Source of the DNA: an archaeon
GTDB lineage: Archaea > EX4484-52 > WAPT01
Length of the DNA: 64,000 nt
NCBI GenBank assembly: GCA_029258795.1
Contig: JAPDKB010000002.1
Coordinates: forward strand, 62,001 to 126,000
Direction of reading: 5' to 3'
Shown: piece by piece, positions 1-64,000 of the stretch
How the letters are laid out: the number at the start of each line of letters is the position of its first letter
How positions within the stretch are numbered: position 1 is the stretch's first letter
Notes under the pieces: generated by a model
What the model saw: only the letters and a program-made list of their open reading frames with translations
Database searches by the model: none
What the model was told of the DNA's origin: nothing
Translations under genes and position numbers: made by a program

Positions 1-669
1 TTTTCCTTAATGGCAGGAGTTGATGTAAGTTATAAAACCATTGAGAGAGCTTACGATGATGAGCTTGTTAAGTTAAGCCTGCACAACTTATTCGTTCTCA
101 TGGTTAAGGAAAAGATTATAGATGATGTTGAGCTTGCTGGAGATGGAACTGGATACAGCTTGAGCATTAAGAAGCAATATGCTGATATTGAGGATGAGGG
201 AAAGCAAAGAAAGGATTTCGTTTATTACTTTGCTCTGCTCGATTTAAGAACAAATCTTTATGTTGGATATGGCTACAGTAAAAGGTCGGAGAGGGATGCT
301 TTTGATAAGGCCATGAAAATTATGAGTAAGCTCGGCATTAATGTTAAGAGTGTGAGGCTTGATAGATATTATTCAAGCAACGCTGTGGTTAAAGAATATT
401 TTGATGATAAGGATGTTAAGCTTTATTTAATTCCCAAGAAGAATGCTTCTGTTAAAGGCTGTAAGAAATGGAAGGAAGTTATGCATGGCTTTGCTGATGA
501 TGTTTACGGGTTTTTGCGTGAGTATTTTAAAAGGAATAAAGTTGAAAGCATGTTTTCCTTTGATAAGCGTAAGTTTTCTTCTCGATTAAGGGTCAGGAAG
601 GATGAGAGAATTGCTACGAGCTTGCTTGCAAGGACTGTCTTGCATAATTTGTTTTGGTTTTATGGTTAG
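1..669 (+). CDS. IS4-type DDE transposase, C-terminal part (cut by window edge)
   Basis: The reading frame is open from base 1 (through an ATG at 10), so the N-terminus lies outside the window. Seen: a first acidic site in GDGTGY, a second in LDRYYSS, and near the C-terminus the spacing Y-x2-R-x3-E-x6-K (YFKRNKVESMFSFDK), which is the YREK signature of IS4-family transposases and supplies the third catalytic acid. The family cuts and joins insertion-sequence ends. No inverted repeat could be recognised in the 75 bases after the stop, so whether a complete element is present is unknown. It could be an active copy or a remnant. Confidence 0.75.
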   Translation, partial: FSLMAGVDVSYKTIERAYDDELVKLSLHNLFVLMVKEKIIDDVELAGDGTGYSLSIKKQYADIEDEGKQRKDFVYYFALLDLRTNLYVGYGYSKRSERDAFDKAMKIMSKLGINVKSVRLDRYYSSNAVVKEYFDDKDVKLYLIPKKNASVKGCKKWKEVMHGFADDVYGFLREYFKRNKVESMFSFDKRKFSSRLRVRKDERIATSLLARTVLHNLFWFYG

Positions 670-710
670 CTATTGGGTTAATTTTGTCCCAAAGCCACCA
701 CAACCACAAA

Positions 711-720
711 CTTTATATAC
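711..720 (+). promoter_or_regulatory. TATA box for the V4R gene
   Basis: CTTTATATAC lies about 30 bp before the GTG at 745. This is the spacing expected for a leaderless archaeal transcript. It is the only clear TATA box between the transposase and the V4R gene. Confidence 0.6.
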
Positions 721-744
721 GACGATCGCAATATTTCTATCTGG

Positions 745-1773
745 GTGATTTGGATGGCGGAGAATTCTCCTAATTACCGATATGATCCTCTCATAGGCGA
801 GCTTTACTTGAATAAAATCTCGTGTGAGTTAACAACCAGAAAGTTTCACAATGACTTGAGGAGGGAGTTCGAGGCCATTCTGGGCGCGGTAGCTAAATCC
901 ATGTTCTACACGGTGGGTAAGGTAACGGGCATGATTGTTGCAAAGTACTTTGATGATATTGATGTGCTTTCGTGGATGGGTTGGGGTGTGCCTCTGGTTA
1001 AAAAAGATGGAAGCGTGGAAGTTAAAAATTCTTACATGACCATGTATCGGAGCGAGATAGGCAAGAAGTCATGCGATATCGTTGCAGGATTTCTGGCAGG
1101 GTGGTTCAGTAGGAAGGAAAAGGATAATGTCGATTTTATAGAATCGAGGTGCGCCTCAACCACTAAGTTCAAGACCTGCAGGTTTGAAAGGGTTGAAAAG
1201 AATGTGGCTGTCGAAGTACCTAAAATCAGGATGAAGAAGCCCAGAGAACACCTGAAAAATGTGAATATAAACCTGAAACCATCCAGTGGTGAGATAATTT
1301 ATAGGGGAGATTCGTCTCTCATCATTCCACGTGGCTTTACCGCGATCTTTCAGAGGGAATTTGAAAGGGTGATCGGGGCTGTTGCTTCCAGAAAAATGTA
1401 CGAAGTTGTGAAGAAAATAAGTTATGAGGCAGTTGTGAAGGAGCAGGGGTTCAGGTTTATTGGACTTGCTATTCTTCCCAAATTCATCCGTGCAAAGCTG
1501 CTTCTTCATGAAGAGCTTGTGCAGCTACCCGAAAGAGGTTTTGGGAATGTCAGGGTTTTAAGACTGGATTTGAAGGAAGGGATTCTGCTGGAAATTGATA
1601 ATTCTTACAACGCATTCACCTACGGTAAGGTTGGCAAGCCCGTGTGTCACACGCTTGCAGGAGTTCTTGCGGGAGGTGCCAAGGCGGTGATTGGCGGAGA
1701 TTGGGAATGCGTGGAGAATAAATGCGTTGCTGCAGGAGATGGTGTCTGCGAGTTCGAGTTGAAGCCGGCGTGA
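745..1773 (+). CDS. Protein with two tandem V4R-type domains
   Basis: 342 residues. Two repeats share the pattern of an N-terminal helix followed by a C-terminal C-x-x-x-A-G-x-L-A-G ... C-x ... C-x-F block: residues roughly 20-155 (CDIVAGFLAGWF ... CRFE) and 195-340 (CHTLAGVLAGG ... CVENKC ... CEFEL). This is the 4-vinyl-reductase (V4R) fold, a small-molecule-binding domain often found in regulators and in tetrapyrrole-pathway proteins. No DNA-binding or catalytic partner domain is attached, so the ligand and role are unknown. The start is GTG 745; ATG 754 is an alternative. A TATA box at 711-720 suggests leaderless transcription. It stands alone between a transposase and tRNA genes. Confidence 0.75.
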   Translation: MIWMAENSPNYRYDPLIGELYLNKISCELTTRKFHNDLRREFEAILGAVAKSMFYTVGKVTGMIVAKYFDDIDVLSWMGWGVPLVKKDGSVEVKNSYMTMYRSEIGKKSCDIVAGFLAGWFSRKEKDNVDFIESRCASTTKFKTCRFERVEKNVAVEVPKIRMKKPREHLKNVNINLKPSSGEIIYRGDSSLIIPRGFTAIFQREFERVIGAVASRKMYEVVKKISYEAVVKEQGFRFIGLAILPKFIRAKLLLHEELVQLPERGFGNVRVLRLDLKEGILLEIDNSYNAFTYGKVGKPVCHTLAGVLAGGAKAVIGGDWECVENKCVAAGDGVCEFELKPA

Positions 1774-1832
1774 AAGTACTGCAAAATTTAAAAGTTAACG
1801 CTGTAAAATATTTTTCGTTCTCCTGCCCGGGT

Positions 1833-2005
1833 GCGGGGGTTGCCGAGCCTGGCCAAAGGCGCTGCCTTGAGGGGGCAGCCGCCGCGGTGTATGAGAGGTG
1901 GCGCCGCAGTGGCCCATTCCCTTAGTGGGTTCGAGGGTTCAAAAGCTTGGTCAAGCCGTCCTCCCTCGGCAGCTTAAATGGCTGGAAGTCCCTCCCCCCG
2001 CACCA
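1833..2005 (+). tRNA. tRNA-Leu(GAG) with T-loop intron and a variable-arm insertion
   Basis: The acceptor GCGGGGG (1833-1839) pairs with CCCCCGC (1995-2001), followed by A and an encoded CCA. The anticodon stem CTGCC/GGCAG encloses TTGAGGG, giving anticodon GAG (1869-1871). The T stem GAGGG (1933-1937) and CCCTC (1990-1994) are separated by 52 nt. Removing 1943-1987 (45 nt) leaves the T loop TTCAAGT. A second insertion of about 39 nt (1879-1917) lies between the anticodon stem and a normal variable arm (T-CCC-TTAGT-GGG-TTC); it contains the hairpin GCCGCC/GGTGGC. The T-loop intron is well supported. The exact ends of the variable-arm insertion are inferred by comparison with the next tRNA-Leu. 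Confidence 0.85.
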
Positions 2006-2034
2006 CCATCATGCTTCATGTTCCTTACGTTCAT

Positions 2035-2175
2035 GCGGGGGTTGCCGAGCCTGGCCAAAGGCGCGGGGCTTAGGACTCCGTGGCTCAGTGCCTGCGTGGG
2101 TTCGAAGGCCGCTGTTCGGTGGCTGGGTTTTCAAGTCCGATCTTAACGCGGCCGGAACTCCCACCCCCCGCACCA
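2035..2175 (+). tRNA. tRNA-Leu(TAG) with T-loop intron
   Basis: The acceptor GCGGGGG (2035-2041) pairs with CCCCCGC (2065 onward in the 3' arm, at 2165-2171), followed by A and CCA. The anticodon stem CGGGG/CTCCG encloses CTTAGGA, anticodon TAG (2071-2073). The variable arm is T-GGC-TCAGT-GCC-TGC, with no insertion. The T stem GTGGG (2096-2100) and CCCAC (2160-2164) are separated by 59 nt. Removing 2106-2157 (52 nt) gives the T loop TTCGACT. The intron has the helix GGCCGC/GCGGCC and ends in GGAA. Its D arm is identical to that of the tRNA-Leu 30 bp upstream, so the two look like a duplicated pair that diverged in anticodon and introns. Confidence 0.9.
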
Positions 2176-2244
2176 GCCCGAACCAGATTTCTGCCAAGAA
2201 TTCACCATTAATTATATAAACGATGAAATCCCCAACCTTTACTC

Positions 2245-4284
2245 ATGAAGAAAGTACCGATCATGAGCGCTCTTTTAATCTCCGTATTTGTTTTTATCCT
2301 ATTTCTCCCAGCATCCCATGCGGTTCAGATAATCATAATCAACGAAACTGAGGAATTCGCGCCAGCAAACCTCGAAAAAATGGTTATCAGTGGCGATCTA
2401 TTTGAGGGCATGCTGTATTTTAGCGCAGAAGGTTATGCGGCTGAAACCGGAGGGAAGGCAAAGGTTTACATAGCAGGAAAGCCCTCCGACATTCTTGTTG
2501 AAAGCGTGACAATCAACGGAAATGAAGGAAAGGTGTTTTTTGACGAGCGGGGGTATTTTGTGGTTGTTGATACGCCCTCCTTCCATCTTGAAGGCAGGAT
2601 AAAAGTGAGGAGCGGCGATAACATTCTGTTTTTCCCCGGACCAATAAACAAGCTGGAGTTCCGGCTTAAACATGGCTATGCGATAAACGGTCCGGAGTTT
2701 TACGGTGTGGTGAACAAGACAATCACCCTCAAGAAAACTTTCGTGGAAAGGTACATCTCTGTTACTGGCTCTGGCAAGATAACTGTCGAAAGCACAAATA
2801 CTGTAAGGTTCAAGTACGTGTTCGAGGTTGCGGGATATGGAGGGGTTATAGGCACGCTATCAATACCTCTGAACAACGGCGAGCTTGTTAACATCATTGA
2901 CGTGGATAACTGCGCTGGTTCCAGCTGGAACAAGAACGAGGAAGGCATAACCTTCCAGCTGCCGTGCGAGAAGGCAATAATCACGCTGGAAGGTGTGTTC
3001 TCCTGCGGGGAATGCAATTCTATCCGCTTCACAAACCCGATAGACAGCTATATGAAAGTGATTGTGGAGGCAGTGCCGGAAAAGAAGCTCACAATCAGGA
3101 CATATGCAACGGAGCTGGATGTGAGTGAAGCACCATTTCCCATGCAATATCCTAACGGCAGGGTCTTTCTGCTCAGCGGGCATCAAGCCATGACTATTGA
3201 GGTTGAGGAGCTTGAGAAACTTCCTGCTCTTGCCGCAACTATTGATAGGGCAAAATGTACGCAAGCCATAAATAAGGATGGTGCTGCACTGACGAGTTGC
3301 GAGTACCGCTACAAGAACAGCGGTATGGATTTCATAAAGTTTGAGCTGGAAGGCACGCCATTATATGCTGAAGCTAACGATAAGTCGCTCAGGCTTACGG
3401 TTGAAGATGATGACCTTTATCTCGCTTTTCCGAAGAGCAGGTATGGAGGAGATATGGAAATCATGTATTTCACGAGCATGTCAAGAATTCTACCTATTGA
3501 TTTGATCAGCTTGCCCATCCCATCCACAGAAGTTCCAACAACCGAAATGGCTGTCGATGTTTACCTGCCCAAGGACGTTTACGTTCTGGCAGCTTTTGGA
3601 GGGGACAGATTTACAAGCGAGCTTCCTGCTCTTGAGTTTGTTGTGGCGTTCACCATAGCAGTGCTTCTTGTTGGACTCGCGCTGTGGAACGATAAGAGGA
3701 AGCTTCTCATGTTTTATGTCGTTTCCGCAGCCATATACTTCATCTCCCAGCAGCTCTTCCTGATATGGCTTGCAATCTGCCTGCTTCCGTTTGTTAAGCG
3801 CAACCTGCCGACGGAGGAAATAAAGAAGACGTGGAGGGTTATAAAGTTTCTTCTTGCTACGGGAATTGTCATAGCTGCTCTGTTTTTCGTTATTTCATGG
3901 CTGTTTTCCGGAACGGGTAGCTATATGGCAGCTAAGCAAGAAGCGGCAGTGTATAAAGCTACAGGTGAGCGATTCATTGGAAATATGCCGGTGGTGGAGG
4001 AGAAGAGTGTGCAGCTTGGCGAGGAGGGTAAGGGAACAATAACCATACAGCTGAAGGAGGGAATAAAGCCGGTGAAGATGGAGATACCGCAGCTGGGTAA
4101 GGTTGTCTCGCTGCACCGCGCTCTTGTGACAGCGGAAAGACCGGCAAGCTTTAAGCTGGTTGTGATTGACAGGCTTGTGATCTACATGTTGCTGCTGGTA
4201 GCTCTCTATTTCTTCCTCAAACTGCTTCCCGATCTCAAGAAAGCGTACATCGATGCATTTCCCTCTCTCAGAAAAATAAGGTGA
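2245..4284 (+). CDS. Large secreted/membrane-anchored protein, unknown family
   Basis: 679 residues. A signal peptide spans residues 1-26 (charged MKK, hydrophobic core, ASHA cleavage region). A beta-rich extracellular part runs to about residue 460. Then come membrane segments near 468-486 (FVVAFTIAVLLVGLAL), 492-520, 533-555 and 642-665, so the C-terminus is polytopic. A lone CGEC pair and a few other cysteines lie in the extracellular part. A TATA box (ATTATATAAA, 2211-2220) sits about 25-30 bp before ATG 2245, indicating a leaderless mRNA. I do not recognise a named family. The layout suggests a surface-exposed protein with a membrane-embedded tail. It is convergent with thiI, 3 bp away. 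Confidence 0.75.
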   Translation: MKKVPIMSALLISVFVFILFLPASHAVQIIIINETEEFAPANLEKMVISGDLFEGMLYFSAEGYAAETGGKAKVYIAGKPSDILVESVTINGNEGKVFFDERGYFVVVDTPSFHLEGRIKVRSGDNILFFPGPINKLEFRLKHGYAINGPEFYGVVNKTITLKKTFVERYISVTGSGKITVESTNTVRFKYVFEVAGYGGVIGTLSIPLNNGELVNIIDVDNCAGSSWNKNEEGITFQLPCEKAIITLEGVFSCGECNSIRFTNPIDSYMKVIVEAVPEKKLTIRTYATELDVSEAPFPMQYPNGRVFLLSGHQAMTIEVEELEKLPALAATIDRAKCTQAINKDGAALTSCEYRYKNSGMDFIKFELEGTPLYAEANDKSLRLTVEDDDLYLAFPKSRYGGDMEIMYFTSMSRILPIDLISLPIPSTEVPTTEMAVDVYLPKDVYVLAAFGGDRFTSELPALEFVVAFTIAVLLVGLALWNDKRKLLMFYVVSAAIYFISQQLFLIWLAICLLPFVKRNLPTEEIKKTWRVIKFLLATGIVIAALFFVISWLFSGTGSYMAAKQEAAVYKATGERFIGNMPVVEEKSVQLGEEGKGTITIQLKEGIKPVKMEIPQLGKVVSLHRALVTAERPASFKLVVIDRLVIYMLLLVALYFFLKLLPDLKKAYIDAFPSLRKIR

Positions 4285-4287
4285 TCT

Positions 4288-5454
4288 TCACTGCTCTCTC
4301 TTGCTCCCGATCGTCACCAGCTCCGTGTTTTCAAGCGCTTTTTCCACAAGCCCTTCAACATCCATATTCTCCTCTATTCTCTTCACAACCTCCAGCTTTG
4401 CCCTTGTTTCGGGATGCTTCGCTATCATGAACGAGCAGCAATCGGGATATGGTTGAATTGAAATTTCGTACGTGCCGATCCTTTTTGCAAGATCTATGGT
4501 TTCCTCCTTGTCAAAGCCAGCTAGCGGTGTGAGCACGGGCATGCCTGTAGCTTCATAAATCGCTGCAAGATTGTCCAGAGTTTGCGATGCTACCTGCGCC
4601 ACATTGTCTCCGGTGACAAGCGCGTTTGCTCCCTCCTTTCTCGCTATTTTTTCACCTATCCTCATCATGAACCGCCTGTAGATTATCATTCTGTAGGAGG
4701 CGGGCACAACCTTTATTATCTCGCGCTGCACATCTCCAAAATTCACCATGTAGAGCTTGCTCTCGCCCTGAAATTCTGCAAGCACCCTCACAATGCTCTC
4801 GATCTTCTTCCTCACCTCCCTGCTGTGCAGCGTTTCATTGAAGAAATGGACAAAAACAATTTTGCATCCGCGTTTCATGAGAAGGAATGATGCAACAGGG
4901 CTGTCTATACCGCCTGAAAGCAGGGACACCACCCTGCCGGAAACGCTGACCGGCAGACCGCCAACACCCTCAATTCTTTCCGTGTAGATGTACGCTTCCT
5001 TCTCACATATCTCGATGTGCACCACAACATCCGGCTCTTTCATCTTCACCTTCTTGCCCAGCTTCTCCACCACCACACTCCCAACCATTCTGTTGATCTC
5101 CATCGAGTTGTATGGAAAGGATTTGTTTGAGCGTGATGCCGCTATCTTGAACGTGCTGAACTTCATGTCCTGGAGAATGGCTACTGCAGCTTTCTTGATC
5201 GCCTCGATATCCAGCTTGCAAACCCTTGCCAGCGCGAAATATCTTATGCCCGGAGTTTTGCTGAGCTTCTCCGCAATTTCATCAGCCTTGCTTTCATCTC
5301 TAATCTCCACTATTATCCTTCCAAACCTTCTCCTTGCCAGCGCGCCGGCCCCCTTCACCTTCCTGTTGATGTTCTCCACCAGCTTTTTCTCAAAGAATTC
5401 CCTGTTCTCTCCTTTCAACCCTATTTCGGAATAATGCACAACAAAAACCTTCAT
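4288..5454 (-). CDS. thiI: tRNA 4-thiouridine synthetase ThiI (no rhodanese domain)
   Basis: 388 residues. The N-terminal ferredoxin-like and THUMP RNA-binding region covers about 1-165. The PP-loop ATPase motif SGGIDSP is at 180-186, and a CCSF cysteine pair lies near residue 345. ThiI adenylates U8 of tRNA and transfers sulfur to make s4U; in some organisms it also feeds thiamine synthesis. Bacterial enzymes such as E. coli ThiI carry a C-terminal rhodanese domain, which is absent here as is usual in archaea. Sulfur may come from the IscS encoded at 37324-38496 (inference). A TATA-like CTTTTTAACC about 28 bp upstream supports leaderless ATG 5454. Confidence 0.93.
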   Translation of the reverse strand: MKVFVVHYSEIGLKGENREFFEKKLVENINRKVKGAGALARRRFGRIIVEIRDESKADEIAEKLSKTPGIRYFALARVCKLDIEAIKKAAVAILQDMKFSTFKIAASRSNKSFPYNSMEINRMVGSVVVEKLGKKVKMKEPDVVVHIEICEKEAYIYTERIEGVGGLPVSVSGRVVSLLSGGIDSPVASFLLMKRGCKIVFVHFFNETLHSREVRKKIESIVRVLAEFQGESKLYMVNFGDVQREIIKVVPASYRMIIYRRFMMRIGEKIARKEGANALVTGDNVAQVASQTLDNLAAIYEATGMPVLTPLAGFDKEETIDLAKRIGTYEISIQPYPDCCSFMIAKHPETRAKLEVVKRIEENMDVEGLVEKALENTELVTIGSKREQ

Positions 5455-5500
5455 GGAGAAAAAGTATTGTGAGGAAAGGTTAAAAAGGATGAACCCGGGT

Positions 5501-6082
5501 TTACTTGCCCCTGCCCTGATTTGCTCTTATGCTCGGCCTTACCTTCTCAGCACCTTTACCCTTGTTTCTCAATCCTCTGGCTTTCTTGCCCGCTGAGGTC
5601 AGCCCTCTAAACACCCTGCCTTTGTGCGCCTTTCCCGCTATCCATCCGAGCTGTTCATCGTTCTTTATGGCCGGATGGTGTGGGTCGAGCATTATCACCT
5701 CATACCACACGTACTGTCCGTCCTCCCCCACATAATAGCTGTTCAGAACTTCGAGGTTTGGATAGTGCCTTGCTGCCCTCTCCTCAGCTATCCACTGCAA
5801 GCTTTTCTTCGGACTGAACAGAACGAAACCGTATCTCTTTGGTCTCCTACCCTGCCTGTGTCTCGGCCTCTCTCTTCCACCCCTCTTAACACGTACCCTG
5901 ACAACAACCACACCCTGCTTTGCTTTATAGCCGAGCGATCTTGCCCTGTCTATTCTTGTGGGTCTCTCAACTCTAACCACGGCAGGTTCTCTCCTCCACT
6001 TTATCAATCTCTCCTGCCATAGCTTGCCCAAGCTTTCCTTCGGTCTCTTCCACAGGGTTCTGACGTACTGGTACATGCCCAT
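5501..6082 (-). CDS. rpl15e: 50S ribosomal protein L15e
   Basis: 193 residues, basic throughout, and recognisable end to end as archaeal/eukaryotic L15e: the [12 protein letters not shown] start, [18 protein letters not shown] core and [19 protein letters not shown] tail. It binds 23S rRNA in the large subunit. The start ATG 6082 follows GGAGTGATG. A TATA box on this strand (about 6132-6143) predicts a leader of roughly 25-30 nt. It lies between thiI and a small membrane-protein gene on the same strand. Confidence 0.97.
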
Positions 6083-6183
6083 AGAACATCACTCCATAAA
6101 CAACTGACAAACTTTCTTCATCCTCCGCAACATTTATATATTTAACTGCGCCGACTTCGTGAAGCAGTATGCCCTATACTCAA

Positions 6184-6513
6184 TCACTTTTTCTTGGAAG
6201 AGGTGCTTTTCTTCTTGGTTGTGCTTTTTGCTTTGGTTGCTGTTTTCTTTGTTTTCTTCTCCCCAACCTCGGCTTCAACCTCCTCCAGCTCGGCTTCTTC
6301 TTCCTCCAGCAGCTTGTTCATCTTGTAATCATCCCACGCTATCCACGCTACAAGCATGCCCATGAAGAACAGGAATGCTCCGAAGACGCCCTCAAACACT
6401 ATCTTGAGGCTTTTCCAGAGTGCCGCTCCAAAGTACGGGATGTTACCGATATACCAATAGATGCCAGCAGCCATCAGCAGGATACCTATGACCATCTTAA
6501 CTCCATTGTTCAT
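6184..6513 (-). CDS. Small membrane protein with Glu- and Lys-rich cytoplasmic tail
   Basis: 109 residues from ATG 6513, chosen over the upstream ATG 6531 because GAGGTGG lies about 5 nt before it. There are two membrane segments (about 6-24 and 38-62), then an acidic stretch (LLEEEEAELEEVEAEV) and a final run of about 25 mostly Lys, Thr and Ser residues. No family is recognised. The head-to-head neighbour is the XPD helicase gene. The acid-then-base tail resembles low-complexity nucleic-acid- or membrane-contacting tails, but that is only an impression. Confidence 0.7.
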   Translation of the reverse strand: MNNGVKMVIGILLMAAGIYWYIGNIPYFGAALWKSLKIVFEGVFGAFLFFMGMLVAWIAWDDYKMNKLLEEEEAELEEVEAEVGEKKTKKTATKAKSTTKKKSTSSKKK

Positions 6514-6684
6514 CCGACCACCTCTAAGCATTTTTCCAGCTTTTCTGAAATTAGCGAGGGAAATTTTAAAAATCTACCAACCGCGCTCAAAAGGTCAGAG
6601 AAACGGGGAGAGTGTAAGCTGGGTTTTCCTTTCGGCATCCATGTTCTGCTAACCTTAAAAATGTTCCCTCTGCAGTTTTTCAAC

Positions 6685-8571
6685 ATGCGCTTCTTCCCGT
6701 TCTCAACGATCAGGCCCGGACAAAAGGATATGGTGGAAGCTGTAAGGGATGCGTGCGAGCAGGGGAAAGTTCTGCTGGTGCACGCTCCAACCGGAATAGG
6801 AAAGACCGCAGCTTCGCTTGCTCCTTCCTTGGAATATGCGGTGGAGCATGACAAGAGAGTTGTGTTTTTAACTCCGAGGCACACGCAGCACAAGATAGCT
6901 ATTGATACAGTCAGAAGGATAAATGCTCGTGCCAACGTGAATCTGAAAGTTGTGGATGTGATCGGTAAGAAGTGGCTTTGCAGGATGGAGGGAATAGAAA
7001 AGCTGAGCTCCGCTGAGTTCAACGAGTACTGCAGAGCTCTGAAGAGAAACGAGGCCTGCCCTTTTTACAACAACACGTGGAACAGGAGAAGTGGAGGGCT
7101 TACCAAGAAAGCTGAGGCCATGATAAAAAGCGTGAGGAGAGATGTACTCTATGCGGAAGAGGTCTATGAACTTTGCGATGACCTGTGCCCCTATGAGATC
7201 CTCATGCAGGCAGCCAGAAATGCCAACCTGCTGATAGGAGACTATTATCATATCTTCCATGAAAGAATAAGGAAGAGCTTCCTCGGCAGGAGCAACACGA
7301 AGCTGGAGGATGTTGTTCTTGTGGTGGATGAAGCGCACAACTTGCCAGCAAGGATAAGGGAACTCATGTCATCATCAACAAGCCTGCTTGCAATGAAAAG
7401 AGCTGAGAGAGAAGCGGAGGTTTTTGGCTACGACGATCTGGCCGAGATCATAGCCACAATCAGAACGCATGTGAAAAAGAAGCTGAAGGAAAAGCTGGAG
7501 AAATCCGGAACACCTCAGCTTTACGTTGGAAGAAGTTTGCTGCTCGATGCAGCTGAAAATAGTGGTGCTGATCTGGAAGAGCTGCTGGACTACATGGAGG
7601 AGGTGGCTGACGAGGTCAGGGAGGAGAAAAAGCGCTCATATGTTGGCGGGTTTGCATCATTTTTGAGGAGGTGGAAGGATGAAGCTCCAATCTACTGCAG
7701 AATAGCGGAGAAGAAGCTGACCAGAAAGGGCAGAACCAACTATGTTCTCACGCTTCACTGCCTTGACCCCGCTCCCATTGCCTCGGAGGTGTTTAAGGAA
7801 GCGCATGCCACAATTCTCATGTCCGGCACCTTGCTCCCGCTTGAAATGTATGCAGATGTGCTCGGCGCAACGGAACTTGATGCAGTCAGATTGAAACTGA
7901 GGTCGCACTTTCCGCGCAGCAACAAGCTTGAGATCGTGGTGGATGATGTTACAACCCAGTACAACAGAAGGGAGGAAAGGAACTTCGAGAAAATAGCGAA
8001 ATACATCATTTCAGTAGTTAATGCCACTCCTGACAACGTTTGCGTTTTCTTCCCGAGCTATGAGCTCCGCGACACCATCGCAAGAATGGTTGAGCTCTCG
8101 CTTGAAAAGAAGGTGCTTCTGGAGAAGCAGGGGATGAGCAAGAGCAGGAAAGCGCAGCTATTCCATGAGTTTGTAAGCGCAGCTGAGCAGGGAGGAGCAT
8201 GCCTGCTTGGTGTGATGGGTGGCAGCTTCGATCAGGGTGTTGACTTTCCGAACAACGTGGTGAAGTGTGTTATCGTGGTGGGGCTGCCACTCGAAAAACC
8301 GGATTTGCTGACCGAAGCGATGATAAACTACTATGATGCTAAATTTGGCAAGGGATGGGATTATGCCTACACCTATCCCGCAGTCATAAAAGCGCAGCAA
8401 GCAGCTGGAAGAGCCATAAGGAGTGAGAAGGATAAAGCGGTTGTGGTTTATATGGACAAGCGTTATCTCTGGGCAAACTACAGAAAGTGCTTCCCTGCTG
8501 AAACAAGATTCATAGTGTCAAGAAATCCAGCAGAGCTCATAAAAAGGTTCTTCTCGGATAGCAAGAAGTGA
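6685..8571 (+). CDS. xpd: XPD/Rad3-family DNA helicase with Fe-S domain
   Basis: 628 residues from ATG 6685. The same frame is open far upstream, but that part is antisense to the 6184-6513 gene. A TATA-like TTAAAAAT at 6655-6662 places the transcript start at about 6685. Walker A APTGIGKT is at 34-41 and DEAH at 215-218. Cysteines 99, 116, 125, 164 and 168 lie in the position of the 4Fe-4S domain, four of which are expected to bind the cluster. The C-terminal helicase motifs are present, including QAAGRAIRSEKD. The family is a 5'-3' superfamily 2 helicase used in nucleotide excision repair. Its 3' end overlaps the convergent gene below by 35 bp. Confidence 0.93.
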   Translation: MRFFPFSTIRPGQKDMVEAVRDACEQGKVLLVHAPTGIGKTAASLAPSLEYAVEHDKRVVFLTPRHTQHKIAIDTVRRINARANVNLKVVDVIGKKWLCRMEGIEKLSSAEFNEYCRALKRNEACPFYNNTWNRRSGGLTKKAEAMIKSVRRDVLYAEEVYELCDDLCPYEILMQAARNANLLIGDYYHIFHERIRKSFLGRSNTKLEDVVLVVDEAHNLPARIRELMSSSTSLLAMKRAEREAEVFGYDDLAEIIATIRTHVKKKLKEKLEKSGTPQLYVGRSLLLDAAENSGADLEELLDYMEEVADEVREEKKRSYVGGFASFLRRWKDEAPIYCRIAEKKLTRKGRTNYVLTLHCLDPAPIASEVFKEAHATILMSGTLLPLEMYADVLGATELDAVRLKLRSHFPRSNKLEIVVDDVTTQYNRREERNFEKIAKYIISVVNATPDNVCVFFPSYELRDTIARMVELSLEKKVLLEKQGMSKSRKAQLFHEFVSAAEQGGACLLGVMGGSFDQGVDFPNNVVKCVIVVGLPLEKPDLLTEAMINYYDAKFGKGWDYAYTYPAVIKAQQAAGRAIRSEKDKAVVVYMDKRYLWANYRKCFPAETRFIVSRNPAELIKRFFSDSKK

Positions 8572-8884
8572 AGCCAAAAATCCTGTATTCCACACTCCTA
8601 CGAAGCAACCGTTCTTTCCTACTAATTTTCAATTCTTCCTCCATAGCCCTCCTCAAACATTCCATTGATGCGTGAAGATAATTAATGCGATATTTTAGCT
8701 TTTCTCGTGGAGTGTTCTGGGCGAGCTCATGAAAGCAGTCACTTAACCATTTCCAGCCATCTGGATCGTCGGGATGTTCGTCAACATACTTAAGAAAAAG
8801 GTCTTTTGCCGCTTTGTAATTCCCCTCAGCATAAAGCTGCTTTGCTATGTGGTAAGGCGAGGTTATCTCTCTTATCTCAGCCAT
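8537..8884 (-). CDS. Small TPR-like helical protein
   Basis: 115 residues. Residues about 11-80 form a TPR-like pair of helices (AKQLYAEGNYKAAKDLFLKYVDEHPDDPDGWKWLSDCF), the usual protein-protein interaction repeat. The C-terminus is Arg-rich. A TATA box (AATTTAAAAC, about 8910-8920) lies about 28 bp before ATG 8884. The last 35 bp overlap the 3' end of the XPD gene on the other strand, which makes the final dozen residues the least certain part. No partner can be named from context. Confidence 0.65.
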   Translation of the reverse strand: MAEIREITSPYHIAKQLYAEGNYKAAKDLFLKYVDEHPDDPDGWKWLSDCFHELAQNTPREKLKYRINYLHASMECLRRAMEEELKISRKERLLRRSVEYRIFGFTSCYPRRTFL

Positions 8885-9022
8885 GAAAATGAAGTAAAAA
8901 TCCGCAAGTTTTAAATTTTCAACAGATATGTTTGGAATAACAGAGTTTTCTTCGCCATCTCCTACCCAAATTCTCTCGCGTTTTCAAAAATTTTGATGGA
9001 CGTTATGAATAACCTTTTTAAA

Positions 9023-9044
9023 ATTATGAACATATGTTCATAAT
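9023..9044 (+). promoter_or_regulatory. Perfect 22-bp palindrome at the DUF134 start
   Basis: The core TTATGAACATATGTTCATAA (9024-9043) is its own reverse complement, and the flanking A/T pair extends it to 22 bp. It ends one base before the ATG at 9045. A weaker inverted repeat, GTTAT-GA-ATAAC, is at 9002-9013. AT-rich TATA-like sequence lies at 9011-9023. The palindrome would cover the transcript start, so a dimeric repressor bound here should block the whole downstream operon. The DUF134 protein is the obvious candidate (inference). Confidence 0.75.
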
Positions 9045-9467
9045 ATGCCCCGCAGGAAGAAGTGCAGGATGATAGGAGAGATGCCAGGAGTGCTGTTCTT
9101 CAAGCCACGTGGCATTCCAACGAGCGATTTGGAAATTGTGGAACTTAGCATGGATGAACTTGAGGCCATCAAGCTGAAGGACATGGTGGGGCTGGATCAG
9201 GAGGAATGCGCAGAAAAGATGGGCATCTCAAGACCAACATTTCATCGCATACTCACAAAAGCGAGGAGGAAAATTGCCGATGCGATGATCAACGGCAAGG
9301 CAATAAAGCTGGATGAAAATGTGAAGCTCATCAACGCGAGAAGATTCAGATGCAGAAACTGTATGCACGAATTCACCATACCGCACGGCAGGAGAGTCGT
9401 GGATGTTACTTGTCCATCCTGCGGGAGCGGCGAGTTTGAATCACTTCACAAAATTGTATGGGGGTGA
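9045..9467 (+). CDS. DUF134 (UPF0251) DNA-binding protein with C-terminal zinc ribbon
   Basis: 140 residues. The N-terminus MPRRKKCRMIGEMP and the sigma-70-region-4-like helix-turn-helix at about 45-80 (LDQEECAEKMGISRPTFHRI) are diagnostic of DUF134. Residues 104-135 add a zinc ribbon with two C-x2-C pairs (CRNC, CPSC). The family is usually found beside NifX/NifB-like and ferredoxin-containing genes, exactly as here. It is the first gene of an operon running to 13514 and sits directly behind a perfect palindrome, so it is likely an autoregulator that senses metal or redox state; the ligand is unknown. Confidence 0.88.
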   Translation: MPRRKKCRMIGEMPGVLFFKPRGIPTSDLEIVELSMDELEAIKLKDMVGLDQEECAEKMGISRPTFHRILTKARRKIADAMINGKAIKLDENVKLINARRFRCRNCMHEFTIPHGRRVVDVTCPSCGSGEFESLHKIVWG

Positions 9468-9473
9468 TGTTTT

Positions 9474-9698
9474 ATGCCTTGGGGGAGAGGTCTTGGAAGA
9501 ATGCGCGGATGGAGATGTTTTGGTAGAGGATGGAATTTCGCTTTCTGGAGGGGGAGGGGTAGAGGAATGAGAGCTGGACCTCCGGCTAAATGTGTTTGTC
9601 CTAACTGCGGATATGAGGTGGTGCATGTTAGGGGCAGGCCATGTTCATCAGAAATCTGTCCCAAGTGCGGCAGCAGGATGGTTGGGAAGTGGGAGTAA
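9474..9698 (+). CDS. Gly/Arg-rich zinc-ribbon protein
   Basis: 74 residues. Residues 1-38 are almost entirely Gly, Arg, Trp and Phe (repeated GRG and RGW). Residues 40-68 form a ribbon with CVCPNC and EICPKC pairs plus a further cysteine. The N-terminus resembles the Gly/Arg-rich DUF5320-like proteins that accompany NifX-domain genes. It starts 6 nt after the DUF134 stop, so the two are probably translated from one mRNA. Function is unknown; metal binding is inferred from the cysteines. Confidence 0.75.
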   Translation: MPWGRGLGRMRGWRCFGRGWNFAFWRGRGRGMRAGPPAKCVCPNCGYEVVHVRGRPCSSEICPKCGSRMVGKWE

Positions 9699-9717
9699 AT
9701 TTTGGGGGTGAGGTTAC

Positions 9718-10137
9718 ATGAAAATCTGTGTTCCAGCAACAGGAGAGGGTCTTGAGGTAAGGATATGTCCTGTATTTGGCAGAGCACCTTACTTTGTTTT
9801 TGTGGAGGTGGATGATGGAGGAAACATAACCTCATGGAACGCGGAAAAGAACCCAGCCGAGTATGCGAGGGGTGGTGCGGGCATAATGGCATCCCAGAAG
9901 GTGGTGGATGCTGGCTGTGATGCACTCATAACCATTTCAATCGGGCCTAAAGCCTATGATGTGCTGAGAGCATCGGGAGTGAAGGTTTATGCCGGGGTGG
10001 AGGCATCGGTAAAGGATAATGTTGAAAAGCTGGTTAGAAACGAGCTGAGCGAGATGGTTGAAGCTGTGCCTGGAAGGTTCGGAAGAGGATGGAGAGGAGT
10101 AAGGGGCTTTGGAGCAGGGAGAGGGTGGAGATGGTGA
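9718..10137 (+). CDS. NifX/NifB-type FeMo-co-binding-domain protein
   Basis: 139 residues. Residues 1-112 are a dinitrogenase iron-molybdenum cofactor biosynthesis domain: MKICVPATGEGLEVRICPVFGRAPYFVF, then GGAGI..SQKVVDAGCDALI and IGPKAYDVL. The tail (about 118-139) is Arg/Gly/Trp-rich, like the preceding gene. This domain binds Fe-S or Fe-Mo cofactor intermediates in nitrogenase systems, but stand-alone copies occur widely in anaerobes without nitrogenase. No nif structural genes are in the window. Its stop overlaps the start of the next gene (ATGGTGA), which suggests translational coupling. Confidence 0.88.
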   Translation: MKICVPATGEGLEVRICPVFGRAPYFVFVEVDDGGNITSWNAEKNPAEYARGGAGIMASQKVVDAGCDALITISIGPKAYDVLRASGVKVYAGVEASVKDNVEKLVRNELSEMVEAVPGRFGRGWRGVRGFGAGRGWRW

Positions 10138-11390
10138 AGAACAGACACGCTGCTTTACGTGAGGGAATTAGGGCTATGCGTAACGTTTCCGTAGCTCTAT
10201 TGCTGCTTGCTGCCCTGAAATTTGCAGTTGGAATCATTGCCAACGCTCCCGTGCTTGTAGCGGACTCGCTCCATACCCTTGTGGATCTTTCCGCGGTGCT
10301 TGCCGTGCTTTTAGGCATAAAGCTTGCTACAAGACCTCCCTCGGAAAGGTTTCCGTACGGTTATTACAAGGCCGAATCTCTGGCAGCGCTTTTCGTTTCG
10401 GTAATCATAATGTACGGCGCGTACGAACTGGTTGGTGGGGCATTGCACAGGTGGAAGGAAGGCGCAGCCATCAACATGGTTCCGCTGGCTTCGGTTGTTG
10501 CAGCTATATCTCTGGTGCTCTCTTATATCCTTTCCAAGTATGAGGAAAGGGCAGCATTGCTGACGGGATCGGATGCCATCTCTGCCACCTCAAAAGAAGC
10601 ATTGCTTGACGTCTTTTCTTCGGGCATGGTTCTGGTTTCCATCTTGCTCTCGTCAGCAGGACTTGCGTTCGTTGAAAGCGCAGTTACCATCCTCATCAGC
10701 CTGCTGGTTTTCAAGCTCGCTTTTGAAAATGTGTATTCAAGCATCATGGCTTTGATGGATGTCAGCCCTAGCAGGAAGATGGAGCAAAATGTAAGAAAAG
10801 TTCTGGAGAGCATGCCCGCCATAGTTGGTTATAGGGACATGCGTCTCAGAAAGGCGGGCCCGTTCATATTTGGGGAGGTAACCATAATTACGGATCCAAA
10901 GCTTGATGTCGAAAAAGCCCACAGCATTGCTGACGAGGTTGAGAGGAAAGTTATGGAAGAGGTGCCGCAGATAGAGCATCTTGTGGTGCATCTCGAGCCG
11001 TATGAGAAAGAGAAGTTGAGAGTTATCGTGCCCGTTACAGGGAATGAGGGAATGAATTCAAAACTTGCAGAACACTTCGGAAGGGCTGAAGGGTTCCTCA
11101 TCTTTGAGGTTGAAAAAAAGAAGGGGAAAATGAAATTGCTTGATTTTGTCAAGAACTTGCAAAAACAAAAGAAGGTGAGAGCGGGATTAGCTGCCGCAAA
11201 ACAGCTGCTGAAAAATGTCGAGTTTGATGCAGTCATAACTAAAGAGATGGGAGAGATAGCGTTTCATGTCCTGAAGGATGAGGGTAAGGATGTTTACAGG
11301 GCAAAAGGCTCTACCGCTGAAGAGGCTGTGAAGCTTTTCATGAAGGATGAGCTTGAAAAACTGGATACGCCCACAAAGGAAAAGGAGTGA
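10131..11390 (+). CDS. CDF-family cation efflux protein fused to a NifX-type domain
   Basis: 419 residues from ATG 10131, which overlaps the upstream stop; an upstream ATG at 10089 is in frame but would run deep into the previous gene. Residues about 15-205 are the cation diffusion facilitator membrane domain, with metal-site-like ADSLHTLVD on one helix and a later SKEALLDVFSS. The cytoplasmic CDF domain runs to about 292. From about 300 to 395 is a NifX-like domain (VIVPVTGNEGMNSKLAEHFGRAEGFLIFEV), close to the next gene's protein. CDF proteins export Zn, Fe, Mn and related ions by proton exchange. The fusion ties metal transport to the cofactor-binding domain. Confidence 0.88.
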   Translation: MVKNRHAALREGIRAMRNVSVALLLLAALKFAVGIIANAPVLVADSLHTLVDLSAVLAVLLGIKLATRPPSERFPYGYYKAESLAALFVSVIIMYGAYELVGGALHRWKEGAAINMVPLASVVAAISLVLSYILSKYEERAALLTGSDAISATSKEALLDVFSSGMVLVSILLSSAGLAFVESAVTILISLLVFKLAFENVYSSIMALMDVSPSRKMEQNVRKVLESMPAIVGYRDMRLRKAGPFIFGEVTIITDPKLDVEKAHSIADEVERKVMEEVPQIEHLVVHLEPYEKEKLRVIVPVTGNEGMNSKLAEHFGRAEGFLIFEVEKKKGKMKLLDFVKNLQKQKKVRAGLAAAKQLLKNVEFDAVITKEMGEIAFHVLKDEGKDVYRAKGSTAEEAVKLFMKDELEKLDTPTKEKE

Positions 11391-11394
11391 GGTG

Positions 11395-11739
11395 ATGCGA
11401 ATGAAAATTGCCATACCGCTTGAGGAAAATAAGGGGGTTGATTCAAGAGTTGCGGAGCACTTCGGAAGGGTGAGATTCTTTCTGATATATGATACGGAAA
11501 GCGGAAGTTTTGAGGTGGTTGATTTTGAGAAGGAGGAGGAAGGAGTCTGCAGCCCTGCGAGCTTTCTCATAGAGAGAGGTGTGCATGCCGTTTATGTGCT
11601 TGGAATGGGTTACAAAGCGAGATGCATGCTTGAGGAAGCAGGCGTGCAGGTTCTCACAGGAGAGTACACGATAGCGAGAGACATCCTCAAAAATCTCGAC
11701 CGCTTGAATAAATTTGAGGGAGGGTGTACTCATCACTGA
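11395..11739 (+). CDS. NifX/NifB-type FeMo-co-binding-domain protein
   Basis: 114 residues from ATG 11395 (ATG 11401 also possible); GGAGTGAGGTG directly precedes it. The single domain shows MKIAIPLEENKGVDSRVAEHFGRVRFFLIYD and ends GGCTHH. The cysteine/histidine tail could bind metal. It is the third copy of this domain in the operon and the most similar to the one fused to the CDF transporter, so an internal duplication is likely. The upstream gene ends 4 nt before it. Confidence 0.87.
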   Translation: MRMKIAIPLEENKGVDSRVAEHFGRVRFFLIYDTESGSFEVVDFEKEEEGVCSPASFLIERGVHAVYVLGMGYKARCMLEEAGVQVLTGEYTIARDILKNLDRLNKFEGGCTHH

Positions 11740-11763
11740 AGTGGAAAGTGCGGTGTGTGTTCG

Positions 11764-12636
11764 ATGCCCTTTACGATATGTGTTGTTTCAGGTAAGGGTG
11801 GTGTTGGCAAGACAACGGTAGCCGCAGCTCTCTCCAAAATATTGGCAAGAAAGTACAGGGTACTTGCGGTTGATGCGGATGTTGAATGCCCAAACCTCCA
11901 CATCCTTTTGAAGGCAGGAGAGCTTGAGAAGGTGAGGGACGTTTGCACCACGCTTCCCGAGATAGATGAGAAGCGATGCATCCAATGCGGCAGGTGTGTG
12001 GAAGTGTGCAGAAAAAACGCGCTTTTCAGGAGAAAAGAAGGAGTTCCTCTCCTAATAGAAGAGCAGTGCAACGGCTGCAAGGCATGCTTCATTGTGTGTC
12101 CCACCAAAGCTATAGGGGAGAAAAAAGTTGTGATGGGAACGATAAGGAAGCGCGTGATCGAAAATGACAGGCTGGTTTTGCTATCCGGAGAGTTAGAGGT
12201 GGGACAGGAGGAGCCGACACCTGTTGTCAGAGAGCTGATGAGGGAGGTTGAAGCTGTAAAGCGTGATTTCGATTTTGTGGTGGTGGATGCAGCTCCCGGC
12301 GTGAAGTGCAACGTGGCTGCAGCTCTCGAGGGATGCGATCACACCTTGCTTGTTGTGGAGCCGACACCTTTCGGTGTTGAAGATGCGAAGCGAGTTGCGG
12401 AGCTAATCAAAATTATAGGTGTGGATGCTCATGTTGTCATCAACAGGTCTGTAAAGCGGGAGGAAGATGAGAAGAGAGTAATGGGTAGCGTACCATTTTC
12501 TGTAATCTGTACTTTACCCTACTCCACGGAAGCCGTTAGACTCTATGTGGCAGGAGATGTGGAAAAGATGGAAGGTATAGGGGATATCGCAAAAGCTGTG
12601 GAGAAGCTTGCGGAGCTTTCGGGTGAGGAGGGATGA
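11764..12636 (+). CDS. MinD/Mrp-family ATPase with inserted 2x[4Fe-4S] ferredoxin domain
   Basis: 290 residues from ATG 11764 (GTG 11755 is an alternative). The deviant Walker A is SGKGGVGKTT near the N-terminus, with DADVECPN as switch I. The inserted ferredoxin domain at about 65-120 has CIQCGRCVEVC and CNGCKACFIVC. VVVDAAPG follows as the Walker B/switch II region. This class (often annotated 'P-loop ATPase, MinD superfamily with ferredoxin domain') occurs as adjacent pairs beside NifX and DUF134 genes in anaerobes. A role in Fe-S or metal-cluster handling is inferred. It overlaps the next gene by 4 bp. Confidence 0.9.
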   Translation: MPFTICVVSGKGGVGKTTVAAALSKILARKYRVLAVDADVECPNLHILLKAGELEKVRDVCTTLPEIDEKRCIQCGRCVEVCRKNALFRRKEGVPLLIEEQCNGCKACFIVCPTKAIGEKKVVMGTIRKRVIENDRLVLLSGELEVGQEEPTPVVRELMREVEAVKRDFDFVVVDAAPGVKCNVAAALEGCDHTLLVVEPTPFGVEDAKRVAELIKIIGVDAHVVINRSVKREEDEKRVMGSVPFSVICTLPYSTEAVRLYVAGDVEKMEGIGDIAKAVEKLAELSGEEG

Positions 12637-13514
12637 AGAAAGTTGTGGTTGCATCCGGAAAGGGAGGGACGGGCAAAACAACCATCGCGTCAAGCCTCGC
12701 GGTGACGGCAGCAAAGCATTGTAAAGTGGTGGTGGCTGACTGTGATGTTGACGCTCCCAACTTGAAGCTGATTCTGGGGAAAGATAATATGGATGGCTTT
12801 GATTTTGTGGAGGTCAGCACGTCGGAGAAGGCATGTGTGGGTGAGCAGCGCTGCATCAACTGCGGGAGGTGTGTTGAAGCGTGTCAGTTTAATGCCATGC
12901 AGTGGGACAACAAGAAAAAGCTACCGAAGGTCAAGAAGATTTACTGCGAGGGTTGCGGAGCATGCCAGCTTGTGTGTCCAGCTGGAGCCATAGAAATAAA
13001 GGCTGTTAGAAACGGTAGAGTGGGGTGGGGAAAGCTAAGCCCAAATCTCTGGCTGGTTTTCGGTGAGCTTTACGTGGGAGAGTCAGCAAGTGGTAAAATA
13101 GTGGTGGATGTGAAGAAGAAAGCTCTCGAGCTTGCAAGAAATATAAATGCTGACCTGTTCATTGTTGATGCTTCCGCAGGTATAGGATGTCCCGTGATAG
13201 CATCCATGGCGTTCATGGATCACGCTCTCATCGTTGCGGAGCCCACACCCTCAAGCGTCAGCGACATGGAAAGGATGCTCATGCTGGCGGAACACTTCAG
13301 GATGGAAAAGAGCGTGGTGATAAATAAAGCCGGGCTGAGCGAGAGATGGCGAAAGGAAATAGAGACCATGGCATCGAGATATGATGCGGAAATCATAGCC
13401 ACAATTCCGCACGACATGAGAGTTATGAATTCTGTATCAAGGCTCGTTCCTCTTGTTGAATATGAAGCCTCTTATCTTCCTTTATTCGAAAAAATTCTGA
13501 CAAGATTACTCTGA
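12633..13514 (+). CDS. MinD/Mrp-family ATPase with ferredoxin domain, second copy
   Basis: 293 residues. Walker A is SGKGGTGKTT, followed by DCDVDAPNLKL. The ferredoxin insert at about 68-125 has CINCGRCVEAC and CEGCGACQLVC, and IVDASAGIGCPV follows. It is a diverged paralogue of the preceding ATPase and starts within its stop codon (ATGA), so the two are probably made in equal amounts and may form a heterodimer (inference). It is the last gene of the 9045-13514 operon. Its 3' end overlaps the convergent gene by 9 bp. Confidence 0.9.
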   Translation: MKKVVVASGKGGTGKTTIASSLAVTAAKHCKVVVADCDVDAPNLKLILGKDNMDGFDFVEVSTSEKACVGEQRCINCGRCVEACQFNAMQWDNKKKLPKVKKIYCEGCGACQLVCPAGAIEIKAVRNGRVGWGKLSPNLWLVFGELYVGESASGKIVVDVKKKALELARNINADLFIVDASAGIGCPVIASMAFMDHALIVAEPTPSSVSDMERMLMLAEHFRMEKSVVINKAGLSERWRKEIETMASRYDAEIIATIPHDMRVMNSVSRLVPLVEYEASYLPLFEKILTRLL

Positions 13515-13994
13515 AAAGAACAGCTTCCTGTAATTCTCTGCTAGCTTAACAACCACAACCTTCCCTTCTTTCTCCCTGCTCACCACCCCTCTCTTCTCCA
13601 GCCTCTGCACAGCCCTGAAAACGCGCAGCTTATCAAGCCTTGCCTGCTTTGCTATCCTTGCCTGTGTACTCTCTCCACCGCTTTCAAGCAAGATCTTCAT
13701 AACTCTGGCCTCATCATCTCTGAGCAAGCTAAGCAATAGCTTCTTTTGCTGCGTTTCATTTCTGAAGCGGGGAGAAAGAAGGTAGTAGGTCGTGGTGCCT
13801 ATGAAAAGGCCGAGCACCCCTATGAAAGGAATAAAGAGGTAAACGGGAATGGCACAGGCGCAAATATCTCCTTCGTACACATGTTCCTGCACGTAAAGGG
13901 AAGAGAGAGCAACTATAAAAACAAAGATGGACAGAATAAGCATTGCAAGTATGATTTTTTTATGGAGAGTTTTGAATGATAACGAGCTGTCCAT
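13506..13994 (-). CDS. Membrane-anchored winged-helix regulator
   Basis: 162 residues. There are two membrane segments (about 12-35 and 48-72), then a winged helix-turn-helix at about 90-150 (ARVMKILLESGGESTQARIAKQARLDKLRVFRAVQRLEKRGVV) of the MarR-like type common in archaeal membrane regulators. It may sense an envelope signal and bind DNA while membrane-bound; the target is not evident. It is convergent with the second MinD-type ATPase and divergent from the next gene. Confidence 0.75.
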   Translation of the reverse strand: MDSSLSFKTLHKKIILAMLILSIFVFIVALSSLYVQEHVYEGDICACAIPVYLFIPFIGVLGLFIGTTTYYLLSPRFRNETQQKKLLLSLLRDDEARVMKILLESGGESTQARIAKQARLDKLRVFRAVQRLEKRGVVSREKEGKVVVVKLAENYRKLFFSE

Positions 13995-14020
13995 GTATCT
14001 GGCATGAGCGGAGAAAAACT

Positions 14021-14030
14021 TTTATATATA
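14021..14030 (+). promoter_or_regulatory. TATA box deciding the start of the 14053 gene
   Basis: TTTATATATA lies about 27 bp before ATG 14053. The in-frame GTG at 14038 is only 8 bp downstream of the box and would precede the transcript start, so it cannot be the start codon. Confidence 0.65.
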
Positions 14031-14052
14031 TCTTTGGGTGCAATTAAAGGTA

Positions 14053-14985
14053 ATGCCCGCAAAAAAGCAGAGCTTTGGAGAATTTTTGAAGGATAATGTG
14101 GCAACGTCTTTCAAGCATGCGATCCACAGCAGGAGTTTTGTGATAGTTTATCTTTTTCATCTCGTGTTTTTCTCGGCGATGATTTACACAGCATTAAAAA
14201 TGGTTCCTTCTTTTCTCCAACTGAGCATCGCTCAAGAAATGGGGATCGGGCTTGCTGCAGGCACGAACACAGCCGGAATTCTAATGACGCAGTTCGTATA
14301 CTTGGGAGTGATATTTATCATATACTGGCTCCTCAGCTATGTCATAACGGTTGCAGTGCTGGTGGGATTTGATGAGATGAGACGCACCAAAAAAGAGGGA
14401 AGGTTTCTTGATCACTTCGTTTACGGGTTTTATCGGCTGCCCACATTGATAGGCATAGCTATCGTTTCCGCCTTGCTCATGCTTCCCGGTGCAATACTAT
14501 CCGAGCTGGTCAAGAAGGTGTCATTGACTGCCGGAAGCTTTGTTTATGACGTTTATTCCATTGTTCTCACACTGACCATTTTGCTTGCTGTGCCATATGC
14601 CGTGCTGAAGAAGGAAGGCATCCTGAGTTCCATCAAGAAATCCTACCGTGCCTTTAAGGACAATCCCGTCGAGATTCTGATCTCCTATCTTGTGGGGGTC
14701 GCGGTCTCGCTCTCTGTTGTGCTCGCATTTCTCGTGCCGGTTGGTGTTGTGCTGGTCATGAAGCTCTCTCCAGCCATATCACCACTCTTACAGCAGCTGG
14801 GTGGCGCAGCACAACAAAACCCGCAGCTTATGGTGGGTTCAATCTCCGGAATAGTAACCGCACTTTATCAGCACCGTTACTGGCTCATTGGAGGTTATGT
14901 TGTTGGCATTGTGGGTTTCACACTTTCTTACCTTTTCTGGGCTTCTTATCTAGTAGGGTTGTTCAGGAGGTACGGGAGAAAGTAA
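14053..14985 (+). CDS. Polytopic membrane protein, unknown function
   Basis: 310 residues from ATG 14053. About six membrane segments are visible: near 29-48, 72-105, 133-152, 165-185, 216-240 and 277-303. The cytoplasmic loop FKDNPVEILISYLVG and the overall layout resemble archaeal DUF membrane proteins related to the glycerophosphodiesterase-membrane-domain group, but I cannot assign it firmly. It has its own promoter and stands alone between the membrane regulator and the 15066 gene. Confidence 0.65.
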   Translation: MPAKKQSFGEFLKDNVATSFKHAIHSRSFVIVYLFHLVFFSAMIYTALKMVPSFLQLSIAQEMGIGLAAGTNTAGILMTQFVYLGVIFIIYWLLSYVITVAVLVGFDEMRRTKKEGRFLDHFVYGFYRLPTLIGIAIVSALLMLPGAILSELVKKVSLTAGSFVYDVYSIVLTLTILLAVPYAVLKKEGILSSIKKSYRAFKDNPVEILISYLVGVAVSLSVVLAFLVPVGVVLVMKLSPAISPLLQQLGGAAQQNPQLMVGSISGIVTALYQHRYWLIGGYVVGIVGFTLSYLFWASYLVGLFRRYGRK

Positions 14986-15065
14986 TTCGTTGATTGACGG
15001 TATTCTCTGAAGGGTGAATTCTAATGTTTTAAAAATTTAAAGTGTAACTATCAAGCGGTGAAATT

Positions 15066-15695
15066 ATGAATGATGATCGGGTAAATAAAATTAAAATCAT
15101 GTATGTTTTAATCCCGGTGCCTGTATCGAAATCTCCATTTATTGAAAATGAACACAAAACCTATTCTGAAAAGAGCAAGTCTGGTGTGATACATCCAGAA
15201 ATACTTTCTGCTGGTTTTGCAGCATCCCTTTTTGAGGATAAGCATTTTGAGCGCATTTATAAAAAGGTCGCGCGAAGATTTGGGAATCATTTAGGAAGTA
15301 GAACGTATGATGTCAAAAACAGAGGTTCTCTTCCACTAATGGTCATTGAGGCATGCTCAAAAGCTGTGGGTCTAGATGCTTTGGATCCTGAAGAAATTTA
15401 TATCCAGAATTTATTGGAATTCAAAAGAAACAAAGAATATCGAATTCAGGTTTTGAAAGAGTGTTCTGAGATGAGCAAGGGAGCGAGGTACAAAGACAAG
15501 TATGTGGAGGTCATACGCCAATTCTTGGGCGATATACCTTGGTACAAGAGAATAACGGAGAAATTAAAGGGCAAGCAGGGTGACGATTTTGAGAATATGG
15601 AAGGACTGGGTAAAGAGATTCATGAACACATTATCGATGGTTATTTCATCTTACATGATTACCTCCAACAAAAATCGTGTGAATGTTACGGGTGA
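15066..15695 (+). CDS. Unknown soluble protein, paralogue of the next gene product
   Basis: 209 residues with no signal or membrane segment. Two blocks match the next protein: HPEILSAGFAASLFEDKHFERIY (about 42-64) against PPEVPAAGLASSRWDDDEIVEYY, and EEIYIQNLLEFKRNKEY against KDIYLLCIHGFRDNPKY. The end is cysteine-containing (CECYG). A TATA-like TTTAAAAATTT precedes it and GGTGAAATT is the ribosome site. It overlaps the next start (TGATG). No known family is recognised. The paralogy points to an inherited pair rather than random orphans. Confidence 0.7.
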   Translation: MNDDRVNKIKIMYVLIPVPVSKSPFIENEHKTYSEKSKSGVIHPEILSAGFAASLFEDKHFERIYKKVARRFGNHLGSRTYDVKNRGSLPLMVIEACSKAVGLDALDPEEIYIQNLLEFKRNKEYRIQVLKECSEMSKGARYKDKYVEVIRQFLGDIPWYKRITEKLKGKQGDDFENMEGLGKEIHEHIIDGYFILHDYLQQKSCECYG

Positions 15696-16792
15696 TGCAT
15701 ATGCAGGCTATGGAGCTTCCACCACTATTTAAGGAAACAGAGGAAAAATACGAAGTGCATAGGTTGCCTGAGTATATAATTACTGATAAAGAAGTTAAAG
15801 ATGAGAAAAAAGCTAACTCATACCGTGATAGCGGATATTTCGTTGTAGAGGGTAAAGTATATTCACTACCTCCAGAAGTTCCGGCAGCAGGACTTGCTTC
15901 TTCAAGATGGGATGATGACGAGATAGTAGAATATTATCTAAACTACCTTATCAGAGATTTTATCCCTAAAGAAAAGAAAAAGTTCGTTGAACACTATATT
16001 GATAACCCATTATCTATAGCTAAAACCTTGGGTCCCGAAAATATAATTTTGAGAGTTTTTGGTAAGGAAAGTATGAAGGATAAAAAAATTTATGAAGAAA
16101 AGGTAAAAGACACGGATCAAGATAAGCTGCGCGGATTACTTCCTGCTATCTGGGCAGAATATTATTTTCAGAATCCATTTTATCATATGTCCTACAGCCC
16201 GTATGAAGAGCTGAAAGAAGGAACAACGGCTAAAGACATATACCTTCTGTGTATTCACGGATTCCGTGACAATCCTAAATATAAGGAGAAAGCTCTACAC
16301 ACTTGGGGTAAGTGGAGCGAGCTTGTAGGGCACACGGATGATCCTCTTATCGAGAAATACCGCATTCTCAGTACAGACCCAGAAATGGAGACCAGACTGA
16401 GACGTGAGACCATGGAACTTCTGGCGGCACCTATTGCTGCCGGAACGATTCTCGGTGTCGGAACATTATCCACAGCGCTCCTCGCACAGACAGATGTGCT
16501 CAAGTGGGGCTTGAAGGCAGGATTTGAAGCTTACAAACACACAGGTGTTACGGGTGCGATTCCAGCACTAGCATATGGAGCGGTCGCGATTCCCGGATTC
16601 ATAATCGGCGGTACTGCAGGTTGGCTGGTCTACAACATCCTCGGAAAAATGGGTGGAGAGAAAATAAGTGAAGGAAAAATACGAAGGATAGAGGAGGATA
16701 AAAGCAGGGTGAGGACAGAGCTTGAAAAAGACATGGAAATCTATCAGAATCTTGCAGACAGTTACTACCGGATGTTAAGAGCTTTGGAATGA
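15695..16792 (+). CDS. Unknown protein with soluble N-terminus and membrane hairpin
   Basis: 365 residues from ATG 15695, which overlaps the upstream stop. Residues about 45-80 and 185-230 are the blocks shared with the 15066 protein. Residues about 250-280 (PIAAGTILGVGTLSTALLA) and 292-322 (GAIPALAYGAVAIPGFIIGGTAGWLV) are two glycine/alanine-rich hydrophobic segments. A charged, probably coiled, C-terminus follows (GEKISEGKIRRIEEDKSRVRTELEKDMEIY). It reads as a membrane-inserted partner of the 15066 protein. It converges on the 951-residue protein gene with 1 bp between stops. Confidence 0.7.
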   Translation: MHMQAMELPPLFKETEEKYEVHRLPEYIITDKEVKDEKKANSYRDSGYFVVEGKVYSLPPEVPAAGLASSRWDDDEIVEYYLNYLIRDFIPKEKKKFVEHYIDNPLSIAKTLGPENIILRVFGKESMKDKKIYEEKVKDTDQDKLRGLLPAIWAEYYFQNPFYHMSYSPYEELKEGTTAKDIYLLCIHGFRDNPKYKEKALHTWGKWSELVGHTDDPLIEKYRILSTDPEMETRLRRETMELLAAPIAAGTILGVGTLSTALLAQTDVLKWGLKAGFEAYKHTGVTGAIPALAYGAVAIPGFIIGGTAGWLVYNILGKMGGEKISEGKIRRIEEDKSRVRTELEKDMEIYQNLADSYYRMLRALE

Positions 16793-16793
16793 A

Positions 16794-19649
16794 TTAAGAG
16801 ACGGGTAAGGAAGGGTTGTTGGGCCAGTAATACATGGCATCTATTTGTGCATATGCCCATTCCTCCGCCATACCCATTCCAAATTCTGCCACCGCAAGCC
16901 ACGCACCAGCGGTAAAGTACGCTGCCACTACGTTAACCGCAGTCATGAAAGCGCTAACACCCAATTTCAAAGCCTGTTCTTGAAGGGTGCCGCTTCCATA
17001 GTAACAGAAGTTGTCAGTGTTTGTTGGAGCTCGAACAACCGAAACCGTGATTACGGGGTGAGTGGTTTTATCAATTAGCTGTTGAGGCACAATACCGTCT
17101 AAAGCACTTGTGAAGATATTGGGTGGATTACAGCTTCTTTTGACCTTAACGTTAGTCGGGAGGATATCAACATCTTCTCCAAGCCAATGCTTAAAGGAGC
17201 TGTAATCATAGAGTTCGTTATTGGCACGACCGGTGGGCTCAAAAATACCCCATATCGGATTATTCTCTGGTGTCTTTCCCACACAGTAAACTTCCTCTCT
17301 TATGGGTAAGGGCATACCATTCTCTACTATTATTCCTCCAGCACCAGTAACTTTAGCCACATAAACACAGGATTTAGGCCAAGAGGCACATATGTCTCTT
17401 GGAGGTGGTGTGAACGGATTCACGAAATCGGTAAACCAACTCCAGTCCGCACCAGAATAAGGTAACAAATTACACATTTGGATTAATGCCGCGCACTCCT
17501 CATACATTTTTCGAGTTTCATTATTATCATCTTTTGTTACTACGTGGTCGATTACATGGTCTTGATAATATTTTTGGAGGTCATCAAGCACCTCGTCATC
17601 AGAGTGTGAGTCATCGAATAGAACTAATTCAGTATGCGTTTTAATATCTTCAGGAATTTTTTCGGTGTCACAATTAAGCTTTGTTTTGACATATTCCGCA
17701 CACACATGTCTATCAAATCTAGTGACAGCACATTCTTTTGTGGCGGTTTTTGAAACCAGCAAGTCCGCTTTGCAGGGAGCGGCAAAATACATTCTTAAAC
17801 TTGAACCTCCCTTGTCGATCTCCACAAAATAAGGTCTGACTTCATCCACCAGCTTTATGGTTTGAGTTGCCCTCTCCGGGCTGGCGGAAGCCGTGAGAAT
17901 GTCCAGCAGGAACACTTTTTGAGGGGAGTAAACATGAAGTGTGTTATAGTCAGAAGGCAACTCCTTGACTTTGAGTGCCATGTCTATTTGCTGAGTGGTA
18001 TAGAGGAGTGCAGCAAGAGCACAGGTCGAAAATCTCTTGAAAGGTCTACCACTGCCTGTCAGAGCTGTGCACTCATAAGAGTTTTTCGCAACTTGTGCCC
18101 AGTAAGAATCTTCCGGTATGATCTGATCCGCAAGTCCGGTATCATCAAGCGCTTCCAGCATCCAGAAGGAGAAATGTGCACCTTCTCGGTAAGCCAGAAA
18201 CTTCATAACCTCCGGGAAATTCTTCCCCACCCCTTTCCAAAATTCCGGACTTAATTTTCGCTGACCCATGAAGCCATATTGATCGGCTAACTTTCTTATA
18301 TTATTTTTGAGCGCTTGGTATGTAGTTTCATCATTTAGAGCATCCTTGAGTATACCCATCGCCTCTTCTTTACTTCCAGCATTTTTTATCTTCTCCAAGG
18401 TTTCTTCCGGTAAGTCCTTCGCGATTGTCGATGCTATTTTGTTATCTGTTTTTAGAACTACCACTGCCAACTTGCTATCTAACTCACCACTTTTTACCCC
18501 CTTAACTATTTCATAGATTCTTTTCCATTGATCTCCCATTTCTTTTATGCTTAGAGTGTAACCTTTAGTGTTAAGATCTCCAAAAATTTCTCGAAAAACA
18601 ACACTTCCGTCCTCTCCATTTCTAATAGCATTTTGCAGCTTTTCGGCTGCTTCTTTGGCAACGTTTTCACTCACGCCTTTATTTTTTAACCACTTTTCAA
18701 AACTCTCCGCCAGGATTTCGTCTCCATCCTTTCGTAGCGTCTTGGCAAATCCTTCCAAGCCCTCAGTACAGCTTTTTAGTGCAATTCTGGATAGAACCTT
18801 CCCTTCTCCTCCAAATATTCTGCCCAAAAAGTTCAGTTTTTTAAGCGCCTTAAAAGCCTTCCCAGCTATACCGCCGCCAACGTTCAAAAATCCCGCAAGC
18901 ACCATACTTCCGAAGAGGTCTGCAGCTTCTTCAGACTCGAGCCATGCCTGCTCTTCTCCCTCTGGAAAAGAATTGTAATAAATTATGACATCAGGGTCGT
19001 AATATTTTGGTTTGATTCTCTCACCGAACTCAACTTTCCCGCTTTCATGCTGTTTCAAGTCAAAATTGAACACTTTACACTTGAATTCTGGTGTGTTCAG
19101 TTGAGAATAGTATTCAGTTATCTTCTCATCCTTGCTGGCGGGATTGCTCCATAAAGCATCTTTTGATAGCAATGTGCTGTTCGCACACACAACAACACTA
19201 TTACCGAACCTGTAAGCAACGGGTTTTTCCTCAGCATAGGCAAGCTCGATTCCAAATAATCCTGTTACAATGTTCTCAACCTTTCTCTTAACTCTTTTCA
19301 TATCCCTTATCATCATCGCCGTTGGGTTGTTTTTTCCAGCTTCTATTGCATTTATTGCATCATCAAATGTGTATAGAGGCTCTATCGTTACTGATCCTGC
19401 ATTGTTCGTTATTTCTGAATTTTCACAGGTATAGTCGTTAATGTATCCTGCAGCCTCACTGTTTATTGCGCAAGCTAACGCTAGAGCTGAAGCCTGGCTT
19501 ATGGGGTCGATTTTGAACTCGAGAAGCTTGCTTAAGAATTCATTCAGGCCTATGATGAATGCCACAAGAAGAAACAATATGAAAATGAAGAGAAGTATTC
19601 TAAAAATAGGTTCTTCTTTCAACGTGGCTTTGGTACGGGAGAGTTTCAT
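16794..19649 (-). CDS. Very large membrane-anchored protein, unknown
   Basis: 951 residues. The N-terminal anchor is at about 18-40 (ILLFIFILFLLVAFIIGLNEF). A glycine-rich hydrophobic stretch lies near 248-275. The central part (about 290-480) is helical, with repeated KNAGSKEEAM-like and FREIFGDL-like stretches. The C-terminal half contains many cysteines, and a last hydrophobic region lies near 895-930. A short block after the anchor (ALALACAINSEAAGYINDYTC) looks like a periplasm-facing start. TATA AATAAATACC at about 19672-19682 supports ATG 19649. No family is recognised. Size and topology suggest a surface or secretion-related component, which is inference only. Confidence 0.7.
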   Translation of the reverse strand: MKLSRTKATLKEEPIFRILLFIFILFLLVAFIIGLNEFLSKLLEFKIDPISQASALALACAINSEAAGYINDYTCENSEITNNAGSVTIEPLYTFDDAINAIEAGKNNPTAMMIRDMKRVKRKVENIVTGLFGIELAYAEEKPVAYRFGNSVVVCANSTLLSKDALWSNPASKDEKITEYYSQLNTPEFKCKVFNFDLKQHESGKVEFGERIKPKYYDPDVIIYYNSFPEGEEQAWLESEEAADLFGSMVLAGFLNVGGGIAGKAFKALKKLNFLGRIFGGEGKVLSRIALKSCTEGLEGFAKTLRKDGDEILAESFEKWLKNKGVSENVAKEAAEKLQNAIRNGEDGSVVFREIFGDLNTKGYTLSIKEMGDQWKRIYEIVKGVKSGELDSKLAVVVLKTDNKIASTIAKDLPEETLEKIKNAGSKEEAMGILKDALNDETTYQALKNNIRKLADQYGFMGQRKLSPEFWKGVGKNFPEVMKFLAYREGAHFSFWMLEALDDTGLADQIIPEDSYWAQVAKNSYECTALTGSGRPFKRFSTCALAALLYTTQQIDMALKVKELPSDYNTLHVYSPQKVFLLDILTASASPERATQTIKLVDEVRPYFVEIDKGGSSLRMYFAAPCKADLLVSKTATKECAVTRFDRHVCAEYVKTKLNCDTEKIPEDIKTHTELVLFDDSHSDDEVLDDLQKYYQDHVIDHVVTKDDNNETRKMYEECAALIQMCNLLPYSGADWSWFTDFVNPFTPPPRDICASWPKSCVYVAKVTGAGGIIVENGMPLPIREEVYCVGKTPENNPIWGIFEPTGRANNELYDYSSFKHWLGEDVDILPTNVKVKRSCNPPNIFTSALDGIVPQQLIDKTTHPVITVSVVRAPTNTDNFCYYGSGTLQEQALKLGVSAFMTAVNVVAAYFTAGAWLAVAEFGMGMAEEWAYAQIDAMYYWPNNPSLPVS

Positions 19650-19686
19650 AGTTATGGTTTTGATATTAAGTGGTATTTATTGATTT

Positions 19687-19809
19687 TGGTGCGCCGGCCG
19701 GGATTTCCTGCTGCGGAACAGCCGGAAATGTGAGGGAGTTTCTTCCGCAGCAATCGAACCCGGGTCAGCGGCTTGGGGGGCCGCTGTCATACCACTAGAC
19801 CACCGGCGC
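19687..19809 (-). tRNA. tRNA-Gly(CCC) with T-loop intron
   Basis: On the minus strand GCGCCGG pairs with CCGGCGC, followed by A and an encoded CCA. The anticodon stem GCGGC/GCCGC encloses CCCCCAA; the anticodon CCC is at complement(19775..19777), and position 33 is C instead of the usual T. The T stem CCGGG/CCCGG is interrupted. Removing 19705-19753 (49 nt) leaves TTCGAAT. The intron begins and ends with a perfect 10-bp helix (TGCTGCGGAA/TTCCGCAGCA), and its last bases are GGAAA. This is the cleanest T-loop intron in the window. Confidence 0.92.
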
Positions 19810-19888
19810 ACAATATCCAATCTTCTGCAAGAATGTTTTTGCCGGTTCAACCTTTAAATTTATTAATGATGCAACCCACAATTTCGTC

Positions 19889-20404
19889 ATGACTGGAATA
19901 ACGATTCGCGAACCAGAAATGAATGATGCCAAGCTTCTTCTTGAGTACTTTAACGAGCTGATGGAGGAGAGAACATATCTGGTTTATGATAGAAAGATGA
20001 CGTTGCGAGAGGAGAGAAAGTGGTTGAAGGAACAGCTGGAGAAGATGAAGAAGGGCAAGCTGGTTTTTGTTGTTGCCGAAGCGGACGGGAGGATCGTCGG
20101 CACAGCGCGTATAGAAAGAAAGAATGGTAGAGAGAGTCATCTTGCAGAGTTCGGGATAGCGGTATCCAAGGACTACAGGAGCAAAGGCATCGGAAAAATG
20201 CTGTGGAATGCAGGTTATGAACGCGCTAAAAAGCTATGGGGCGGAAAAGTGAGATACCTCATTCTGTATGTTTTTGAGAACAATGATATCGCACAAAATT
20301 TTTACAGAAAACTGGGCTTCAAGGAAGTTGCCCGCGTCCCGAATGCCATAAGATGGAACGACGGAAGTTTGATAGATGATATAGTGATGATGCGAGAATT
20401 CTGA
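19889..20404 (+). CDS. GNAT-family N-acetyltransferase
   Basis: 171 residues. Motif A is visible as GIAVSKDYRSKGIGKML (acetyl-CoA pyrophosphate loop R-x2-G-x-G) at about 92-108, and motif B as ILYVFENNDIAQNFYRKLGFKEV at about 128-150. The substrate cannot be predicted. TATA TTTAAATTTA at 19854-19863 supports leaderless ATG 19889. It is divergent from tRNA-Gly and convergent with the phosphodiesterase gene. Confidence 0.9.
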   Translation: MTGITIREPEMNDAKLLLEYFNELMEERTYLVYDRKMTLREERKWLKEQLEKMKKGKLVFVVAEADGRIVGTARIERKNGRESHLAEFGIAVSKDYRSKGIGKMLWNAGYERAKKLWGGKVRYLILYVFENNDIAQNFYRKLGFKEVARVPNAIRWNDGSLIDDIVMMREF

Positions 20405-20411
20405 TGTTTCG

Positions 20412-21434
20412 TCATTTCCTCTTCTTTCCACACCACACATGCACCAGCATTTCTTCCCTGCTAATTCCACCATGAGCACCTATAAGCTCAGCACTTTTTT
20501 GCCTCTCAAACGGGTAAACGAACCTTGCATTATTATCCGCTATTACCACCACATTTCCATACATCCTGTAACATCTTCTGCTTATTCTTCCTTCAAACAA
20601 TTCGGATAGCGCACATATCTCCACATATTTATCCTGAGGCTTAAGCGCCTTCGACACAGTATCAACAGTTGTGTCCTTGTAAAAAGCCACTCTGCTACCG
20701 CCGACAGGCACACATCCGTCTACTTCCGGCAGTTTGATTTTATGTGTGGTTTTTATCAAACCGTGATCGGATAAAATGATCAATTCCGACCCTTCAGGCA
20801 TCTTTTTCCAGAGATGTTTTACGAATACCTTTATCATTGCTCTCTCGACCGTCATGGCATCGTTATCAAAACTCTTGTGAAGTATGCGATCCACACCATC
20901 CCAATAGATGAGTGAGAAATCCGCTTCTCTGAGTGGGAACACCTCAGACAGTTGCTTTATCCCTACGATTTCGGCGTGCTTGCATGTCATTCTCGTGAAA
21001 ATGCTATCTGGATATGGCGTGTAGTAGCATGCTTTCAGTCCCATCTCGTATAACATTTGGGATAATGGCTTGAAAGGAAAGACACGTCTTTTAAGAATCT
21101 TTTCATCAACTTCTACACTTTCGGGATAAGCTACGTGCCAAGGAGGGATCTCCATTATCAACTCCTCTCCATAAACTTCAACTCTCGCATACCATTCCAG
21201 ATAGCCGTGCTGATGTGGATCCTTCAGTGAATGGAACGAGTATTGAAATGTGGGTGTGGATGACGGAAAGACAGTTCTATATAAGTGCCTTTTCAGGGAC
21301 CTTAAGCCAAGCTCCCTTGTACCAAACCCATCAATAAGAAAGAGTACAGTTGGGTGTTCCTTTGCAATTTCGGGAATATCTCGAATCAAATCCATCAATT
21401 TAGGTATCTCTTCATACCGGAATGAGCTCCTCAT
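20412..21434 (-). CDS. Alkaline-phosphatase-superfamily phosphodiesterase/pyrophosphatase
   Basis: 340 residues. Metal and nucleophile motifs of the type I phosphodiesterase group are in order: LIDGFG (metal Asp) near 34, SSTPT (nucleophile Thr/Ser) near 60, YWDGVDRILH near 175, ILSDHG near 220, and IGAHGG near 322. It would hydrolyse phosphodiester or pyrophosphate bonds in nucleotides or lipid-linked sugars; the substrate is unknown. There is no signal peptide, so it is probably cytoplasmic. A TATA box at about 21459-21470 supports ATG 21434. Confidence 0.85.
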   Translation of the reverse strand: MRSSFRYEEIPKLMDLIRDIPEIAKEHPTVLFLIDGFGTRELGLRSLKRHLYRTVFPSSTPTFQYSFHSLKDPHQHGYLEWYARVEVYGEELIMEIPPWHVAYPESVEVDEKILKRRVFPFKPLSQMLYEMGLKACYYTPYPDSIFTRMTCKHAEIVGIKQLSEVFPLREADFSLIYWDGVDRILHKSFDNDAMTVERAMIKVFVKHLWKKMPEGSELIILSDHGLIKTTHKIKLPEVDGCVPVGGSRVAFYKDTTVDTVSKALKPQDKYVEICALSELFEGRISRRCYRMYGNVVVIADNNARFVYPFERQKSAELIGAHGGISREEMLVHVWCGKKRK

Positions 21435-21542
21435 AATTTAGTGGGGGGTAAAAAACTATTTAATATAGTGCTCTGTGGAACATTGTCTCGACATCTCAAT
21501 ACACGCGAACCATTTTAAAGTTTGGTTTTGCTCTTCTAAGGT

Positions 21543-22040
21543 ATGGGCGATTCAATGAAAAATGGATTCGAGGCGGCAAAAGAGGTTTACGATCTCAAGC
21601 GCGAGAAATATGGTTTACCTCCTTTTGAGGTCATCTCAATTCTTTTCGATGTTTCCAATCTCGGAAGGCCGGCACGCTTCATTCTGTACGAGATAGCTCA
21701 GTGCATGACTCAAACCGTCAACACCATGCTTGCTCTTATCGAAAGCCTGGTTTCAGGGATGAGGTTGGGCTCATCCTACGAGTACAAGATGCTCACGCTG
21801 GAGGAGAGAGAAGCGGTGAAAAAAATGTGGTTCAAGCTCCAGAGCAAGATGTGGATGCTTCACCGCATAAGCTCGAGCTTGGATGAGGAGGAATTGTGCA
21901 AGGGTATAAAGGAAGTGTACGACTTCTGGGTGAACGAGTTCATACCGTTCAGGGATGTGGTGTTCAGGAAGCTGGAGGAAAGATGGGACAATCAGAAGGT
22001 GAAGAAGCTCGGACAGGAGAGTTTGGAAATATATGAGTAG
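21543..22040 (+). CDS. Unknown all-helical protein
   Basis: 165 residues, predicted helical, with no membrane segment or recognised motif. A hydrophobic helix pair (FILYEIAQCMTQTVNTMLALIESLVSGM) is followed by charged helices. TTTTAAAG about 25 bp upstream acts as the TATA box for leaderless ATG 21543 (ATG 21555 is an alternative). It converges on the nucleotidyltransferase gene with 5 bp between stops. Confidence 0.65.
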   Translation: MGDSMKNGFEAAKEVYDLKREKYGLPPFEVISILFDVSNLGRPARFILYEIAQCMTQTVNTMLALIESLVSGMRLGSSYEYKMLTLEEREAVKKMWFKLQSKMWMLHRISSSLDEEELCKGIKEVYDFWVNEFIPFRDVVFRKLEERWDNQKVKKLGQESLEIYE

Positions 22041-22045
22041 CTTTC

Positions 22046-23074
22046 TCACAGCAGCTTGATTAGGATGTAAGGCAGGCTCAAATACGTCACAGGCAGAATG
22101 AAGAACATCAGCACAACCTCAAGCCATTTTCTCGTTTTCACATTGGAAGCCAGAGCAAAGAGGTTTAGAAAAATCACGAATTTAAGGGCGTTGAGACAGA
22201 AAGCAAGCACGTCCTTCCTGTCCATCCTCTTAAATGCTTCTTCAAAATTATATTTCACATGGATGGCTTCATCTACAAACTCCAGATTGATGAGCTTTTC
22301 ATAGCTGAAGCGGAAAGCCATATCAAGCTCCATGGAGTTGAGGAACCTTGCTTTCAGCTTGACTTTTCTCTCCATGAGCTTCTCAAGCGCCTTCCTGTTC
22401 TTCTCCACCCCCACTTTAACAGGCTTGTCCATGAATAGCAGAGCAGATTCGATGGAATAAAGCACGGCTTTTGATGATAGCTTGAGGCAGAGCTTTGGAA
22501 AGAATAAGGCTCCCATCGAGCTTAGCAGGGTCATGTAGAAGGGTACCATTATGGCTTTGAACTTCTCCCATAGCGTCGGCTTGACACCTATCACCTTCCT
22601 TATATCCCTGCCGTACAGCACCTTACCTTCTCTTTTCATCTTCAGAAACAGCATGGACTGGGAGGCAACAAGCTTTGCTCCAAGCTTGAGGTCAGGCCTT
22701 TTTATCTCCCCGTTTTTCCAGTCAATGTCCTCTGGACTGAACACCTCGAAGGGCACGTAGAGCTTGGCTTTCTGCAGAGCTTTATCCAGCTTTCCCCTTC
22801 CTGCGGTTGAGCAAACCTTGTGGAACATCGTGCCATGCTTCTTATCAAGCTCCCAGAAGAGTTTTTCAGCATAAACGCGCACGGGCCCAACATCCTCCTT
22901 TTTCTTTACTCCAATTATGAGGTCGACATCGCTTATACCTCGCTTCCACTCACCTCTCGCAGCGCTACCAAAAAGCAATATGAAGTCGATTTTGTCTGGA
23001 TATTTTTGTGTTAATTCGTCCACAAAATCCCTGAGGAAGTTTTCAACCAGCTGCTGTTCGGAAGGGTTCTGCAT
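22046..23074 (-). CDS. Nucleotidyltransferase-domain membrane protein
   Basis: 342 residues. The N-terminal minimal nucleotidyltransferase signature LLFGSAARGEWKRGISDVDLII is at about 29-50 (GS-x10-D-x-D, with a third acidic residue further on). The middle is helical. Two membrane segments lie near the C-terminus (about 292-315 and 318-340). Pol-beta-type transferases of this sort add AMP or other NMPs to proteins or RNA, but the target is unknown. The membrane tail is unusual for the group. TATA AATTAATAAATAC at about 23098-23108 supports the start. Confidence 0.8.
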   Translation of the reverse strand: MQNPSEQQLVENFLRDFVDELTQKYPDKIDFILLFGSAARGEWKRGISDVDLIIGVKKKEDVGPVRVYAEKLFWELDKKHGTMFHKVCSTAGRGKLDKALQKAKLYVPFEVFSPEDIDWKNGEIKRPDLKLGAKLVASQSMLFLKMKREGKVLYGRDIRKVIGVKPTLWEKFKAIMVPFYMTLLSSMGALFFPKLCLKLSSKAVLYSIESALLFMDKPVKVGVEKNRKALEKLMERKVKLKARFLNSMELDMAFRFSYEKLINLEFVDEAIHVKYNFEEAFKRMDRKDVLAFCLNALKFVIFLNLFALASNVKTRKWLEVVLMFFILPVTYLSLPYILIKLL

Positions 23075-23182
23075 GAACGAAAAATTAGTATGATGTGTAT
23101 TTATTAATTACTCTTATCGCGATAAGCACTTTGATGAAGCACCCAAAAATATATTAATCCCTTTGAACCCAAATTTTAAGGT

Positions 23183-23941
23183 ATGGCGAGAACAAGGATA
23201 AGAAGGGTGAAGTTCGGGATTCCGGGACTGGATGAGGCGCTTGGTGGTGGCATACCTAAAGGAAATGCTGTGGTGCTCTCAGGTCCACCAGGATCAGGAA
23301 AGACCATTCTGGGTTTGCAGTTCTTGATCAACGGAGCAACCATGTTTAAGGAGCCGGGAGTTTACATCACTCTGGAGGAAGAAAGAAAGGATGTTGTGGA
23401 TCAGGCATCCGTTTTTGGATGGGATCTGGAAGAACTGGAGAAGAACGGCATGCTTAAGATAGTGGAGCTGAGAAGGGAGGACATTCCGACCTTCCTGAAC
23501 GGATATCTCGATGAGCTCAAGAAAAAAATGAATCCCGCCAGAGTTGTTGTGGACTCGATAACCTTTTACTACGCTTACGCGCTCCTCCACACCTACACCA
23601 AAGAGTACATAAAGACGCAGCAGGAGCTGCTTTTACATGATGGGGACCGGATGACACATCCAATGGTGGCAAGAACGACCATAATGGATCTCGTGAGAAA
23701 ATTGAAATCGATGGGTGTGACGTCTTTACTCACTTCCGAAATTCCGGGTAGCTCCCGCTATTACACTCGAGATAAGCTTTCAGAGTTCATAGCAGATGGT
23801 GTCATCACACTGCACTCTGTGGAAGTTGGAGAAAAGAACTTCAGAAGCATAAAGATAGTCAAGATGAGGAAGACGGGTCACGAGTTCGGGTACATTCCAT
23901 TTGAAATCACATCCAAAGGCATAGAGATCAGAAAGATGTAG
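23183..23941 (+). CDS. KaiC-like RecA-superfamily ATPase, single domain
   Basis: 252 residues. It begins with the KaiC-type GIPGLDEALGGGIPKGN, Walker A GPPGSGKT at about 36-43 and Walker B VVVDSIT near 118. A single copy of the domain is present; cyanobacterial KaiC has two. Archaeal single-domain KaiC-like proteins often sit in signalling or motility contexts (FlaH is a relative), but no partner is adjacent here. A TATA element (AAATATATTAAT, about 23146-23157) supports ATG 23183. It is followed by tRNA-Ala. Confidence 0.88.
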   Translation: MARTRIRRVKFGIPGLDEALGGGIPKGNAVVLSGPPGSGKTILGLQFLINGATMFKEPGVYITLEEERKDVVDQASVFGWDLEELEKNGMLKIVELRREDIPTFLNGYLDELKKKMNPARVVVDSITFYYAYALLHTYTKEYIKTQQELLLHDGDRMTHPMVARTTIMDLVRKLKSMGVTSLLTSEIPGSSRYYTRDKLSEFIADGVITLHSVEVGEKNFRSIKIVKMRKTGHEFGYIPFEITSKGIEIRKM

Positions 23942-24036
23942 GATAGAAGGAATGCAATTTATGAGGTTTATATATTTTCAGAAGATTTAAAACTGTTTGC
24001 CACATATCTATATTTCTGTCTTGGATGATTTGTCGT

Positions 24037-24189
24037 GGGCCGGTGGTCTAGCCTGGAAGGACGTCGCCTTGGCATCACACAGCTTTCACGGCTGTGTGCC
24101 AGTATGGCGGAGGCCCCGGGTTCAAAATGGCTGCTTACGCCGTTTTAAGAATCGGGCAAGCTTTCATGAAAATCCCGGCCGGTCCACCA
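24037..24189 (+). tRNA. tRNA-Ala(GGC) with anticodon-loop and T-loop introns
   Basis: GGGCCGG pairs with CCGGTCC including the G3:U70 pair that marks alanine tRNA, followed by A and CCA. The anticodon stem TCGCC/GGCGG encloses 37 nt. Removing 24075-24104 (30 nt, canonical 37/38) gives TTGGCAT, anticodon GGC at 24071-24073. The T stem CCGGG/CCCGG encloses a second intron, 24126-24171 (46 nt), whose removal gives TTCAAAT. The D stem is only 3 bp (GTC/GAC), unusual for Ala. The T-loop intron is clearly related to that of tRNA-Thr (44671-44794). Confidence 0.9.
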
Positions 24190-24224
24190 CATATAAATTT
24201 TTTTCTCTCCATCTTTAACTCTCA

Positions 24225-26003
24225 ATGACAAGAAAACTACCAACGATGTATGAGATAAAATCAATAAGGAATGAGACGCCTTCTATAAAGACGTTTTCAT
24301 TTCACGCTCCCGAGATAGCGAAGCTAGCAAAACCCGGGCAGTTTCTCATGGTCTGGTTGCCCGATATTGATGAAATTCCAATAAGCGTTGCCTTTGCCGA
24401 TGAGAAAAGCGGCACGGTGGAGCTGGCAATTGCAAAAGTGGGGGACTGTACATCCAAAATCCATGAGTTGAAAGAGGGTGATGTTCTGGGTTTGCGCGGT
24501 CCCTATGGTAACGGCTTCGATATTAATTATGGGATGGAGGAAGCTTGGCTCGTTGCAGGAGGGTGTGGCGCTGCCCCACTACGCTTTCTCGCAAGCAGGC
24601 TGAAGGAAAAGGGAGCGAGTGTTACAACTTTCATAGGCGCGAGAAATAGGAGTGAGCTTCTCTACCTTGCCAAGTTTAAGGAGATAGGTGAAGTTATGGT
24701 TGCCACAGATGATGGAAGCACCGGCTACAAGGGTTTTGTGACCGAACTGCTGGAAAACGAGCTCAAAAACTGCAAGCCAGACATGATTTTCACTTGCGGA
24801 CCCGAGCCCATGATGCGAAAGGTCTGTGAGGTGGCAGAAAAGGAAGGGGTAAGGGTGCAGGCATCGATAGAAAGGATGGTGAAGTGTGCAAGAGGCGCAT
24901 GCGGAGCATGCGACATTTTTGGCTTTAGGGTCTGTAAGGAAGGTCCAGTGTTCGATGGAATGTTCCTGCTCAGGACAGAATTCGGCAGGTGGAAGCGCGA
25001 CAAGAGCGGGAAGAGGATAGGGATTGCGGGCAACACAGACCTTTCCTCACCACCCATTCCCGAGTTCAGACCAACCATAAATCCCAAGCTGAGTATGAAG
25101 CTCCTCAACATCCAATTCCCGAATCCATTCATGAATGCTGCTGGTTTTGGTGTGTCCGGCATGCTTCTTTACCGCTACGTCAAAAACGGAGCTGGAGCAG
25201 TCGTTACAAAATCCGTGGGGAAGGAGGAGAGAGGAGGATTTCCCAACCCTACCTTTGGCGAGCTTGAAGATGGCACTTATTTCAACGCTATGGGTCTTCC
25301 CAACCCCGGCATAGATAATTACCAGCTTGACATTCAGGATGCGAAGAAAGCTAACGTGCCCGTTGTGGTCAGCATATTTGGACAGAGTGAGGAGGAATGT
25401 GCTTACGTGGCGTCAAAAGCCATTGAATATGGTGCAGATATGATCGAGATTAATGTTTCATGTCCTCATACGGAAATTTCAAGCGTGGAGAACGACCCCG
25501 AACTTGTGAAAAGCATAACAAGAGCTGTGGTTGAGATTGCAGGGAAAAACGGTGTGCCTGTAACCGTAAAACTATCTCCCAACGGTGATTACGTGAGCGT
25601 TGCCAAAGCCGCTGAGGAAGGAGGGGCAAGCGCCATAACCGCCATAAACACTGCACGAATAAGACCCACAATCGAGTTTGATGGCAAGGAGCTCAAAATC
25701 CTTGGAAATCCTACCGGCTATGGCGGGATGTCGGGCAGGAAGCATAAGGAAACCGGAAAGAAGGTTGTGTACGAGCTTTATGAGGAGATAAGCATACCCA
25801 TAATCGGCGTGGGAGGTATATTCAACGGCAGGGACGCTTTTGAATACGCGGCATGTGGAGCTTCACTCTTCCAGATAGGTAGCGCTATGGTCCACAGAGG
25901 CTTAAGCGTGTTTTCAGCCATCCAGAAGGAGCTTGAGGAAGAGCTTGAAAAGAATGGGTTTGAGAAGCTGGAGGATGTTGTGGGAGCTTATCACAAAAGG
26001 TGA
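24225..26003 (+). CDS. pyrKD: Fused dihydroorotate dehydrogenase: PyrK-type electron-transfer subunit plus PyrD
   Basis: 592 residues. Residues 1-265 are PyrK-like: an FAD domain, the NAD-binding region VAGGCGAAPLRF near 110, and a 2Fe-2S site at Cys221, 226, 229 and 237. Residues about 288-592 are the class 1B PyrD barrel with catalytic Cys413 (NVSCPHTEI) and FMN-site GVGGIFNGRDAFEY. Together they oxidise dihydroorotate to orotate using NAD+ in pyrimidine synthesis. In most organisms these are two separate genes. The join is clean, with no stop or frameshift. A TATA element (ACATATAAATT) just after tRNA-Ala supports ATG 24225. The stop overlaps pyrC. Confidence 0.93.
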   Translation: MTRKLPTMYEIKSIRNETPSIKTFSFHAPEIAKLAKPGQFLMVWLPDIDEIPISVAFADEKSGTVELAIAKVGDCTSKIHELKEGDVLGLRGPYGNGFDINYGMEEAWLVAGGCGAAPLRFLASRLKEKGASVTTFIGARNRSELLYLAKFKEIGEVMVATDDGSTGYKGFVTELLENELKNCKPDMIFTCGPEPMMRKVCEVAEKEGVRVQASIERMVKCARGACGACDIFGFRVCKEGPVFDGMFLLRTEFGRWKRDKSGKRIGIAGNTDLSSPPIPEFRPTINPKLSMKLLNIQFPNPFMNAAGFGVSGMLLYRYVKNGAGAVVTKSVGKEERGGFPNPTFGELEDGTYFNAMGLPNPGIDNYQLDIQDAKKANVPVVVSIFGQSEEECAYVASKAIEYGADMIEINVSCPHTEISSVENDPELVKSITRAVVEIAGKNGVPVTVKLSPNGDYVSVAKAAEEGGASAITAINTARIRPTIEFDGKELKILGNPTGYGGMSGRKHKETGKKVVYELYEEISIPIIGVGGIFNGRDAFEYAACGASLFQIGSAMVHRGLSVFSAIQKELEEELEKNGFEKLEDVVGAYHKR

Positions 26004-27301
26004 TGGTTATGCACGAGCTTGTTATCGAGGGCAGGTTTGTAACACTTGATGGTGTGAAATCCGGTTACATCGGGATTGATGGTGACAGGATTTCTGAGGT
26101 ATCGCTTAGCGCTATAAAAGGAAAGAACAAAAAGAGGTTTGCGCAGGAGTGCCTCATTTTTCCGGGATTTATCGATATTCATGTTCACCTCCGTGAGGAT
26201 GAGAGCCGGAAGTGGGTGCATAAGGAAGATTTTAAGACAGGGAGTTTAGCAGCCATTAACGGAGGCGTGACCCGTGTTGTTGACATGCCAAACACACCAG
26301 CCACAGGCACCACAAGAGAAAGGATTGAGAACAAGATTGAGCGTGCAAGAAAAGCCAAAATTCCGGTGCAGTTTTATGGCGGTATTGCAACAAACAATCT
26401 GGAAGACCTTGAAAAAATGAAAGATGTTGTGATCGGTTACAAGGGCTTTCTTTGCCAGAGCACGGGTGATATGACCATAAACTATGAGATTCTGGAAAGG
26501 GCCATCCAGAAGATCAGAGATGCTGGTTTGCCATTAACTCTCCACTGCGAGGAGCAGAGCATGGTTGATGAACTACAGAAAAAATACGCGAACTCCAGTT
26601 TGGGTGTGCTTGCTCATCCAGAAATAAGGGCTCCAGAGACAGAGTATGTTTGCGTGGAGAAGGTGTTGAAGCTTGCGGAAAAATATGATGGTATGCATTT
26701 CAACATAGCTCACGTTTCCACGCCGGAAGCAATGGAGATGGTTGAGAAAGCTAGGGAAAGGGGGCTTAAAGTTACGTGCGAGGTTACACCTCACCACCTC
26801 TTTTTCAGCAAGAGCGCGATGAAGAAGAAAGGAGCGTATCTCAAAATGAACCCTCCTTTAAGAGACGAGGAAAGGAGGAGGAAGCTTCTGAACATGGTTA
26901 AGGAGGGCAAAGCTGATTTTGTGGCAAGTGACCATGCACCCCACACCATAGAGGAGAAGGAAAGCGAAAATCCTCCGAGTGGGGTTCCGCAGCTTGATAC
27001 CTACGGTATTTTTGCAGGGTGGCTGATCAGGGAGGAAAAACTCGACCCAGCCTTGATATTGAAAATGTGTTCCTACAACCCTGCAAGATTCCTCGGGCTT
27101 GAGGATGAGGGCAAAATAGAGGCAGGATGTAGAGCAAACCTGACCGTGCTTGACACGAAGCACAGTATTAAGGTGGAGAATGATATGGTTAAGAGCAAAT
27201 GCGGATGGACACCATTCGATGGCTTAACATTTCCATCATGCGTCGCTGCTGTAATGTTGAATGGTGAGGTTCTTGCGGAATATCACGAGCTCTTCATGTG
27301 A
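26003..27301 (+). CDS. pyrC: Dihydroorotase
   Basis: 432 residues from ATG 26003, which overlaps the pyrKD stop (TGATG); ATG 26009 is also possible. The amidohydrolase metal site HVHLRE is near residue 56, with later HCEE, NIAHVSTPE and SDHAPH motifs. It closes carbamoyl aspartate to dihydroorotate, the step before PyrD, so the two adjacent genes make consecutive enzymes. No other pyr genes are in the window. Confidence 0.93.
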   Translation: MVMHELVIEGRFVTLDGVKSGYIGIDGDRISEVSLSAIKGKNKKRFAQECLIFPGFIDIHVHLREDESRKWVHKEDFKTGSLAAINGGVTRVVDMPNTPATGTTRERIENKIERARKAKIPVQFYGGIATNNLEDLEKMKDVVIGYKGFLCQSTGDMTINYEILERAIQKIRDAGLPLTLHCEEQSMVDELQKKYANSSLGVLAHPEIRAPETEYVCVEKVLKLAEKYDGMHFNIAHVSTPEAMEMVEKARERGLKVTCEVTPHHLFFSKSAMKKKGAYLKMNPPLRDEERRRKLLNMVKEGKADFVASDHAPHTIEEKESENPPSGVPQLDTYGIFAGWLIREEKLDPALILKMCSYNPARFLGLEDEGKIEAGCRANLTVLDTKHSIKVENDMVKSKCGWTPFDGLTFPSCVAAVMLNGEVLAEYHELFM

Positions 27302-27350
27302 ACGACTTCTGCCGATTGTTTTGAAAAAAACGGTATAAGGGACGAAAACC

Positions 27351-27360
27351 TTTATATAAT
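27351..27360 (+). promoter_or_regulatory. Strong TATA box for the MC1 gene
   Basis: TTTATATAAT predicts transcription from about 27383, leaving a leader of about 32 nt that carries GGGGTGAATTAG directly before ATG 27415. Both elements match the archaeal consensus well, as expected for an abundant chromosomal protein. Confidence 0.65.
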
Positions 27361-27414
27361 TCCGCATGCCTAAATAAACATAGCTAATCTTAAAACGGTT
27401 GAGGGGTGAATTAG

Positions 27415-27711
27415 ATGGCGAAGAAGGGAAAGAAGAGGTACTTTGTTTTGCTGGATGACAAGGGCAATGAAATCGGTGTCTTTACCGGAAGGCAGCCAAG
27501 ACAGGCAGCTCTTAAGGCTGCTACAAGGGGTTACACCAAAATCAGATTGAGAGAGAGGGGAACAAACAAGATCCACATCTATCAGGGTAGTAGGAAGAAG
27601 GTGCCTGCTCCAGCCAACGCACCAGAATGGATGGGTAAGGAAGTGTGGAAGCCAGTGGTTAAGAAGGTAGGAATCGAGAAGATCGAGAAGAAAAGGAAAA
27701 AGAAGAAGTAA
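27415..27711 (+). CDS. Chromosomal protein MC1
   Basis: 98 residues, very basic. The sequence follows MC1 of Methanosarcina throughout: YFVLLDDKGNEIGVFTGRQPRQAALKAA, then KIRLRERGTNKIHIY, WMGKEVWKPVVKKVGIEKI and a Lys-rich tail. MC1 is a monomeric DNA-bending architectural protein found in Methanosarcina-type methanogens, haloarchaea and some other archaea. The last 20 residues are almost all Lys and Arg, slightly longer than the Methanosarcina form. It is followed by a strong hairpin terminator. Confidence 0.93.
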   Translation: MAKKGKKRYFVLLDDKGNEIGVFTGRQPRQAALKAATRGYTKIRLRERGTNKIHIYQGSRKKVPAPANAPEWMGKEVWKPVVKKVGIEKIEKKRKKKK

Positions 27712-27720
27712 ATTTATTCA

Positions 27721-27768
27721 GGCGCTGACAACATAAGATGGTCAGCGCCCCTCTTTTCTATTTTTTCC
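27721..27768. terminator. Hairpin with U-tract between convergent genes
   Basis: GGCGCTGAC (27721-27729) pairs perfectly with GTCAGCGCC (27741-27749) around an 11-nt loop, followed by a pyrimidine-rich CTCTTTTCTATTTTTTCC. It lies between the MC1 stop (27711) and the nreA stop (27758) and can serve MC1, with the T-tract reading into the nreA end. Confidence 0.6.
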
Positions 27769-28984
27769 ATGCCACAAGTGTTGTTTGCCTTTCTTTAAGT
27801 TTGTTGAGGAGCTTGCTTATGCTTTTGAGATGGAGATTGCACTTCATTTCATTTTCAACGATTTTGATGGCTTGTTCCACACTTTCCATGATTCGTGGTT
27901 TCGTTCTCATCGCTTCCCTCACAGTTTCCCTGACCACCCACACACCCAAAGGAGCCCAGTAGTCCGGCAGGATTTCCCTCACAATCAGCACACTCGCCTG
28001 CCTTTTTATCTTTGCAAGATGTTCCAGCACGGCAAGACGGGAAGCGTAGTAACCACCAGCGGTCTCATCCACATACTTTTTGCGGGAGGTGAAGTCCTCG
28101 TAATCCTTTGTGATGTAATACCTCTTTCCAAATTTCTTCCACTCGCCAATCGGGTGGGCTATTTCCACCAGCTCGAATTTCCATGTGGAGGGAAAAAGCA
28201 GAACCCAGAATCGATTGCCGTTGTACTCAGCATAGTGAATCATCACGGAATCCACCACATCATATTGCCTTATCTCATTGATGAAGTGCTTCCCCAGCAT
28301 GTCATCCACAGCCGTTATGCTCCACCTCGTGGGAACGAGCTTCCTCTGCTTTTTCACGCCCAGCATGCCAACAGAAAGCACCCTTGAGAGTACGTTTTCA
28401 TCCACACCTCTCACATAAAGTTCAACTAAGGCATCGGTTGCTTTCAGGTCGGAATCGTAATATGCTTTCTCCACCCTTCTGTCAACTTTAGGATTTTCCG
28501 CGAGCACCATTCTTTTCAATTTACCCCTCAACCCCACAGGAGAAAAAACGTAGGAAAAGTTAACCTCTATGGATGGTTTTTTCATGAACTCCACTTCTGT
28601 TAGCACGCTTCTCCTTGCCATCGCAATTTCGTGCACCATCTCCACAAGTTTGGAAGGGGTTTTAACACTTGTTTTGAAAGCGGGATTTATCATGCTCAAC
28701 CTCTTGGCAAGTACTGAGGCGACATCCAGCTTCTGCGTGAACCAGAGGCGTGGAGCATCATAGTATTCAGGAGAGTTATCCTTAACGCCCAGCGCACCAA
28801 CATTAACAGCAGGATACCCGAATCTCCCCACAAAGACAGAAGGAGGGGTGTAGAGCTCATCCCTCTCCTTTATTTGAGTTGCCCTCTCCTTCAGCTTCAG
28901 CGCTTCCACGAAGTAGCACGGCTTTCCGCAGAGGTTTTTACCCTTGCATTTAACACAGAGCGCGGGGTCTATTATCTTGCCCAT
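27758..28984 (-). CDS. nreA: Archaeal DNA-repair protein NreA
   Basis: 408 residues. The N-terminal cysteine cluster C-x2-C-x5-C-x3-C (CVKCKGKNLCGKPC, residues about 10-23) and the regions VGRFGYPAVNVGAL and DAPRLWF are diagnostic of the DUF650/DUF651 Nre family. The protein ends QTTLVAWKK, a likely PCNA-interacting peptide, as in characterised Nre proteins. NreA is linked to repair of DNA damage together with PCNA in archaea. TATA CTAATTAAAAAC about 28 bp upstream supports ATG 28984. Confidence 0.92.
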   Translation of the reverse strand: MGKIIDPALCVKCKGKNLCGKPCYFVEALKLKERATQIKERDELYTPPSVFVGRFGYPAVNVGALGVKDNSPEYYDAPRLWFTQKLDVASVLAKRLSMINPAFKTSVKTPSKLVEMVHEIAMARRSVLTEVEFMKKPSIEVNFSYVFSPVGLRGKLKRMVLAENPKVDRRVEKAYYDSDLKATDALVELYVRGVDENVLSRVLSVGMLGVKKQRKLVPTRWSITAVDDMLGKHFINEIRQYDVVDSVMIHYAEYNGNRFWVLLFPSTWKFELVEIAHPIGEWKKFGKRYYITKDYEDFTSRKKYVDETAGGYYASRLAVLEHLAKIKRQASVLIVREILPDYWAPLGVWVVRETVREAMRTKPRIMESVEQAIKIVENEMKCNLHLKSISKLLNKLKERQTTLVAWKK

Positions 28985-29076
28985 AGGGAAATGTAGGGCG
29001 CGCAGTTTTTAATTAGTAAAACCAAAACTAGGACATATCCAAAAATATTTAATAGTGTTATCCCAATTCATCTCCT

Positions 29077-29357
29077 GCGGCAGGGCTAGGCCGGGGAGCT
29101 AGCCCCTCCCTGTAACCGCAAACGGGCTAACGGCGGGGCCGAAAACCGGGGGGCGGGCGATTGGCGGCTCGCTGGGCAGCTTGCTGCTGAACAATGACTC
29201 TCTGCCCCCGAAGGCCGCTGTACCGGTGAACCGGGTCAGGCCCGGAAGGGAGCAGCCCTAAGCCGGTACTTCGGTGCTTCGGGATCAGCGGAGAGGAGGT
29301 AGGCAGCATCTCTGCCCGCGAGCTTAGCCGCGCTCCACCCCCGGGAAGCCCTGCCGC
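29077..29357 (+). ncRNA. Signal recognition particle 7S RNA
   Basis: About 281 nt. The ends pair (GCGGCAGGG with CCCTGCCGC), forming helix 1 as in archaeal SRP RNA. The central region has the conserved helix-8 elements GTCAGGCCCGGAAGGGAGCA and AGCCGGTACTTCGGTGC. It is the RNA of the particle that targets signal-peptide-bearing proteins with SRP19 and SRP54. GC content is much higher than in the surrounding genes. AAATATTTAATAG upstream (about 29045-29057) is a plausible TATA region. The Lon-like gene starts 29 nt after its end. Confidence 0.95.
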
Positions 29358-29385
29358 GTAATTTTGCAAAAGGGTGTGGAGTTGC

Positions 29386-30189
29386 ATGAAGCGCGAGAAA
29401 AGGAGTATGACCGCAAGAAGGGTGGAGATGGTTGTTTTTATTTTGCTTGTGTTCGCTTTCTCACTTGGTCTTATGATGGGAAGCGCAGGTTATCTTGCAG
29501 AACTCATGATTAAAAGTGGTTTGGAGCAGCAAAAAGAGGTTAAGAGTGTGGAGGAGCTGACGGGGAGCAGAGCTTTTGAGGGTAACAACACCGCAAGCGT
29601 GACTATACCTGCTGTTATGGCAAACGATACGGGAGTTTACGCAACTCTCGTTGTAAGGGCCGTGCCTGGAACCGGAAAGATTTTCGTGCAGATGAACAAC
29701 TTGCTTGTGAATGATGACACGCAGCAGTCCATAAGGAAAGCGGCACTGGTGGCTTCAAAGCTCGCGGATGTCAATCTAAGCACCGTTGATCTTTATTACG
29801 AGATTAACGCCCCAGCCACCGAGCTTGAAGGAGGGAGTGGAGGAGCAACAATCGCTGTTGCGACTTATGCAGCACTTACCGGCAAGAAGCTTCGAGACGA
29901 TGTGATGATGACCGGGAGCATAAATCACGATGGCACGGTGAGCATAGCGAGCAAGGTGATAGAAAAGGCAAAGGTTGCAGAGAGTTTGGGGATGAAGTAC
30001 TTTCTCGTGCCCAAAGGCATGAAAATGCTTTACGATTACAAGCCCACAACTTTTTGCTATGAGTGGCAAGATGGTGTGGAGTTCTGCGATACAGAATACG
30101 AGCGCGTCAAAACAGAGCTTTGGAACTTGAGCGTTGAAGTCGTGGAGGTAAGCACGCTTCGGGAAGCTCTGAAGTATTTTTTGGAGTGA
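29386..30189 (+). CDS. Membrane-anchored Lon-type (S16) protease domain protein
   Basis: 267 residues from ATG 29386; GTG 29374 is in frame but has no support. A single N-terminal membrane segment spans about 14-38. The S16 peptidase domain runs from about 55 to 265 with the Ser motif GGSGGATIA near 148 and the Lys helix SKVIEKAKVAESLGMKYFLVPKG about 45 residues later. There is no ATPase domain, so it cannot unfold substrates by itself. Stand-alone Lon-like proteases facing outward are known in archaea; the target is unknown. It could share a transcript with the SRP RNA. Confidence 0.87.
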   Translation: MKREKRSMTARRVEMVVFILLVFAFSLGLMMGSAGYLAELMIKSGLEQQKEVKSVEELTGSRAFEGNNTASVTIPAVMANDTGVYATLVVRAVPGTGKIFVQMNNLLVNDDTQQSIRKAALVASKLADVNLSTVDLYYEINAPATELEGGSGGATIAVATYAALTGKKLRDDVMMTGSINHDGTVSIASKVIEKAKVAESLGMKYFLVPKGMKMLYDYKPTTFCYEWQDGVEFCDTEYERVKTELWNLSVEVVEVSTLREALKYFLE

Positions 30190-30275
30190 TAAGTTTTTGC
30201 AAGAAATTGCCAATATTATGCAAAAACTGTGAAATCGAAAACTCAGAACTTTAAACATTCTTGAGATCCATGAAT

Positions 30276-30409
30276 TGGCGCCGCGGGCCGGATTTTCACT
30301 TCTCAAAGAGCAGGTTTCCTCTTTTATTCCCAGCTCCGCTTCGAACCGGCGCGCCCTTGCGGGCAGTGGCTCTCGAGGCCACCGCACTACCTGGCTATGC
30401 GACCGCGGC
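30276..30409 (-). tRNA. tRNA-Ser(CGA) with T-loop intron
   Basis: On the minus strand GCCGCGG pairs with CCGCGGC, then G and an encoded CCA. The anticodon stem GTGGC/GCCAC encloses CTCGAGA, anticodon CGA. The long variable arm (TGCCCGCAAGGGCGC) marks a serine tRNA. The T stem GCCGG/CCGGC is interrupted; removing 30294-30340 (47 nt) leaves TTCGAAT. The intron ends GTGAAA. Confidence 0.92.
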
Positions 30410-30462
30410 GCGAAGAATACCACTACTCAATTAACATACTATTGGGTGGAGCTTTAAAATCT

Positions 30463-30912
30463 TTACTCCTTGATCTTCTTCTCAAACTCCAGAATCTGGT
30501 GTTTGAGCCTCACAAGCACATCGGTGGTTTTGCTGAGCGATTCCTTCAACTTCTCCTTTTCTTTCTCAAGCTCTTTTATCTCTTCCTCTAAGGTTGCTTT
30601 TTCAGCGGTAAGCTTTGCGACTTCATCCTTCAAACTCTTCAGTTCTATCTCCATCTGTTCCTTTTCCTTTGTTAGCTTGCTGACCTTCTGGCTCAGCTCT
30701 TTTCTCGTATGCTCAAGCTCTTCAACCTCAAGCTTCAGCTGTTGCTCTTCCGTGGTAAGTTCCTTCAACTTGTTTTCAAGCCGCTTTTTCTCTTCCTTTA
30801 TCTTTATTGCTTCTTCTATGCTTTTTTCAAGCACATCCAGAATGTTCGCGAGCTCTTTCTCATACTCCCCAGACATCTGCGCTTCTTGTTTCTTGGAACC
30901 TCCGTTTCCCAT
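30463..30912 (-). CDS. Coiled-coil protein, unknown
   Basis: 149 residues from ATG 30912, chosen because GGAGGTGAGCTA directly precedes it; an upstream ATG at 30936 has no such site. From about residue 25 to the end it is one continuous heptad-repeat coiled coil rich in Glu, Lys and Leu. There is no membrane segment or catalytic motif. It could be structural or a spacer protein. Low-complexity composition creates a long mirror frame on the other strand, which I discard. Confidence 0.72.
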   Translation of the reverse strand: MGNGGSKKQEAQMSGEYEKELANILDVLEKSIEEAIKIKEEKKRLENKLKELTTEEQQLKLEVEELEHTRKELSQKVSKLTKEKEQMEIELKSLKDEVAKLTAEKATLEEEIKELEKEKEKLKESLSKTTDVLVRLKHQILEFEKKIKE

Positions 30913-31027
30913 TAGCTCACCTCCATCTGAAAACACTGCCTGAGAATTAAGTATTGTTCACCCCTATAAATAATTTTCGAAAAAATACTCAAAAAATATA
31001 ATAGGGTGTTTCACCACAAAACAACTC

Positions 31028-32014
31028 ATGGAAATTCAGTACACTTACGAGAACCTGAACTGGATAATACTGACAGCAGGGATCATAATCATTCTACACC
31101 TTCTCGTGCTGAAAAAAAGCAGGGAGCGCGTGATTCTCTTTGCAAATTACGAAACGCTCAGAAAGGTTACTGGAGGTGAGCTAATACATCGCAATCTTGT
31201 GCCTCTTACCCTAAGAGTTCTGGCAGTTATATGTCTTTTGCTCGCGATTTCCAACCTAAAGATTATCGTGATAAAGCCGGTTTCCGATGTGGACTTCGTC
31301 ATTACAATAGATACTTCCCCCACCATGCTCAGCTCTGATGGAGGCAATTTCACCCCCAGCAGGTTGGAAGTGGCTAAAATGGCTGCCGAGCAGGTTGTGG
31401 ATGTGCTGCCCGAAACCACCAAGGTGGGTGTAGTAACATTTGCGGGCAAAGCCAAATTGAAACTTCAACTCACCAACAATAAAGAAGTCATAAAGAAAAC
31501 GCTTGATTCCATCTCTCTTGAGGGGCCTGCGGGCACAGCCATTGGTGATGCAGTAATTGTGGCCTCAATGCTCCTCTCCAACTCAACCAAGGACAAAAAG
31601 GTTGTGGTGCTGATCACAGACGGTAAATCGAATAAGGGCGTATCTATCAACGAATCCGCAAAGTTCGCCCTTGACCATGGTGTGCGCGTCAACGCTATAG
31701 GTGTGGGAAAAAAGAACGTCACTGTGCCCTTCAACATTACAGAGCTGAATTTGACCGAGCTAATCAACGAAAATGCCACCATTTATATGGGAGAGGCGCT
31801 GGATGAACAAGCCCTGCAGTACCTTGCAAACATGACGGGAGGCAAGTACTTCTACGTTCAGAACAGCACGCAGATGCTGGAAGCTTTCAAGGAATCCGTG
31901 CTGAAAGCCAATGCCGTTGAGCTGAATGTGAGAAAGTGGGCCATAATTATTGGCGTCATACTTCTCATTCTCGAATGGGCGCTTGGCGCAACCAAATACA
32001 AAACTTTACCCTGA
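31028..32014 (+). CDS. Membrane-anchored VWA-domain (BatA-like) protein
   Basis: 328 residues. Membrane segments are at about 12-29 and 58-80 and near the C-terminus (300-320). A von Willebrand A domain spans about 90-285, with MIDAS DTSPT, then TDGKSN. The layout matches BatA/BatB-type proteins, which usually accompany DUF58 and MoxR proteins. The DUF58 gene is convergent here and no MoxR ATPase is adjacent. It likely has a metal-dependent protein-binding role at the envelope. AAAAATATAATAGG at about 30991-31004 is the promoter. Confidence 0.87.
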   Translation: MEIQYTYENLNWIILTAGIIIILHLLVLKKSRERVILFANYETLRKVTGGELIHRNLVPLTLRVLAVICLLLAISNLKIIVIKPVSDVDFVITIDTSPTMLSSDGGNFTPSRLEVAKMAAEQVVDVLPETTKVGVVTFAGKAKLKLQLTNNKEVIKKTLDSISLEGPAGTAIGDAVIVASMLLSNSTKDKKVVVLITDGKSNKGVSINESAKFALDHGVRVNAIGVGKKNVTVPFNITELNLTELINENATIYMGEALDEQALQYLANMTGGKYFYVQNSTQMLEAFKESVLKANAVELNVRKWAIIIGVILLILEWALGATKYKTLP

Positions 32015-32018
32015 AAAA

Positions 32019-33014
32019 CTATAACCCCCTTCCTGCAGCCCACACATCCAGCCAGTGTATAATCGGCTTGACGAAGGGCTCGTCCGTTATGTATTTCAGG
32101 AGATGTACTCCCGCCCTGTGAAATCCTTTCTCTACCATCTTCATTTGCTTTAAGGCCTCTCTCTTGTATTCTTCAGCATACTTATCCAGATCCACCTCCA
32201 TGACTTTACCTGTCAGCGGATCTTTTAATCTATAATAACCAGTACCCTTGGGAAGCTCGATGTCGCGTCGGTCACGCACCATTATGCCCAGAACACCCTC
32301 AAATTTGGATGACGCCATCCTTAACTTATCCTCCCAATCCCCCTGCAAACCGATAAAATCGGAGATGATGAAGAGCATGGTTTCCCTTCTGAGGATCTTC
32401 ACAGCGAAATCCAGAGCTGAAGAGAAGTCCTTTTTTCCTTTCCAGTTTCTTCTGTCGAGCATGGCTGAAAGGATGCGGTAATAGTGTGCGCTCTCTTTTA
32501 ACGGAGGTACAAATCTATTTATCTTATCAGAAAACATGATGATCCCGGCATTATCTCCATTCTCAAGCGTGGCGTAGGTAATGGCGCCAGCTATAAGCGT
32601 TGCGTACTCACTTTTCAGCCGTTTAGCGGTGCCAAAAAGCATGGTGGGGGAGGCATCAACCATTACAACTACATCAAGATCACGTTCCTGTTCAAAAACC
32701 TTAACGTAAAGCTTTGTAATTGTGCCACCAGCGTTGACCCTCAGAGTCGATTTCCAGTCGATAAGGGAAGCGTCATCACCTTCCTCATACTGCCTGAGTC
32801 CGTAGAACTCAAGACCCTTGCCCCTGAAAACCACCTTGTACTTCAAAACCAGCCTGAAAATGTCCGCAAGTTTCTTGACTTCAACATCTATTTCCTTAAC
32901 AAGCTTCTTGACTTCCTCAGGAACTTCACGCCTTCTTTTTGCTTTTTCCAGCTCTCTTTCCAACTTTTTCTTGTGCGCTTTTCTGTTAACAAGCTTCTTT
33001 ATTTTTGGGCTCAT
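32019..33014 (-). CDS. DUF58 protein
   Basis: 331 residues. A basic, helical N-terminus (1-60) is followed by the DUF58 signature FYGLRQYEEGDDASLIDWKSTLR at about 92-114, then a VWA-like stretch (VVVMVDASPTML) near 135. Proteins of this family work with MoxR-type AAA+ ATPases and VWA proteins; the convergent VWA gene (4 bp away) is a probable functional partner. No MoxR gene is present in the window. Confidence 0.87.
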   Translation of the reverse strand: MSPKIKKLVNRKAHKKKLERELEKAKRRREVPEEVKKLVKEIDVEVKKLADIFRLVLKYKVVFRGKGLEFYGLRQYEEGDDASLIDWKSTLRVNAGGTITKLYVKVFEQERDLDVVVMVDASPTMLFGTAKRLKSEYATLIAGAITYATLENGDNAGIIMFSDKINRFVPPLKESAHYYRILSAMLDRRNWKGKKDFSSALDFAVKILRRETMLFIISDFIGLQGDWEDKLRMASSKFEGVLGIMVRDRRDIELPKGTGYYRLKDPLTGKVMEVDLDKYAEEYKREALKQMKMVEKGFHRAGVHLLKYITDEPFVKPIIHWLDVWAAGRGL

Positions 33015-33100
33015 GCAAGATGATTTGGTTAAGCTTCCCTAAAAAAGTTTCTCTAATTTTGTGGCTCTGAGATTAAGTATCATAACTTCGTTCACCGAAA

Positions 33101-33110
33101 AATATATATA
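33101..33110 (+). promoter_or_regulatory. TATA box for the pilin-type operon
   Basis: AATATATATA precedes the 33156 gene by about 50 bp. Predicted transcription starts near 33133, leaving a leader of about 20 nt with GGTGAG. It is the only obvious promoter for the five genes up to 35588. Confidence 0.6.
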
Positions 33111-33155
33111 GAATGTTAATCCAATTTTAAAGTAATTCGGTTGGGTGAGATGAAA

Positions 33156-33767
33156 ATGCCATCTCGTAGAGCAATTAAAGATGAAGAATACGAAATACCC
33201 TATGATGATTATGAAGTAATGCCTATAAATCCGTTGCGCAGACTTGAGAAAAGGTTGGAAGCTCTGGAGGAGTCAAGAACACTCTCCAATCTCGAAAGAT
33301 TTATAGACAAGATAATCGATATGACTGAGCTAAATCAAAAGATTGTTGAGGAGGTTGTAAGGTCTAATCAGGGTTTGAGAGAAGAGATTGAAGTGCTTGT
33401 GGGCAAGCTGGATAAGCTTGAGGAAAAAATAGAGCAGTTCGTGGACATTTTGAAAATGCTTGGTGAGGAGGAAGCCAGAAGTGGTGGAGAGGAAGTCATG
33501 ATGAAGATTGCAGAGAAATTTGATGATATCGCCAACAAAATAGCGGAGAGTAACACAAACGTTCTGCAGGCTTTGACATCCATCGATAAGCGTCTGAAGA
33601 AGCTCGCGAGTGAAGGGTCACACATCCACGCAATGCACAAGCCGTCCGCACCACCCGCATCTCCGGCACCACACGGAATGGGGTCGGGAATGCCGCCCAC
33701 TCCATCAGAATTTGGAGCACCCCAACCAACCTCTCCAGGTCCTACTCCTCCACTCAAAAGAATATGA
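33156..33767 (+). CDS. Coiled-coil protein with Pro-rich tail, first gene of pilin operon
   Basis: 203 residues from ATG 33156 (ATG 33150 leaves only 2 nt after GGTG). Residues about 25-150 form an acidic coiled coil. The last 45 residues are Pro/Ser/Gly-rich (HKPSAPPASPAPHGMGSGMPP). There is no signal or membrane segment. The coiled coil recalls archaellum accessory proteins FlaC/D/E, which also precede pilin-like genes, but no sequence signature of those is visible. Confidence 0.72.
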   Translation: MPSRRAIKDEEYEIPYDDYEVMPINPLRRLEKRLEALEESRTLSNLERFIDKIIDMTELNQKIVEEVVRSNQGLREEIEVLVGKLDKLEEKIEQFVDILKMLGEEEARSGGEEVMMKIAEKFDDIANKIAESNTNVLQALTSIDKRLKKLASEGSHIHAMHKPSAPPASPAPHGMGSGMPPTPSEFGAPQPTSPGPTPPLKRI

Positions 33768-33782
33768 TAAGGGGTGATGATG

Positions 33783-33986
33783 ATGGATAAGCAGACGAAA
33801 AAAATAATAGAATCGATTGAATATTTCGTGCTTCTGCTGGCTCTGGCCATGATAGGTGTGCTGATGGGTATGATGAGTGTTGTGCAGAATCAGCAGGATA
33901 TGCTCGTGATAATTTCGATGATGAATGTGATGGGAATACTGCTTGCGGACATGTTGCTGTTCAAGATTTACAGAGAGAAGAAATGA
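33783..33986 (+). CDS. Small two-helix membrane protein
   Basis: 67 residues from ATG 33783, which follows GGTG by exactly 6 nt; three more in-frame start codons lie immediately upstream. It has two hydrophobic segments (about 13-32 and 38-60), very rich in Met. It may be a membrane accessory of the pilin-type operon. No family is recognised. Confidence 0.68.
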   Translation: MDKQTKKIIESIEYFVLLLALAMIGVLMGMMSVVQNQQDMLVIISMMNVMGILLADMLLFKIYREKK

Positions 33987-34005
33987 TAATTGAGAGGTGG
34001 ATTAA

Positions 34006-34467
34006 ATGATGAGGAAAGGTCTGACGCCTATCATAGCGATGGTTTTGCTTTTAATGCTGGCTATAGCCGCAGGAGGTATGCTTTTTGTTTTTGCACAAAA
34101 GATGCAGTCGAGTTTACAGGAAAATGTCCAAAAAGAAATGTTGTCTGAAGCAGAGAGGCAGGCGATGAGGGTTGCTATAGTTAGTGTCTACAAGACAAGT
34201 GAGGGTAAAATTGGTGTGGCTGTAAGAAATATAGGAAGGAAAGATATTCCTACAGATTACATAAGTCTTTATCTAAATGGACAACCCGTATCCGATGTTA
34301 CCTTCAATTGCGACGGCACAATTCAAGTTTTTAAAACCTGTGGATTGAAATTAGACAACATGGACTTTCCGGGAGATGGTGAGCGGTTTACTATCAGAGT
34401 GGATGCTCCCGGGAACACTGATACTAAAGTATGTAAATCAGAGGGCGGGATGTGCGTTCCTCCATAA
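34006..34467 (+). CDS. Archaeal type IV pilin-like protein
   Basis: 153 residues. It begins MMRKGLTPIIAMVLLLMLAIAAGGM: the K-G processing site for the archaeal prepilin peptidase, then the hydrophobic N-terminal helix of flagellin/pilin-type proteins. The C-terminal domain is beta-rich with cysteines (CDG, CGL, CKSEGGMC). GGTGGATTAA sits 6 nt before ATG 34006. Its position between the coiled-coil and the other pilin-like genes suggests a subunit of one extracellular filament. Confidence 0.85.
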   Translation: MMRKGLTPIIAMVLLLMLAIAAGGMLFVFAQKMQSSLQENVQKEMLSEAERQAMRVAIVSVYKTSEGKIGVAVRNIGRKDIPTDYISLYLNGQPVSDVTFNCDGTIQVFKTCGLKLDNMDFPGDGERFTIRVDAPGNTDTKVCKSEGGMCVPP

Positions 34468-34491
34468 ACCTTTTATTTTGTGGTGTTGAGT

Positions 34492-35136
34492 ATGAGGCCG
34501 AAAGCTCAGGTTCAGGCAGTTTCCTATGTATTGGTGTTGGGAATAATCTTAGCCACGGTATCAGCAACCTATTTTTGGGGGTTACCCCTTCTTCAGAAAG
34601 GAGAGGCGACAAGCAAGCTCGAATCTGCAAAAAATACAGCAATGGAAATAGCAGACACTCTTAATGATGTTGCTACAACTGGCTCTCAGAAAACCCTGAC
34701 CTTTAATCTTTACGGGATGGTTAAAATAGATCCAAACGATAATTCCATTTATTACATTATCAGGTCTCAAAAAAGCCCCTATGCCCTGAATGTGTGGATT
34801 CCGCTGGGTAGTGATGAACCACATGGTGTGAAAGGTACGGAATGGGAAAATTCAACCGCGGTTTTGGGTCAGGATCCACCAGCAACTGTTCTTGTCAGGG
34901 CTGAAAGGTATGGTTCAGAATATGTTATTCTCTACAGGATCGCATTTAGAGAACTTTACGATTTGGATAGTGGGGAGAGTTATTATTATAATCTAACAGC
35001 AGGAGGTAATACTCAGGTGACGGCAGGAAGGGCCACATTAACTCTTACTAAAGGAGAACCAACAAGAAGTGGAAGCAACAGTTTAGGCGGCAAAAGGATA
35101 AATGTACCGATCTATGCAGGAGTGAATTCTGGATAG
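34492..35136 (+). CDS. Pilin-like/pseudopilin protein
   Basis: 214 residues from ATG 34492, 6 nt after GGTG; GTG 34480 is in frame but has no site. The N-terminal RPKAQVQAVSYVLVLGIILATVSATYFWGLP is a membrane helix of the kind seen beside archaeal pilins. The remainder is beta-rich, possibly extracellular, with several NxS/T sites. It would make a minor pilin or filament adaptor. Confidence 0.75.
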   Translation: MRPKAQVQAVSYVLVLGIILATVSATYFWGLPLLQKGEATSKLESAKNTAMEIADTLNDVATTGSQKTLTFNLYGMVKIDPNDNSIYYIIRSQKSPYALNVWIPLGSDEPHGVKGTEWENSTAVLGQDPPATVLVRAERYGSEYVILYRIAFRELYDLDSGESYYYNLTAGGNTQVTAGRATLTLTKGEPTRSGSNSLGGKRINVPIYAGVNSG

Positions 35137-35165
35137 TTTTTTTTAGTTTTAAGTTGGTGAGTGAA

Positions 35166-35588
35166 TTGAAAAGAAAGGGTCAGACTTTAACCCTAGAACA
35201 GGTGCTCGTTTTCAGTATAGGTATTACTATGATTATATCTCTTTTAATTTTAGTTTCCAATATTTATCAGCAGTTGGGGAGAGAAGCCGATGCCGTAATG
35301 GGAGAAACAACGCTCATGTACATTTACGCTGCAGCAAGCCAGCTGGATAAAGAATCATTGCAGAATTACATAAAGATTCCACTTCCAACAACTTCCACAT
35401 TTAGAGATTACCGAATAACAGGGATGGGAGAACTAGGTATAGGAATAGAATTACCCACCTATTCCATCGGTCTGCATTTATCGCTTCATGGAATTAAGGG
35501 CTTTTACGGAGCGGTTGAGAGTGATGATAAATATGCTGTGATTTCGACTGGTGGGGGTTCTCAATTTGTGGGGATCTCCCCACCATAG
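35166..35588 (+). CDS. Pilin-like protein with class III signal peptide
   Basis: 140 residues from TTG 35166, 6 nt after GGTG. This gives MKRKGQTLTLEQVLVFSIGITMI, whose K-G-Q-x3-5-E pattern fits class III archaeal pilin leaders. The in-frame TTG/GTG at 35154/35157 lack a ribosome site. The membrane helix is followed by a small extracellular domain. It is the last gene of the 33156-35588 operon. Confidence 0.75.
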   Translation: MKRKGQTLTLEQVLVFSIGITMIISLLILVSNIYQQLGREADAVMGETTLMYIYAAASQLDKESLQNYIKIPLPTTSTFRDYRITGMGELGIGIELPTYSIGLHLSLHGIKGFYGAVESDDKYAVISTGGGSQFVGISPP

Positions 35589-35590
35589 TT

Positions 35591-36265
35591 CTATTTAACA
35601 ATGGAAAGAAGGTCTTCTATGTCATCGATAATATAGTCGGGCTCAACCTTTCCTTCAAACTTCATCCCCCCATATTTTGCAAAACAGGTTTTCATCCCAA
35701 CGGCTTTAGCTCCGGCTATGTCCACTTCTTCTCTGTCCCCGACATAAAGCGATTCTTCTGGATTTACTCCTGCAATTTTTAAACCAAGCATGAATGGTTC
35801 CGGAGAAGGTTTTCTCTTTCCAGTGTCATCCAGCGTGACCACTATCTTGAAAAAGTGATGTAACTTGAGAGTGCACAATCTTATCCATGCTTTGAGGCGC
35901 GGAGCATCCGTTATTATACCCAGCTTGACTCCACGCCTCATTAGCTCAAGTAATGTGGGTATCACGTGTGGATATGGCTCAAGAAAGCTAACCCTTCTTT
36001 GTCTGTATGCAACGATGGCAGCAGCCAGAATTTTTGGATCGGGCGTGTCCATCACTTCCTTAAGGAAATCATCGAAGATGTGTTTGTACTCCATGCCGTG
36101 CTTATCATAAAGTTTGTAGAGGAGTTCCATCGCCTTATCCCTCTCTATTTTCAGCCCTGCATCCACCATCGCTTCCACACTTCCCTCGAGACACATTCTC
36201 TTGAATCGCATGAAATCCACAAGCGTGTTGTCCAGATCGAAAAACACCGCCTTGATTCGAGTCAT
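35591..36265 (-). CDS. HAD-superfamily hydrolase
   Basis: 224 residues. HAD motif I is DLDNTLVD (residues 10-17), motif II IITDAP near 117, the Lys motif KRKPSPEPF near 150, and motif IV VGDREEVDIAGA near 173. The C1 cap is helical. Members are phosphatases of small phosphorylated metabolites (phosphoglycolate-phosphatase-like); the substrate is unknown. It is divergent from the 36332 gene across a 66-bp region with a palindrome. Confidence 0.9.
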   Translation of the reverse strand: MTRIKAVFFDLDNTLVDFMRFKRMCLEGSVEAMVDAGLKIERDKAMELLYKLYDKHGMEYKHIFDDFLKEVMDTPDPKILAAAIVAYRQRRVSFLEPYPHVIPTLLELMRRGVKLGIITDAPRLKAWIRLCTLKLHHFFKIVVTLDDTGKRKPSPEPFMLGLKIAGVNPEESLYVGDREEVDIAGAKAVGMKTCFAKYGGMKFEGKVEPDYIIDDIEDLLSIVK

Positions 36266-36271
36266 AAATTT

Positions 36272-36294
36272 TTAAGAGTGAACAACATTCTTAA
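36272..36294. promoter_or_regulatory. Imperfect inverted repeat in divergent promoter region
   Basis: TTAAGAGTG (36272-36280), a 5-nt spacer and CATTCTTAA (36286-36294) form an inverted repeat with one mismatch per arm. It lies between the HAD gene and the HTH-containing 36332 gene, covering the likely promoters of both, and may bind the 36332 protein (inference). Confidence 0.4.
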
Positions 36295-36331
36295 AATTAT
36301 AATAACTACAGAAAGATAGAGGGTGGATAAT

Positions 36332-36898
36332 GTGGGTCTGCCGTCGGTCATAAAGGTTAAGGGATACAGGTTGGTGAGGAACGACAGTTATGACGAGCCT
36401 CTTTACTCTGTAGTTTTGGAAGCCAGAGCCAAGTCGCTGTCTTCAGCTATAACTAGGTGTATAAGTAAAGCAAAATCAATCGAGGAGATGATACAAGACA
36501 GCTACGGCCTTATATACTATGGATTTGAGGTGCTAACTCAAGTTAAGGATGAGAATTGCTGGCATGCGGTGGTTAGAGCGGACTACATCCCTGATGAATC
36601 AATAAATGACGAAAGTGAGGAGTACGATTACAAGGAATTGTATGATGGGAGGGACGATCTCAGCGTCAAGAAAACCAAGATTGATGTGCGTGGCCAGGCA
36701 GATATAGTCGAATCGATGATTCTTCTCAACATAATCGATGAGCTGGAAATGATATTGATGAGGCCACCACTCATCAGAGATGTTACGCAGGTGGCTAGGG
36801 ATTTAGGTATCAGGAATGCCGCATCTAAACTCATTAATTTATCCAAGAAAGGATTGGTAAGTATAAAAAAAGGGAGAGTGTCCAGAGAGAATTTGTAA
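36332..36898 (+). CDS. Unknown protein with C-terminal helix-turn-helix
   Basis: 188 residues from GTG 36332, 6 nt after GGTG; GTG 36323 is an alternative. The N-terminal half is beta-rich (LYSVVLEARAKSLSSAITRC). An acidic linker (NDESEEYDYKEL) follows. The C-terminal 60 residues read as a winged helix (RPPLIRDVTQVARDLGIRNAASKLINLSKKGLVSIKKGR). It could be a one-component regulator with a sensing N-terminus. No family can be named. Confidence 0.7.
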   Translation: MGLPSVIKVKGYRLVRNDSYDEPLYSVVLEARAKSLSSAITRCISKAKSIEEMIQDSYGLIYYGFEVLTQVKDENCWHAVVRADYIPDESINDESEEYDYKELYDGRDDLSVKKTKIDVRGQADIVESMILLNIIDELEMILMRPPLIRDVTQVARDLGIRNAASKLINLSKKGLVSIKKGRVSRENL

Positions 36899-36905
36899 GT
36901 TGAGA

Positions 36906-37301
36906 TTATTGTTGCTTCTTCTTTTTTTCGTACTCCTCAATAAGCTTCTGTAACCCTTCAACAGCCATTTTTGTGCAGTGGACCTTTACTGGAGGCAATC
37001 CACCGAGCTCCTTAACCAGCGATTCGTACGAGAGTTTCTTCGCTTCTTCAATCGTTTTTCCCTTTGCAAGCTCCGCCAGTATGTCGCTGCTTGCTATGGC
37101 TGCAGCACATCCAAATGTTTTGAATTTGATGTCTTCAATTATCTCCTTATCTCCCTCTTTCCTGACTTTCATTGTGAAGCTCATCACATCTCCACACACA
37201 GGATTTCCAACTGTCACTTTGGCATCTGCATCCTCAATTTCTCCTGTATTTCTGGGATTGCGGAAGTGTTCTATGAGCTTCTCAGTGTAAACATCACTCA
37301 A
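36906..37301 (-). CDS. iscU: Fe-S scaffold protein IscU
   Basis: 131 residues from TTG 37301, the codon placed 6 nt after GGGGTG; the upstream GTG 37310 would overlap that site. It has the three cluster cysteines of the family: GNPVCGD, FGCAAA and VHCTKMA. Homologues use them with the Asp to assemble 2Fe-2S. It lies directly downstream of iscS on the same strand, 22 bp away, making the standard sulfur donor-scaffold pair. Confidence 0.93.
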   Translation of the reverse strand: MSDVYTEKLIEHFRNPRNTGEIEDADAKVTVGNPVCGDVMSFTMKVRKEGDKEIIEDIKFKTFGCAAAIASSDILAELAKGKTIEEAKKLSYESLVKELGGLPPVKVHCTKMAVEGLQKLIEEYEKKKKQQ

Positions 37302-37323
37302 TATTATCACCCCTCTTTATGTT

Positions 37324-38496
37324 TCACCCTTTCCATAGCGGCGAGATTTCACGCAACTTATTAACGACTTCCGGAAAGACCTCGAGGAAATAATCCACAT
37401 CCTCATCCGTGTTGAATCTTCCGGCACTTATTCTGATTGAGCCATGCGCTATCTCCGGCCTCAACCCTATCGCTATGAGGACGTGGGACGGCACGAGCTT
37501 GGTGGAAGAGCAAGCGGAGCCAGTGGATACCTCTATTCCGTACTCATCAAGCATCATGACCGTGCTCTCCCCTTCCACCCCCTCTATTGAAAAGTTAACG
37601 TTTCCCGGCAATCTTTTGTTGAGGTCAGAAGGACCATTGAGATAAACCTTTTCCAATCTGCTTGTAATACCTTCTATTATCCTCTTCTGAAGTCTTCTCA
37701 ACTTTTCCTTGTCCTTGCTCACTTCCTCCATAACAAGCTCTGCGGCCTTCCCCATACCGACTATACCCGCAACGTTCTCCGTTCCTGACCTCCTGCCCTT
37801 TTCCTGTCCACCTCCATGCAAGAGAGGGTCGATTTTCACACCGTTCCTGATGTACAAAGCGCCTATTCCTTTCGGAGCGTAGAATTTGTGCCCGCTTATC
37901 GTCATCAAATCCACGCCCAGCTCTTCAACATCCACCTCCGTCTTACCAATTGCCTGACACGCATCCGTATGGAAGTACGCGTCGCTTTTTTCCTTTACAA
38001 TCTGGCACGCTTCCTTCACGGGTTCAAGCGTACCTATCTCATTATTGGCAAGCATTATGGAAACGAGAATTGTATCCTTCCTAAGCGCGTTCTCCAGCTC
38101 TTCCAAGTTTATGAACCCTTCCTTATCCACCTTAAGATACGTGATGTCAAATCCCTGCTTCTCAAGCCACTTGCATGTGTTGAGTATGCATTTGTGCTCT
38201 ATTGGTGTGGCGATTATGTGCTTTCCTTTATCCTTATTGGCAAAAGCAACCCCTTTCAATGCCCAGTTGTTGCTTTCAGTACCGCCGCTGGTAAAGTAAA
38301 CACCACCATCCTTACAGTTTATCATCTTCTCCACCTTTTCCCTGGCATCCTCAACAGCTTCTCTGGCTTCCCTTCCCTTTCTGTGAACATTGTTTGGATT
38401 ACCCCATTTTTCCTTTAGAAAGGGCAACATAGCATCCAAAACTCTCGGATCAACGGGTGTGGTTGAGTTATTGTCCAGATAAACATATCTGTTCAT
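37324..38496 (-). CDS. iscS: Cysteine desulfurase IscS
   Basis: 390 residues from ATG 38496 (MNRYVYLDNNSTTP), preferred over the longer in-frame start at 38526 because GGTGAACTCACC precedes it. The PLP lysine lies in SGHKFYAPKG, and the catalytic Cys loop is STGSACSS near 325. It takes sulfur from cysteine for Fe-S clusters and probably for s4U in tRNA through ThiI (encoded at 4288-5454). It is co-directional with iscU; no iscA or regulator is present. Confidence 0.94.
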   Translation of the reverse strand: MNRYVYLDNNSTTPVDPRVLDAMLPFLKEKWGNPNNVHRKGREAREAVEDAREKVEKMINCKDGGVYFTSGGTESNNWALKGVAFANKDKGKHIIATPIEHKCILNTCKWLEKQGFDITYLKVDKEGFINLEELENALRKDTILVSIMLANNEIGTLEPVKEACQIVKEKSDAYFHTDACQAIGKTEVDVEELGVDLMTISGHKFYAPKGIGALYIRNGVKIDPLLHGGGQEKGRRSGTENVAGIVGMGKAAELVMEEVSKDKEKLRRLQKRIIEGITSRLEKVYLNGPSDLNKRLPGNVNFSIEGVEGESTVMMLDEYGIEVSTGSACSSTKLVPSHVLIAIGLRPEIAHGSIRISAGRFNTDEDVDYFLEVFPEVVNKLREISPLWKG

Positions 38497-38561
38497 GGTG
38501 AGTTCACCTATAACACTGTTATACAAAAAGCTTATATCGTAAAAATTTATAAATGTGTGTA

Positions 38562-40121
38562 TCAGAGAAACGCGCTCACATCCTCCTGCTTTTTCTTCTT
38601 TTCCTCAACCCATTTTCTGACCGCATCTTCCAGCGTGTCCTCAAACAAACTTGCACTGCATTTCCTCTTCCTGATTTTAACGAACACAGGGACATTCACA
38701 GCTTCTCCAACCATCACCGCTTCTCCCGGCTGGAGGGAGGTTATGAGTTCAAGCGCTTCTCTCGTGAGACCTTCCGAACTCTCCTTTATATGATTGAGGT
38801 CGTTCGGGTTTGTTATTCTCATTATGATGTGTGTGTTGCACTGTGCAAGTGCTGTCTGTGAGAGATAGTAGGGGCGCTGAGACACGAGGCATAGACATGC
38901 ATAAAACTTCCTTCCCTCCCTTGCCAGCGTTTCTATGGGCTCCTTTGCCAGCGCTTCATATTTGCTGGCTATAGAAGGGACAAAATTATGTGCTTCCTCC
39001 ACCACCAGCAGGAACGGAGGAACGACACCAGTTACTCTCATCCTGAAAAGCTGCTGTGTGAGGAGCCGCACAATCAGCAGCTTCTTTCTCACGTTTTCCG
39101 TATCGCTCAGATCTATCACGTAGAGATGTGCATGCATTATATCCCTCAGGTTTGGATACGCAACTTTTGAAAACAGGTTTAAGGAAGCAAGAGCGTTCAT
39201 TATTTCTTCCCCCACTTCTCGCTCCTTCTTCTCCAACCCCATGGAATCAAGATTTGCAAGCACGTCTTCCACATCATAACTGCCGTGTTCTTTGAAAAAC
39301 TCTCTTACTTTTGAAATGAAGGAGGATGCTGCCCTTCTTTTTTTGTCTTTTAAGTCAGGAAAAAGCAGTTTTATGAGCTCGACATCCACCACGTCAGTAA
39401 GGGAAAATGACACCTCCCTACCTTTAATTACTGTTGTCATTCTAGCATAATTTGCATCTTCCGCATAGACAGTGTATTCTCCGTGGGGGTCCACAACCAC
39501 CACAGCCGGAACATATCCTCCGTTTTTAGCGATGTCGAACAATTCTTCTATGATCACACTTACCGTGTGGCTTTTACCAGCTCCAGACATCGCAAGAATC
39601 GCAAGGTGTTTCCGAAGCAGTTTTGTCGGATCAACCACCAGGTCTACCTCAGGCTGGAAAAGGAACTTACCGAGCTTAATCCCCGATTCAGCCGTACCTG
39701 TCAGCTTTTTCACATGGTTTGGTGGAGATGGCACCACTTTATCTCCAGGTATGGGTGGAGAAAAACACTTGACGAGATAAAAATCACCATCTCCTTCTTT
39801 TATTTCCCCGATAATTCTGGCATTAGCATATACGGATTGCCATCTCTGCAGATAGGAGCTGCTGCTTGAACTCTCATCAAGCATGTCCGTCATAACAACT
39901 TTATCTTCCATATAGGGGTTATATGCAACTATATCTTCAACAACTGCAACGATTCTATGCCCACGAGAGGTAAGGACCTCCACATACTGATTCTTTCTCA
40001 CTGTATTCATTTCATCTTCATTCTCCTTTATCACGAAAGTAAGGTTTGTGGTGGATGGAGACTTTTCGGCTGACACCACATATCCTATGACTTGATCATC
40101 TTGTAACTCTTTCCCTTTCAT
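38562..40121 (-). CDS. herA: HerA-type DNA translocase (DUF87 ATPase)
   Basis: 519 residues. An N-terminal HAS-barrel region covers about 10-130, Walker A AMSGAGKS is near 179, Walker B is LLVVEEAHNF, with the HerA/FtsK-type sensor SQRPYYLSQTALAQCNTHIIMR. HerA is a hexameric 5'-3' translocase that works with NurA and Mre11-Rad50 in end resection. None of those three partners is adjacent, unlike the usual archaeal operon. TATA GTTTAAAAATTT about 28 bp upstream supports ATG 40121. Confidence 0.9.
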   Translation of the reverse strand: MKGKELQDDQVIGYVVSAEKSPSTTNLTFVIKENEDEMNTVRKNQYVEVLTSRGHRIVAVVEDIVAYNPYMEDKVVMTDMLDESSSSSSYLQRWQSVYANARIIGEIKEGDGDFYLVKCFSPPIPGDKVVPSPPNHVKKLTGTAESGIKLGKFLFQPEVDLVVDPTKLLRKHLAILAMSGAGKSHTVSVIIEELFDIAKNGGYVPAVVVVDPHGEYTVYAEDANYARMTTVIKGREVSFSLTDVVDVELIKLLFPDLKDKKRRAASSFISKVREFFKEHGSYDVEDVLANLDSMGLEKKEREVGEEIMNALASLNLFSKVAYPNLRDIMHAHLYVIDLSDTENVRKKLLIVRLLTQQLFRMRVTGVVPPFLLVVEEAHNFVPSIASKYEALAKEPIETLAREGRKFYACLCLVSQRPYYLSQTALAQCNTHIIMRITNPNDLNHIKESSEGLTREALELITSLQPGEAVMVGEAVNVPVFVKIRKRKCSASLFEDTLEDAVRKWVEEKKKKQEDVSAFL

Positions 40122-40190
40122 AAAGAGAGATGTTGCACGTCAAAATTTTTAAACAGAATATACCCTCTCGACATATTTGCAGTCGCAACT

Positions 40191-40200
40191 TTTATATATG
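40191..40200 (+). promoter_or_regulatory. Strong TATA box for a pilin gene
   Basis: TTTATATATG about 50 bp before ATG 40247 predicts a start near 40223 and a 24-nt leader containing AGAGGTGAGTGA. The elements match the consensus well, consistent with high expression of a structural pilin. Confidence 0.65.
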
Positions 40201-40246
40201 GGCAAATCCATAAACATCAGTAAGCTAAGCCCAAAGAGGTGAGTGA

Positions 40247-40675
40247 ATGATGGCAAGGAAAGGTATATCTCCATTGATAGCGGTAGTGTTGCTCGTGGTC
40301 TTTACAGTGGGTATTAGTGTAGTGATATCCAGCTGGCTGAGCAGCTATGCCAAGCAAACCACAGAACAGGCAGGACAGGGCACACAGCAGGCCATAGAGT
40401 GTGCAAAAGCTGTGGTTGACATAACCGATGCAACGAACAACGGCGTGTTTGTGGCAAATGTGGGTGCTACAGACATAACGGTTACGAGATTATACCTCTA
40501 CGACGATAACAACAATATCTGTTCGCAGGATGTGAATCAGAACCTCCAGATAGGAGAAGAAGTGTACATCAACTATAACTTCACAGGATGTCCTGCAGGC
40601 TTTAACAGCGCAGCACTAACAAAGGTCAGAGCAGTGACGAACTGCCCAGGAGTAACAGATGAATACACTTACTAA
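40247..40675 (+). CDS. Archaeal type IV pilin
   Basis: 142 residues. MMARKGISPLIAVVLLVVFTVGISVVIS shows the archaeal flagellin/pilin leader (K-G processing site, then ISPLIAV) and hydrophobic helix. The rest is a small beta domain with four cysteines (ECAK, ICSQ, GCPA, NCPG) that may form disulfides. ATG 40250 is an alternative start. It stands alone with a strong promoter, away from the pilus motor genes at 50-54 kb, which may assemble it (inference). Confidence 0.88.
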   Translation: MMARKGISPLIAVVLLVVFTVGISVVISSWLSSYAKQTTEQAGQGTQQAIECAKAVVDITDATNNGVFVANVGATDITVTRLYLYDDNNNICSQDVNQNLQIGEEVYINYNFTGCPAGFNSAALTKVRAVTNCPGVTDEYTY

Positions 40676-40805
40676 CCGACAAAAATTAGAAAGCAAGATT
40701 TTTCCTCTTTTCTTCTTTTTCATTTATTTTGTGGAGCATCCCATACGGAGTTTCAAAAACTTTAAATACCTTATTGCAATTATAAGAAATATCATCTTCT
40801 GCAGA

Positions 40806-40929
40806 CCCGCCGTAGCTTAGTCTGGTAGAGCGCTCGGCTGTAGGTCTGTGCCGCGTGGTATGGCGCAGCCACGCAGCCAGTTGCTCAGAAACCGAGAGGT
40901 CCCCGGTTCGAATCCGGGCGGCGGGACCA
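40806..40929 (+). tRNA. tRNA-Tyr(GTA) with canonical anticodon-loop intron only
   Basis: CCCGCCG pairs with CGGCGGG, followed by A and CCA; C1:G72 is typical of archaeal tRNA-Tyr. The anticodon stem CTCGG/CCGAG encloses the loop CTGTAG plus A, anticodon GTA (40840-40842), with intron 40844-40890 (47 nt) at 37/38. The T arm CCCGG-TTCGAAT-CCGGG is normal. This is the only tRNA in the window without a T-loop insertion. Confidence 0.93.
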
Positions 40930-41253
40930 AATTGAAAATGCTAGATTTTTCATAACAAACATGTATTCAAAATCCAATCGGTAATTTTTTATAAGTAAAA
41001 ATGAACGGATATGAAAGGGGATTTGAACACTTCTGACTGTTCAAGAAATATTCTGAAAAAGATTAGAAATATTTCCACCTTATCTATGAGACCACAAAAC
41101 TTATTAAGCACTTTTTGACGAATTATGAGAAAAGCTAGTTATTTAGAAGTGAATAACTCATTTTGTAAAGGACTCCCCACAAAAGAAATTAGAAACACAG
41201 AGGGAAAATTAAACATTTTTTACAAATGGTCTATTAAGTAATGAATGAGGAAA
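40930..41253. other. AT-rich non-coding stretch
   Basis: 324 bp between tRNA-Tyr and the glycosyltransferase stop. It is markedly AT-rich, with no credible gene, no tRNA and no repeat that I can see. A duplicate of the tRNA 3' end (as would mark an integration site) was looked for and not found. Confidence 0.5.
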
Positions 41254-42684
41254 CTACCCAAAGGGTGAGTTAGGAATATTCAGCTTTTTGTACAAATATG
41301 CGCAACTTTCTCCTTTACATATTTCTTTTATAATTTTTAATGAAGAGTCGTTACACCTGAAAAATGCTATCTTATATTCAATTGGAGATTCTAAAAATTC
41401 TTTCTCAGAATATACCACATGTATCTTTTTATTTGAATAGAATGCAATTGGAGGACAATTTCCAATACAGACAACTTCAGGAATATTAGTGGTGTTGAGA
41501 TAGAGACCCATTTCTTTAGTAACATATCTTAATCCTTGCTCAAATTCTATTTGAGGAGTGTAACATCTTTGGTATTGTGTAATTAAAAAAGAAAATGAAA
41601 ACAGAATAAAAAATGAAAATATAATAAAGAATATTGGGCGATCCAACTTAAAATATTTTCCAAACTCTACAAAAAAATAAGATATGAAACACACTAGAAA
41701 AGATACCAGAAGAAGAAAAAACCTTTCTACTTCCCAAGGAATTGTAGGAGGCTTCGCAACATTTCTAAAAACTATACTTGAAGAGTATACAAATAGTGTC
41801 AAAGAGGCATAGATTAGAATAAGATTATATTTTCTTTCATATGGAGATAATTGTCTGTTGAATATTTTTTCTTTCATAAAAATAAGTATTCCAAGAAAAG
41901 AAAAAAGCACAAAACCAGTTCCTAGAGAATCGTTAAAAAGATAAACTAAAAAACTAAGCTCAGACTTGTCTCCTTCGGAAATTACATGTGATGCCTTTAT
42001 GAAGGTATAGAAAGGGTTTCCAAATTTTAGATAATTGAACAATATATACGGTAACATTCCCATGAAAAAGATAAAAATGAAGAAAAATATCTCTTTTATT
42101 TTCTTTCTTCTAATTAATTCTAGAACTAGTGGCAATATTAGAACCCAAATCAAAAGATTTGTGAATTTCATCAAAACTGCTAAACTCAAGAACAATGCAC
42201 TTGCATAAATATGTACTGGGTTTTGGTTTTTTGTTCCATAATACATAAGAATGAAACTCATTAAACCAAGAACACACGCGGGATGATCTGTAAGGACATA
42301 CCTACTGTGGAGTATGCTAAGCGGAAATATCGCAATAAGAGAGGAACTAAATCTTGCAACTCTTTCATCAAATAATTTACCTAAATAGTATACAGGAAAA
42401 ACAATTAAAGAATTAAAAAAGGCAAGAAACACTTTAGAATATACGAGATAATTTTGTGGAGATAATTTCCATATAATGGCTAAGAATAGAGATATCAATG
42501 GAGGCCTTAAAGAGATTTCTTCATACCCAATTTCTTCCCCTCCAAATAATTTTCCGTGGAGTAAATATACGGCTTCGTCCCATATCACATACGTTGTATC
42601 TATAAATGTGAGTCTCAAAAATAAAGCTATTCCAAAAATAAATAGGAGGAATGTCACATCCTTTCTGCCCATCTTCAATCTCAT
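41254..42684 (-). CDS. GT-C family membrane glycosyltransferase (PMT/ArnT-like)
   Basis: 476 residues with about ten membrane helices. The catalytic acidic pair lies in the first extracellular loop (IDTTYVIWDEAVYLLHGKLF), followed by RPPL before the second helix, as in PMT/ArnT/AglB-related lipid-linked sugar transferases. It would transfer a sugar from a polyprenyl carrier to a protein or lipid outside the membrane. Codons are strongly A/T-biased compared with its neighbours, and it sits beside a tRNA gene, both consistent with acquisition by transfer. TATA TTAATTTAAAC about 25 bp upstream supports ATG 42684. Confidence 0.82.
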   Translation of the reverse strand: MRLKMGRKDVTFLLFIFGIALFLRLTFIDTTYVIWDEAVYLLHGKLFGGEEIGYEEISLRPPLISLFLAIIWKLSPQNYLVYSKVFLAFFNSLIVFPVYYLGKLFDERVARFSSSLIAIFPLSILHSRYVLTDHPACVLGLMSFILMYYGTKNQNPVHIYASALFLSLAVLMKFTNLLIWVLILPLVLELIRRKKIKEIFFFIFIFFMGMLPYILFNYLKFGNPFYTFIKASHVISEGDKSELSFLVYLFNDSLGTGFVLFSFLGILIFMKEKIFNRQLSPYERKYNLILIYASLTLFVYSSSIVFRNVAKPPTIPWEVERFFLLLVSFLVCFISYFFVEFGKYFKLDRPIFFIIFSFFILFSFSFLITQYQRCYTPQIEFEQGLRYVTKEMGLYLNTTNIPEVVCIGNCPPIAFYSNKKIHVVYSEKEFLESPIEYKIAFFRCNDSSLKIIKEICKGESCAYLYKKLNIPNSPFG

Positions 42685-42911
42685 AATAGTTTGTTTTTCG
42701 TTCGTTTAAATTAATTATAATTATCACGGAAATTATCGACCTGTTCTCTGAAATTCAATTTATGGGATAAATGATATTAATTGAATCTAGATTTTTGGAG
42801 ATGACAAAATAAAATAAATTCGTAACGATTAAATCCAAGAGGAGAGGATAAGAGTGCTGGCATTATGATATAATTACCAGAAGTAGGTTTAGAAGCGCCT
42901 TCTCATTTTCA

Positions 42912-44318
42912 TCATTCAATCATTATCTCAGAACTTCTGGTTCTTATCTTTCTTCTTCCAACCTGTGCTCGCACTTCTACTGGTGGAAGCTTTATTTTGC
43001 CCTCCACGTGCAAAAGCGGCTTTATTTTGTAAGCGAGCACCTTCTCCTCTCCCGGTTTCAAACTTGCGAATCTCCACACTATTCTTGTCTTTCCATGCAA
43101 TTTTTTGATTTCCACGGGCTTTCCAGCCTCAAATTCTCTTATCACCTGGAACATTCCGGGCACGTCATCCACGACTTCAACGTTCTTAAGCGTGCGTTTG
43201 CCACGGTTTCTTATGGTTACATAAACTTTGTGTATGTCCTCATGTCTCCTGTGTTTTTTATGCACACGCGGATATTGCACGACCTCAAAAACAATGAAAA
43301 AGATGATAAGTGCAGCCAGAATCATGAACAAGAACGGCCAGTAGTTTATTCCGTATCGTATCGTGCATGATTCAAGCGGTTTTAGTTTGCATTCCCACAC
43401 GAAATAAGTGCTTCCATCCTCCTCCACAATCTCTGGCTTGGTGATTATTATGTACGCAAAGTCAGGATATCTTTTTGGTTCTTGAATAGTGAATGTTCCT
43501 TCCTCATTACCTTTGTTGGTTACAGTTATGATTATTTCTTTCTCCATGAACTTTTTCTCCACTGCTTTGGATTTATCCATCACAGCTTTGCTCTCGATGG
43601 TAAAGGATGTTCTTTTTTCATCCAGCGTGTCACCTATATCATCAACGAGTTTTGCCACCACACTATATTCTCCCTTTGCTTTATACGGATCGAGGGTGAA
43701 GTTGAAAGTCAGTAACTTTGTCTCGTTGACCTTTAGATCAGGCACACGTTTTTTCGCAACTTCTTTGCCAGTTATACCTTCAACCTCAACAACCACGTAG
43801 ATGTTGTAGCCTTCTGTGCTCTCAGAACCCTCGTTTTTGACACCCACCATAACCGTTATCGGCTCGCCCATCGAATAAAGTTGCTTGGATGTTTCGAGCT
43901 TTTTCATCACGAGCTTTATAGATTTTTCCACGTAGACAGTGTCTTTAATTTCTATTTTCTGAGCATGATTATTTTTGTTCCTGACTATAATTATGAACTG
44001 GTAAAGACCGGACGGTGTTCCTTCGGGAGGAGAGATGGTGATGGAGACCTTTTTAGTTTCATGGGGCGCAAGTCGCAGGTATGATGGCTCGACATTATAC
44101 CACGCGATCTGAGAAGCGCTCAGAAGCACCTCCAGTTCTAAAGGTGTGTCTTCAAGGTTGGTTATAATCGCGGTGTATTTTACGCTTTCAGGTGGTTTGA
44201 CAACCTTCACATCCGCTAAAATTTTCACCTGAAACGGATTTGTTTGAGAAAAACCAACAGGCATCAGGTTAACTATGAAAATCCCCAGCACCGCGAATAG
44301 CAAAATATACCTCTTCAC
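42912..44318 (-). CDS. Membrane-anchored surface protein with NEW3/CARDB-like domains
   Basis: 468 residues from GTG 44318, 6 nt after GAGGGG, which begins with the signal peptide MKRYILLFAVLGIFIVNLMPVGFSQ. ATG 44336, overlapping the upstream stop, is an alternative. Repeated Ig-like/CARDB-type beta domains (LAPHETKKVSITISPPEGTPSG is typical of the NEW3 domain) lead to a membrane segment near 330-352, then a basic stretch (HKKHRRHED) and a final beta domain. It is an envelope protein of unknown ligand, likely co-transcribed with the small wHTH gene upstream. Confidence 0.78.
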   Translation of the reverse strand: MKRYILLFAVLGIFIVNLMPVGFSQTNPFQVKILADVKVVKPPESVKYTAIITNLEDTPLELEVLLSASQIAWYNVEPSYLRLAPHETKKVSITISPPEGTPSGLYQFIIIVRNKNNHAQKIEIKDTVYVEKSIKLVMKKLETSKQLYSMGEPITVMVGVKNEGSESTEGYNIYVVVEVEGITGKEVAKKRVPDLKVNETKLLTFNFTLDPYKAKGEYSVVAKLVDDIGDTLDEKRTSFTIESKAVMDKSKAVEKKFMEKEIIITVTNKGNEEGTFTIQEPKRYPDFAYIIITKPEIVEEDGSTYFVWECKLKPLESCTIRYGINYWPFLFMILAALIIFFIVFEVVQYPRVHKKHRRHEDIHKVYVTIRNRGKRTLKNVEVVDDVPGMFQVIREFEAGKPVEIKKLHGKTRIVWRFASLKPGEEKVLAYKIKPLLHVEGKIKLPPVEVRAQVGRRKIRTRSSEIMIE

Positions 44319-44332
44319 ATCGCTCCCCTCAA

Positions 44333-44524
44333 TCATTCTGTGGGCGAGTAGTAGCATCTCTTGGGAACACATACCAATCCTTTCTTTTTAAGCTTGCTCA
44401 TTATTCTGGACACCTCCTTGACTTCCATCCCCGGCATTCTGGCCACTTCTCCCGGTCTAACGGGTTTGCCAGCTTTTTTCATGGCGTCCAGCAACAACTT
44501 TTCCTCCTCGCTTATGTTGCTCAT
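44333..44524 (-). CDS. Small winged-helix DNA-binding protein
   Basis: 63 residues. Helix-turn-helix at about 20-48 (RPGEVARMPGMEVKEVSRIMSKLKKKGLV) with a short wing. It resembles other short archaeal MarR-like regulators. It lies directly upstream of the NEW3 surface-protein gene on the same strand and may control it. GGGGGCGAGTTA precedes ATG 44524. Confidence 0.72.
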   Translation of the reverse strand: MSNISEEEKLLLDAMKKAGKPVRPGEVARMPGMEVKEVSRIMSKLKKKGLVCVPKRCYYSPTE

Positions 44525-44670
44525 TAACTCGCCCCCACTTTACATAGAAAATTGCCAGCAAAATGATAAATATGTTTTGTCATGTTTTGAAAGAAGATGA
44601 GATTCGAAATATCGGTTAGGACCTAAGGCGGGAGTGATGGTCTAAAATTAGGAAAAATCCGTGATATGAT

Positions 44671-44794
44671 TGGAGCCCCGGCCGGGATTTTCATGGAAGA
44701 TTACTCGACCCTTAAAGCGGCGTCGAGCAGCCATTTTGAACCCGGGACCTCTTCCTTACCAGGGAAGCGCTCCACCAGGCTGAGCTACCGGGGC
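44671..44794 (-). tRNA. tRNA-Thr(GGT) with T-loop intron
   Basis: On the minus strand GCCCCGG pairs with CCGGGGC, then T and an encoded CCA. The anticodon stem CTTCC/GGAAG encloses CTGGTAA, anticodon GGT. The T stem CCGGG/CCCGG is interrupted; removing 44689-44735 (47 nt) leaves TTCAAAT. The intron starts AATGGCTGCT and ends CCATGAAA, like that of tRNA-Ala (24126-24171), and has an internal helix CTCGAC/GTCGAG. Confidence 0.92.
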
Positions 44795-44855
44795 GTAAAT
44801 GAAAGACATTTCAACAAACGAGACGAAATTTTAAAATAGTTTTTATGTTTTTGCG

Positions 44856-45635
44856 TCAGGCTGCAAGGGCTTCTATGAAAAGTGCAGCCAGCATGAATAT
44901 GGAAAAGGACGCTCCCAAAACATAACTTTCCTTTGCATATTTTTCGGGGTCAAGCAACATTTTGTAAGCACAGTAAAAAAGCACAGCCATAAAAATAGCT
45001 CCAACCTTCACATGCACCATCCCGAACAACTTGACCGGGAGCAGAAGGATTGTTCCGCCCACGAAAAGAAAAATAGAAGCCACCATGCCCGTAATTTTCT
45101 CACCGTACAGCGCTGAGAGGGTCTCATAGCGGTATTTATCAGTATCTAACGACACCTCCCACATGAGTTCCAAAGCCGCGAAAACGAAAAATATGGTAAT
45201 GCTGAGCAACGCAAGTGTTTCATTTATTCCAAAAACAGAACCTCCAGCCAGAAAGATCAGAGCTGCTGCAAAAGAGCGGAGGATGAAAGATAGCCATTTA
45301 TCTCGGAGCAGAAAGTGAAGCATACTCATCACAAAGAGGAGCGAGTATAACAATCCAGATGTTGTGGAGATTGTGAAGAACATGAGGATCATCGCAAATG
45401 GAAGGGCGAGTAACGCAATTCCGGGAACCCATTTGAACTTTTCTCCGTTTCTCATTCTTGAATCCAGAATGATGAGGAATCCTATTGAGATCAGACCCAG
45501 CGGAATCACATGCAGCGTGTCCCTCACACCAATTCCGGAATTTCTTGCACTCACCAAAGCACCAGTAATGAATAAAGAAAGAGCAAGAAGCATCTTTTCT
45601 ATTGTGTGTCCATTACTGCTTTCAGCATCGTCCAT
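44856..45635 (-). CDS. Polytopic membrane protein, possibly UbiA-like
   Basis: 259 residues from ATG 45635 (GAGTGGGG upstream); TTG 45653 is in frame. About eight membrane segments. The cytoplasmic loop WEVSLDTDKYRYETLSALYGEK loosely resembles the second aspartate motif of UbiA-type prenyltransferases, but the first DDxxD-type motif is not clear. Lipid-related function is therefore only a guess. Confidence 0.6.
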   Translation of the reverse strand: MDDAESSNGHTIEKMLLALSLFITGALVSARNSGIGVRDTLHVIPLGLISIGFLIILDSRMRNGEKFKWVPGIALLALPFAMILMFFTISTTSGLLYSLLFVMSMLHFLLRDKWLSFILRSFAAALIFLAGGSVFGINETLALLSITIFFVFAALELMWEVSLDTDKYRYETLSALYGEKITGMVASIFLFVGGTILLLPVKLFGMVHVKVGAIFMAVLFYCAYKMLLDPEKYAKESYVLGASFSIFMLAALFIEALAA

Positions 45636-45668
45636 GATCCCCACTCTTTCCAAATAAAATAGCAGGAA

Positions 45669-45845
45669 TTACTTCTTGGATGCTCCTCTCATCTGTTTCT
45701 TCTTCGGTCTTAATCTTTTAGAACCACATTTCCTGCACTTCGCTTTAGCAGGATTCTTAACCCTGATTCTCGCATTGCACCTCATGCAAACATAAACATT
45801 CCTGAACATTCTCTCCTCCACAACTTCCGGTCTGGGCGTGGCCAT
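45669..45845 (-). CDS. rpl40e: 50S ribosomal protein L40e
   Basis: 58 residues, Arg/Lys-rich. The sequence begins MATPRPEVVEERMFRNVYVC and has a zinc ribbon with C20-M-R-C23 and C37-R-K-C40. It matches archaeal L40e, which lacks the ubiquitin part of the eukaryotic gene. ATG 45845 follows GGTGATGTCTC, and TATA ATTTATAAAATTTAC lies about 60 bp upstream. It is too short for usual gene-length cutoffs, but the family match is clear. Confidence 0.93.
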   Translation of the reverse strand: MATPRPEVVEERMFRNVYVCMRCNARIRVKNPAKAKCRKCGSKRLRPKKKQMRGASKK

Positions 45846-45922
45846 GAGACATCACCATCAAAAACTGAACACGGAGTTTGAACACAATTATGCTGTTGTG
45901 TAAATTTTATAAATATTTGGCA

Positions 45923-46510
45923 TTATGGCTGTCCTTTTTCATGTTTCTCATTCCTCACCAGCTTCTCAAGCTCATCGGACCAGCTAACCGATCCAATTTC
46001 GTACTCTTCCTCTTTTACCCCGCGCTCAAGGAGAGCAAGCATAACTTCCACCACGTCATCAGGCGGGGTGGATGTGGTGTCTATTTCGTAAGCCATTTTC
46101 CATCTTTTCAAGTGATACGCTTCTTGAGTTATCACATCCAGTATCTCCGCCTCAACGTTTTCCCTGATTTTTTCCGGACCCCATCCTTTCGCTTCAAGAC
46201 GTTTTCTAAGTTCATTCGGGTGGCACCTTAGAATGAAAAGAGCATCGACCTTTATGAAGTGCGCCAGGTGTCCCTCTACCACAACATGTCTGGAAAGGTT
46301 AGCCTTTTCCAGCGCGTTTTCCAGCTTTTCAACATCAACAATATAGCATTTTCTTTTCTTATCATAACCTTCTATTGCTTTAAGTTTCTCAGCAAGCTCA
46401 TTAACTTCAACTACTTTCCATCCCAGCCTTCTTGCAAGTTTTTGGGCAAGAGTGGTCTTACCAGTTCCGGGAGTGCCTGTTATCCCGATGCTTTTTACGT
46501 TCACATCCAT
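45923..46510 (-). CDS. Adenylate kinase 6-type (hCINAP/Fap7) NMP kinase
   Basis: 195 residues from ATG 46510; TTG 46522 overlaps the upstream stop. P-loop GTPGTGKTT is near the N-terminus, EGHLAHF near 80, and the lid region CHPNELRKRLEAKGW near 98. This family is a nucleotide kinase linked to small-subunit ribosome maturation in eukaryotes (Fap7) and conserved in archaea. The C-terminus is extended by about 20 residues. It is downstream of the transglutaminase-like gene, probably in one transcript. Confidence 0.86.
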   Translation of the reverse strand: MDVNVKSIGITGTPGTGKTTLAQKLARRLGWKVVEVNELAEKLKAIEGYDKKRKCYIVDVEKLENALEKANLSRHVVVEGHLAHFIKVDALFILRCHPNELRKRLEAKGWGPEKIRENVEAEILDVITQEAYHLKRWKMAYEIDTTSTPPDDVVEVMLALLERGVKEEEYEIGSVSWSDELEKLVRNEKHEKGQP

Positions 46511-46518
46511 AGACGTTC

Positions 46519-48732
46519 TCAACCTCTTATTGTTTGAAAAATGAGCTTGATGATTGTGTTCAGCTGTTGAATTAATTCAGATAATAAGGTGGAAATGTTT
46601 TCTTTCATCTGACCGATGAAAATGCGGACCCCATTACCTTTCAATTCTCCCCGCCACACAACTTTTGACCCCACTTCATCAAAACATACAATCTCAGCGT
46701 TCTTTCCGGAGAGAGGCGCATCTATCATCACTCTGTTATCTCCAGCCAAAAGTTTGTTAGGGATGGGAACATAGTTTTTGCCATCAACCAAAACACTCAG
46801 ATTGTGACATACATTGTTGATGGAAATTAACAGGAATGTTCTGTTATCGCGTGCATACACATCTTTAACTTTCATCTCAGTCTTCTCTATGATCTTGTAT
46901 ACAACGGGTATGGCATCAACGACCTCATCATTCATTAGGAGCTTCACCCAAACCATTCTTTCACCAGTTCCTCTGGGTTTGATGTTTGCCTCAAGCTCAT
47001 TTTTACCATTTTCGAGTTTGAATTCTTCAGCACCGATTTTGATGGTTAGATTTTGGGCTTTGGAAGGGTTGAAAATCTCAACTTTGATGGTGATCTCGCT
47101 TCCGTTATACACAGTACTGGGATGGAACACACTACCAATGTACGGAAGCTTAACATCGCTGGTGGTGTAGCTTAGCACTTGATAACCACCATGTTCATCG
47201 AACACAAACATCCTCTGGGATGGAGTTTGGGGGAGGTAAAATATTCGAGACTCACTTTGAAGATCATAAGATTCCAGCATGACATCATTACCCACATATA
47301 ATTTGAGGGGAGTTACACACCCTTCTGCGTTCACAATAACACCCACATCCGCATTACTTTGCACCTCTTGCCTGAGAAGTGATGCACGCCAGCATTTTGC
47401 ATGCGGTTTTTGGAGCGGTGATACTTTAATTTCAACCGGCAGGGCTCGTGGTTCAGTGTAGTATGTGTTGAGCGTGAGGGGGCAGATGTATTCGTAGTGG
47501 GGGTCCAGCTGATTTGAGGCTTTGACGATCCAGTAGTGGTATGCATTCTTTCCCGCCGCTTCCGTAACATATGCTGTGCTGTCCTCAATTTCCAAAATGC
47601 TGGCGCCTTTACATGGCAGAAGAATGAGTTTATCCACTTTTGTCGTGGTTGGAGTTATCTTAACCCATACAACACCCGAGCCACCAAGAGGTAAGGTTAA
47701 AGGGGCAGCGTACAGCGCAACATCATCTCTTGGAAACTGCTTTTCAACCAAGCTTACTTCAAATTGGGGTTCTTCCGAGTTCCAGTTTATATCTCGTATG
47801 TTGTACCCTTCCACTTTTATGTTGTTCGATATCTTGTTGTCCAGATACGATCCCATATATATGTGGGTTGCATCCACATTACCCACTTCAAGCCATAAGA
47901 CATCCACGGGAATCCATCTATCACCCACATAGACCTCTGCTATGGCATGACTTTCCCATCCATTTTTGCCAAAAGCATAAACATGAGCATATCTTGCAGG
48001 AATGCCTATTGCTCTTGCAAGCGCTATGAAAAGGGTTGTATATTCAGCGCACACACCTCTCCTGTTTTTCAGAACCCACAACGCATCTTTGTTTTCATCA
48101 GCATATCCCTCATCATACTCAACATTTTCGTTTACCCAGATAGCCAACGCTGCAACCTTCTCAAAATCATTTGTGGCATTTTGCGTTAATCTCCGGGCCA
48201 GCGATCGGATTTCGGGGGCGTTGCTTTGAATGTTCTCTGTCGGCAGGAGGTACTGCTGAATTTCTGCAGGATATGCGCTACCGATTAGATTGCTGCTTTC
48301 CAATGGGTGTTTCACCTCAAAGGATTTCGAAACCACATGAAACTTGAGTTCATATCTGTAAGTGTTGGGCGGATTCTTTATTTTCAGGCTGCATATTGTG
48401 TTCCCATCCTTATCCTTCAACAACTCACATTCCGAAGGGTATGAAATTACGTTCTGCCATTTGTTGCTGTAAGGTATGCTCAGGTTGATTTCGAGAAGTT
48501 TACCTTCTCCATGAAAGCTTACCTCTCCTTTAAACGTGATCCACGCATCCAGCTCTGACACATACCTTGCCTCAGTTGAATTTAAAACAACATTTTCCCG
48601 AGCCAAGGATAAATTGCTCACAAAACTCAGGAAAATCATTGCTGCAAAGACGGATAAAATGGAGATGTTAATCCATCTACGGTTCCAGATAACAGATTTA
48701 AAAGTTAAGCACTCACTTACTATCATACGCAT
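46519..48732 (-). CDS. Transglutaminase-like surface protein
   Basis: 737 residues. An N-terminal hydrophobic segment is at about 23-45 (ISILSVFAAMIFLSFVSNLSLA). The transglutaminase-like core is at about 225-300 with catalytic triad candidates Cys in RRGVCAEYTTLF, His in GWESHAIAEVYV and Asp in WIPVDVLW. C-terminal beta domains are probable. It may be a protease or cross-linker at the cell surface. The start at ATG 48732 is uncertain; ATG 48726 is also possible. It is divergent from rfcS across a 30-bp gap. Confidence 0.82.
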   Translation of the reverse strand: MRMIVSECLTFKSVIWNRRWINISILSVFAAMIFLSFVSNLSLARENVVLNSTEARYVSELDAWITFKGEVSFHGEGKLLEINLSIPYSNKWQNVISYPSECELLKDKDGNTICSLKIKNPPNTYRYELKFHVVSKSFEVKHPLESSNLIGSAYPAEIQQYLLPTENIQSNAPEIRSLARRLTQNATNDFEKVAALAIWVNENVEYDEGYADENKDALWVLKNRRGVCAEYTTLFIALARAIGIPARYAHVYAFGKNGWESHAIAEVYVGDRWIPVDVLWLEVGNVDATHIYMGSYLDNKISNNIKVEGYNIRDINWNSEEPQFEVSLVEKQFPRDDVALYAAPLTLPLGGSGVVWVKITPTTTKVDKLILLPCKGASILEIEDSTAYVTEAAGKNAYHYWIVKASNQLDPHYEYICPLTLNTYYTEPRALPVEIKVSPLQKPHAKCWRASLLRQEVQSNADVGVIVNAEGCVTPLKLYVGNDVMLESYDLQSESRIFYLPQTPSQRMFVFDEHGGYQVLSYTTSDVKLPYIGSVFHPSTVYNGSEITIKVEIFNPSKAQNLTIKIGAEEFKLENGKNELEANIKPRGTGERMVWVKLLMNDEVVDAIPVVYKIIEKTEMKVKDVYARDNRTFLLISINNVCHNLSVLVDGKNYVPIPNKLLAGDNRVMIDAPLSGKNAEIVCFDEVGSKVVWRGELKGNGVRIFIGQMKENISTLLSELIQQLNTIIKLIFQTIRG

Positions 48733-48762
48733 ATCAATTTATGTTCGCGAGGTGATTAATAA

Positions 48763-49728
48763 ATGTTTGAGATATGGACCGAAAAATACCGACCAAAACG
48801 ACTGGATGAAGTTATCGGACAGGAACATGTTGTCTCACGTCTCAAAGCTTTTGTAAAAAGCAAGAACATACCAAACATGCTTTTTGCTGGGCCAGCGGGT
48901 GTAGGTAAGACAACATGTGCTATCGCCCTCGCAAGAGAGCTTTATGGAGAGGAGAACTGGAAACAGAACTTTCTGGAAACAAATGCTTCAGACGAGAGAG
49001 GCATAAATGTTATAAGGGGTAAGATCAAAGAATTCGCGAGAACAAAGCCCATAGGAGATGTGGGCTTCAAGATAATCTTTCTGGATGAGAGCGATGCTCT
49101 CACACAGGAAGCTCAGCAGGCGTTAAGGAGAACCATGGAAAAATACGCCAACACAACTCGCTTTATCCTTTCCTGTAATTATTCATCTAAGATTATTCCT
49201 CCAATACAATCGAGGTGTGCTGTTTTTCGCTTCAAACCGATAGATCCGGAGAAGATGAAAGCACACCTGAAGAAGATATGCGAATCCGAGGGTATTGAGG
49301 TGACGGAGGAAGGACTGGATGCGGTGGTGAGGGTTTCAGAGGGGGACATGAGGCAGGCGATAAACATTCTTCAGGCGGTTTCCATCACCACCAAAAAGCT
49401 TACAGTCCAAAACGTTTACGAGGTGGCAGCTTCCCTTAAACCAGAGGAAGTAAAGGAGATACTGGAACTTGCTTTAAAGGGTAATTTCACTCAGGCGAGA
49501 GATAAGCTCATCGAGGTTATGGTTGAGCGTGGTATGTCGGGAGTGGATGTGATTAAGGGGATACACAGGGAGATTCTCGGCCTGAACATAGAGGAAAGAG
49601 AGAAGGCGCATCTTATTGATAGACTTGGGGAATATGAGTTCAGAATTGTAGAGGGGGGTAGTGAGGATCTGCAAATTGAAGCATTTCTTGCAGAAGTGGT
49701 AGCGCTAAAATCAAAATTGATTAGATGA
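48763..49728 (+). CDS. rfcS: Replication factor C small subunit
   Basis: 321 residues. Starts EIWTEKYRPKRLDEVIGQ, Walker A GPAGVGKT at about 43-50, Walker B/DEAD-like FLDESDAL, and SRC at the arginine finger (IQSRCAVFRF). It is the small subunit of the clamp loader that places PCNA on DNA. Length is normal and there is no intein at the P-loop, a common insertion site. GAGGTGATTAATAA precedes ATG 48763. The large subunit is not in the window. Confidence 0.96.
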   Translation: MFEIWTEKYRPKRLDEVIGQEHVVSRLKAFVKSKNIPNMLFAGPAGVGKTTCAIALARELYGEENWKQNFLETNASDERGINVIRGKIKEFARTKPIGDVGFKIIFLDESDALTQEAQQALRRTMEKYANTTRFILSCNYSSKIIPPIQSRCAVFRFKPIDPEKMKAHLKKICESEGIEVTEEGLDAVVRVSEGDMRQAINILQAVSITTKKLTVQNVYEVAASLKPEEVKEILELALKGNFTQARDKLIEVMVERGMSGVDVIKGIHREILGLNIEEREKAHLIDRLGEYEFRIVEGGSEDLQIEAFLAEVVALKSKLIR

Positions 49729-49823
49729 TACTGCTCCTCAAAAGACCTCTTCTTTTCTTTTTAATCTTCGTGTCAAAATAAAATAAAAAGAAAGAGAAAT
49801 TCAGTGCTTGCCCTTTATCTCGT

Positions 49824-50288
49824 TTAAGCGTACTTGCCGCTCAAGGTTCCTGTGTTCGCTATATCCTGAGTAAATCCTTCAGGTGTGTAGTATATTGTTG
49901 TTTGCAATGTGTAGCACTTTCCTTCCTTTGCATCGGAAATAGTTGCTGACCCCGAAATAACCGCTTTGCTTCCTGGCTGTAGGTTGGTTCCTCCGTTTAT
50001 GTTCGTTACCTCAACATCACCCAGCTTCACTCGGGTGATATTCACCACTCTATCCATTCTGTTTTCCACTTCAATCTGAAAAGTCACTGTACCGGTATTG
50101 TCAGCATCCAAGGAAAATGTCCCTGTAGGAACAACTGCATTCACCATTTCAAAGCCATTCGCTCCTCCCGGTCCACAGGCCCTGTTAGAGAACACTTGGG
50201 TATAGAGTAAAGCACCCACTATTGCTATCGCTAGCAACGCCCAGCCATACGTCATTAAGTATTCGGTTGCTGCCTGACCTTTTCTCAT
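49824..50288 (-). CDS. Pilin with class III signal peptide
   Basis: 154 residues. MRKGQAATEYLMTYGWALLAIAIVGALLY is the classic class III leader (K-G-Q-A-x2-E) and pilin helix. The mature domain is Gly/Asn/Thr-rich with two cysteines. GGAGGTGTTAGC precedes ATG 50288 and a TATA box (GATTTATATAG, about 50335-50345) predicts a separate strong transcript. It is directly downstream of the pilus motor genes, so it is probably the major subunit of that filament. Confidence 0.92.
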   Translation of the reverse strand: MRKGQAATEYLMTYGWALLAIAIVGALLYTQVFSNRACGPGGANGFEMVNAVVPTGTFSLDADNTGTVTFQIEVENRMDRVVNITRVKLGDVEVTNINGGTNLQPGSKAVISGSATISDAKEGKCYTLQTTIYYTPEGFTQDIANTGTLSGKYA

Positions 50289-50382
50289 GCTAACACCTCC
50301 TAAGAGCTGCTTAATGTTTTTATGCCATAAACCCCTATATAAATCTTTTCCGCGGATATCTTCTCATTCGACAGCCAACTAA

Positions 50383-51432
50383 TTACAATATGATGCTGAA
50401 TATCTTTTCCATAACCTTTATCGTGCCATAATATATGCTGAGCGAAAGGATTATGAAGGGAGGTATGTATTTTATTGCCTCTTTTGCAGAACCGTTCTGA
50501 ATTATGGAAATCAGTATGCTGGCGAATATTATGTTTATGACCAAACAGAGAATGGAGAAAATGGAAAAGCTATGGACATCCAGCTGAACAGGTTTCATGG
50601 TTATGAACCCTCCTCCCAAGAATTGAGACGCTTCCTCCCCTATGGTTACACCACCCCACACAGACGTTGTGGTGGATAACAACACATTAGAAATCGCGAA
50701 AAGAAATGGAGCTGCTATGACTCCTGCTATGAATATAAACATCATGTACATGGAAACATTCGACCTTATTTCCCGCTGGAGCACCTCAGCAGTCCTTAAA
50801 TCGTTGGCAGTTTCCTCAAGCAAATTTGCTATTGTTCCACCTGATTTTATACCTTCAAGCAGCAGTTTTACTGTTCTTTCAAGGGATACAGATTTTACTC
50901 TATTAACCAGTTTTTTAAACGCCGTGCCGACATCCTCTCCTCCATAAATCTCGAATGCGACCTTCTTAAACTCCTGGGCAAGCTCCCCAAACTCGGGACG
51001 GGAAGCGAAAAGAATGGCACGGTCTATGGTAAGCCCTGACTTTATGTTGGCCGCTATCAGCATCAGGATGTCGGGAAGCACCGCTTCCATCCTTTTTCTT
51101 CTCCCCTCAGCCATGTAGGTGAAGAGAAGGTAAGGTAGGTAGTATCCGAAGGGAAGCATGATGAATGAAGGAATCAGGGCAAGATGAATCGGTACATGAA
51201 ATGTAACGAAAAGAACAGCACTTTCTATCAATCCCACGAGCCACATTATGAGAATTAAAGCTCCACAAAAAACACTTTTATCTCCCTCTATCCCCGCATA
51301 TATTTTTTCTTTTTCAATCTTTTTCCTGTATTTTCTTGGCAGATAAGAGTAGAAGGTGTACGCTATATCCTTTAAATTCTGTTTTACATTCAATTTCCTT
51401 ATCTTCCTGTGTGTGAATTTCAATTGCTTCAT
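50383..51432 (-). CDS. TadC/FlaJ-type pilus assembly membrane protein, second copy
   Basis: 349 residues. Soluble N-terminus, paired helices at about 55-100, the conserved T2SSF domain (about 120-260; SGLTIDRAILFASRPEFGELAQEFKK and IKSGGTIANLLEETANDLR) and further membrane helices at the C-terminus. It is the inner-membrane platform on which the motor ATPase assembles the filament. The start overlaps the stop of the upstream copy by 4 bp. Confidence 0.88.
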   Translation of the reverse strand: MKQLKFTHRKIRKLNVKQNLKDIAYTFYSYLPRKYRKKIEKEKIYAGIEGDKSVFCGALILIMWLVGLIESAVLFVTFHVPIHLALIPSFIMLPFGYYLPYLLFTYMAEGRRKRMEAVLPDILMLIAANIKSGLTIDRAILFASRPEFGELAQEFKKVAFEIYGGEDVGTAFKKLVNRVKSVSLERTVKLLLEGIKSGGTIANLLEETANDLRTAEVLQREIRSNVSMYMMFIFIAGVIAAPFLFAISNVLLSTTTSVWGGVTIGEEASQFLGGGFITMKPVQLDVHSFSIFSILCLVINIIFASILISIIQNGSAKEAIKYIPPFIILSLSIYYGTIKVMEKIFSIIL

Positions 51433-52292
51433 ATTTTCACCGATGGACGTTTACTTCTAACCACCTGAACGAACATGTACTGAAAGACGAGCAGGGTGAA
51501 CAAACCCACCGCAAGCATACTCTTATCCACCACCAAACCGACAAATGATGAAAGTATCATGAGGAAAGTTATGCCCAGCGAAGGCACGATTATCCCGAAC
51601 ATCATGTACATCAGGGTCCATGGGTTGAGTTCCTGTCCGTATTTCTTTATCGCGATGAGCTGCTCTTTCAAAATTTCATCCACCACTGCTTCAAGCGATT
51701 TGGTGAGGTCTGCTCCGGTCTTCACGGCAGTGAGCAGCTGCCACAGAGCCCTTCTTAAAGGGAGAGACGGATTTTTGGATATGCTGTCCTCAAGCGCTTC
51801 CACCTGACTCTTACCGGCATTTATGTTCTCGATTATATGTCTGAACTCCTTTGACGCTTCTCCATACCCTTCGGAGACGGCAACCATGGCATGGTAGAGA
51901 GGCACACCCGCTTTAACCTGAATCAGCAAATGCCTCAGAGCGTAGGGGAGATCCTCCTCTATCTTTCTGCCGCGCTTTCTCACGAGGAGTCGTGGATAGT
52001 AAAGTGAGGAATAGAAGTTGACCAGAAAAAATAGAGGATATGAAATTAACCCCACTTTTATGATGAGGTTATCCTGCATTATAATTCCTCCAAGCAGAAT
52101 GATGGTGCCAATCATGAATGAAGTATATACACCTTTGTAAAGCGAGACGGCTATATGCTCAACCAAATTAAGCTTTGATCTGGCTTTGACGAGATCGGCA
52201 TTGAGATGAAAGAGGGATGGCTCGAGCTTCTTTGCAAGCGGAAAGAACTTCCTCGCTTTTTTGAGCATTATCTCATCATCGACACGAGGCAT
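51429..52292 (-). CDS. TadC/FlaJ-type pilus assembly membrane protein, first copy
   Basis: 287 residues. T2SSF-type domain with VKAGVPLYHAMVAVSEGYGEASKEFRHII and VKTGADLTKSLEAVV, and membrane pairs near 52-88 and 210-270. Two platform proteins in tandem resemble the TadB/TadC arrangement. It is preceded 6 bp upstream by the ATPase gene and overlaps the second copy. Confidence 0.88.
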   Translation of the reverse strand: MPRVDDEIMLKKARKFFPLAKKLEPSLFHLNADLVKARSKLNLVEHIAVSLYKGVYTSFMIGTIILLGGIIMQDNLIIKVGLISYPLFFLVNFYSSLYYPRLLVRKRGRKIEEDLPYALRHLLIQVKAGVPLYHAMVAVSEGYGEASKEFRHIIENINAGKSQVEALEDSISKNPSLPLRRALWQLLTAVKTGADLTKSLEAVVDEILKEQLIAIKKYGQELNPWTLMYMMFGIIVPSLGITFLMILSSFVGLVVDKSMLAVGLFTLLVFQYMFVQVVRSKRPSVKI

Positions 52293-52298
52293 CGCACA

Positions 52299-53864
52299 TC
52301 ACAGCGCTATAATTTTGAGTTCTTCAAGCAGGTCTTCGTCCAGAAGCACTCTTGGGTCTTCATCTTTCTGTGCCATCCTCACTATTTCCTCTTCATTTCT
52401 GTAGTATTCTGCCGTTATCTTGCCTATGGTGTTCACGGTTTTAATTCCATGTTTTTTCAACCACTCCAGAATCATCACTTTCTTTCGTATGTCTTCATCA
52501 ATTTCTCGCTCAGTTAAGCCGGTGTAAAGATTTATCTCTCTGTAAATGCGCCAGCATTTGTTGAGCCGCTTAAAGGTATCATTTCCAGCATTCCATCTAT
52601 AAATCACATTAAGACCAAGTTCCTTATCACCCGGCATTATCTCAACCATTTCCAGAGTTTTTCTAACTCCCAACCTCCTGTGACGGAACTGCACAACTAT
52701 CATGTGCAGAGCACTGAGTATGGAGGGTGGCAGTTCCATGGGGGGATTTGTGAGTCTTTTCACAACCTCCTCAGCCCTGTCTCCATGGAAGGTGGCGTAA
52801 GCGCTGTGACCCGTCCTTATGGCTTCAAACATGACTTCTGCTTCCTCCTTCCTCCTTATTTCTCCTATGACTATTCTATCCGGTCTCATTCTGAGAGCGT
52901 TTACAAGAAGGTCGAGCATGGTCACAGCACCTTTACCTTCAGGGTTTGCTTCTCTGCTGGAGAACGGAACCCAGTGCAGGAATCTGGGGAGATTTATCTC
53001 TCTCGTGTCCTCTATGGAGATTATTCTCTGATTTGGTGGAATGAATGGCAAGAGTGTTGAGAGCATAGACGTTTTACCTGAAGCTGTTCCACCAGCGACT
53101 ATGATGTTCATCTCGTACTGCATGGCAAGCCAGAGCATAGCAGCCATTTCAGCAGAAAGCGTGTTGTTTTCCACAAGATGTATGATGGTCCAGGGCGATC
53201 GGGAGAATTTTCGGATGGTCAGGGTGTTGCCATGAGTGGAGATGGGAAAAAGAGTGGCATTAACCCTGTCTCCTGTGGGTAGATAAGCGTCCATGAGCGG
53301 ATGGAGGTTGGTTATTTGCCTCCCAACTCTCCTGCCTATGGCTGAAGCGTAATTGTAGATTTTCTCCTCACTGTCCACATACAGGTTGGTTTTCAACCAC
53401 CCGTACTTTTTGTGGTACACCCATACCGGCTCTTTGGAGGAGTTAACAACTATTTCTTCCAGATGAGGGTCAGCTATGAAGAACTCTATATCCTCCAAAC
53501 CCAACATCTCATGAATCAAGCTGCCCGCAAGAATATTCTTTTCTCTTTCCGAAAGGGTGGGGAGGTAGCTTTCTATCATTTCAAGGGCTTTAGCTCTAAA
53601 CCTCTTTTTCAGGTTTGTAACCGCGCCGGGGTCCACGAATTCTTTGGTGGATATCTCCACCATCTTTATGAGCTCTTCCCTTATAGCATTCAATATGGCT
53701 TTGGTCGCAACATCTATTTTGGGGCTTTTGAGAATGTACATTGGCACGTATTCGGATATGGACTCAACTATCTCCACTTCCGCTTCCACTCCATCCGCTT
53801 CCACTTTATAACTCTCAATGACTCTGATATCCTCCTTTGGCTTGCTTTTGGAAGTGCGAACCAT
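52299..53864 (-). CDS. FlaI/TadA-type secretion ATPase
   Basis: 521 residues. N-terminal region (1-190), then Walker A GGTASGKTS near 259, Asp box and Walker B IVIGEIRRKEEAEVMFEAIRTGH near 340, and the His box ATFHGD. Such ATPases power assembly of archaeal pili, archaella or Tad-type filaments. TATA ATATTAATATAG about 25 bp upstream supports ATG 53864. It is the first of three co-directional motor genes. No prepilin peptidase is in the window. Confidence 0.92.
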   Translation of the reverse strand: MVRTSKSKPKEDIRVIESYKVEADGVEAEVEIVESISEYVPMYILKSPKIDVATKAILNAIREELIKMVEISTKEFVDPGAVTNLKKRFRAKALEMIESYLPTLSEREKNILAGSLIHEMLGLEDIEFFIADPHLEEIVVNSSKEPVWVYHKKYGWLKTNLYVDSEEKIYNYASAIGRRVGRQITNLHPLMDAYLPTGDRVNATLFPISTHGNTLTIRKFSRSPWTIIHLVENNTLSAEMAAMLWLAMQYEMNIIVAGGTASGKTSMLSTLLPFIPPNQRIISIEDTREINLPRFLHWVPFSSREANPEGKGAVTMLDLLVNALRMRPDRIVIGEIRRKEEAEVMFEAIRTGHSAYATFHGDRAEEVVKRLTNPPMELPPSILSALHMIVVQFRHRRLGVRKTLEMVEIMPGDKELGLNVIYRWNAGNDTFKRLNKCWRIYREINLYTGLTEREIDEDIRKKVMILEWLKKHGIKTVNTIGKITAEYYRNEEEIVRMAQKDEDPRVLLDEDLLEELKIIAL

Positions 53865-53926
53865 GATTCAGAATATGTTTGCGCTCCTATATTAATGTTT
53901 CTCAATCCTGTTTCAAGAATCCGGAT

Positions 53927-54514
53927 TTACACCTTCCTTTTATCTCCAATTACGGATGAGCATTTGAGATACCACACATACCAATAAGCTATCACCACTG
54001 CCGTGAGCCCCCACCTCCATAGATGGATGTGGACAACATCCATGAGGTCTGTGCCGTATTTTATGCCCACCATTATGGTTGTGACGAGGCGCATGATATT
54101 CATTACAAATATGATCAGCGCTCCACCGAGTATTCCAGCCAACCTGTGCTCCCATCTCACTCTGGGAGATGCGATTATTAATCCGAAAATGGCCAGAAAG
54201 GATTTCCAGCCCACACAGTCCCGTATTATCTCAACAGAAACGCCGGAAGCATGCACAATTACTCCATTCGCTATGGCTGCATAACCAACCAGATTGAGCA
54301 CATGAGCCACACATCCAGCAACGATTTCCTGAAGCCAGGTCATATCGACGTTCATCCACAGAAGAAAATGGAGCAAGCCAGCGGTCATTGTGAACTTAAT
54401 CAAAAATATGAGCACCTCATACAGCTTTTTGTCTCGCTCACTCAGATTTTCCACAAACTTTCGTTCTTTCTTTTTGAGCTTCCGAAACGTTTTCAAGAGA
54501 ATATTTGAGCGCAT
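53927..54514 (-). CDS. Archaeosortase/exosortase-family membrane transpeptidase
   Basis: 195 residues with about five membrane segments. The predicted catalytic triad is visible: Cys100 (IIRDCVGWKS), Arg142 (NIMRLV) and His162 or His164 (VHIHLWRWG), matching the C...R...H pattern of exosortases. These enzymes cut C-terminal sorting signals (PGF-CTERM-like) and attach the protein to a lipid. It is directly upstream of the pilus genes on the same strand. A clear sorting-signal substrate is not visible in the window, so its target is unknown. Confidence 0.82.
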   Translation of the reverse strand: MRSNILLKTFRKLKKKERKFVENLSERDKKLYEVLIFLIKFTMTAGLLHFLLWMNVDMTWLQEIVAGCVAHVLNLVGYAAIANGVIVHASGVSVEIIRDCVGWKSFLAIFGLIIASPRVRWEHRLAGILGGALIIFVMNIMRLVTTIMVGIKYGTDLMDVVHIHLWRWGLTAVVIAYWYVWYLKCSSVIGDKRKV

Positions 54515-54590
54515 ACAAATATTTTACTTCGAAGAAAACATTAATAATGGTGATCACAAGGAAAGCAGCCTTCTGGGTGCTCAGTTAAAT

Positions 54591-54725
54591 TCAGCTGGCT
54601 ATCATCATTCTTTCTCCACAGCATTCTGGAGGAGAATTGAATGCATGACACTCTCTATGCTCCTCACGCTCCACCGTCTTCCCGCATCTGGTACACACAT
54701 ATTTTCTCTTTTTTACAGCACTCAT
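54591..54725 (-). CDS. Small zinc-ribbon protein
   Basis: 44 residues. ATG 54725 is about 25 bp downstream of a TATA box on this strand (CTTTATATAC, about 54752-54760), so the mRNA is leaderless and the longer open frame upstream is not used. YVCTRCGKTVEREEHREC ... PPECCGERM gives two cysteine pairs. Such tiny ribbons are common in archaea and have no assigned role. Confidence 0.75.
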   Translation of the reverse strand: MSAVKKRKYVCTRCGKTVEREEHRECHAFNSPPECCGERMMIAS

Positions 54726-54813
54726 ACTGCATAGTAATGCTCTTGCCCGTATATAAAGCTTGGTCTTGATACATCGAGATACCGGAAAATAAAAAATAAG
54801 AGGACTGGAGTGA

Positions 54814-55641
54814 TCACAGCTCCGGCTCTTCCGCGTGATTCCACAGAATTTCGAAGACGCTGTGCGCAAAGTTGCGAGCGAAATGCTCCGAGCCAGTCCA
54901 CAAAGACACTTCCTGTGAGGGGTGTGTATCCTCTCCACTCAAAGTCATGATTGCTCCTTTTCCGTCAGCGATGAACATCTTACCGTAAGGTATCTTTGGC
55001 ATCTTACCCTGCAAGGTGTTCAAATCTTTTATCTCTGCAACACCTTTAAGCATCTCTGCCGCCTTTACATTGTTCGGAGTTATGGGTGCAAGAATTCTTA
55101 TTCTAACTCCCTTGTCAGCAGCTTTTTGCAGAACTCCGGAATGAACATTCACGAGCTCCTTCAACCCCTCTTCTGTGGTTATGATATCCAGAGTTTTTTC
55201 AGCACTTTTAGCCATGTTTTCGAATCTCTGGTAGAGAGCATATCTGCCCTTAAGTGAGCCAGTGAGGTCGGCAGGTTCAACCAAGCTAACACCCTTGGAA
55301 TAGAGGTTCTTAAGCTCTACAAAAGCATCACTCGTCTTGAACTCCTCAATCCTGCTCACCATCTCCTTCAATTCCTCATGCAGCCTTGCCTTAACTCTTT
55401 CAAGAGCTTCCTCCGGCTCGACAGCAACATATTTTATGGGCTTGGAGTGCTGAATAATGACAAAACCCTTTTCAGCAAGGGACTCAAGCACATCATACGT
55501 TCTGGAGCGAGGAACGTTAGAAAGCTCGGCGAGCTCTCCAGCAGTTGCAGCACCTCTCGCAAGAAGAGCGGCATAAAGCTTCCTTTCATAAAGATTCAAA
55601 CCAAGCATTTTCAAAGCATCCATGGCTTTTCTGCTTATCAT
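54814..55641 (-). CDS. TrmB-family transcriptional regulator
   Basis: 275 residues. N-terminal winged helix (LGLNLYERKLYAALLARGAATAGELAELSNVPRSRTYDVLESLAEKGF, about 13-60), followed by the TrmB ligand-binding domain in which a phospholipase-D-like fold is expected. TrmB regulators control sugar uptake and metabolism genes. No transporter or metabolic gene is adjacent, so the regulon is unknown. TATA CTTTATATAG about 55 bp upstream. Confidence 0.9.
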   Translation of the reverse strand: MISRKAMDALKMLGLNLYERKLYAALLARGAATAGELAELSNVPRSRTYDVLESLAEKGFVIIQHSKPIKYVAVEPEEALERVKARLHEELKEMVSRIEEFKTSDAFVELKNLYSKGVSLVEPADLTGSLKGRYALYQRFENMAKSAEKTLDIITTEEGLKELVNVHSGVLQKAADKGVRIRILAPITPNNVKAAEMLKGVAEIKDLNTLQGKMPKIPYGKMFIADGKGAIMTLSGEDTHPSQEVSLWTGSEHFARNFAHSVFEILWNHAEEPEL

Positions 55642-55842
55642 GCTCTCACCACACCACGCCTCTTTTTATCGTTTTTCATTATTTTTTCCGAAACGAATCT
55701 ATATAAAGATTACCTTTAAAGAGTTGTCCTACAAAGTTCAAACTTGTTGCTCTATATTTTATTGAGACATCTTTTTAAACCTTTCTATTTTCACCACTCA
55801 TAGGTGACTACTCAAGCAACAAGTGAGAGCTTGAAGCTTTCC

Positions 55843-57825
55843 TTACCCGGATCTGTGACGCTGTATCGTGTACAAGTGTTCTATCCTGCCTAATGTATCT
55901 ATCTCCTCAACACTTTTATCGGCGCGTAATCTAACGAATCTGGGGAATCTCAGGGCATAGCCAGAGGTGTAGTGAGGAGATTTTTGGATTTCCTCGTAGC
56001 TGACCTCAACTACCACCTGAGGCATAACCTCCACTTCTTTCCCCTTCTCCTTGATTATTAGCGGTTTGAGCAGATTCGTCATTTCCTCGTATGTTGTGCC
56101 CTCCTCACTCTTTTCTTTCAGACCCGTTGACATCTTGCCCACAGTTAACAGCTCTCCTGTGTCCTCATCTCTACACGCGAGAATGTAAGAGGTGAGCCAT
56201 CCGGAACGCTTACCTTCACCCCATTCCGCACCCACTATAACCAGATCAAGGGTTTCCAGCGTGGTCTTCAGCTTCACCATGTATCCAACTCTTGAGCCGG
56301 GTTTGTAGACCGCATCAAGATTTTTGAACATCACGCCCTCATTTCCGAGATCAAGAGCTTCCTCAAAGAAGCGCTGAGCTTCTTCATCCTTGTCCGTTAT
56401 CAGTTGCTTTGCAAGCACCATAACGTATGGCTCTTCCTTTATTATGCTTTTCAGCAGCTCTCTCCTCTTTCGGAAGGGAAGGTCGATGGTGAGCTCACCC
56501 TCCAGATAAACTATGTCGAAAAGGTTGGTCATCACGGGAATTTCTTTAGCCATCTTCTCTATCTCATACTTTCTCTTTATTCTTCTCGAAATCTTCTGGA
56601 AAGGCAACCACTTCTTCGTTTCCTTATCGTAGCCAATGGTTTCACCCTCTATCACACACCGTTTTGCAGTAACGTGTTTTCTGACCGCTTCAACAACATC
56701 CGGAAACTGCTTTGTGACATCTTCCAGCCTCCTGGTGAATATCTTCACTTTATCTCCATCCTTGTGTATCTGCACCCTGAATCCATCGTACTTGTATTCA
56801 AGTGCTGCTGGTCTCCCCACCATATCAAACGCTTCTCTGACGGAGTAAGCGCGTTGAGCGAGCATGACCCTTATGGGCCTGAACAGGATCAGCTTGACTC
56901 TCTTTAAGCCATCTTCACCCTCGTTTTTTGCAACCTTTGCCACAAGTGCGAGGTCATTGGTGAGGGCATAAGCCCTCTCAAGCAAATCAATTATTTTCTG
57001 CTTCATCTCGCTTCCCTTCTCAGCCGAAGAAAGGATGAGGATATCCACATTGCTTTTTTTCTTCCACAGTACATCGAGTTTCTCAATTTCCTCCTTACCT
57101 ACAATCTTAACATCATTGTTCTTCAGGAACTCCTGAAACTTGAGGGAACTCATTCTTTCGAGGGAGATGTAAGCACTTTTTTCCACCCACACCATCTTGC
57201 CCTTTTCTTCGAAAAGCGCATCATACCTCTTCTTTCCATCTCCGTATGGTTGAGTAAGTAGGGCTTCCCATATCACATCTGTGAAATAAGCTTTAGCTAT
57301 TCCATCCCTGATTATCCCTTCCGCCACACCAACTCTCAGATCTCCCAGCACAGTCCTAACTATGTACTTCGCTTCAGCGGGAGAAGCGTGTATTAGAAGC
57401 TCGGATATGAGCATGATCTTCCTTTCCTGCGAGCCCCCCCCCTCCAGCTGCGCCGCTTTTTTCAAATTCTCAAACACCTTATCCACGCTCAGCTCCTGCC
57501 TGAATAATGTCACCTGCTTTCTGCGAGAAGCCAATTCCTCCACTATCAAACCCAGATCTCCCTTTTCCTTCCATTTTGCCTCAATTTCACTCTCACTCAC
57601 GCCGTAAGCCCTTGACACCGCCCTTATAGTCAGCTTGGTGGCAACGCCTATCTCTTCTTCACTCCATGGAGGAAACACCGTGCCCATTATCAGCAGTATG
57701 GATTTTTCAAGAAGGTCATCCTCCTCTATTTTTTCCAAAAATCTTGCAAGAATTTCGGTTTTTTTTATCTTGGAAGTTGTAGATGCCAACGCATCGTACA
57801 GCTTCACGAACTCAGCGTACTTCAT
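55843..57825 (-). CDS. lig: ATP-dependent DNA ligase with a large insertion
   Basis: 660 residues. Catalytic Lys345 lies in EYKYDGFR, followed by RRLEDVTKQFPDVV, EGETIGYD, EGVMFKN and the K-x-K motif in MVKLKT. Archaeal ligases are about 560-600 residues; the extra length is an insertion at about 190-285 (between GIAKAYFTDVIWEALL and ERAYALTNDLALVAKV) in the DNA-binding domain. A run of nine C (57434-57442; G on the coding strand) encodes part of EGGGSQ. It seals nicks with ATP. TATA TATTTAAAATT about 25 bp upstream supports ATG 57825. Confidence 0.94.
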   Translation of the reverse strand: MKYAEFVKLYDALASTTSKIKKTEILARFLEKIEEDDLLEKSILLIMGTVFPPWSEEEIGVATKLTIRAVSRAYGVSESEIEAKWKEKGDLGLIVEELASRRKQVTLFRQELSVDKVFENLKKAAQLEGGGSQERKIMLISELLIHASPAEAKYIVRTVLGDLRVGVAEGIIRDGIAKAYFTDVIWEALLTQPYGDGKKRYDALFEEKGKMVWVEKSAYISLERMSSLKFQEFLKNNDVKIVGKEEIEKLDVLWKKKSNVDILILSSAEKGSEMKQKIIDLLERAYALTNDLALVAKVAKNEGEDGLKRVKLILFRPIRVMLAQRAYSVREAFDMVGRPAALEYKYDGFRVQIHKDGDKVKIFTRRLEDVTKQFPDVVEAVRKHVTAKRCVIEGETIGYDKETKKWLPFQKISRRIKRKYEIEKMAKEIPVMTNLFDIVYLEGELTIDLPFRKRRELLKSIIKEEPYVMVLAKQLITDKDEEAQRFFEEALDLGNEGVMFKNLDAVYKPGSRVGYMVKLKTTLETLDLVIVGAEWGEGKRSGWLTSYILACRDEDTGELLTVGKMSTGLKEKSEEGTTYEEMTNLLKPLIIKEKGKEVEVMPQVVVEVSYEEIQKSPHYTSGYALRFPRFVRLRADKSVEEIDTLGRIEHLYTIQRHRSG

Positions 57826-57893
57826 GAAAGGAATTTGTGCGGTGGAATTTTAAATAAGTTAAAACAAGAGAATCGGAAAAGCGCTTGTGGGTT

Positions 57894-58730
57894 TTATCTT
57901 TTGCTGCGTTTTTCCCTATCACCGAGAATGGTGCTCACAACTTCAAATGGCAGGAGGAATATAACTTTCTGGTTTGGATCGCTTGCAGTATCCGCAAGGG
58001 TGTGCAGCGTTCTCAAATGCAGAGCTTCAGGAACGCTTGCTATCTTCTTTCCAGCTTTCACAAGATTCTCGGCAGCTTTAACCTCACCCTCTGACTTTAT
58101 GATCACCGCTCTCTTCTCCCTTTCCGCCTCTGCCTGCCTTGCCATGGCCCTTCTCATTTCCTCCGGTAATTCTATGTCCTGAAGCCTCACACCAGTGACA
58201 TCTATACCCCAATCATCCGTGATCTCATCCACAACCTTTCTTATCTCTTCAGCAATCTCATCCCTCTTCTGCAGAACGTCATCCAGCTCTTTACCGCCTA
58301 TCACATCCCTCAGCACGGTCTGGGAGTACATCATGGTAGCGTATTTATAATCTTCCACATTCAGCACGGCTTTGTCTGGATACTGCACCCTGAAGAACAC
58401 GGTTGCGTTTATTTTTACAGGCACGTTGTCCTTGGTTATCACTTCCTGCTTGGGCAGGTCAATTGTCTGTATTCTCATATCGATTTTGCGAAGGTTCTGG
58501 ATGATCGGCGCGACCCACACCAGCCCGGCATCAAGCAAACCCTTATACTTACCAAGGGTGAATATCACACCCTTCTCGTACTGATAGATTATTTTGATAC
58601 CTGCTAGGGCATACAGGACTATGAGAATCCCAACAATAATCGCTTTCCCACCTATAGCAAATATAAGCGCTATGCCAACAAGAAGCAAAATTAAGAACGC
58701 GCTCATTTGAAGTGTGTTTTTGTACGCCAT
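57894..58730 (-). CDS. SPFH-family (stomatin/slipin-like) membrane protein
   Basis: 278 residues from ATG 58730. TATA ATATAAAAT at about 58751-58760 lies 25 bp upstream, so the frame continuing to 58790 is not translated. Two N-terminal hydrophobic segments (about 10-50) are followed by the SPFH/Band 7 domain (YEKGVIFTLGKYKGLLDAGLVWVAP) and a coiled region (EEMRRAMARQAEAEREKRAVIIKSEGE). Such proteins organise membrane domains. The usual partner NfeD is not adjacent. Confidence 0.9.
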   Translation of the reverse strand: MAYKNTLQMSAFLILLLVGIALIFAIGGKAIIVGILIVLYALAGIKIIYQYEKGVIFTLGKYKGLLDAGLVWVAPIIQNLRKIDMRIQTIDLPKQEVITKDNVPVKINATVFFRVQYPDKAVLNVEDYKYATMMYSQTVLRDVIGGKELDDVLQKRDEIAEEIRKVVDEITDDWGIDVTGVRLQDIELPEEMRRAMARQAEAEREKRAVIIKSEGEVKAAENLVKAGKKIASVPEALHLRTLHTLADTASDPNQKVIFLLPFEVVSTILGDREKRSKR

Positions 58731-58872
58731 AAGCTCTTTAGGGGAGCTTAATTTTATATGTTTTTTCAGGATGGGAAAAACGGTCATCATGACGGAAAAC
58801 TTGATTATGGAGGCGTTTCTAATTGAAATTTTTTAATAAATGACAATATATAGTGTAAACGTGGGTGAAAAA

Positions 58873-59205
58873 ATGGATGATGAAATTAGATTTAAAGATT
58901 CGAGACGCGAAACGAAAGAATCAAGGTATAAATTCGCAAAATACGCTTTTCCAATAAGTGCTCTTCCTATAGGTGTGGCAGCGGAAGTTGTATGGCTCAA
59001 GGTACTTGGTGAAATGAACTATGAACCAGAAATTCTGGGGTACGTTCAAGAAATAATACCATTATTTGATCCGCTTACAGGAATTGGAATGATGATAATA
59101 GGAATTGGAACAGGACTGGGTGCAGAAAGGGCTTACAAATATTTTGACAGAAAGGAGAAAGAAGCGAAATACCACGAAAACCTAATGGACCGCTACGATT
59201 ACTGA
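58873..59205 (+). CDS. Small membrane protein, unknown
   Basis: 110 residues from ATG 58873. GGTGAAAAA precedes it and a TATA box (AATATATAG, 58845-58853) agrees with a nearly leaderless start, which rules out ATG 58840. Charged N-terminus, two hydrophobic segments (about 22-45 and 62-85), charged C-terminus. No family is recognised. Confidence 0.68.
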   Translation: MDDEIRFKDSRRETKESRYKFAKYAFPISALPIGVAAEVVWLKVLGEMNYEPEILGYVQEIIPLFDPLTGIGMMIIGIGTGLGAERAYKYFDRKEKEAKYHENLMDRYDY

Positions 59206-59303
59206 GGTCAAGTCTCGAGTATGGATGAGCCCACAATCTTACTCATCTACACTTCAATTCTTAAAGTCAATAACAAGAACAAGTCCAAAAAACAATTGGT
59301 TGC

Positions 59304-59352
59304 GGGCGCGTCCTTGGATGCGACCGGGGAGAAGAAAAAAGCGGACGCGCCC
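59304..59352. terminator. Perfect 10-bp GC-rich inverted repeat between convergent genes
   Basis: GGGCGCGTCC (59304-59313) pairs with GGACGCGCCC (59343-59352) around a 29-nt loop. It lies 12 bp from the ftsZ stop and 99 bp after the 58873 gene. It is most simply a transcription stop or an mRNA-end structure for ftsZ. No clear T-tract follows on either strand, so this role is uncertain. Confidence 0.45.
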
Positions 59353-59363
59353 ACACGATCTGT

Positions 59364-60467
59364 TCAGTGTCTGATTATCTCTATACCCAGTGCCTCGCCC
59401 AAGCTCTTTTTCTCAAGCTCTTCAGCGGTTTCTGAAGGCCCGAGCACATACGGGCTCTTTACACCGGTTATGATGGTTATCACTCTTATCTTTCCATCCA
59501 TACCAGGGTCAATTCTTGCACCCCAGATGGTCTGAGCGTTTGCATCCAGATGTTTCTGCACATACGTTCCTATTTCGTTTATCTCGCTGAGCTTGAGGTC
59601 TTTTCCACCAGATATGTGTATCAGAGCTCCATTTGCTCCAGTGTAATCCACATCAAGTAACGGATTTTCAAGCGCTCTCTCGACAGCTTCCCTTGCTCTT
59701 GACGCGGATGAACTCTCTCCGATACCTATCATTGCCACGCCTCCAACGCTCATCACGGCTTTCACATCAGCGAAATCCAGATTGACGAGGGATGGCTGAG
59801 ATATGGTTTCCGTTATACCTTTTATCATTGTCACGATAATTTCATCCGCAACAGCAAACGCCTGATCAAGCGACATCTCTCCTGCTATATCCAGCAGGCG
59901 GTCGTTTTCTATCACAATTACGGTGTCTGTAACTTTTCTCAGGTTAACAAGCCCTTCTTCCGCCTTGTGGATTCTCGCACCCTCTATCCTGAAGGGCATT
60001 GTAACAACACCAATCACTATAGCTCCTTGACTTTTTGCAATCTCAGCCACAACCGGAGCTGCTCCTGTTCCGGTACCGCCACCCATACCTGCTACCACGA
60101 AAACCATGTCCACTCCACGTAGAACATCTTTAATTTCGTTAATGGACTCTTCAGCCGCTTTTTTACCAACATCAGGATATCCCCCCGCTCCAAGCCCCCT
60201 CGTAACCTCTTGTCCGAGGAGTATCTTCCTATCCGCTTTAATCATTTTGAGGTGTTTCGCGTCGGTGTTCATGGCTATCGTTTCTGCTCCTATAATTCCG
60301 ATTGTACTTAGCCGATTAATGGCATTACATCCCATGCCTCCTATCCCCACCACTGCAATTCTGGCCTCCTGTGGTGTCTCAAATTCAGGATTTTCGTCCT
60401 GATAATAGATAGGTACCGCATCTTTATTCATTTGCCTTTCGATTGCCTTCTGAATAATTGACTCCAT
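59364..60467 (-). CDS. ftsZ: Cell division protein FtsZ
   Basis: 367 residues from ATG 60467 (GGAGGGGG upstream); TTG 60473 is in frame. GTP-binding tubulin signature GGGTGTGAAP near 121-130, IGGMGCNAINRL near 45, T7-loop region NLDFADVK. FtsZ forms the division ring. Length is normal for archaeal FtsZ1-like proteins; the C-terminal tail is short and ends KSLGEALGIEIIRH. It is divergent from the nucleotidyltransferase gene across the 447-bp repeat region. Confidence 0.96.
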   Translation of the reverse strand: MESIIQKAIERQMNKDAVPIYYQDENPEFETPQEARIAVVGIGGMGCNAINRLSTIGIIGAETIAMNTDAKHLKMIKADRKILLGQEVTRGLGAGGYPDVGKKAAEESINEIKDVLRGVDMVFVVAGMGGGTGTGAAPVVAEIAKSQGAIVIGVVTMPFRIEGARIHKAEEGLVNLRKVTDTVIVIENDRLLDIAGEMSLDQAFAVADEIIVTMIKGITETISQPSLVNLDFADVKAVMSVGGVAMIGIGESSSASRAREAVERALENPLLDVDYTGANGALIHISGGKDLKLSEINEIGTYVQKHLDANAQTIWGARIDPGMDGKIRVITIITGVKSPYVLGPSETAEELEKKSLGEALGIEIIRH

Positions 60468-60473
60468 CTTCAA

Positions 60474-60920
60474 TCCCCCTCCACCAGTTTTTTTGTGAAC
60501 ATGAACCTATAGCTCACACTACCGAAATGTTTAAATTCTCCAGTTTGCACACTATTCCTTACCCGCAAGAAACCGAGCCGTCTGCCCGCTAGGAAGAGCT
60601 GCAGACTGCCAAATAATTCAAACCCACTTCAAAGCCCGCAAGTTTTAAGCCCGCAAGGAAATTTTGCCCGCGTGTAGTGAAAAGTTTTTAAATCTCCTTC
60701 TCAGCCCGCTTAATTTAAAACCATGATTTATTTACTATATAAATCTTTTCGTAAGGGTAACTATAGTTTTAAAAATATATTTTGGTATAGTGTGACCTTT
60801 ATTTCTTGTGGAACTAACCTTAGTTTCATGTGGAAAATACAACCTTTATTAAAATACAACCTTTATTTAAGAATTTCCACCGAGTGAGAATTTAACCCTC
60901 AATCCTTGTAAGGTGAGCAT
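60474..60920. other. Repeat-bearing intergenic region upstream of ftsZ
   Basis: 447 bp, the longest gene-free stretch without an RNA. Six CCCGC motifs all face the same way between 60562 and 60709 (60562, 60585, 60635, 60650, 60667, 60705). On the other side, TACAACCTTTATT occurs twice 18 bp apart (60838 and 60856), with a degenerate ACCTTTATT at 60795, and GTGGAA appears twice (60808 and 60830) with TTCCAC at 60875. AT-rich sequence lies between the two repeat sets. It must hold both divergent promoters. A replication or cell-cycle control function is possible but unproven. Confidence 0.5.
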
Positions 60921-61937
60921 ATGCAGTGTAAAGACGTAATTCCACCACACGGCCATGGCCTGATGACCAACAATCGACTTATCTTCATCATGTGGGGCAG
61001 GGTGCTGTTCGGCAATGATCCGTTGTATGTTCTGAAGTATGTACCATCCAAAGGGTCAGGAGAAGATGTTCGAATTTTTAATGGTATGCGTTATCTGAAG
61101 GTGAGATCACCCATTTACGGCTACAGCAACATGATCGAAGTTCTCACGAGTGTTTGTCCAAAATATGTCGGCCAATCCCCATATTTTACTAGGAGGGTTG
61201 TTTGCATTCCGGAAGAGGACATCTCCCGCATTTTCTCGCCCGTCGAGATTGCAGAAAAAATAATCTCTGATCCTCAGGACCCGGTGGAAGAAAAATTTGT
61301 AGATTACTGCGAGTTTTTTAGAGAGCAGATTGGAGGGGGTGTAGGATTCGGCATCACTGCTTCACTTATGTTCGGAATGCACACCACCAAATCTGACATA
61401 GATCTGATAATTTACAGCCAAAACCCGCAGCAGGTCCAGCTGAAAATTTTTGAACTGATTGAAGAAGGGATGGTGTGCACAGCTCTCAGAGAAAACGAAA
61501 AGGAGAAGAGAATCGTTGAGAACGTGTTTCAGCAGAAGGTGGATGAAAGTTTCATAAAATGGCTTGTGGAGCAAAGAAGATATTACGGCTCATTGAGACA
61601 TCCGGAGATTGGTGTGGAGTGCCACCTCATGCTCCTGTCCAAGCAAACTAAGGTGATTGAACACAAGCCATGTGAAGTTAGACGCGTATGCGTTGAGGGA
61701 GAGGTGGTGAATGCTGATGAGACCTGCTTATCCGCGCCTGAATTTGAAATAAGGTGTGGGAATGAAACTTTCTGGGTGGTGTGCTATCACAGAGGTGGAG
61801 AGCTTGTGAAAACAGGTGATAGAGTTTCATTAGCGGGAGACATGATGAAATTTTCTGATGGCTCAGCATTAATAGCTCTCGTGGACTGGAACGATGACTG
61901 GCTCAGGATTTTGAGAACTGAGCAAAGCTTGCGCTGA
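60921..61937 (+). CDS. Nucleotidyltransferase-domain protein with C-terminal OB-like region
   Basis: 338 residues. The nucleotidyltransferase motif at about 147-172 (GFGITASLMFGMHTTKSDIDLIIY) has the GS-like turn and D-x-D. The N-terminal 140 residues are unassigned. The C-terminus (about 250-330; VCVEGEVVNADETCLSAPEFEIRC ... TGDRVSLAGDMMKFSDGSALIALV) reads like an OB-type barrel, a nucleic-acid-binding fold. The pairing suggests action on a nucleic acid or RNA-bound substrate. GGTGAGCAT precedes ATG 60921. It is divergent from ftsZ. Confidence 0.75.
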   Translation: MQCKDVIPPHGHGLMTNNRLIFIMWGRVLFGNDPLYVLKYVPSKGSGEDVRIFNGMRYLKVRSPIYGYSNMIEVLTSVCPKYVGQSPYFTRRVVCIPEEDISRIFSPVEIAEKIISDPQDPVEEKFVDYCEFFREQIGGGVGFGITASLMFGMHTTKSDIDLIIYSQNPQQVQLKIFELIEEGMVCTALRENEKEKRIVENVFQQKVDESFIKWLVEQRRYYGSLRHPEIGVECHLMLLSKQTKVIEHKPCEVRRVCVEGEVVNADETCLSAPEFEIRCGNETFWVVCYHRGGELVKTGDRVSLAGDMMKFSDGSALIALVDWNDDWLRILRTEQSLR

Positions 61938-62012
61938 GCTTCGGAAAAGAACCCTATGAAATTTTTTAAAATTACCTGCCATACTATACTCACGTTGTTA
62001 TCGTGTTTTCAC

Positions 62013-62172
62013 GGTCCCGTAGCTCAGCTGGTTGGAGCGCCGGTCTTATATGACCGCGGGAGCTAAAAATAACGGCTGTTGCTCCCGTGTCTAGGCCAGC
62101 CGGAGGTCGGGGGTTCGAAAGCCATCTAGAGAAACTGGAAAGAGAATATGGCAGAAAATCCCCCCGGGACCA
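62013..62172 (+). tRNA. tRNA-Ile(TAT) with anticodon-loop and T-loop introns
   Basis: GGTCCCG pairs with CGGGACC, then A; CCA is not encoded. The anticodon stem CCGGT/GCCGG encloses 54 nt; removing 62051-62097 (47 nt, canonical 37/38) gives CTTATAA, anticodon TAT at 62047-62049. The variable region is AGGTC. The T stem GGGGG/CCCCC is interrupted; removing 62119-62157 (39 nt) gives TTCGAAT. That intron has a GCCAT/ATGGC helix and ends AGAAA. A hairpin with a CTTATAT loop (CCGGT ... GACCG) is an alternative but leaves no correct variable region. Confidence 0.88.
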
Positions 62173-62234
62173 TCCTTATTCTGCCCGCATTGATATCCTA
62201 AGATTCTTAAAATTTGGAGTATTATACTCACTAT

Positions 62235-63287
62235 ATGATAGTTACAGATGATGCGAAAGTATTGAAAGTTGAGGGGCACCAGCGGCATGGATATTTGATC
62301 GTTGGTGCTAAAATTTCTCCCGATATGAAGAAATACTTGGAAACGAAAGGAGAGGCAGGATACAAACCGGCTGTCAGCTTCTCTTTAAGAAGCAAGCTGG
62401 CCAGATGCGGTGCTGATGCTCGGCTATCGGGGTGGGAAATTCATGAGGACCTTCTCATGGGCAAACTGGAATATATCAATAGGGGATTGCCAATTGAATA
62501 TCGTCCGGGAGATGAGATAGGGAGGTTCTTCGGATACCATCAGAAGGAAGCTTTGAGAGGGCAAGAACTGTATGATATGGTACGTAAATGGACTCCGCAA
62601 GAGAGTGTCAGAATGAATCCTGAGGAATGGAACGAGTTTAGGGATTCCACAATAGCGCTGGAACTCCAACCCTACAAGGTATATGAGGTTAGGAAATCAA
62701 AAGAACCAGTGAGAGCACCATATATAATCGATAGCAACGAGCTTTATCTGAAGATTAAGGAAGTAACGCCAGAAGAGGTCGTTGAGGAGCTGCCTTTCGA
62801 ATCAAAAGAGCGGATGTTATCGCAGATGATGGAGGATAAGTCCCTTAAGGACACACTGTTCTGGGAGTGGCTTGCCATACAGCTATCCAAGAATGGCTTC
62901 TGTGTTGTGGAAAGCGTGGCTGAGATCGAGATTCCCGAAGGACATTATGGTCTGATACCAAGAAGGACTTCACTCTGGGGCAGCACCAATCAAGCATCTT
63001 CAGTCATAGTTGATCCTGCTCCCAAGTTTCAGGGCAAGCTACTCTATGAGATCGTTTCGGGCACGCCGGGAGAGCATCTCTCTCCAAAACGCTACGGATA
63101 CCTGCGCATCTATCCAGATACGCTCTCCCACACAGAAGAGCGCTACAGACCGGAAAAGCCGGAGAAGATGGAAACAAGGAGGGAAAGGAAGGAGAGAATG
63201 ACGACCATCTCCACAGGCGTGGCAGCATGTCCATGGCGTGGAAGATGTGAGGAGGAATCAGTTGAGGAAATTCTGGGAATGATATAG
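62235..63287 (+). CDS. Protein with two dUTPase/dCTP-deaminase-like domains
   Basis: 350 residues from ATG 62235, about 28 bp after a TATA-like CTTAAAATT; the frame upstream (62214) would lie at the TATA box. Two dUTPase-fold blocks are visible: residues about 38-95 (FSLRSKLARCGADARLS ... YRPGDEIGRFF) and 230-300 (IPRRTSLWGSTNQASSVIVDPAPKFQGKLLYEI). In the second, the RTS-L-x-G and D-x-x-F-x-G pattern resembles dUTPase motifs 2 and 3. It probably acts on a pyrimidine deoxynucleotide or is a regulatory relative. The N-terminus and the acid residues of a deaminase are not clear. It precedes orc1/cdc6. Confidence 0.68.
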   Translation: MIVTDDAKVLKVEGHQRHGYLIVGAKISPDMKKYLETKGEAGYKPAVSFSLRSKLARCGADARLSGWEIHEDLLMGKLEYINRGLPIEYRPGDEIGRFFGYHQKEALRGQELYDMVRKWTPQESVRMNPEEWNEFRDSTIALELQPYKVYEVRKSKEPVRAPYIIDSNELYLKIKEVTPEEVVEELPFESKERMLSQMMEDKSLKDTLFWEWLAIQLSKNGFCVVESVAEIEIPEGHYGLIPRRTSLWGSTNQASSVIVDPAPKFQGKLLYEIVSGTPGEHLSPKRYGYLRIYPDTLSHTEERYRPEKPEKMETRRERKERMTTISTGVAACPWRGRCEEESVEEILGMI

Positions 63288-63299
63288 CTTATGATTATG

Positions 63300-63308
63300 T
63301 TTTATACT
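63300..63308 (+). promoter_or_regulatory. TATA box for orc1/cdc6
   Basis: TTTTATACT, about 28 bp before ATG 63332, fits a leaderless transcript. It confirms that the ORC start is 63332 and not the unrelated frame opening at 63291. Confidence 0.6.
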
Positions 63309-63331
63309 TTTTCTCATCCAAAAATTCTCAC

Positions 63332-64000
63332 ATGGTTGATGATGGAGGCATCATTATTAAGGAAGAGGTGTTCGAGGAAGCTTATATACCATCCCGAATG
63401 CTTCACCGGGAGGGGCAAATTCGGGAAGTGGCGAGATGTCTTGAGCCGGTGGTGGAAGGAAGAAGAGCGCTCAACCTGTTTCTTTATGGTCCGCCGGGCA
63501 CGGGTAAAACCACCCTTGTGAAATACATGTTCGATGATCTCTCATCAAGAAGCATGAAGTTCAAGCCGATCTACATAAACTGCTGGGAGCGCAACAGCAA
63601 GCATGCTGTAGCATCGGCATTGCTGAGCAGCGTTGACCCTCTGGCTCCACTCAAGAGAACTCCGGCTGAATTGCTTGAGGACTTTCTCGGGAGTGTGGAG
63701 AGAAAGGAGTACAACGTTGTTGTGTGTCTGGACGAGGTGGACAGAATGGAGGATAAGGACATGCTCTATGATCTCTCTCGAGCCGGGATAGGGCTTGTGC
63801 TCGTCTCCAACGATCCCTACGCGCTCGTTGACCTTGACCCGCGCATAAAGAGCTCCCTCTTTCTCAACTTCGTGGAATTCCCGAAGTACAGGCCGGACGA
63901 GCTCGTTGACATTCTTAAGGACAGGGCTGAAATCGGACTGAGACCGGGAGCCATAGAGCCCCATTTGCTGCGGGTCATAGCTGTGAGTGCTGAAGGGGAT
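63332..64000 (+). CDS. cdc6: Orc1/Cdc6 replication initiator, N-terminal part (runs off the window)
   Basis: 223 residues visible and open to the last base. Starts MVDDGGIIIKEEVFEEAYIP, then IPSRMLHREGQIREVARCL as in Orc1/Cdc6, Walker A GPPGTGKT at 53-60, Walker B VVCLDEVDRM near 135, sensor-like VLVSNDPYALVDLDPRIKSSL. It is the AAA+ initiator that binds replication origins. The C-terminal winged helix lies beyond the window. It lies 44 bp after the double dUTPase-like gene, which leaves too little room for an origin immediately upstream. Confidence 0.94.
   Translation, partial: MVDDGGIIIKEEVFEEAYIPSRMLHREGQIREVARCLEPVVEGRRALNLFLYGPPGTGKTTLVKYMFDDLSSRSMKFKPIYINCWERNSKHAVASALLSSVDPLAPLKRTPAELLEDFLGSVERKEYNVVVCLDEVDRMEDKDMLYDLSRAGIGLVLVSNDPYALVDLDPRIKSSLFLNFVEFPKYRPDELVDILKDRAEIGLRPGAIEPHLLRVIAVSAEGD

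Follow-up and report, generated by a model that had tools for sequence, protein, structure and literature searches.

A short insert interrupts the T loop in 30 out of 45 archaeal tRNA genes of a 1.17-Mb archaeal MAG (G000; 96% complete), and judged by their sequences these inserts are very probably archaeal tRNA introns that are spliced by proteins at position 59/60. We propose that they multiplied recently in this genome from a few ancestral sites, by precise copying of the intron alone between tRNA genes. G000 is placed among DPANN archaea by matches of its splicing endonuclease (EndA), and its group is presumably GTDB EX4484-52, near Nanohaloarchaeota and Aenigmatarchaeota. The eight tRNA genes described in detail lie in the window (the whole stretch of 64,000 nucleotides that was analysed, G000:C2:62001-126000), and comparisons were made with two congeners, G001 (WAPT01000001.1) and G002 (JALVWC010000015.1); G016 (ex4484_52) belongs to the same order.

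The count of 30 comes from a genome-wide, intron-aware search, a check suggested by an earlier note on the window; it combines R1 (a T-arm intron covariance model trained on G000) with an intron-aware tRNA finder, and leaves out four intact tRNAs of contig C11, a probable bacterial contaminant. R1 was built because, with Rfam RF00005 as the only model, many interrupted genes are missed or scored too low. Most such tRNA genes can escape standard tRNA finders: in the window, ARAGORN reports one gene and Rfam two. G000 has about 10 anticodon introns and four D-loop introns in addition, and the single site 59/60 holds 30 of the about 45 introns. The D-loop introns are in Arg(TCT) (L018:1498-1619), Arg(CCT) (L019:1450-1620), Arg(TCG) (L183:113-273) and Val(CAC) (L025:1450-1620); in G001 and G002 a D-loop intron was seen in Arg(TCG) only. 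An odd tRNA-like gene (L016:1501-1570, corresponding to G000 C3:58040-58110) reads as Gly(TCC); it has A33, and its CCA end is not encoded. Inserts of 24-52 nt, the range in G000, are too short for group I introns, which were rejected for that reason.

The inserts have the anatomy of a bulge-helix-bulge (BHB) motif. In the 17 introns examined first, the T stem (49-53/61-65) is intact and nucleotides 54-57 (UUCR) pair with the 3' end of the intron, with one central-helix mismatch in two of the 17; this leaves a 3-nt bulge on each side, and a cut after the second bulge base gives the junction 59/60 and a normal T loop. In the alignment of these 17 introns, 97.1% of the central-helix cells are paired, and nucleotide 57 covaries with its intron partner (AU in nine, GU in four and GC in two). 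We then slid the junction over positions 54/55 to 64/65 in all 30 introns and counted central pairs. All four pairs form at 59/60 in 27 introns, and three of four in the other three, whereas a full central helix is found at any neighbouring position in at most one of the 30; the mean, 3.90 out of 4 pairs at 59/60, drops to 2.50 or less at each of the ten neighbours. Shuffled introns have a full central helix in 0.9 cases on average (maximum 5), as against 27 out of 30 real ones. An inner helix of at least 3 bp follows directly after the 3-nt bulge in 24 of the 30 (shuffled mean 1.6, maximum 6), and these 24 T-loop introns are strict BHB motifs. The contiguous 3-bp inner helix is missing in six (Arg-TCG, Asp, His, Ser-CGA, Ser-GGA and Ser-TGA), and for some of these, going by their sequences, cleavage of relaxed motifs may be needed.

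This junction differs slightly from that of the earlier note, which had placed the inserts just after A58: its boundaries are one base off, the junction 59/60 lying one base downstream in the tRNA direction. Three of the spliced loops it gave change with this correction, from TTCGAAT to TTCGATT in Gly(CCC), from TTCGACT to TTCGAAT in Leu(TAG) and from TTCAAGT to TTCAAAT in Leu(GAG). In Gly(CCC) and Leu(GAG), the intron-less orthologues have precisely these loops, TTCGATT and TTCAAAT, and the Leu(TAG) loop differs from that of its orthologue at nucleotide 57 only. The junction 58/59 is ruled out by the BHB geometry and by comparisons for four tRNAs: the intron-less Gly(CCC) and Val(GAC) genes of the congeners have TTCGATT, which excludes it, and for Trp and Leu(GAG) the junction 59/60 fits best and alone. 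Removal of the introns restores standard tRNAs, and spliced sequences equal intron-less orthologues.

In the window, the statement of the earlier note that seven of eight tRNA genes are interrupted in the T loop is borne out: in each of the seven, 39-52 nt separate the two strands of a perfect 5-bp T stem. The tRNA-Leu(GAG) gene (1833-2001, plus strand) has two introns, one of 31 nt at 37/38 (1873-1903) and one of 45 nt at 59/60 (1944-1988); the central helix of the latter pairs 1938-1941 with 1983-1986 (4/4 pairs, with an inner helix of 3 bp), and this intron is missing in the syntenic orthologues of G001 and G002. Close by, tRNA-Leu(TAG) (2035-2171, plus strand) has a 52-nt intron (2107-2158) spliced at 59/60, with a central helix of 2101-2104 and 2153-2156, and the syntenic site is empty in both congeners. 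The tRNA-Gly(CCC) gene (19691-19809, minus strand) has a 49-nt T-loop intron (19704-19752) with three of four central pairs, which belongs to the GCTGCGGA...CCGCAGC family described below. Two introns are found in tRNA-Ala(GGC) (24037-24185, plus strand), at 37/38 (24075-24104) and at 59/60 (24127-24172, 46 nt); the latter is 81% identical to the T-loop intron of Thr(GGT), and the spliced tRNA is identical in sequence to the G002 orthologue, which has no T-loop intron. The tRNA-Thr(GGT) gene itself (44675-44794, minus strand; T-loop intron 44688-44734, 47 nt) likewise gives a spliced sequence identical to its syntenic, intron-less G002 orthologue.

Two sites in the window are filled in G000, G001 and G002 alike. 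One is in tRNA-Ser(CGA) (30280-30409, minus strand), whose 47-nt T-loop intron (30293-30339) has 4/4 central pairs and lacks a contiguous inner helix, i.e. a relaxed BHB; an archaeal SRP RNA gene lies at 29079-29355 of the window (Rfam RF01857, 139 bits). The other is in tRNA-Ile(TAT) (62013-62171, plus strand), with introns at 37/38 (62051-62097) and at 59/60 (62120-62158, 39 nt). The anticodon of Ile(TAT) is uncommon among archaea, N. equitans and Korarchaeum being known cases (PMC8450103), and the gene itself is present in all three congeners. The eighth gene, tRNA-Tyr(GTA) (40806-40925, plus strand), has a plain T loop and an intron at 37/38 (40844-40890). Introns of 30-47 nt at 37/38 are thus also present in Leu(GAG), Ala(GGC) and Ile(TAT), and these were not in the list of the earlier note. 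No such tRNA was found in five trials with the mononucleotide-shuffled window, using a stricter finder that recovered five of the eight window genes (the Leu and Ser genes needed the relaxed finder).

The inserts might instead mark pseudogenes or decaying tRNAs whose intact copies are elsewhere in the genome, and the earlier note had named such copies as evidence that would overturn the intron reading. Intact Gly(TCC), Thr(GGT), Thr(TGT) and Tyr(GTA) genes were found on C11 only (9.3 kb; L253:1-9256), in a Thr-Gly-Tyr-Thr cluster beside genes for UbiB and a Na/Pi symporter. This contig looks bacterial because of its class II Tyr tRNA, UbiB and the symporter. We found no intact archaeal copy of the interrupted isoacceptors in G000, and the exons are conserved to identity with the congeners. 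The pseudogene explanation is therefore extremely unlikely.

T-loop introns are far fewer in the relatives: nine in G001 and 10 in G002 versus 30 in G000, and 0-6 in other genomes of the order, where stricter filters were used so that divergent introns may be missed; in the four outgroups that were inspected the tRNAs are mostly uninterrupted. For Ala(GGC), Gln(TTG), Met, Thr(GGT) and Val(GAC), the spliced G000 tRNA equals, over its whole length, an orthologue without the T-loop intron in at least one congener; in the case of Cys, Leu(TAG), Gly(CCC) and Trp it is one or two bases away from such congener orthologues. Nine filled/empty pairs are syntenic: Ala(CGC), Ala(GGC), Cys, Gln(TTG), Glu(CTC), Leu(GAG), Leu(TAG), Thr(GGT) and Val(GAC). 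Comparison of the flanking DNA detected no synteny for the Met, Trp, Ser(TGA), Gly(TCC) and Pro(CGG) pairs.

The introns of different tRNAs are also related to each other. There are 91 intron pairs with z>4.5 (some of them orthologous introns of G001 and G002) versus none after shuffling, and most of the 91 belong to one family with the hairpin GCTGCGGA...CCGCAGC; one cluster spans at least 11 G000 isoacceptors. For example, the introns of Val(GAC) and Ala(CGC) share 93% identity, against 72% for their exons; those of Leu(CAA) and Leu(CAG) show no difference over 47 nt, the two tRNAs themselves being 95% alike. Near-copies in unrelated tRNAs, such as Val(GAC) and Ala(CGC), point to a recent spread. 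The earlier note's claims that the inserts are introns and that they have spread thus gain support from two sides, near-identical introns in different tRNAs and precise empty orthologous sites in the congeners. The Leu(CAG) intron, which is found in all three congeners, may stand close to the founder. A dispersed repeat outside tRNAs was considered and rejected for the exact family hairpin: an exact-match search found it nowhere in G000 outside tRNA T loops.

It could be argued that the introns are ancestral to the genus and were lost in G001 and G002, with no burst in the G000 species. Eight or nine sites are common to all three genomes, and the Ala(GGC) and Glu(CTC) sites are each filled in one congener and empty in the other, indicating turnover. 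Loss on this scale is nevertheless improbable, as the other genomes of the order have only 0-6 such introns and the near-identical introns in unrelated G000 tRNAs need recent copying; by parsimony, we infer gain in G000 rather than loss in the congeners. Long-tract gene conversion is disfavoured as the route of gain, since the exons beside gained introns equal those of the empty orthologues. Changes at nucleotide 57 in Leu(TAG), Ser(TGA) and Gly(TCC) (the last relative to G002) could reflect short conversion or co-evolution with the central helix.

With three species of one genus that have from about nine to 30 introns at one position, donor, target and timing become traceable in the multiplication of archaeal tRNA introns. 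We propose that in the pre-tRNA the T stem would serve as the outer helix of the BHB motif, with UUCR (exon nucleotides 54-57) and the 3' end of the intron (UGAA or similar) forming the 4-bp central helix; a single EndA would cut the 3-nt bulges (mostly AA|N and AA|U) after the second base, and RtcB would join the exons to a normal 7-nt T loop. An intron that ends in UGAA plus two bulge bases could form a BHB in almost any tRNA with no change to the exon, whereas anticodon-loop introns would have to pair with anticodon-specific bases. Position 59/60 would then be a universal landing site, because nearly every tRNA carries UUCR in its T loop, next to a G+C-rich stem; the preference for this site would have a simple explanation in the T loop, which provides an identical 5' half of the BHB helix in nearly all tRNAs. 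Intron-only copying between tRNA genes presumably proceeded either by reverse splicing of RNA followed by reverse transcription and recombination, or by short-tract DNA conversion. A bolder version, which we put forward tentatively on the sequences at hand and consider rather unlikely, is that the GCUGCGGA...CCGCAGC UGAAAA family is a minimal mobile RNA copied at the RNA level, and that the catalytic lysine of EndA has moved to a loop (K138); EndA and RtcB would reverse-splice the intron precisely into T loops of unrelated tRNAs, with reverse transcription and recombination as the next steps, and leave exon bases untouched.

Selection is another possible reason for the presence of these introns, which may be kept because they disrupt tRNA 3' halves that serve as integrase attachment sites. 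The T arm of tRNA genes is often used by integrative elements, and the introns sit in the T arm. Neutral or selfish spread, however, fits the near-copies and the fast length turnover equally well, and we regard selection of this kind as quite unlikely.

Both enzymes needed for the proposed splicing are encoded in G000. The earlier note had called for identification of the endonuclease subunits; we found one EndA gene (L033:1501-2091), encoding a single-unit protein of 197 aa, and one RtcB gene. There is no second EndA subunit or three-unit fusion among PF01974/PF02778 matches at E<=10 in the 96% complete genome, a search that could miss a very divergent beta subunit or one encoded in the missing 4%. 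The EndA model (mean pLDDT 92) has as its best fold match 1a79, the narrow-specificity alpha4 enzyme of M. jannaschii. By size and fold the G000 EndA appears alpha4-like, enzymes of that type being single-unit proteins of about 180-200 aa, and it may form a homotetramer as they do. The alignments contain no CSL- or ASL-like insertion (the Crenarchaea- and ARMAN-specific loops) at the corresponding place.

The active site is unusual. Tyr126 and His143 are present, but an alanine lies at the position of M. jannaschii Lys156, which leaves the Tyr-His-Lys triad incomplete. Alanine, serine or threonine is found at this position in the G000 EndA and its DPANN relatives (L034-L142; 112 sequences in the alignment, which includes some records twice), which were compared with 18 lysine-bearing EndA proteins from other archaea. 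The DPANN subfamily has an inserted GxK loop just before His143, with K134 and K138 (K138 in 99% of the sequences), and T144, S163 and R164 are invariant in it; the loop is absent in 89% of the lysine-type set, and N. equitans EndA has both the inserted loop and the lysine. A replacement lysine in EndA of the G000 type is likely, because alanine at the catalytic lysine abolished cleavage by the ARMAN-2 enzyme (PMC12397907). The alanine makes the mechanism of cleavage less certain than the motif. In six Aenigmatarchaeota loci (L061, L105, L117, L134, L141 and L142) there are tandem second EndA copies without the catalytic histidine, which are probably structural subunits of a heteromeric enzyme.

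The earlier note had suggested that a relaxed specificity of the endonuclease evolved and drove the spread. Four observations are in line with this: the six introns without a contiguous inner helix, the D-loop introns in four tRNAs, the unique inserted loop with a conserved lysine in this EndA subfamily, and the fact that broad-specificity enzymes are usual in intron-rich archaea (PMC4090602, PMC4033280). But 24 out of 30 introns are strict BHB motifs, the only EndA found is a single-unit protein with a fold nearest to the M. jannaschii alpha4 enzyme and no CSL- or ASL-like insertion in the alignments, and the same EndA subfamily is present in relatives with 0-10 T-loop introns. Relaxed specificity is unneeded for the 24 introns, since they are strict motifs and the alignments show no known broad-specificity loop in the enzyme; as the cause of the spread it is not supported, and we consider it unlikely. 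Intron richness together with a single-unit EndA runs counter to the usual link of non-canonical introns with (alpha beta)2 or epsilon-2 enzymes.

The earlier note had also called the near-universal use of T-loop introns in such a genome unexpected, which is overstated: 59/60 is a known tRNA intron site (PMC4090602), and intron-bearing fractions of 70% in Thermoproteales and 92-95% in Asgard tRNA sets have been described (PMC11291895); Pyrobaculum calidifontis has 46 tRNAs with 71 introns among them (PMC8450103). In Thermoproteales, tRNA introns are known to have transposed on a large scale (Fujishima 2010, cited in PMC4090602 and PMC4033280), and the marks of transposition of that type, related introns in different isoacceptors beyond chance and empty orthologous sites in relatives, are both found for G000. 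Thermoproteales resemble G000 in having BHB introns (including 59/60), similar introns across isoacceptors and intron-rich tRNA sets; G000 differs in being DPANN and not Crenarchaeota, in its one dominant site, in its filled and empty sites within a genus and in its single-unit EndA without CSL, as opposed to (alpha beta)2 in Thermoproteales. In the Asgard Atabeyarchaeia and Freyarchaeia (PMC11291895) most tRNA genes are intron-bearing, often with non-canonical or multiple introns as in G000, but these belong to a different superphylum. ARMAN (Micrarchaeota; PMC4033280, PMC12397907) is, like G000, a small DPANN-type archaeon with non-canonical introns; its EndA is of the epsilon-2 type, whereas that of G000 is single-unit, with no ASL-like insertion and no lysine at the usual place. 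We found no earlier report of T-loop introns in the G000 lineage in the literature searched (subscription papers were outside the search). The lineage, the dominance of one site, the filled/empty pairs within a genus and the enzyme type are new.

A survey with R1, whose threshold was meant to leave out most intron-less T arms and whose training on G000 makes counts elsewhere rough, finds such introns in 60 out of 145 genomes of a phylum that is presumably Nanoarchaeota (with G037 and G311; up to 26 in G311) and in 89 out of 227 genomes of another, presumably Asgard (with G043; up to 14 per genome). In G311, 20 stretches contain 21 tRNAs that can be read completely and have a T-loop intron. G037 (at least six introns) and G311 (the 26 R1 matches) share the 59/60 BHB anatomy with G000, but their intron sequences are unrelated and the lineage is separate; it thus seems that there were two or more bursts at 59/60. 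More uncertainty attaches to the Asgard counts, because 16 stretches of G236 and G237 (L312-L327) gave only about 10 such tRNAs that were readable over their full length. These two genomes, presumably Asgard, have 13-14 T-loop matches each, and many of their tRNAs also carry D-loop or anticodon introns.

Follow-up and report, generated by a model that had tools for sequence, protein, structure and literature searches.

Small introns probably copied between unrelated tRNA genes at a single T-loop site in a DPANN archaeon

Introduction

Transposition of tRNA introns has been described in the archaeal order Thermoproteales (Fujishima et al. 2010, Mol Biol Evol 27:2233, as related in PMC4033280 and PMC4090602). 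According to these two accounts, near-identical BHB introns occur there in different isotypes whose tRNA bodies are not closely related, gain is rapid and lineage-specific, and the mechanism is described as unknown. Among the listed non-canonical positions of archaeal tRNA introns is nucleotide 59/60, in the T-loop (PMC4090602). A further route is exemplified by Caldiarchaeum, in which the gain of a tRNA-Thr intron is ascribed to a mobile element (PMC3293823). For the still poorly understood question of how tRNA genes of archaea acquire introns, the Thermoproteales have so far been the main case.

Here we analyse the tRNA introns of an archaeal genome of 1.17 Mb in 23 contigs (G000), starting from a stretch of 64,000 nucleotides, referred to here as the window, which is archaeal as judged by the archaeal SRP RNA that it contains. 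The host is a member of a DPANN lineage near Nanohaloarchaea/Aenigmatarchaeota, on the basis of the labels carried by its wider relatives (Nanohaloarchaea, Aenigmatarchaeota or archaeon). Two genomes of the same genus, G001 and G002, which are close to each other, served for comparison; every genome used is a metagenome assembly. A search of the openly accessible literature for DPANN and tRNA introns gave no paper whose title or abstract treats this subject. Comparison of the sequences indicates that small BHB introns have very probably been copied between unrelated tRNA genes of this genome.

Introns at 59/60 in most tRNA genes

Targeted searches of the genome gave an inventory of 41 archaeal tRNA genes, from which tRNA-Asp, tRNA-Lys(TTT) and several further genes are missing. 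A T-loop intron pattern matched 23 times in the genome and not once in a reversed control. Candidates were spliced in silico and scored as tRNA, and further genes were sought with covariance models. At least 28 of the 41 genes (about two thirds) have an intron at 59/60 and 13 have none there, a count that omits contig C11, which looks bacterial, as well as two tRNA-like loci of doubtful status. In G001 and G002, whose orthologues of the tRNA genes were inspected directly, there are about nine T-loop introns per genome. Genes and introns located in the window are listed in Table 1.

Table 1 tRNA genes and T-loop introns in the window
Feature	Coordinates	Strand	Remarks
tRNA-Leu(GAG), canonical and T-loop introns (T-loop 1944-1988)	1833..2005	+	G001 and G002 orthologues without T-loop intron
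tRNA-Leu(TAG), T-loop intron 2107-2158	2035..2175	+	Weakly similar to Trp T-loop intron
tRNA-Gly(CCC), family B T-loop intron 19704-19752	19690..19809	-	84% identity to Cys intron elsewhere in genome
tRNA-Ala(GGC) gene including CCA, canonical anticodon and T-loop introns	24037..24189	+	G3:U70 acceptor; syntenic with G001 L270 and G002 L135
46-nt T-loop intron (59/60, family A) of tRNA-Ala(GGC)	24127..24172	+	BHB register
tRNA-Ser(CGA), T-loop intron 30293-30339	30276..30409	-	Related to neither family A nor family B
tRNA-Tyr(GTA), canonical intron only, without T-loop intron	40806..40926	+	
tRNA-Thr(GGT) gene including CCA	44671..44794	-	ARAGORN calls spliced form Thr(ggt); syntenic G001 and G002 orthologues lack the intron
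47-nt T-loop intron (family A) of tRNA-Thr(GGT)	44688..44734	-	BHB register
tRNA-Ile(TAT), canonical and T-loop introns (T-loop 62120-62158)	62013..62172	+	G001 and G002 orthologues also with intron there

In the Ala and Thr genes, T-loop nucleotides 54–57 (TTCA, strand C) pair with TGAA (strand C′) at the 3′ end of the intron. The two 3-nt bulges are AA^A and AA^T; once spliced, the T-loop reads TTCAAAT. Pairing of C with C′ is 4/4 (G–U allowed) in most genes and 3/4 in Gly(CCC), Ile(TAT) and Met; in unconstrained minimum-free-energy folds the 4-bp central helix is often open. The sequences spliced in silico are called as tRNAs with plausible anticodons, and their exons are identical or nearly identical to those of intronless orthologues. 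These restored cloverleaves, along with the BHB geometry, point to the T-loop insertions being spliced introns, which the tRNA splicing endonuclease EndA would putatively excise from the precursor.

A single endA gene is found, and PF01974 has only one match in the genome. The encoded protein (197 residues, both Pfam domains) has the size of α4-type enzymes, and its nearest sequences are 1a79, from M. jannaschii, and 5x89; an α4 assembly is predicted, with a very divergent second subunit possible. Relative to 1a79 it has two insertions, GKWIEEEK and NPYKKGEK, the lysines of which are invariant in eight aligned proteins. Loops in crenarchaeal and ARMAN endonucleases widen specificity, and the lysine-bearing insertions may be counterparts of these loops. 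A large set of non-canonical introns is seen beside a single endA of α4-type size, whereas broad-specificity splicing is usually tied to (αβ)2 and ε2 enzymes (PMC6379350).

Related introns in tRNA-Ala and tRNA-Thr

The T-loop introns of the Ala(GGC) and Thr(GGT) genes, both of which had been located by the original prediction from the DNA of the window, exist, with coordinates that move by one base in the BHB register used here (5′-TTCA AA^A ... TGAA AA^T-3′); a run of A makes the splice register ambiguous. Both introns begin ATGGCTGCT, have ACGCCG–TTTAAG in common and end CATGAAAA. Judged by sequence, the copies in Ala(GGC) and Thr(GGT) constitute a family, referred to here as family A. The Ala(GGC) gene also has a canonical intron in the anticodon loop, from 24075. 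Its spliced form was called Thr(ggt) by ARAGORN, an assignment that we reject: the G3:U70 pair and the GGC anticodon in the canonical BHB register identify the gene as Ala. The G001 and G002 orthologues are called Ala(ggc) by the same program.

When the last 6 nt (C′ strand and bulge), which are fixed by splicing, are removed from the alignment, the Ala and Thr introns are identical in 32 of 41 columns, with one gap. Their alignment score is 48; in 20,000 dinucleotide shuffles the scores average 3.9 and do not exceed 33, so that none is as high, which bears out the predicted likeness of the two introns. Independent origin, with the likeness imposed by the splicing fold, would account for about 6 nt at the 3′ end of each intron, where the C′ strand has to be TGAA or TGGA in order to match TTCA or TTCG. 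The likeness is kept without those nucleotides, however, and introns at the same 59/60 site in His, Ser(CGA) and Arg(GCG) have no such similarity, from which it follows that the splice fold by itself is not enough to produce likeness; with the shuffle test against it, independent origin is hardly credible. Nor do the two tRNAs stem from a recent split of one gene, the second finding that would have overturned the original prediction: in their mature forms, Ala(GGC) and Thr(GGT) agree at 56 of 76 positions, the same level as Ala(GGC) and Glu(TTC), compared with 66 of 74 for Ala(GGC) and Ala(CGC).

Because neither the splicing fold nor a recent split accounts for the likeness, and because the syntenic Thr genes of G001 and G002 are intronless, transposition or gene conversion is a better explanation than independent origin, in agreement with what the original prediction had proposed. 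The string ATGGCTG does recur in the T-loop intron of Leu(GAG), as had been pointed out; it lies there at the 3′ end, beside the C′ strand, and provides no evidence of homology. As the shared 7-mer is at the opposite end of the intron, Leu(GAG) is rejected as a member of family A.

A larger family across isotypes

Looking for intron families across isoacceptors in the full genome and its relatives, a check that had been recommended along with the Ala/Thr pair, revealed a larger group, referred to here as family B (consensus TGCTGCGGAAGC...GCTGCTCCGCAGCTGAAAA). It occupies about 12 tRNAs for at least eight amino acids, with Cys, Gly(TCC), Gly(CCC), Glu(TTC), Ala(CGC), Val(GAC), Pro(TGG), Pro(CGG), Leu(CAA), Leu(CAG) and Met as members and the second Pro(TGG) copy and Glu(CTC) as weaker ones. 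All clear members of families A and B are at 59/60. Identity reaches 95% between the introns of Ala(CGC) and Val(GAC) and 100% between those of Leu(CAA) and Leu(CAG). Among the 24 intron pairs with an identity of 70% or more, 22 join different amino acids, and similarity between introns is uncorrelated with similarity between exons (Mantel r 0.08, p 0.12).

Compensatory changes occur in the h′ helix of family B, as would be anticipated for spliced introns. With an intron-only covariance model, family B in the genome is confined to tRNA T-loops and no copies are detected outside tRNA genes; copies beyond one tRNA position, by which an insertion sequence or MITE would be recognized, are thus not seen for this family. 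Most of the weight lies on family B and on the species comparison, the original prediction having had a single pair of introns.

Two observations concern G005, a genome of the same order. One of its Leu tRNAs and one of its Gly tRNAs have near-identical T-loop introns, so that such sharing is also present elsewhere in the order. A T-loop intron of G005 is similar to the D-loop introns of Arg(TCT) and Arg(CCT) (Arg(TCT), 0 of 10,000 shuffles, after many pairs had been compared).

Gain and exchange among relatives

Three states of the Ala(GGC) locus are found in one genus: a family A intron here, a family B intron in G001 and none in G002. In all three genomes the gene precedes one and the same dihydroorotate dehydrogenase-like gene, and its 3′ flank is shared. 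For Thr(GGT), too, the preceding ORF is common to the three genomes, but the gene has the intron here only; it is intronless in 13 same-order genomes belonging to four other families. Owing to the intronless state in those 13 genomes, the Thr(GGT) intron is taken to have been gained, and owing to the intronless syntenic genes in G001 and G002, to have been gained after the Ala and Thr genes separated. The three-state Ala(GGC) locus, the restriction of the Thr(GGT) intron to this genome and its lack in the 13 wider relatives indicate that introns were gained and exchanged recently. In total, 14 tRNAs have an intron here but in neither G001 nor G002; the wider outgroup polarizes gain for Thr(GGT) only (1 of 14), and the other 13 inferred gains could be losses in the ancestor of G001 and G002, as these are close to each other.

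Ancient introns that duplicated tRNA genes inherited vertically and that disappeared from other lineages would fit losses common to G001 and G002. The introns of Ser(CGA), Ser(GGA) and Ile(TAT) are similar between the orthologues of these two genomes and are therefore regarded as inherited there. Vertical descent is, however, difficult to reconcile with the introns of Ala(GGC), Glu(CTC) and Pro(TGG), each closer to introns of unrelated tRNAs here than to those of its orthologues, with a Thr(GGT) gene lacking the intron across four other families, or with an Ala(GGC) locus in three states within a genus. We regard it as very improbable.

Ends of the copied segment

Among family B hosts there are five different T-stems, and most of those checked equal the T-stem of the intronless orthologues. 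The T-stem and T-loop bases of Ala(CGC) (CCGGG TTCAAA) differ from those of Val(GAC) (CCAGG TTCGAT) despite introns that are 95% identical, and this closest pair keeps its own nucleotides 57 and 59 (TTCGAT in Val, TTCAAA in Ala(CGC)) with or without the intron. Because intronless orthologues have identical T-stem and T-loop bases, no exon sequence appears to have moved with the Ala(CGC)/Val intron; because both genes keep their own T-loop bases, nucleotides 57 and 59 included, the copied segment appears to end at the splice junction.

Bearing on the same point is ordinary gene conversion, in which tracts over the T-arm would spread introns together with exon sequence. In its variable arm and T-stem the Leu(CAG) gene departs from its orthologues in G001 and G002, and it has intron and arm in common with Leu(CAA): a clear case of gene conversion. 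T-arms alike across tRNAs (GGTTCRA...TCC) would supply short homology. In most family B hosts the T-stem and T-loop bases are nevertheless those of intronless orthologues and not those of the putative donor (Val, Leu, Pro and Met against Cys, Gly, Ala and Glu), so that conversion tracts would need to stop precisely at nucleotides 59 and 60. As an account of the families, ordinary gene conversion is a serious contender with a chance somewhat short of even.

Enzymes and vehicles of mobility

No match to reverse transcriptase PF00078 or to LAGLIDADG_1 and LAGLIDADG_3 (PF00961 and PF14528) was found in G000, G001 or G002; with respect to these three profiles, the genomes thus contain neither the homing endonuclease nor the reverse transcriptase that would characterize endonuclease-encoding mobile introns.

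A tRNA-integrating mobile element or virus that carries introns with its attachment site has a precedent model in Caldiarchaeum (PMC3293823). Two tRNA-Pro(TGG) copies, 5.9 kb apart, share their 3′ flank and differ by one exon base; their T-loop introns are different, which implies replacement at one site. Between the copies are apparent hydrogenase-maturation (hyp) genes, an arrangement that speaks for such an element. Inspection by eye recognized no integrase-like product among the ORFs between them. Exact 16-mer matches to viral contigs (24 and 17) are at chance level and none has a tRNA T-arm or BHB context, for which reason these contigs are rejected as intron vehicles; plasmids have no match to the tRNA-Ala gene. 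Most intron-bearing tRNAs are, moreover, single-copy and without duplications of the Pro(TGG) kind. A vehicle of this type is improbable.

A model of intron copying

In the sequences, an intron present in one tRNA gene recurs at the 59/60 junction of an unrelated tRNA gene, with the T-stem and T-loop exon bases normally left unchanged, and introns replace one another at 59/60. The favoured reading, which is very probable, is that introns are copied from gene to gene; the copied unit would be the intron alone, with splice-site precision. Since splicing restores the mature tRNA, gains would be nearly neutral once a BHB forms.

The leading route, proposed tentatively and at a little under an even chance, proceeds through RNA: an excised intron would be ligated into the T-loop of another tRNA, and the resulting RNA would be copied into the gene. 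An RNA intermediate is slightly favoured by the precision of the junctions and slightly weakened by the lack of a PF00078 match in the genome. Gene conversion at the DNA level, over short tracts between tRNA genes, follows closely in likelihood and clearly took place at least once, in the Leu(CAA)/Leu(CAG) pair; a small share of the probability falls to other routes of intron movement. A bolder version, in which the intron family is a site-specific mobile RNA entering 59/60 of almost any tRNA with splice-site precision and without an encoded enzyme, reverse transcriptase or homing endonuclease, the EndA/RtcB splicing of the host being reversed and the product copied into the gene, is conceivable but rather unlikely.

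Comparison with known systems

Endonuclease-encoding mobile introns, among them group I introns and the LAGLIDADG-bearing introns of archaeal rRNA, likewise copy into intronless targets at a fixed site; the introns described here differ in being too small to encode anything, in three genomes without LAGLIDADG_1 or LAGLIDADG_3. Polymorphism of tRNA introns within a species or between close species is shared with Caldiarchaeum, where insertion is tied to an integrated element; beside the introns here none was found, the Pro(TGG) duplication possibly excepted. With other non-canonical archaeal BHB introns, those described here have in common the 59/60 position, the 3-4-3 BHB geometry and a length of about 25–50 nt, and they are distinguished by their density at a single site.

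The phenomenon corresponds to tRNA intron transposition of the Thermoproteales type (Fujishima et al. 2010), as that type is characterized in the accounts cited above: highly similar introns occur in unrelated tRNAs, and gain is recent relative to close relatives, fully polarized for Thr(GGT) only. Intron spreading is thus known from one other archaeal order and is unusually clear and recent here. Near-identical BHB introns across unrelated isotypes and rapid lineage-specific gain are common to both. According to the same accounts, introns of the Thermoproteales are at canonical and several non-canonical positions, whereas the clear members of the families here are at the one position 59/60. 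New here are the DPANN lineage, with its small genome, the single site, the single-gene endonuclease and a syntenic locus in three states within a genus. The lineage provides very recent transfers at a single site, with intron copies up to 95–100% identical and intronless orthologues in the same genus, which together allow the limits of the copied segment to be located to the nucleotide.

Possible mobility of D-loop introns in arginine tRNAs

Near-identical D-loop introns (z of about 20) are carried by tRNA-Arg(TCT) and tRNA-Arg(CCT) of the genome holding the window, G000; tRNA-Arg(TCT) of the same-genus genome G002 is without this intron. The Arg(TCT) D-loop intron is also similar to a T-loop intron of G005, a wider relative in the order (0 of 10,000 shuffles, for a resemblance that emerged after comparison of many pairs), hinting that the intron family may be able to move to another tRNA position.

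Features and their coordinates (bare numbers, window)
Feature	Location
tRNA-Arg(TCT), D-loop intron	L021, G000:C5:23050-23550
tRNA-Arg(CCT), D-loop intron	L022, G000:C3:79200-79650
Two tRNA-Pro(TGG) copies and genes between	L287, G000:C3:45500-53500
tRNA cluster Thr-Tyr-Gly-Thr	L009, G000:C11 (9,256 bases)
tRNA-like sequence	L269:119-247, G000:C3:58850-59400
tRNA-Ile, anticodon UAU, two introns	62013-62172
Archaeal SRP RNA gene	29079-29355
EndA gene	L114:396-986; with relatives, A2

Other RNA genes and the splicing endonuclease

The tRNA-like sequence, with an odd body of 130 nt and Glu-like acceptor and T-arm ends, was called by ARAGORN as Gly with an intron; it may be a pseudogene or a multi-intron tRNA. 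The UAU anticodon of tRNA-Ile is a decoding solution rare among archaea. On contig C11 the tRNAs are followed by an apparent 5' part of an EF-Tu gene, and the contig is probably a contaminant of bacterial origin, despite a listed contamination of 0.

Between the tRNA-Pro(TGG) copies lie putative hypE, hypF and hypD (hydrogenase maturation genes, recognised by eye). The repeat begins at tRNA base 1 and extends beyond the 3' end, and the flanked segment resembles an island bordered by a tRNA duplication.

Invariant in EndA, the tRNA splicing endonuclease, of the order are lysine-bearing insertions relative to the M. jannaschii enzyme (GK...EEEK and NPYKxGxK), located close to the positions of specificity loops in other archaea.
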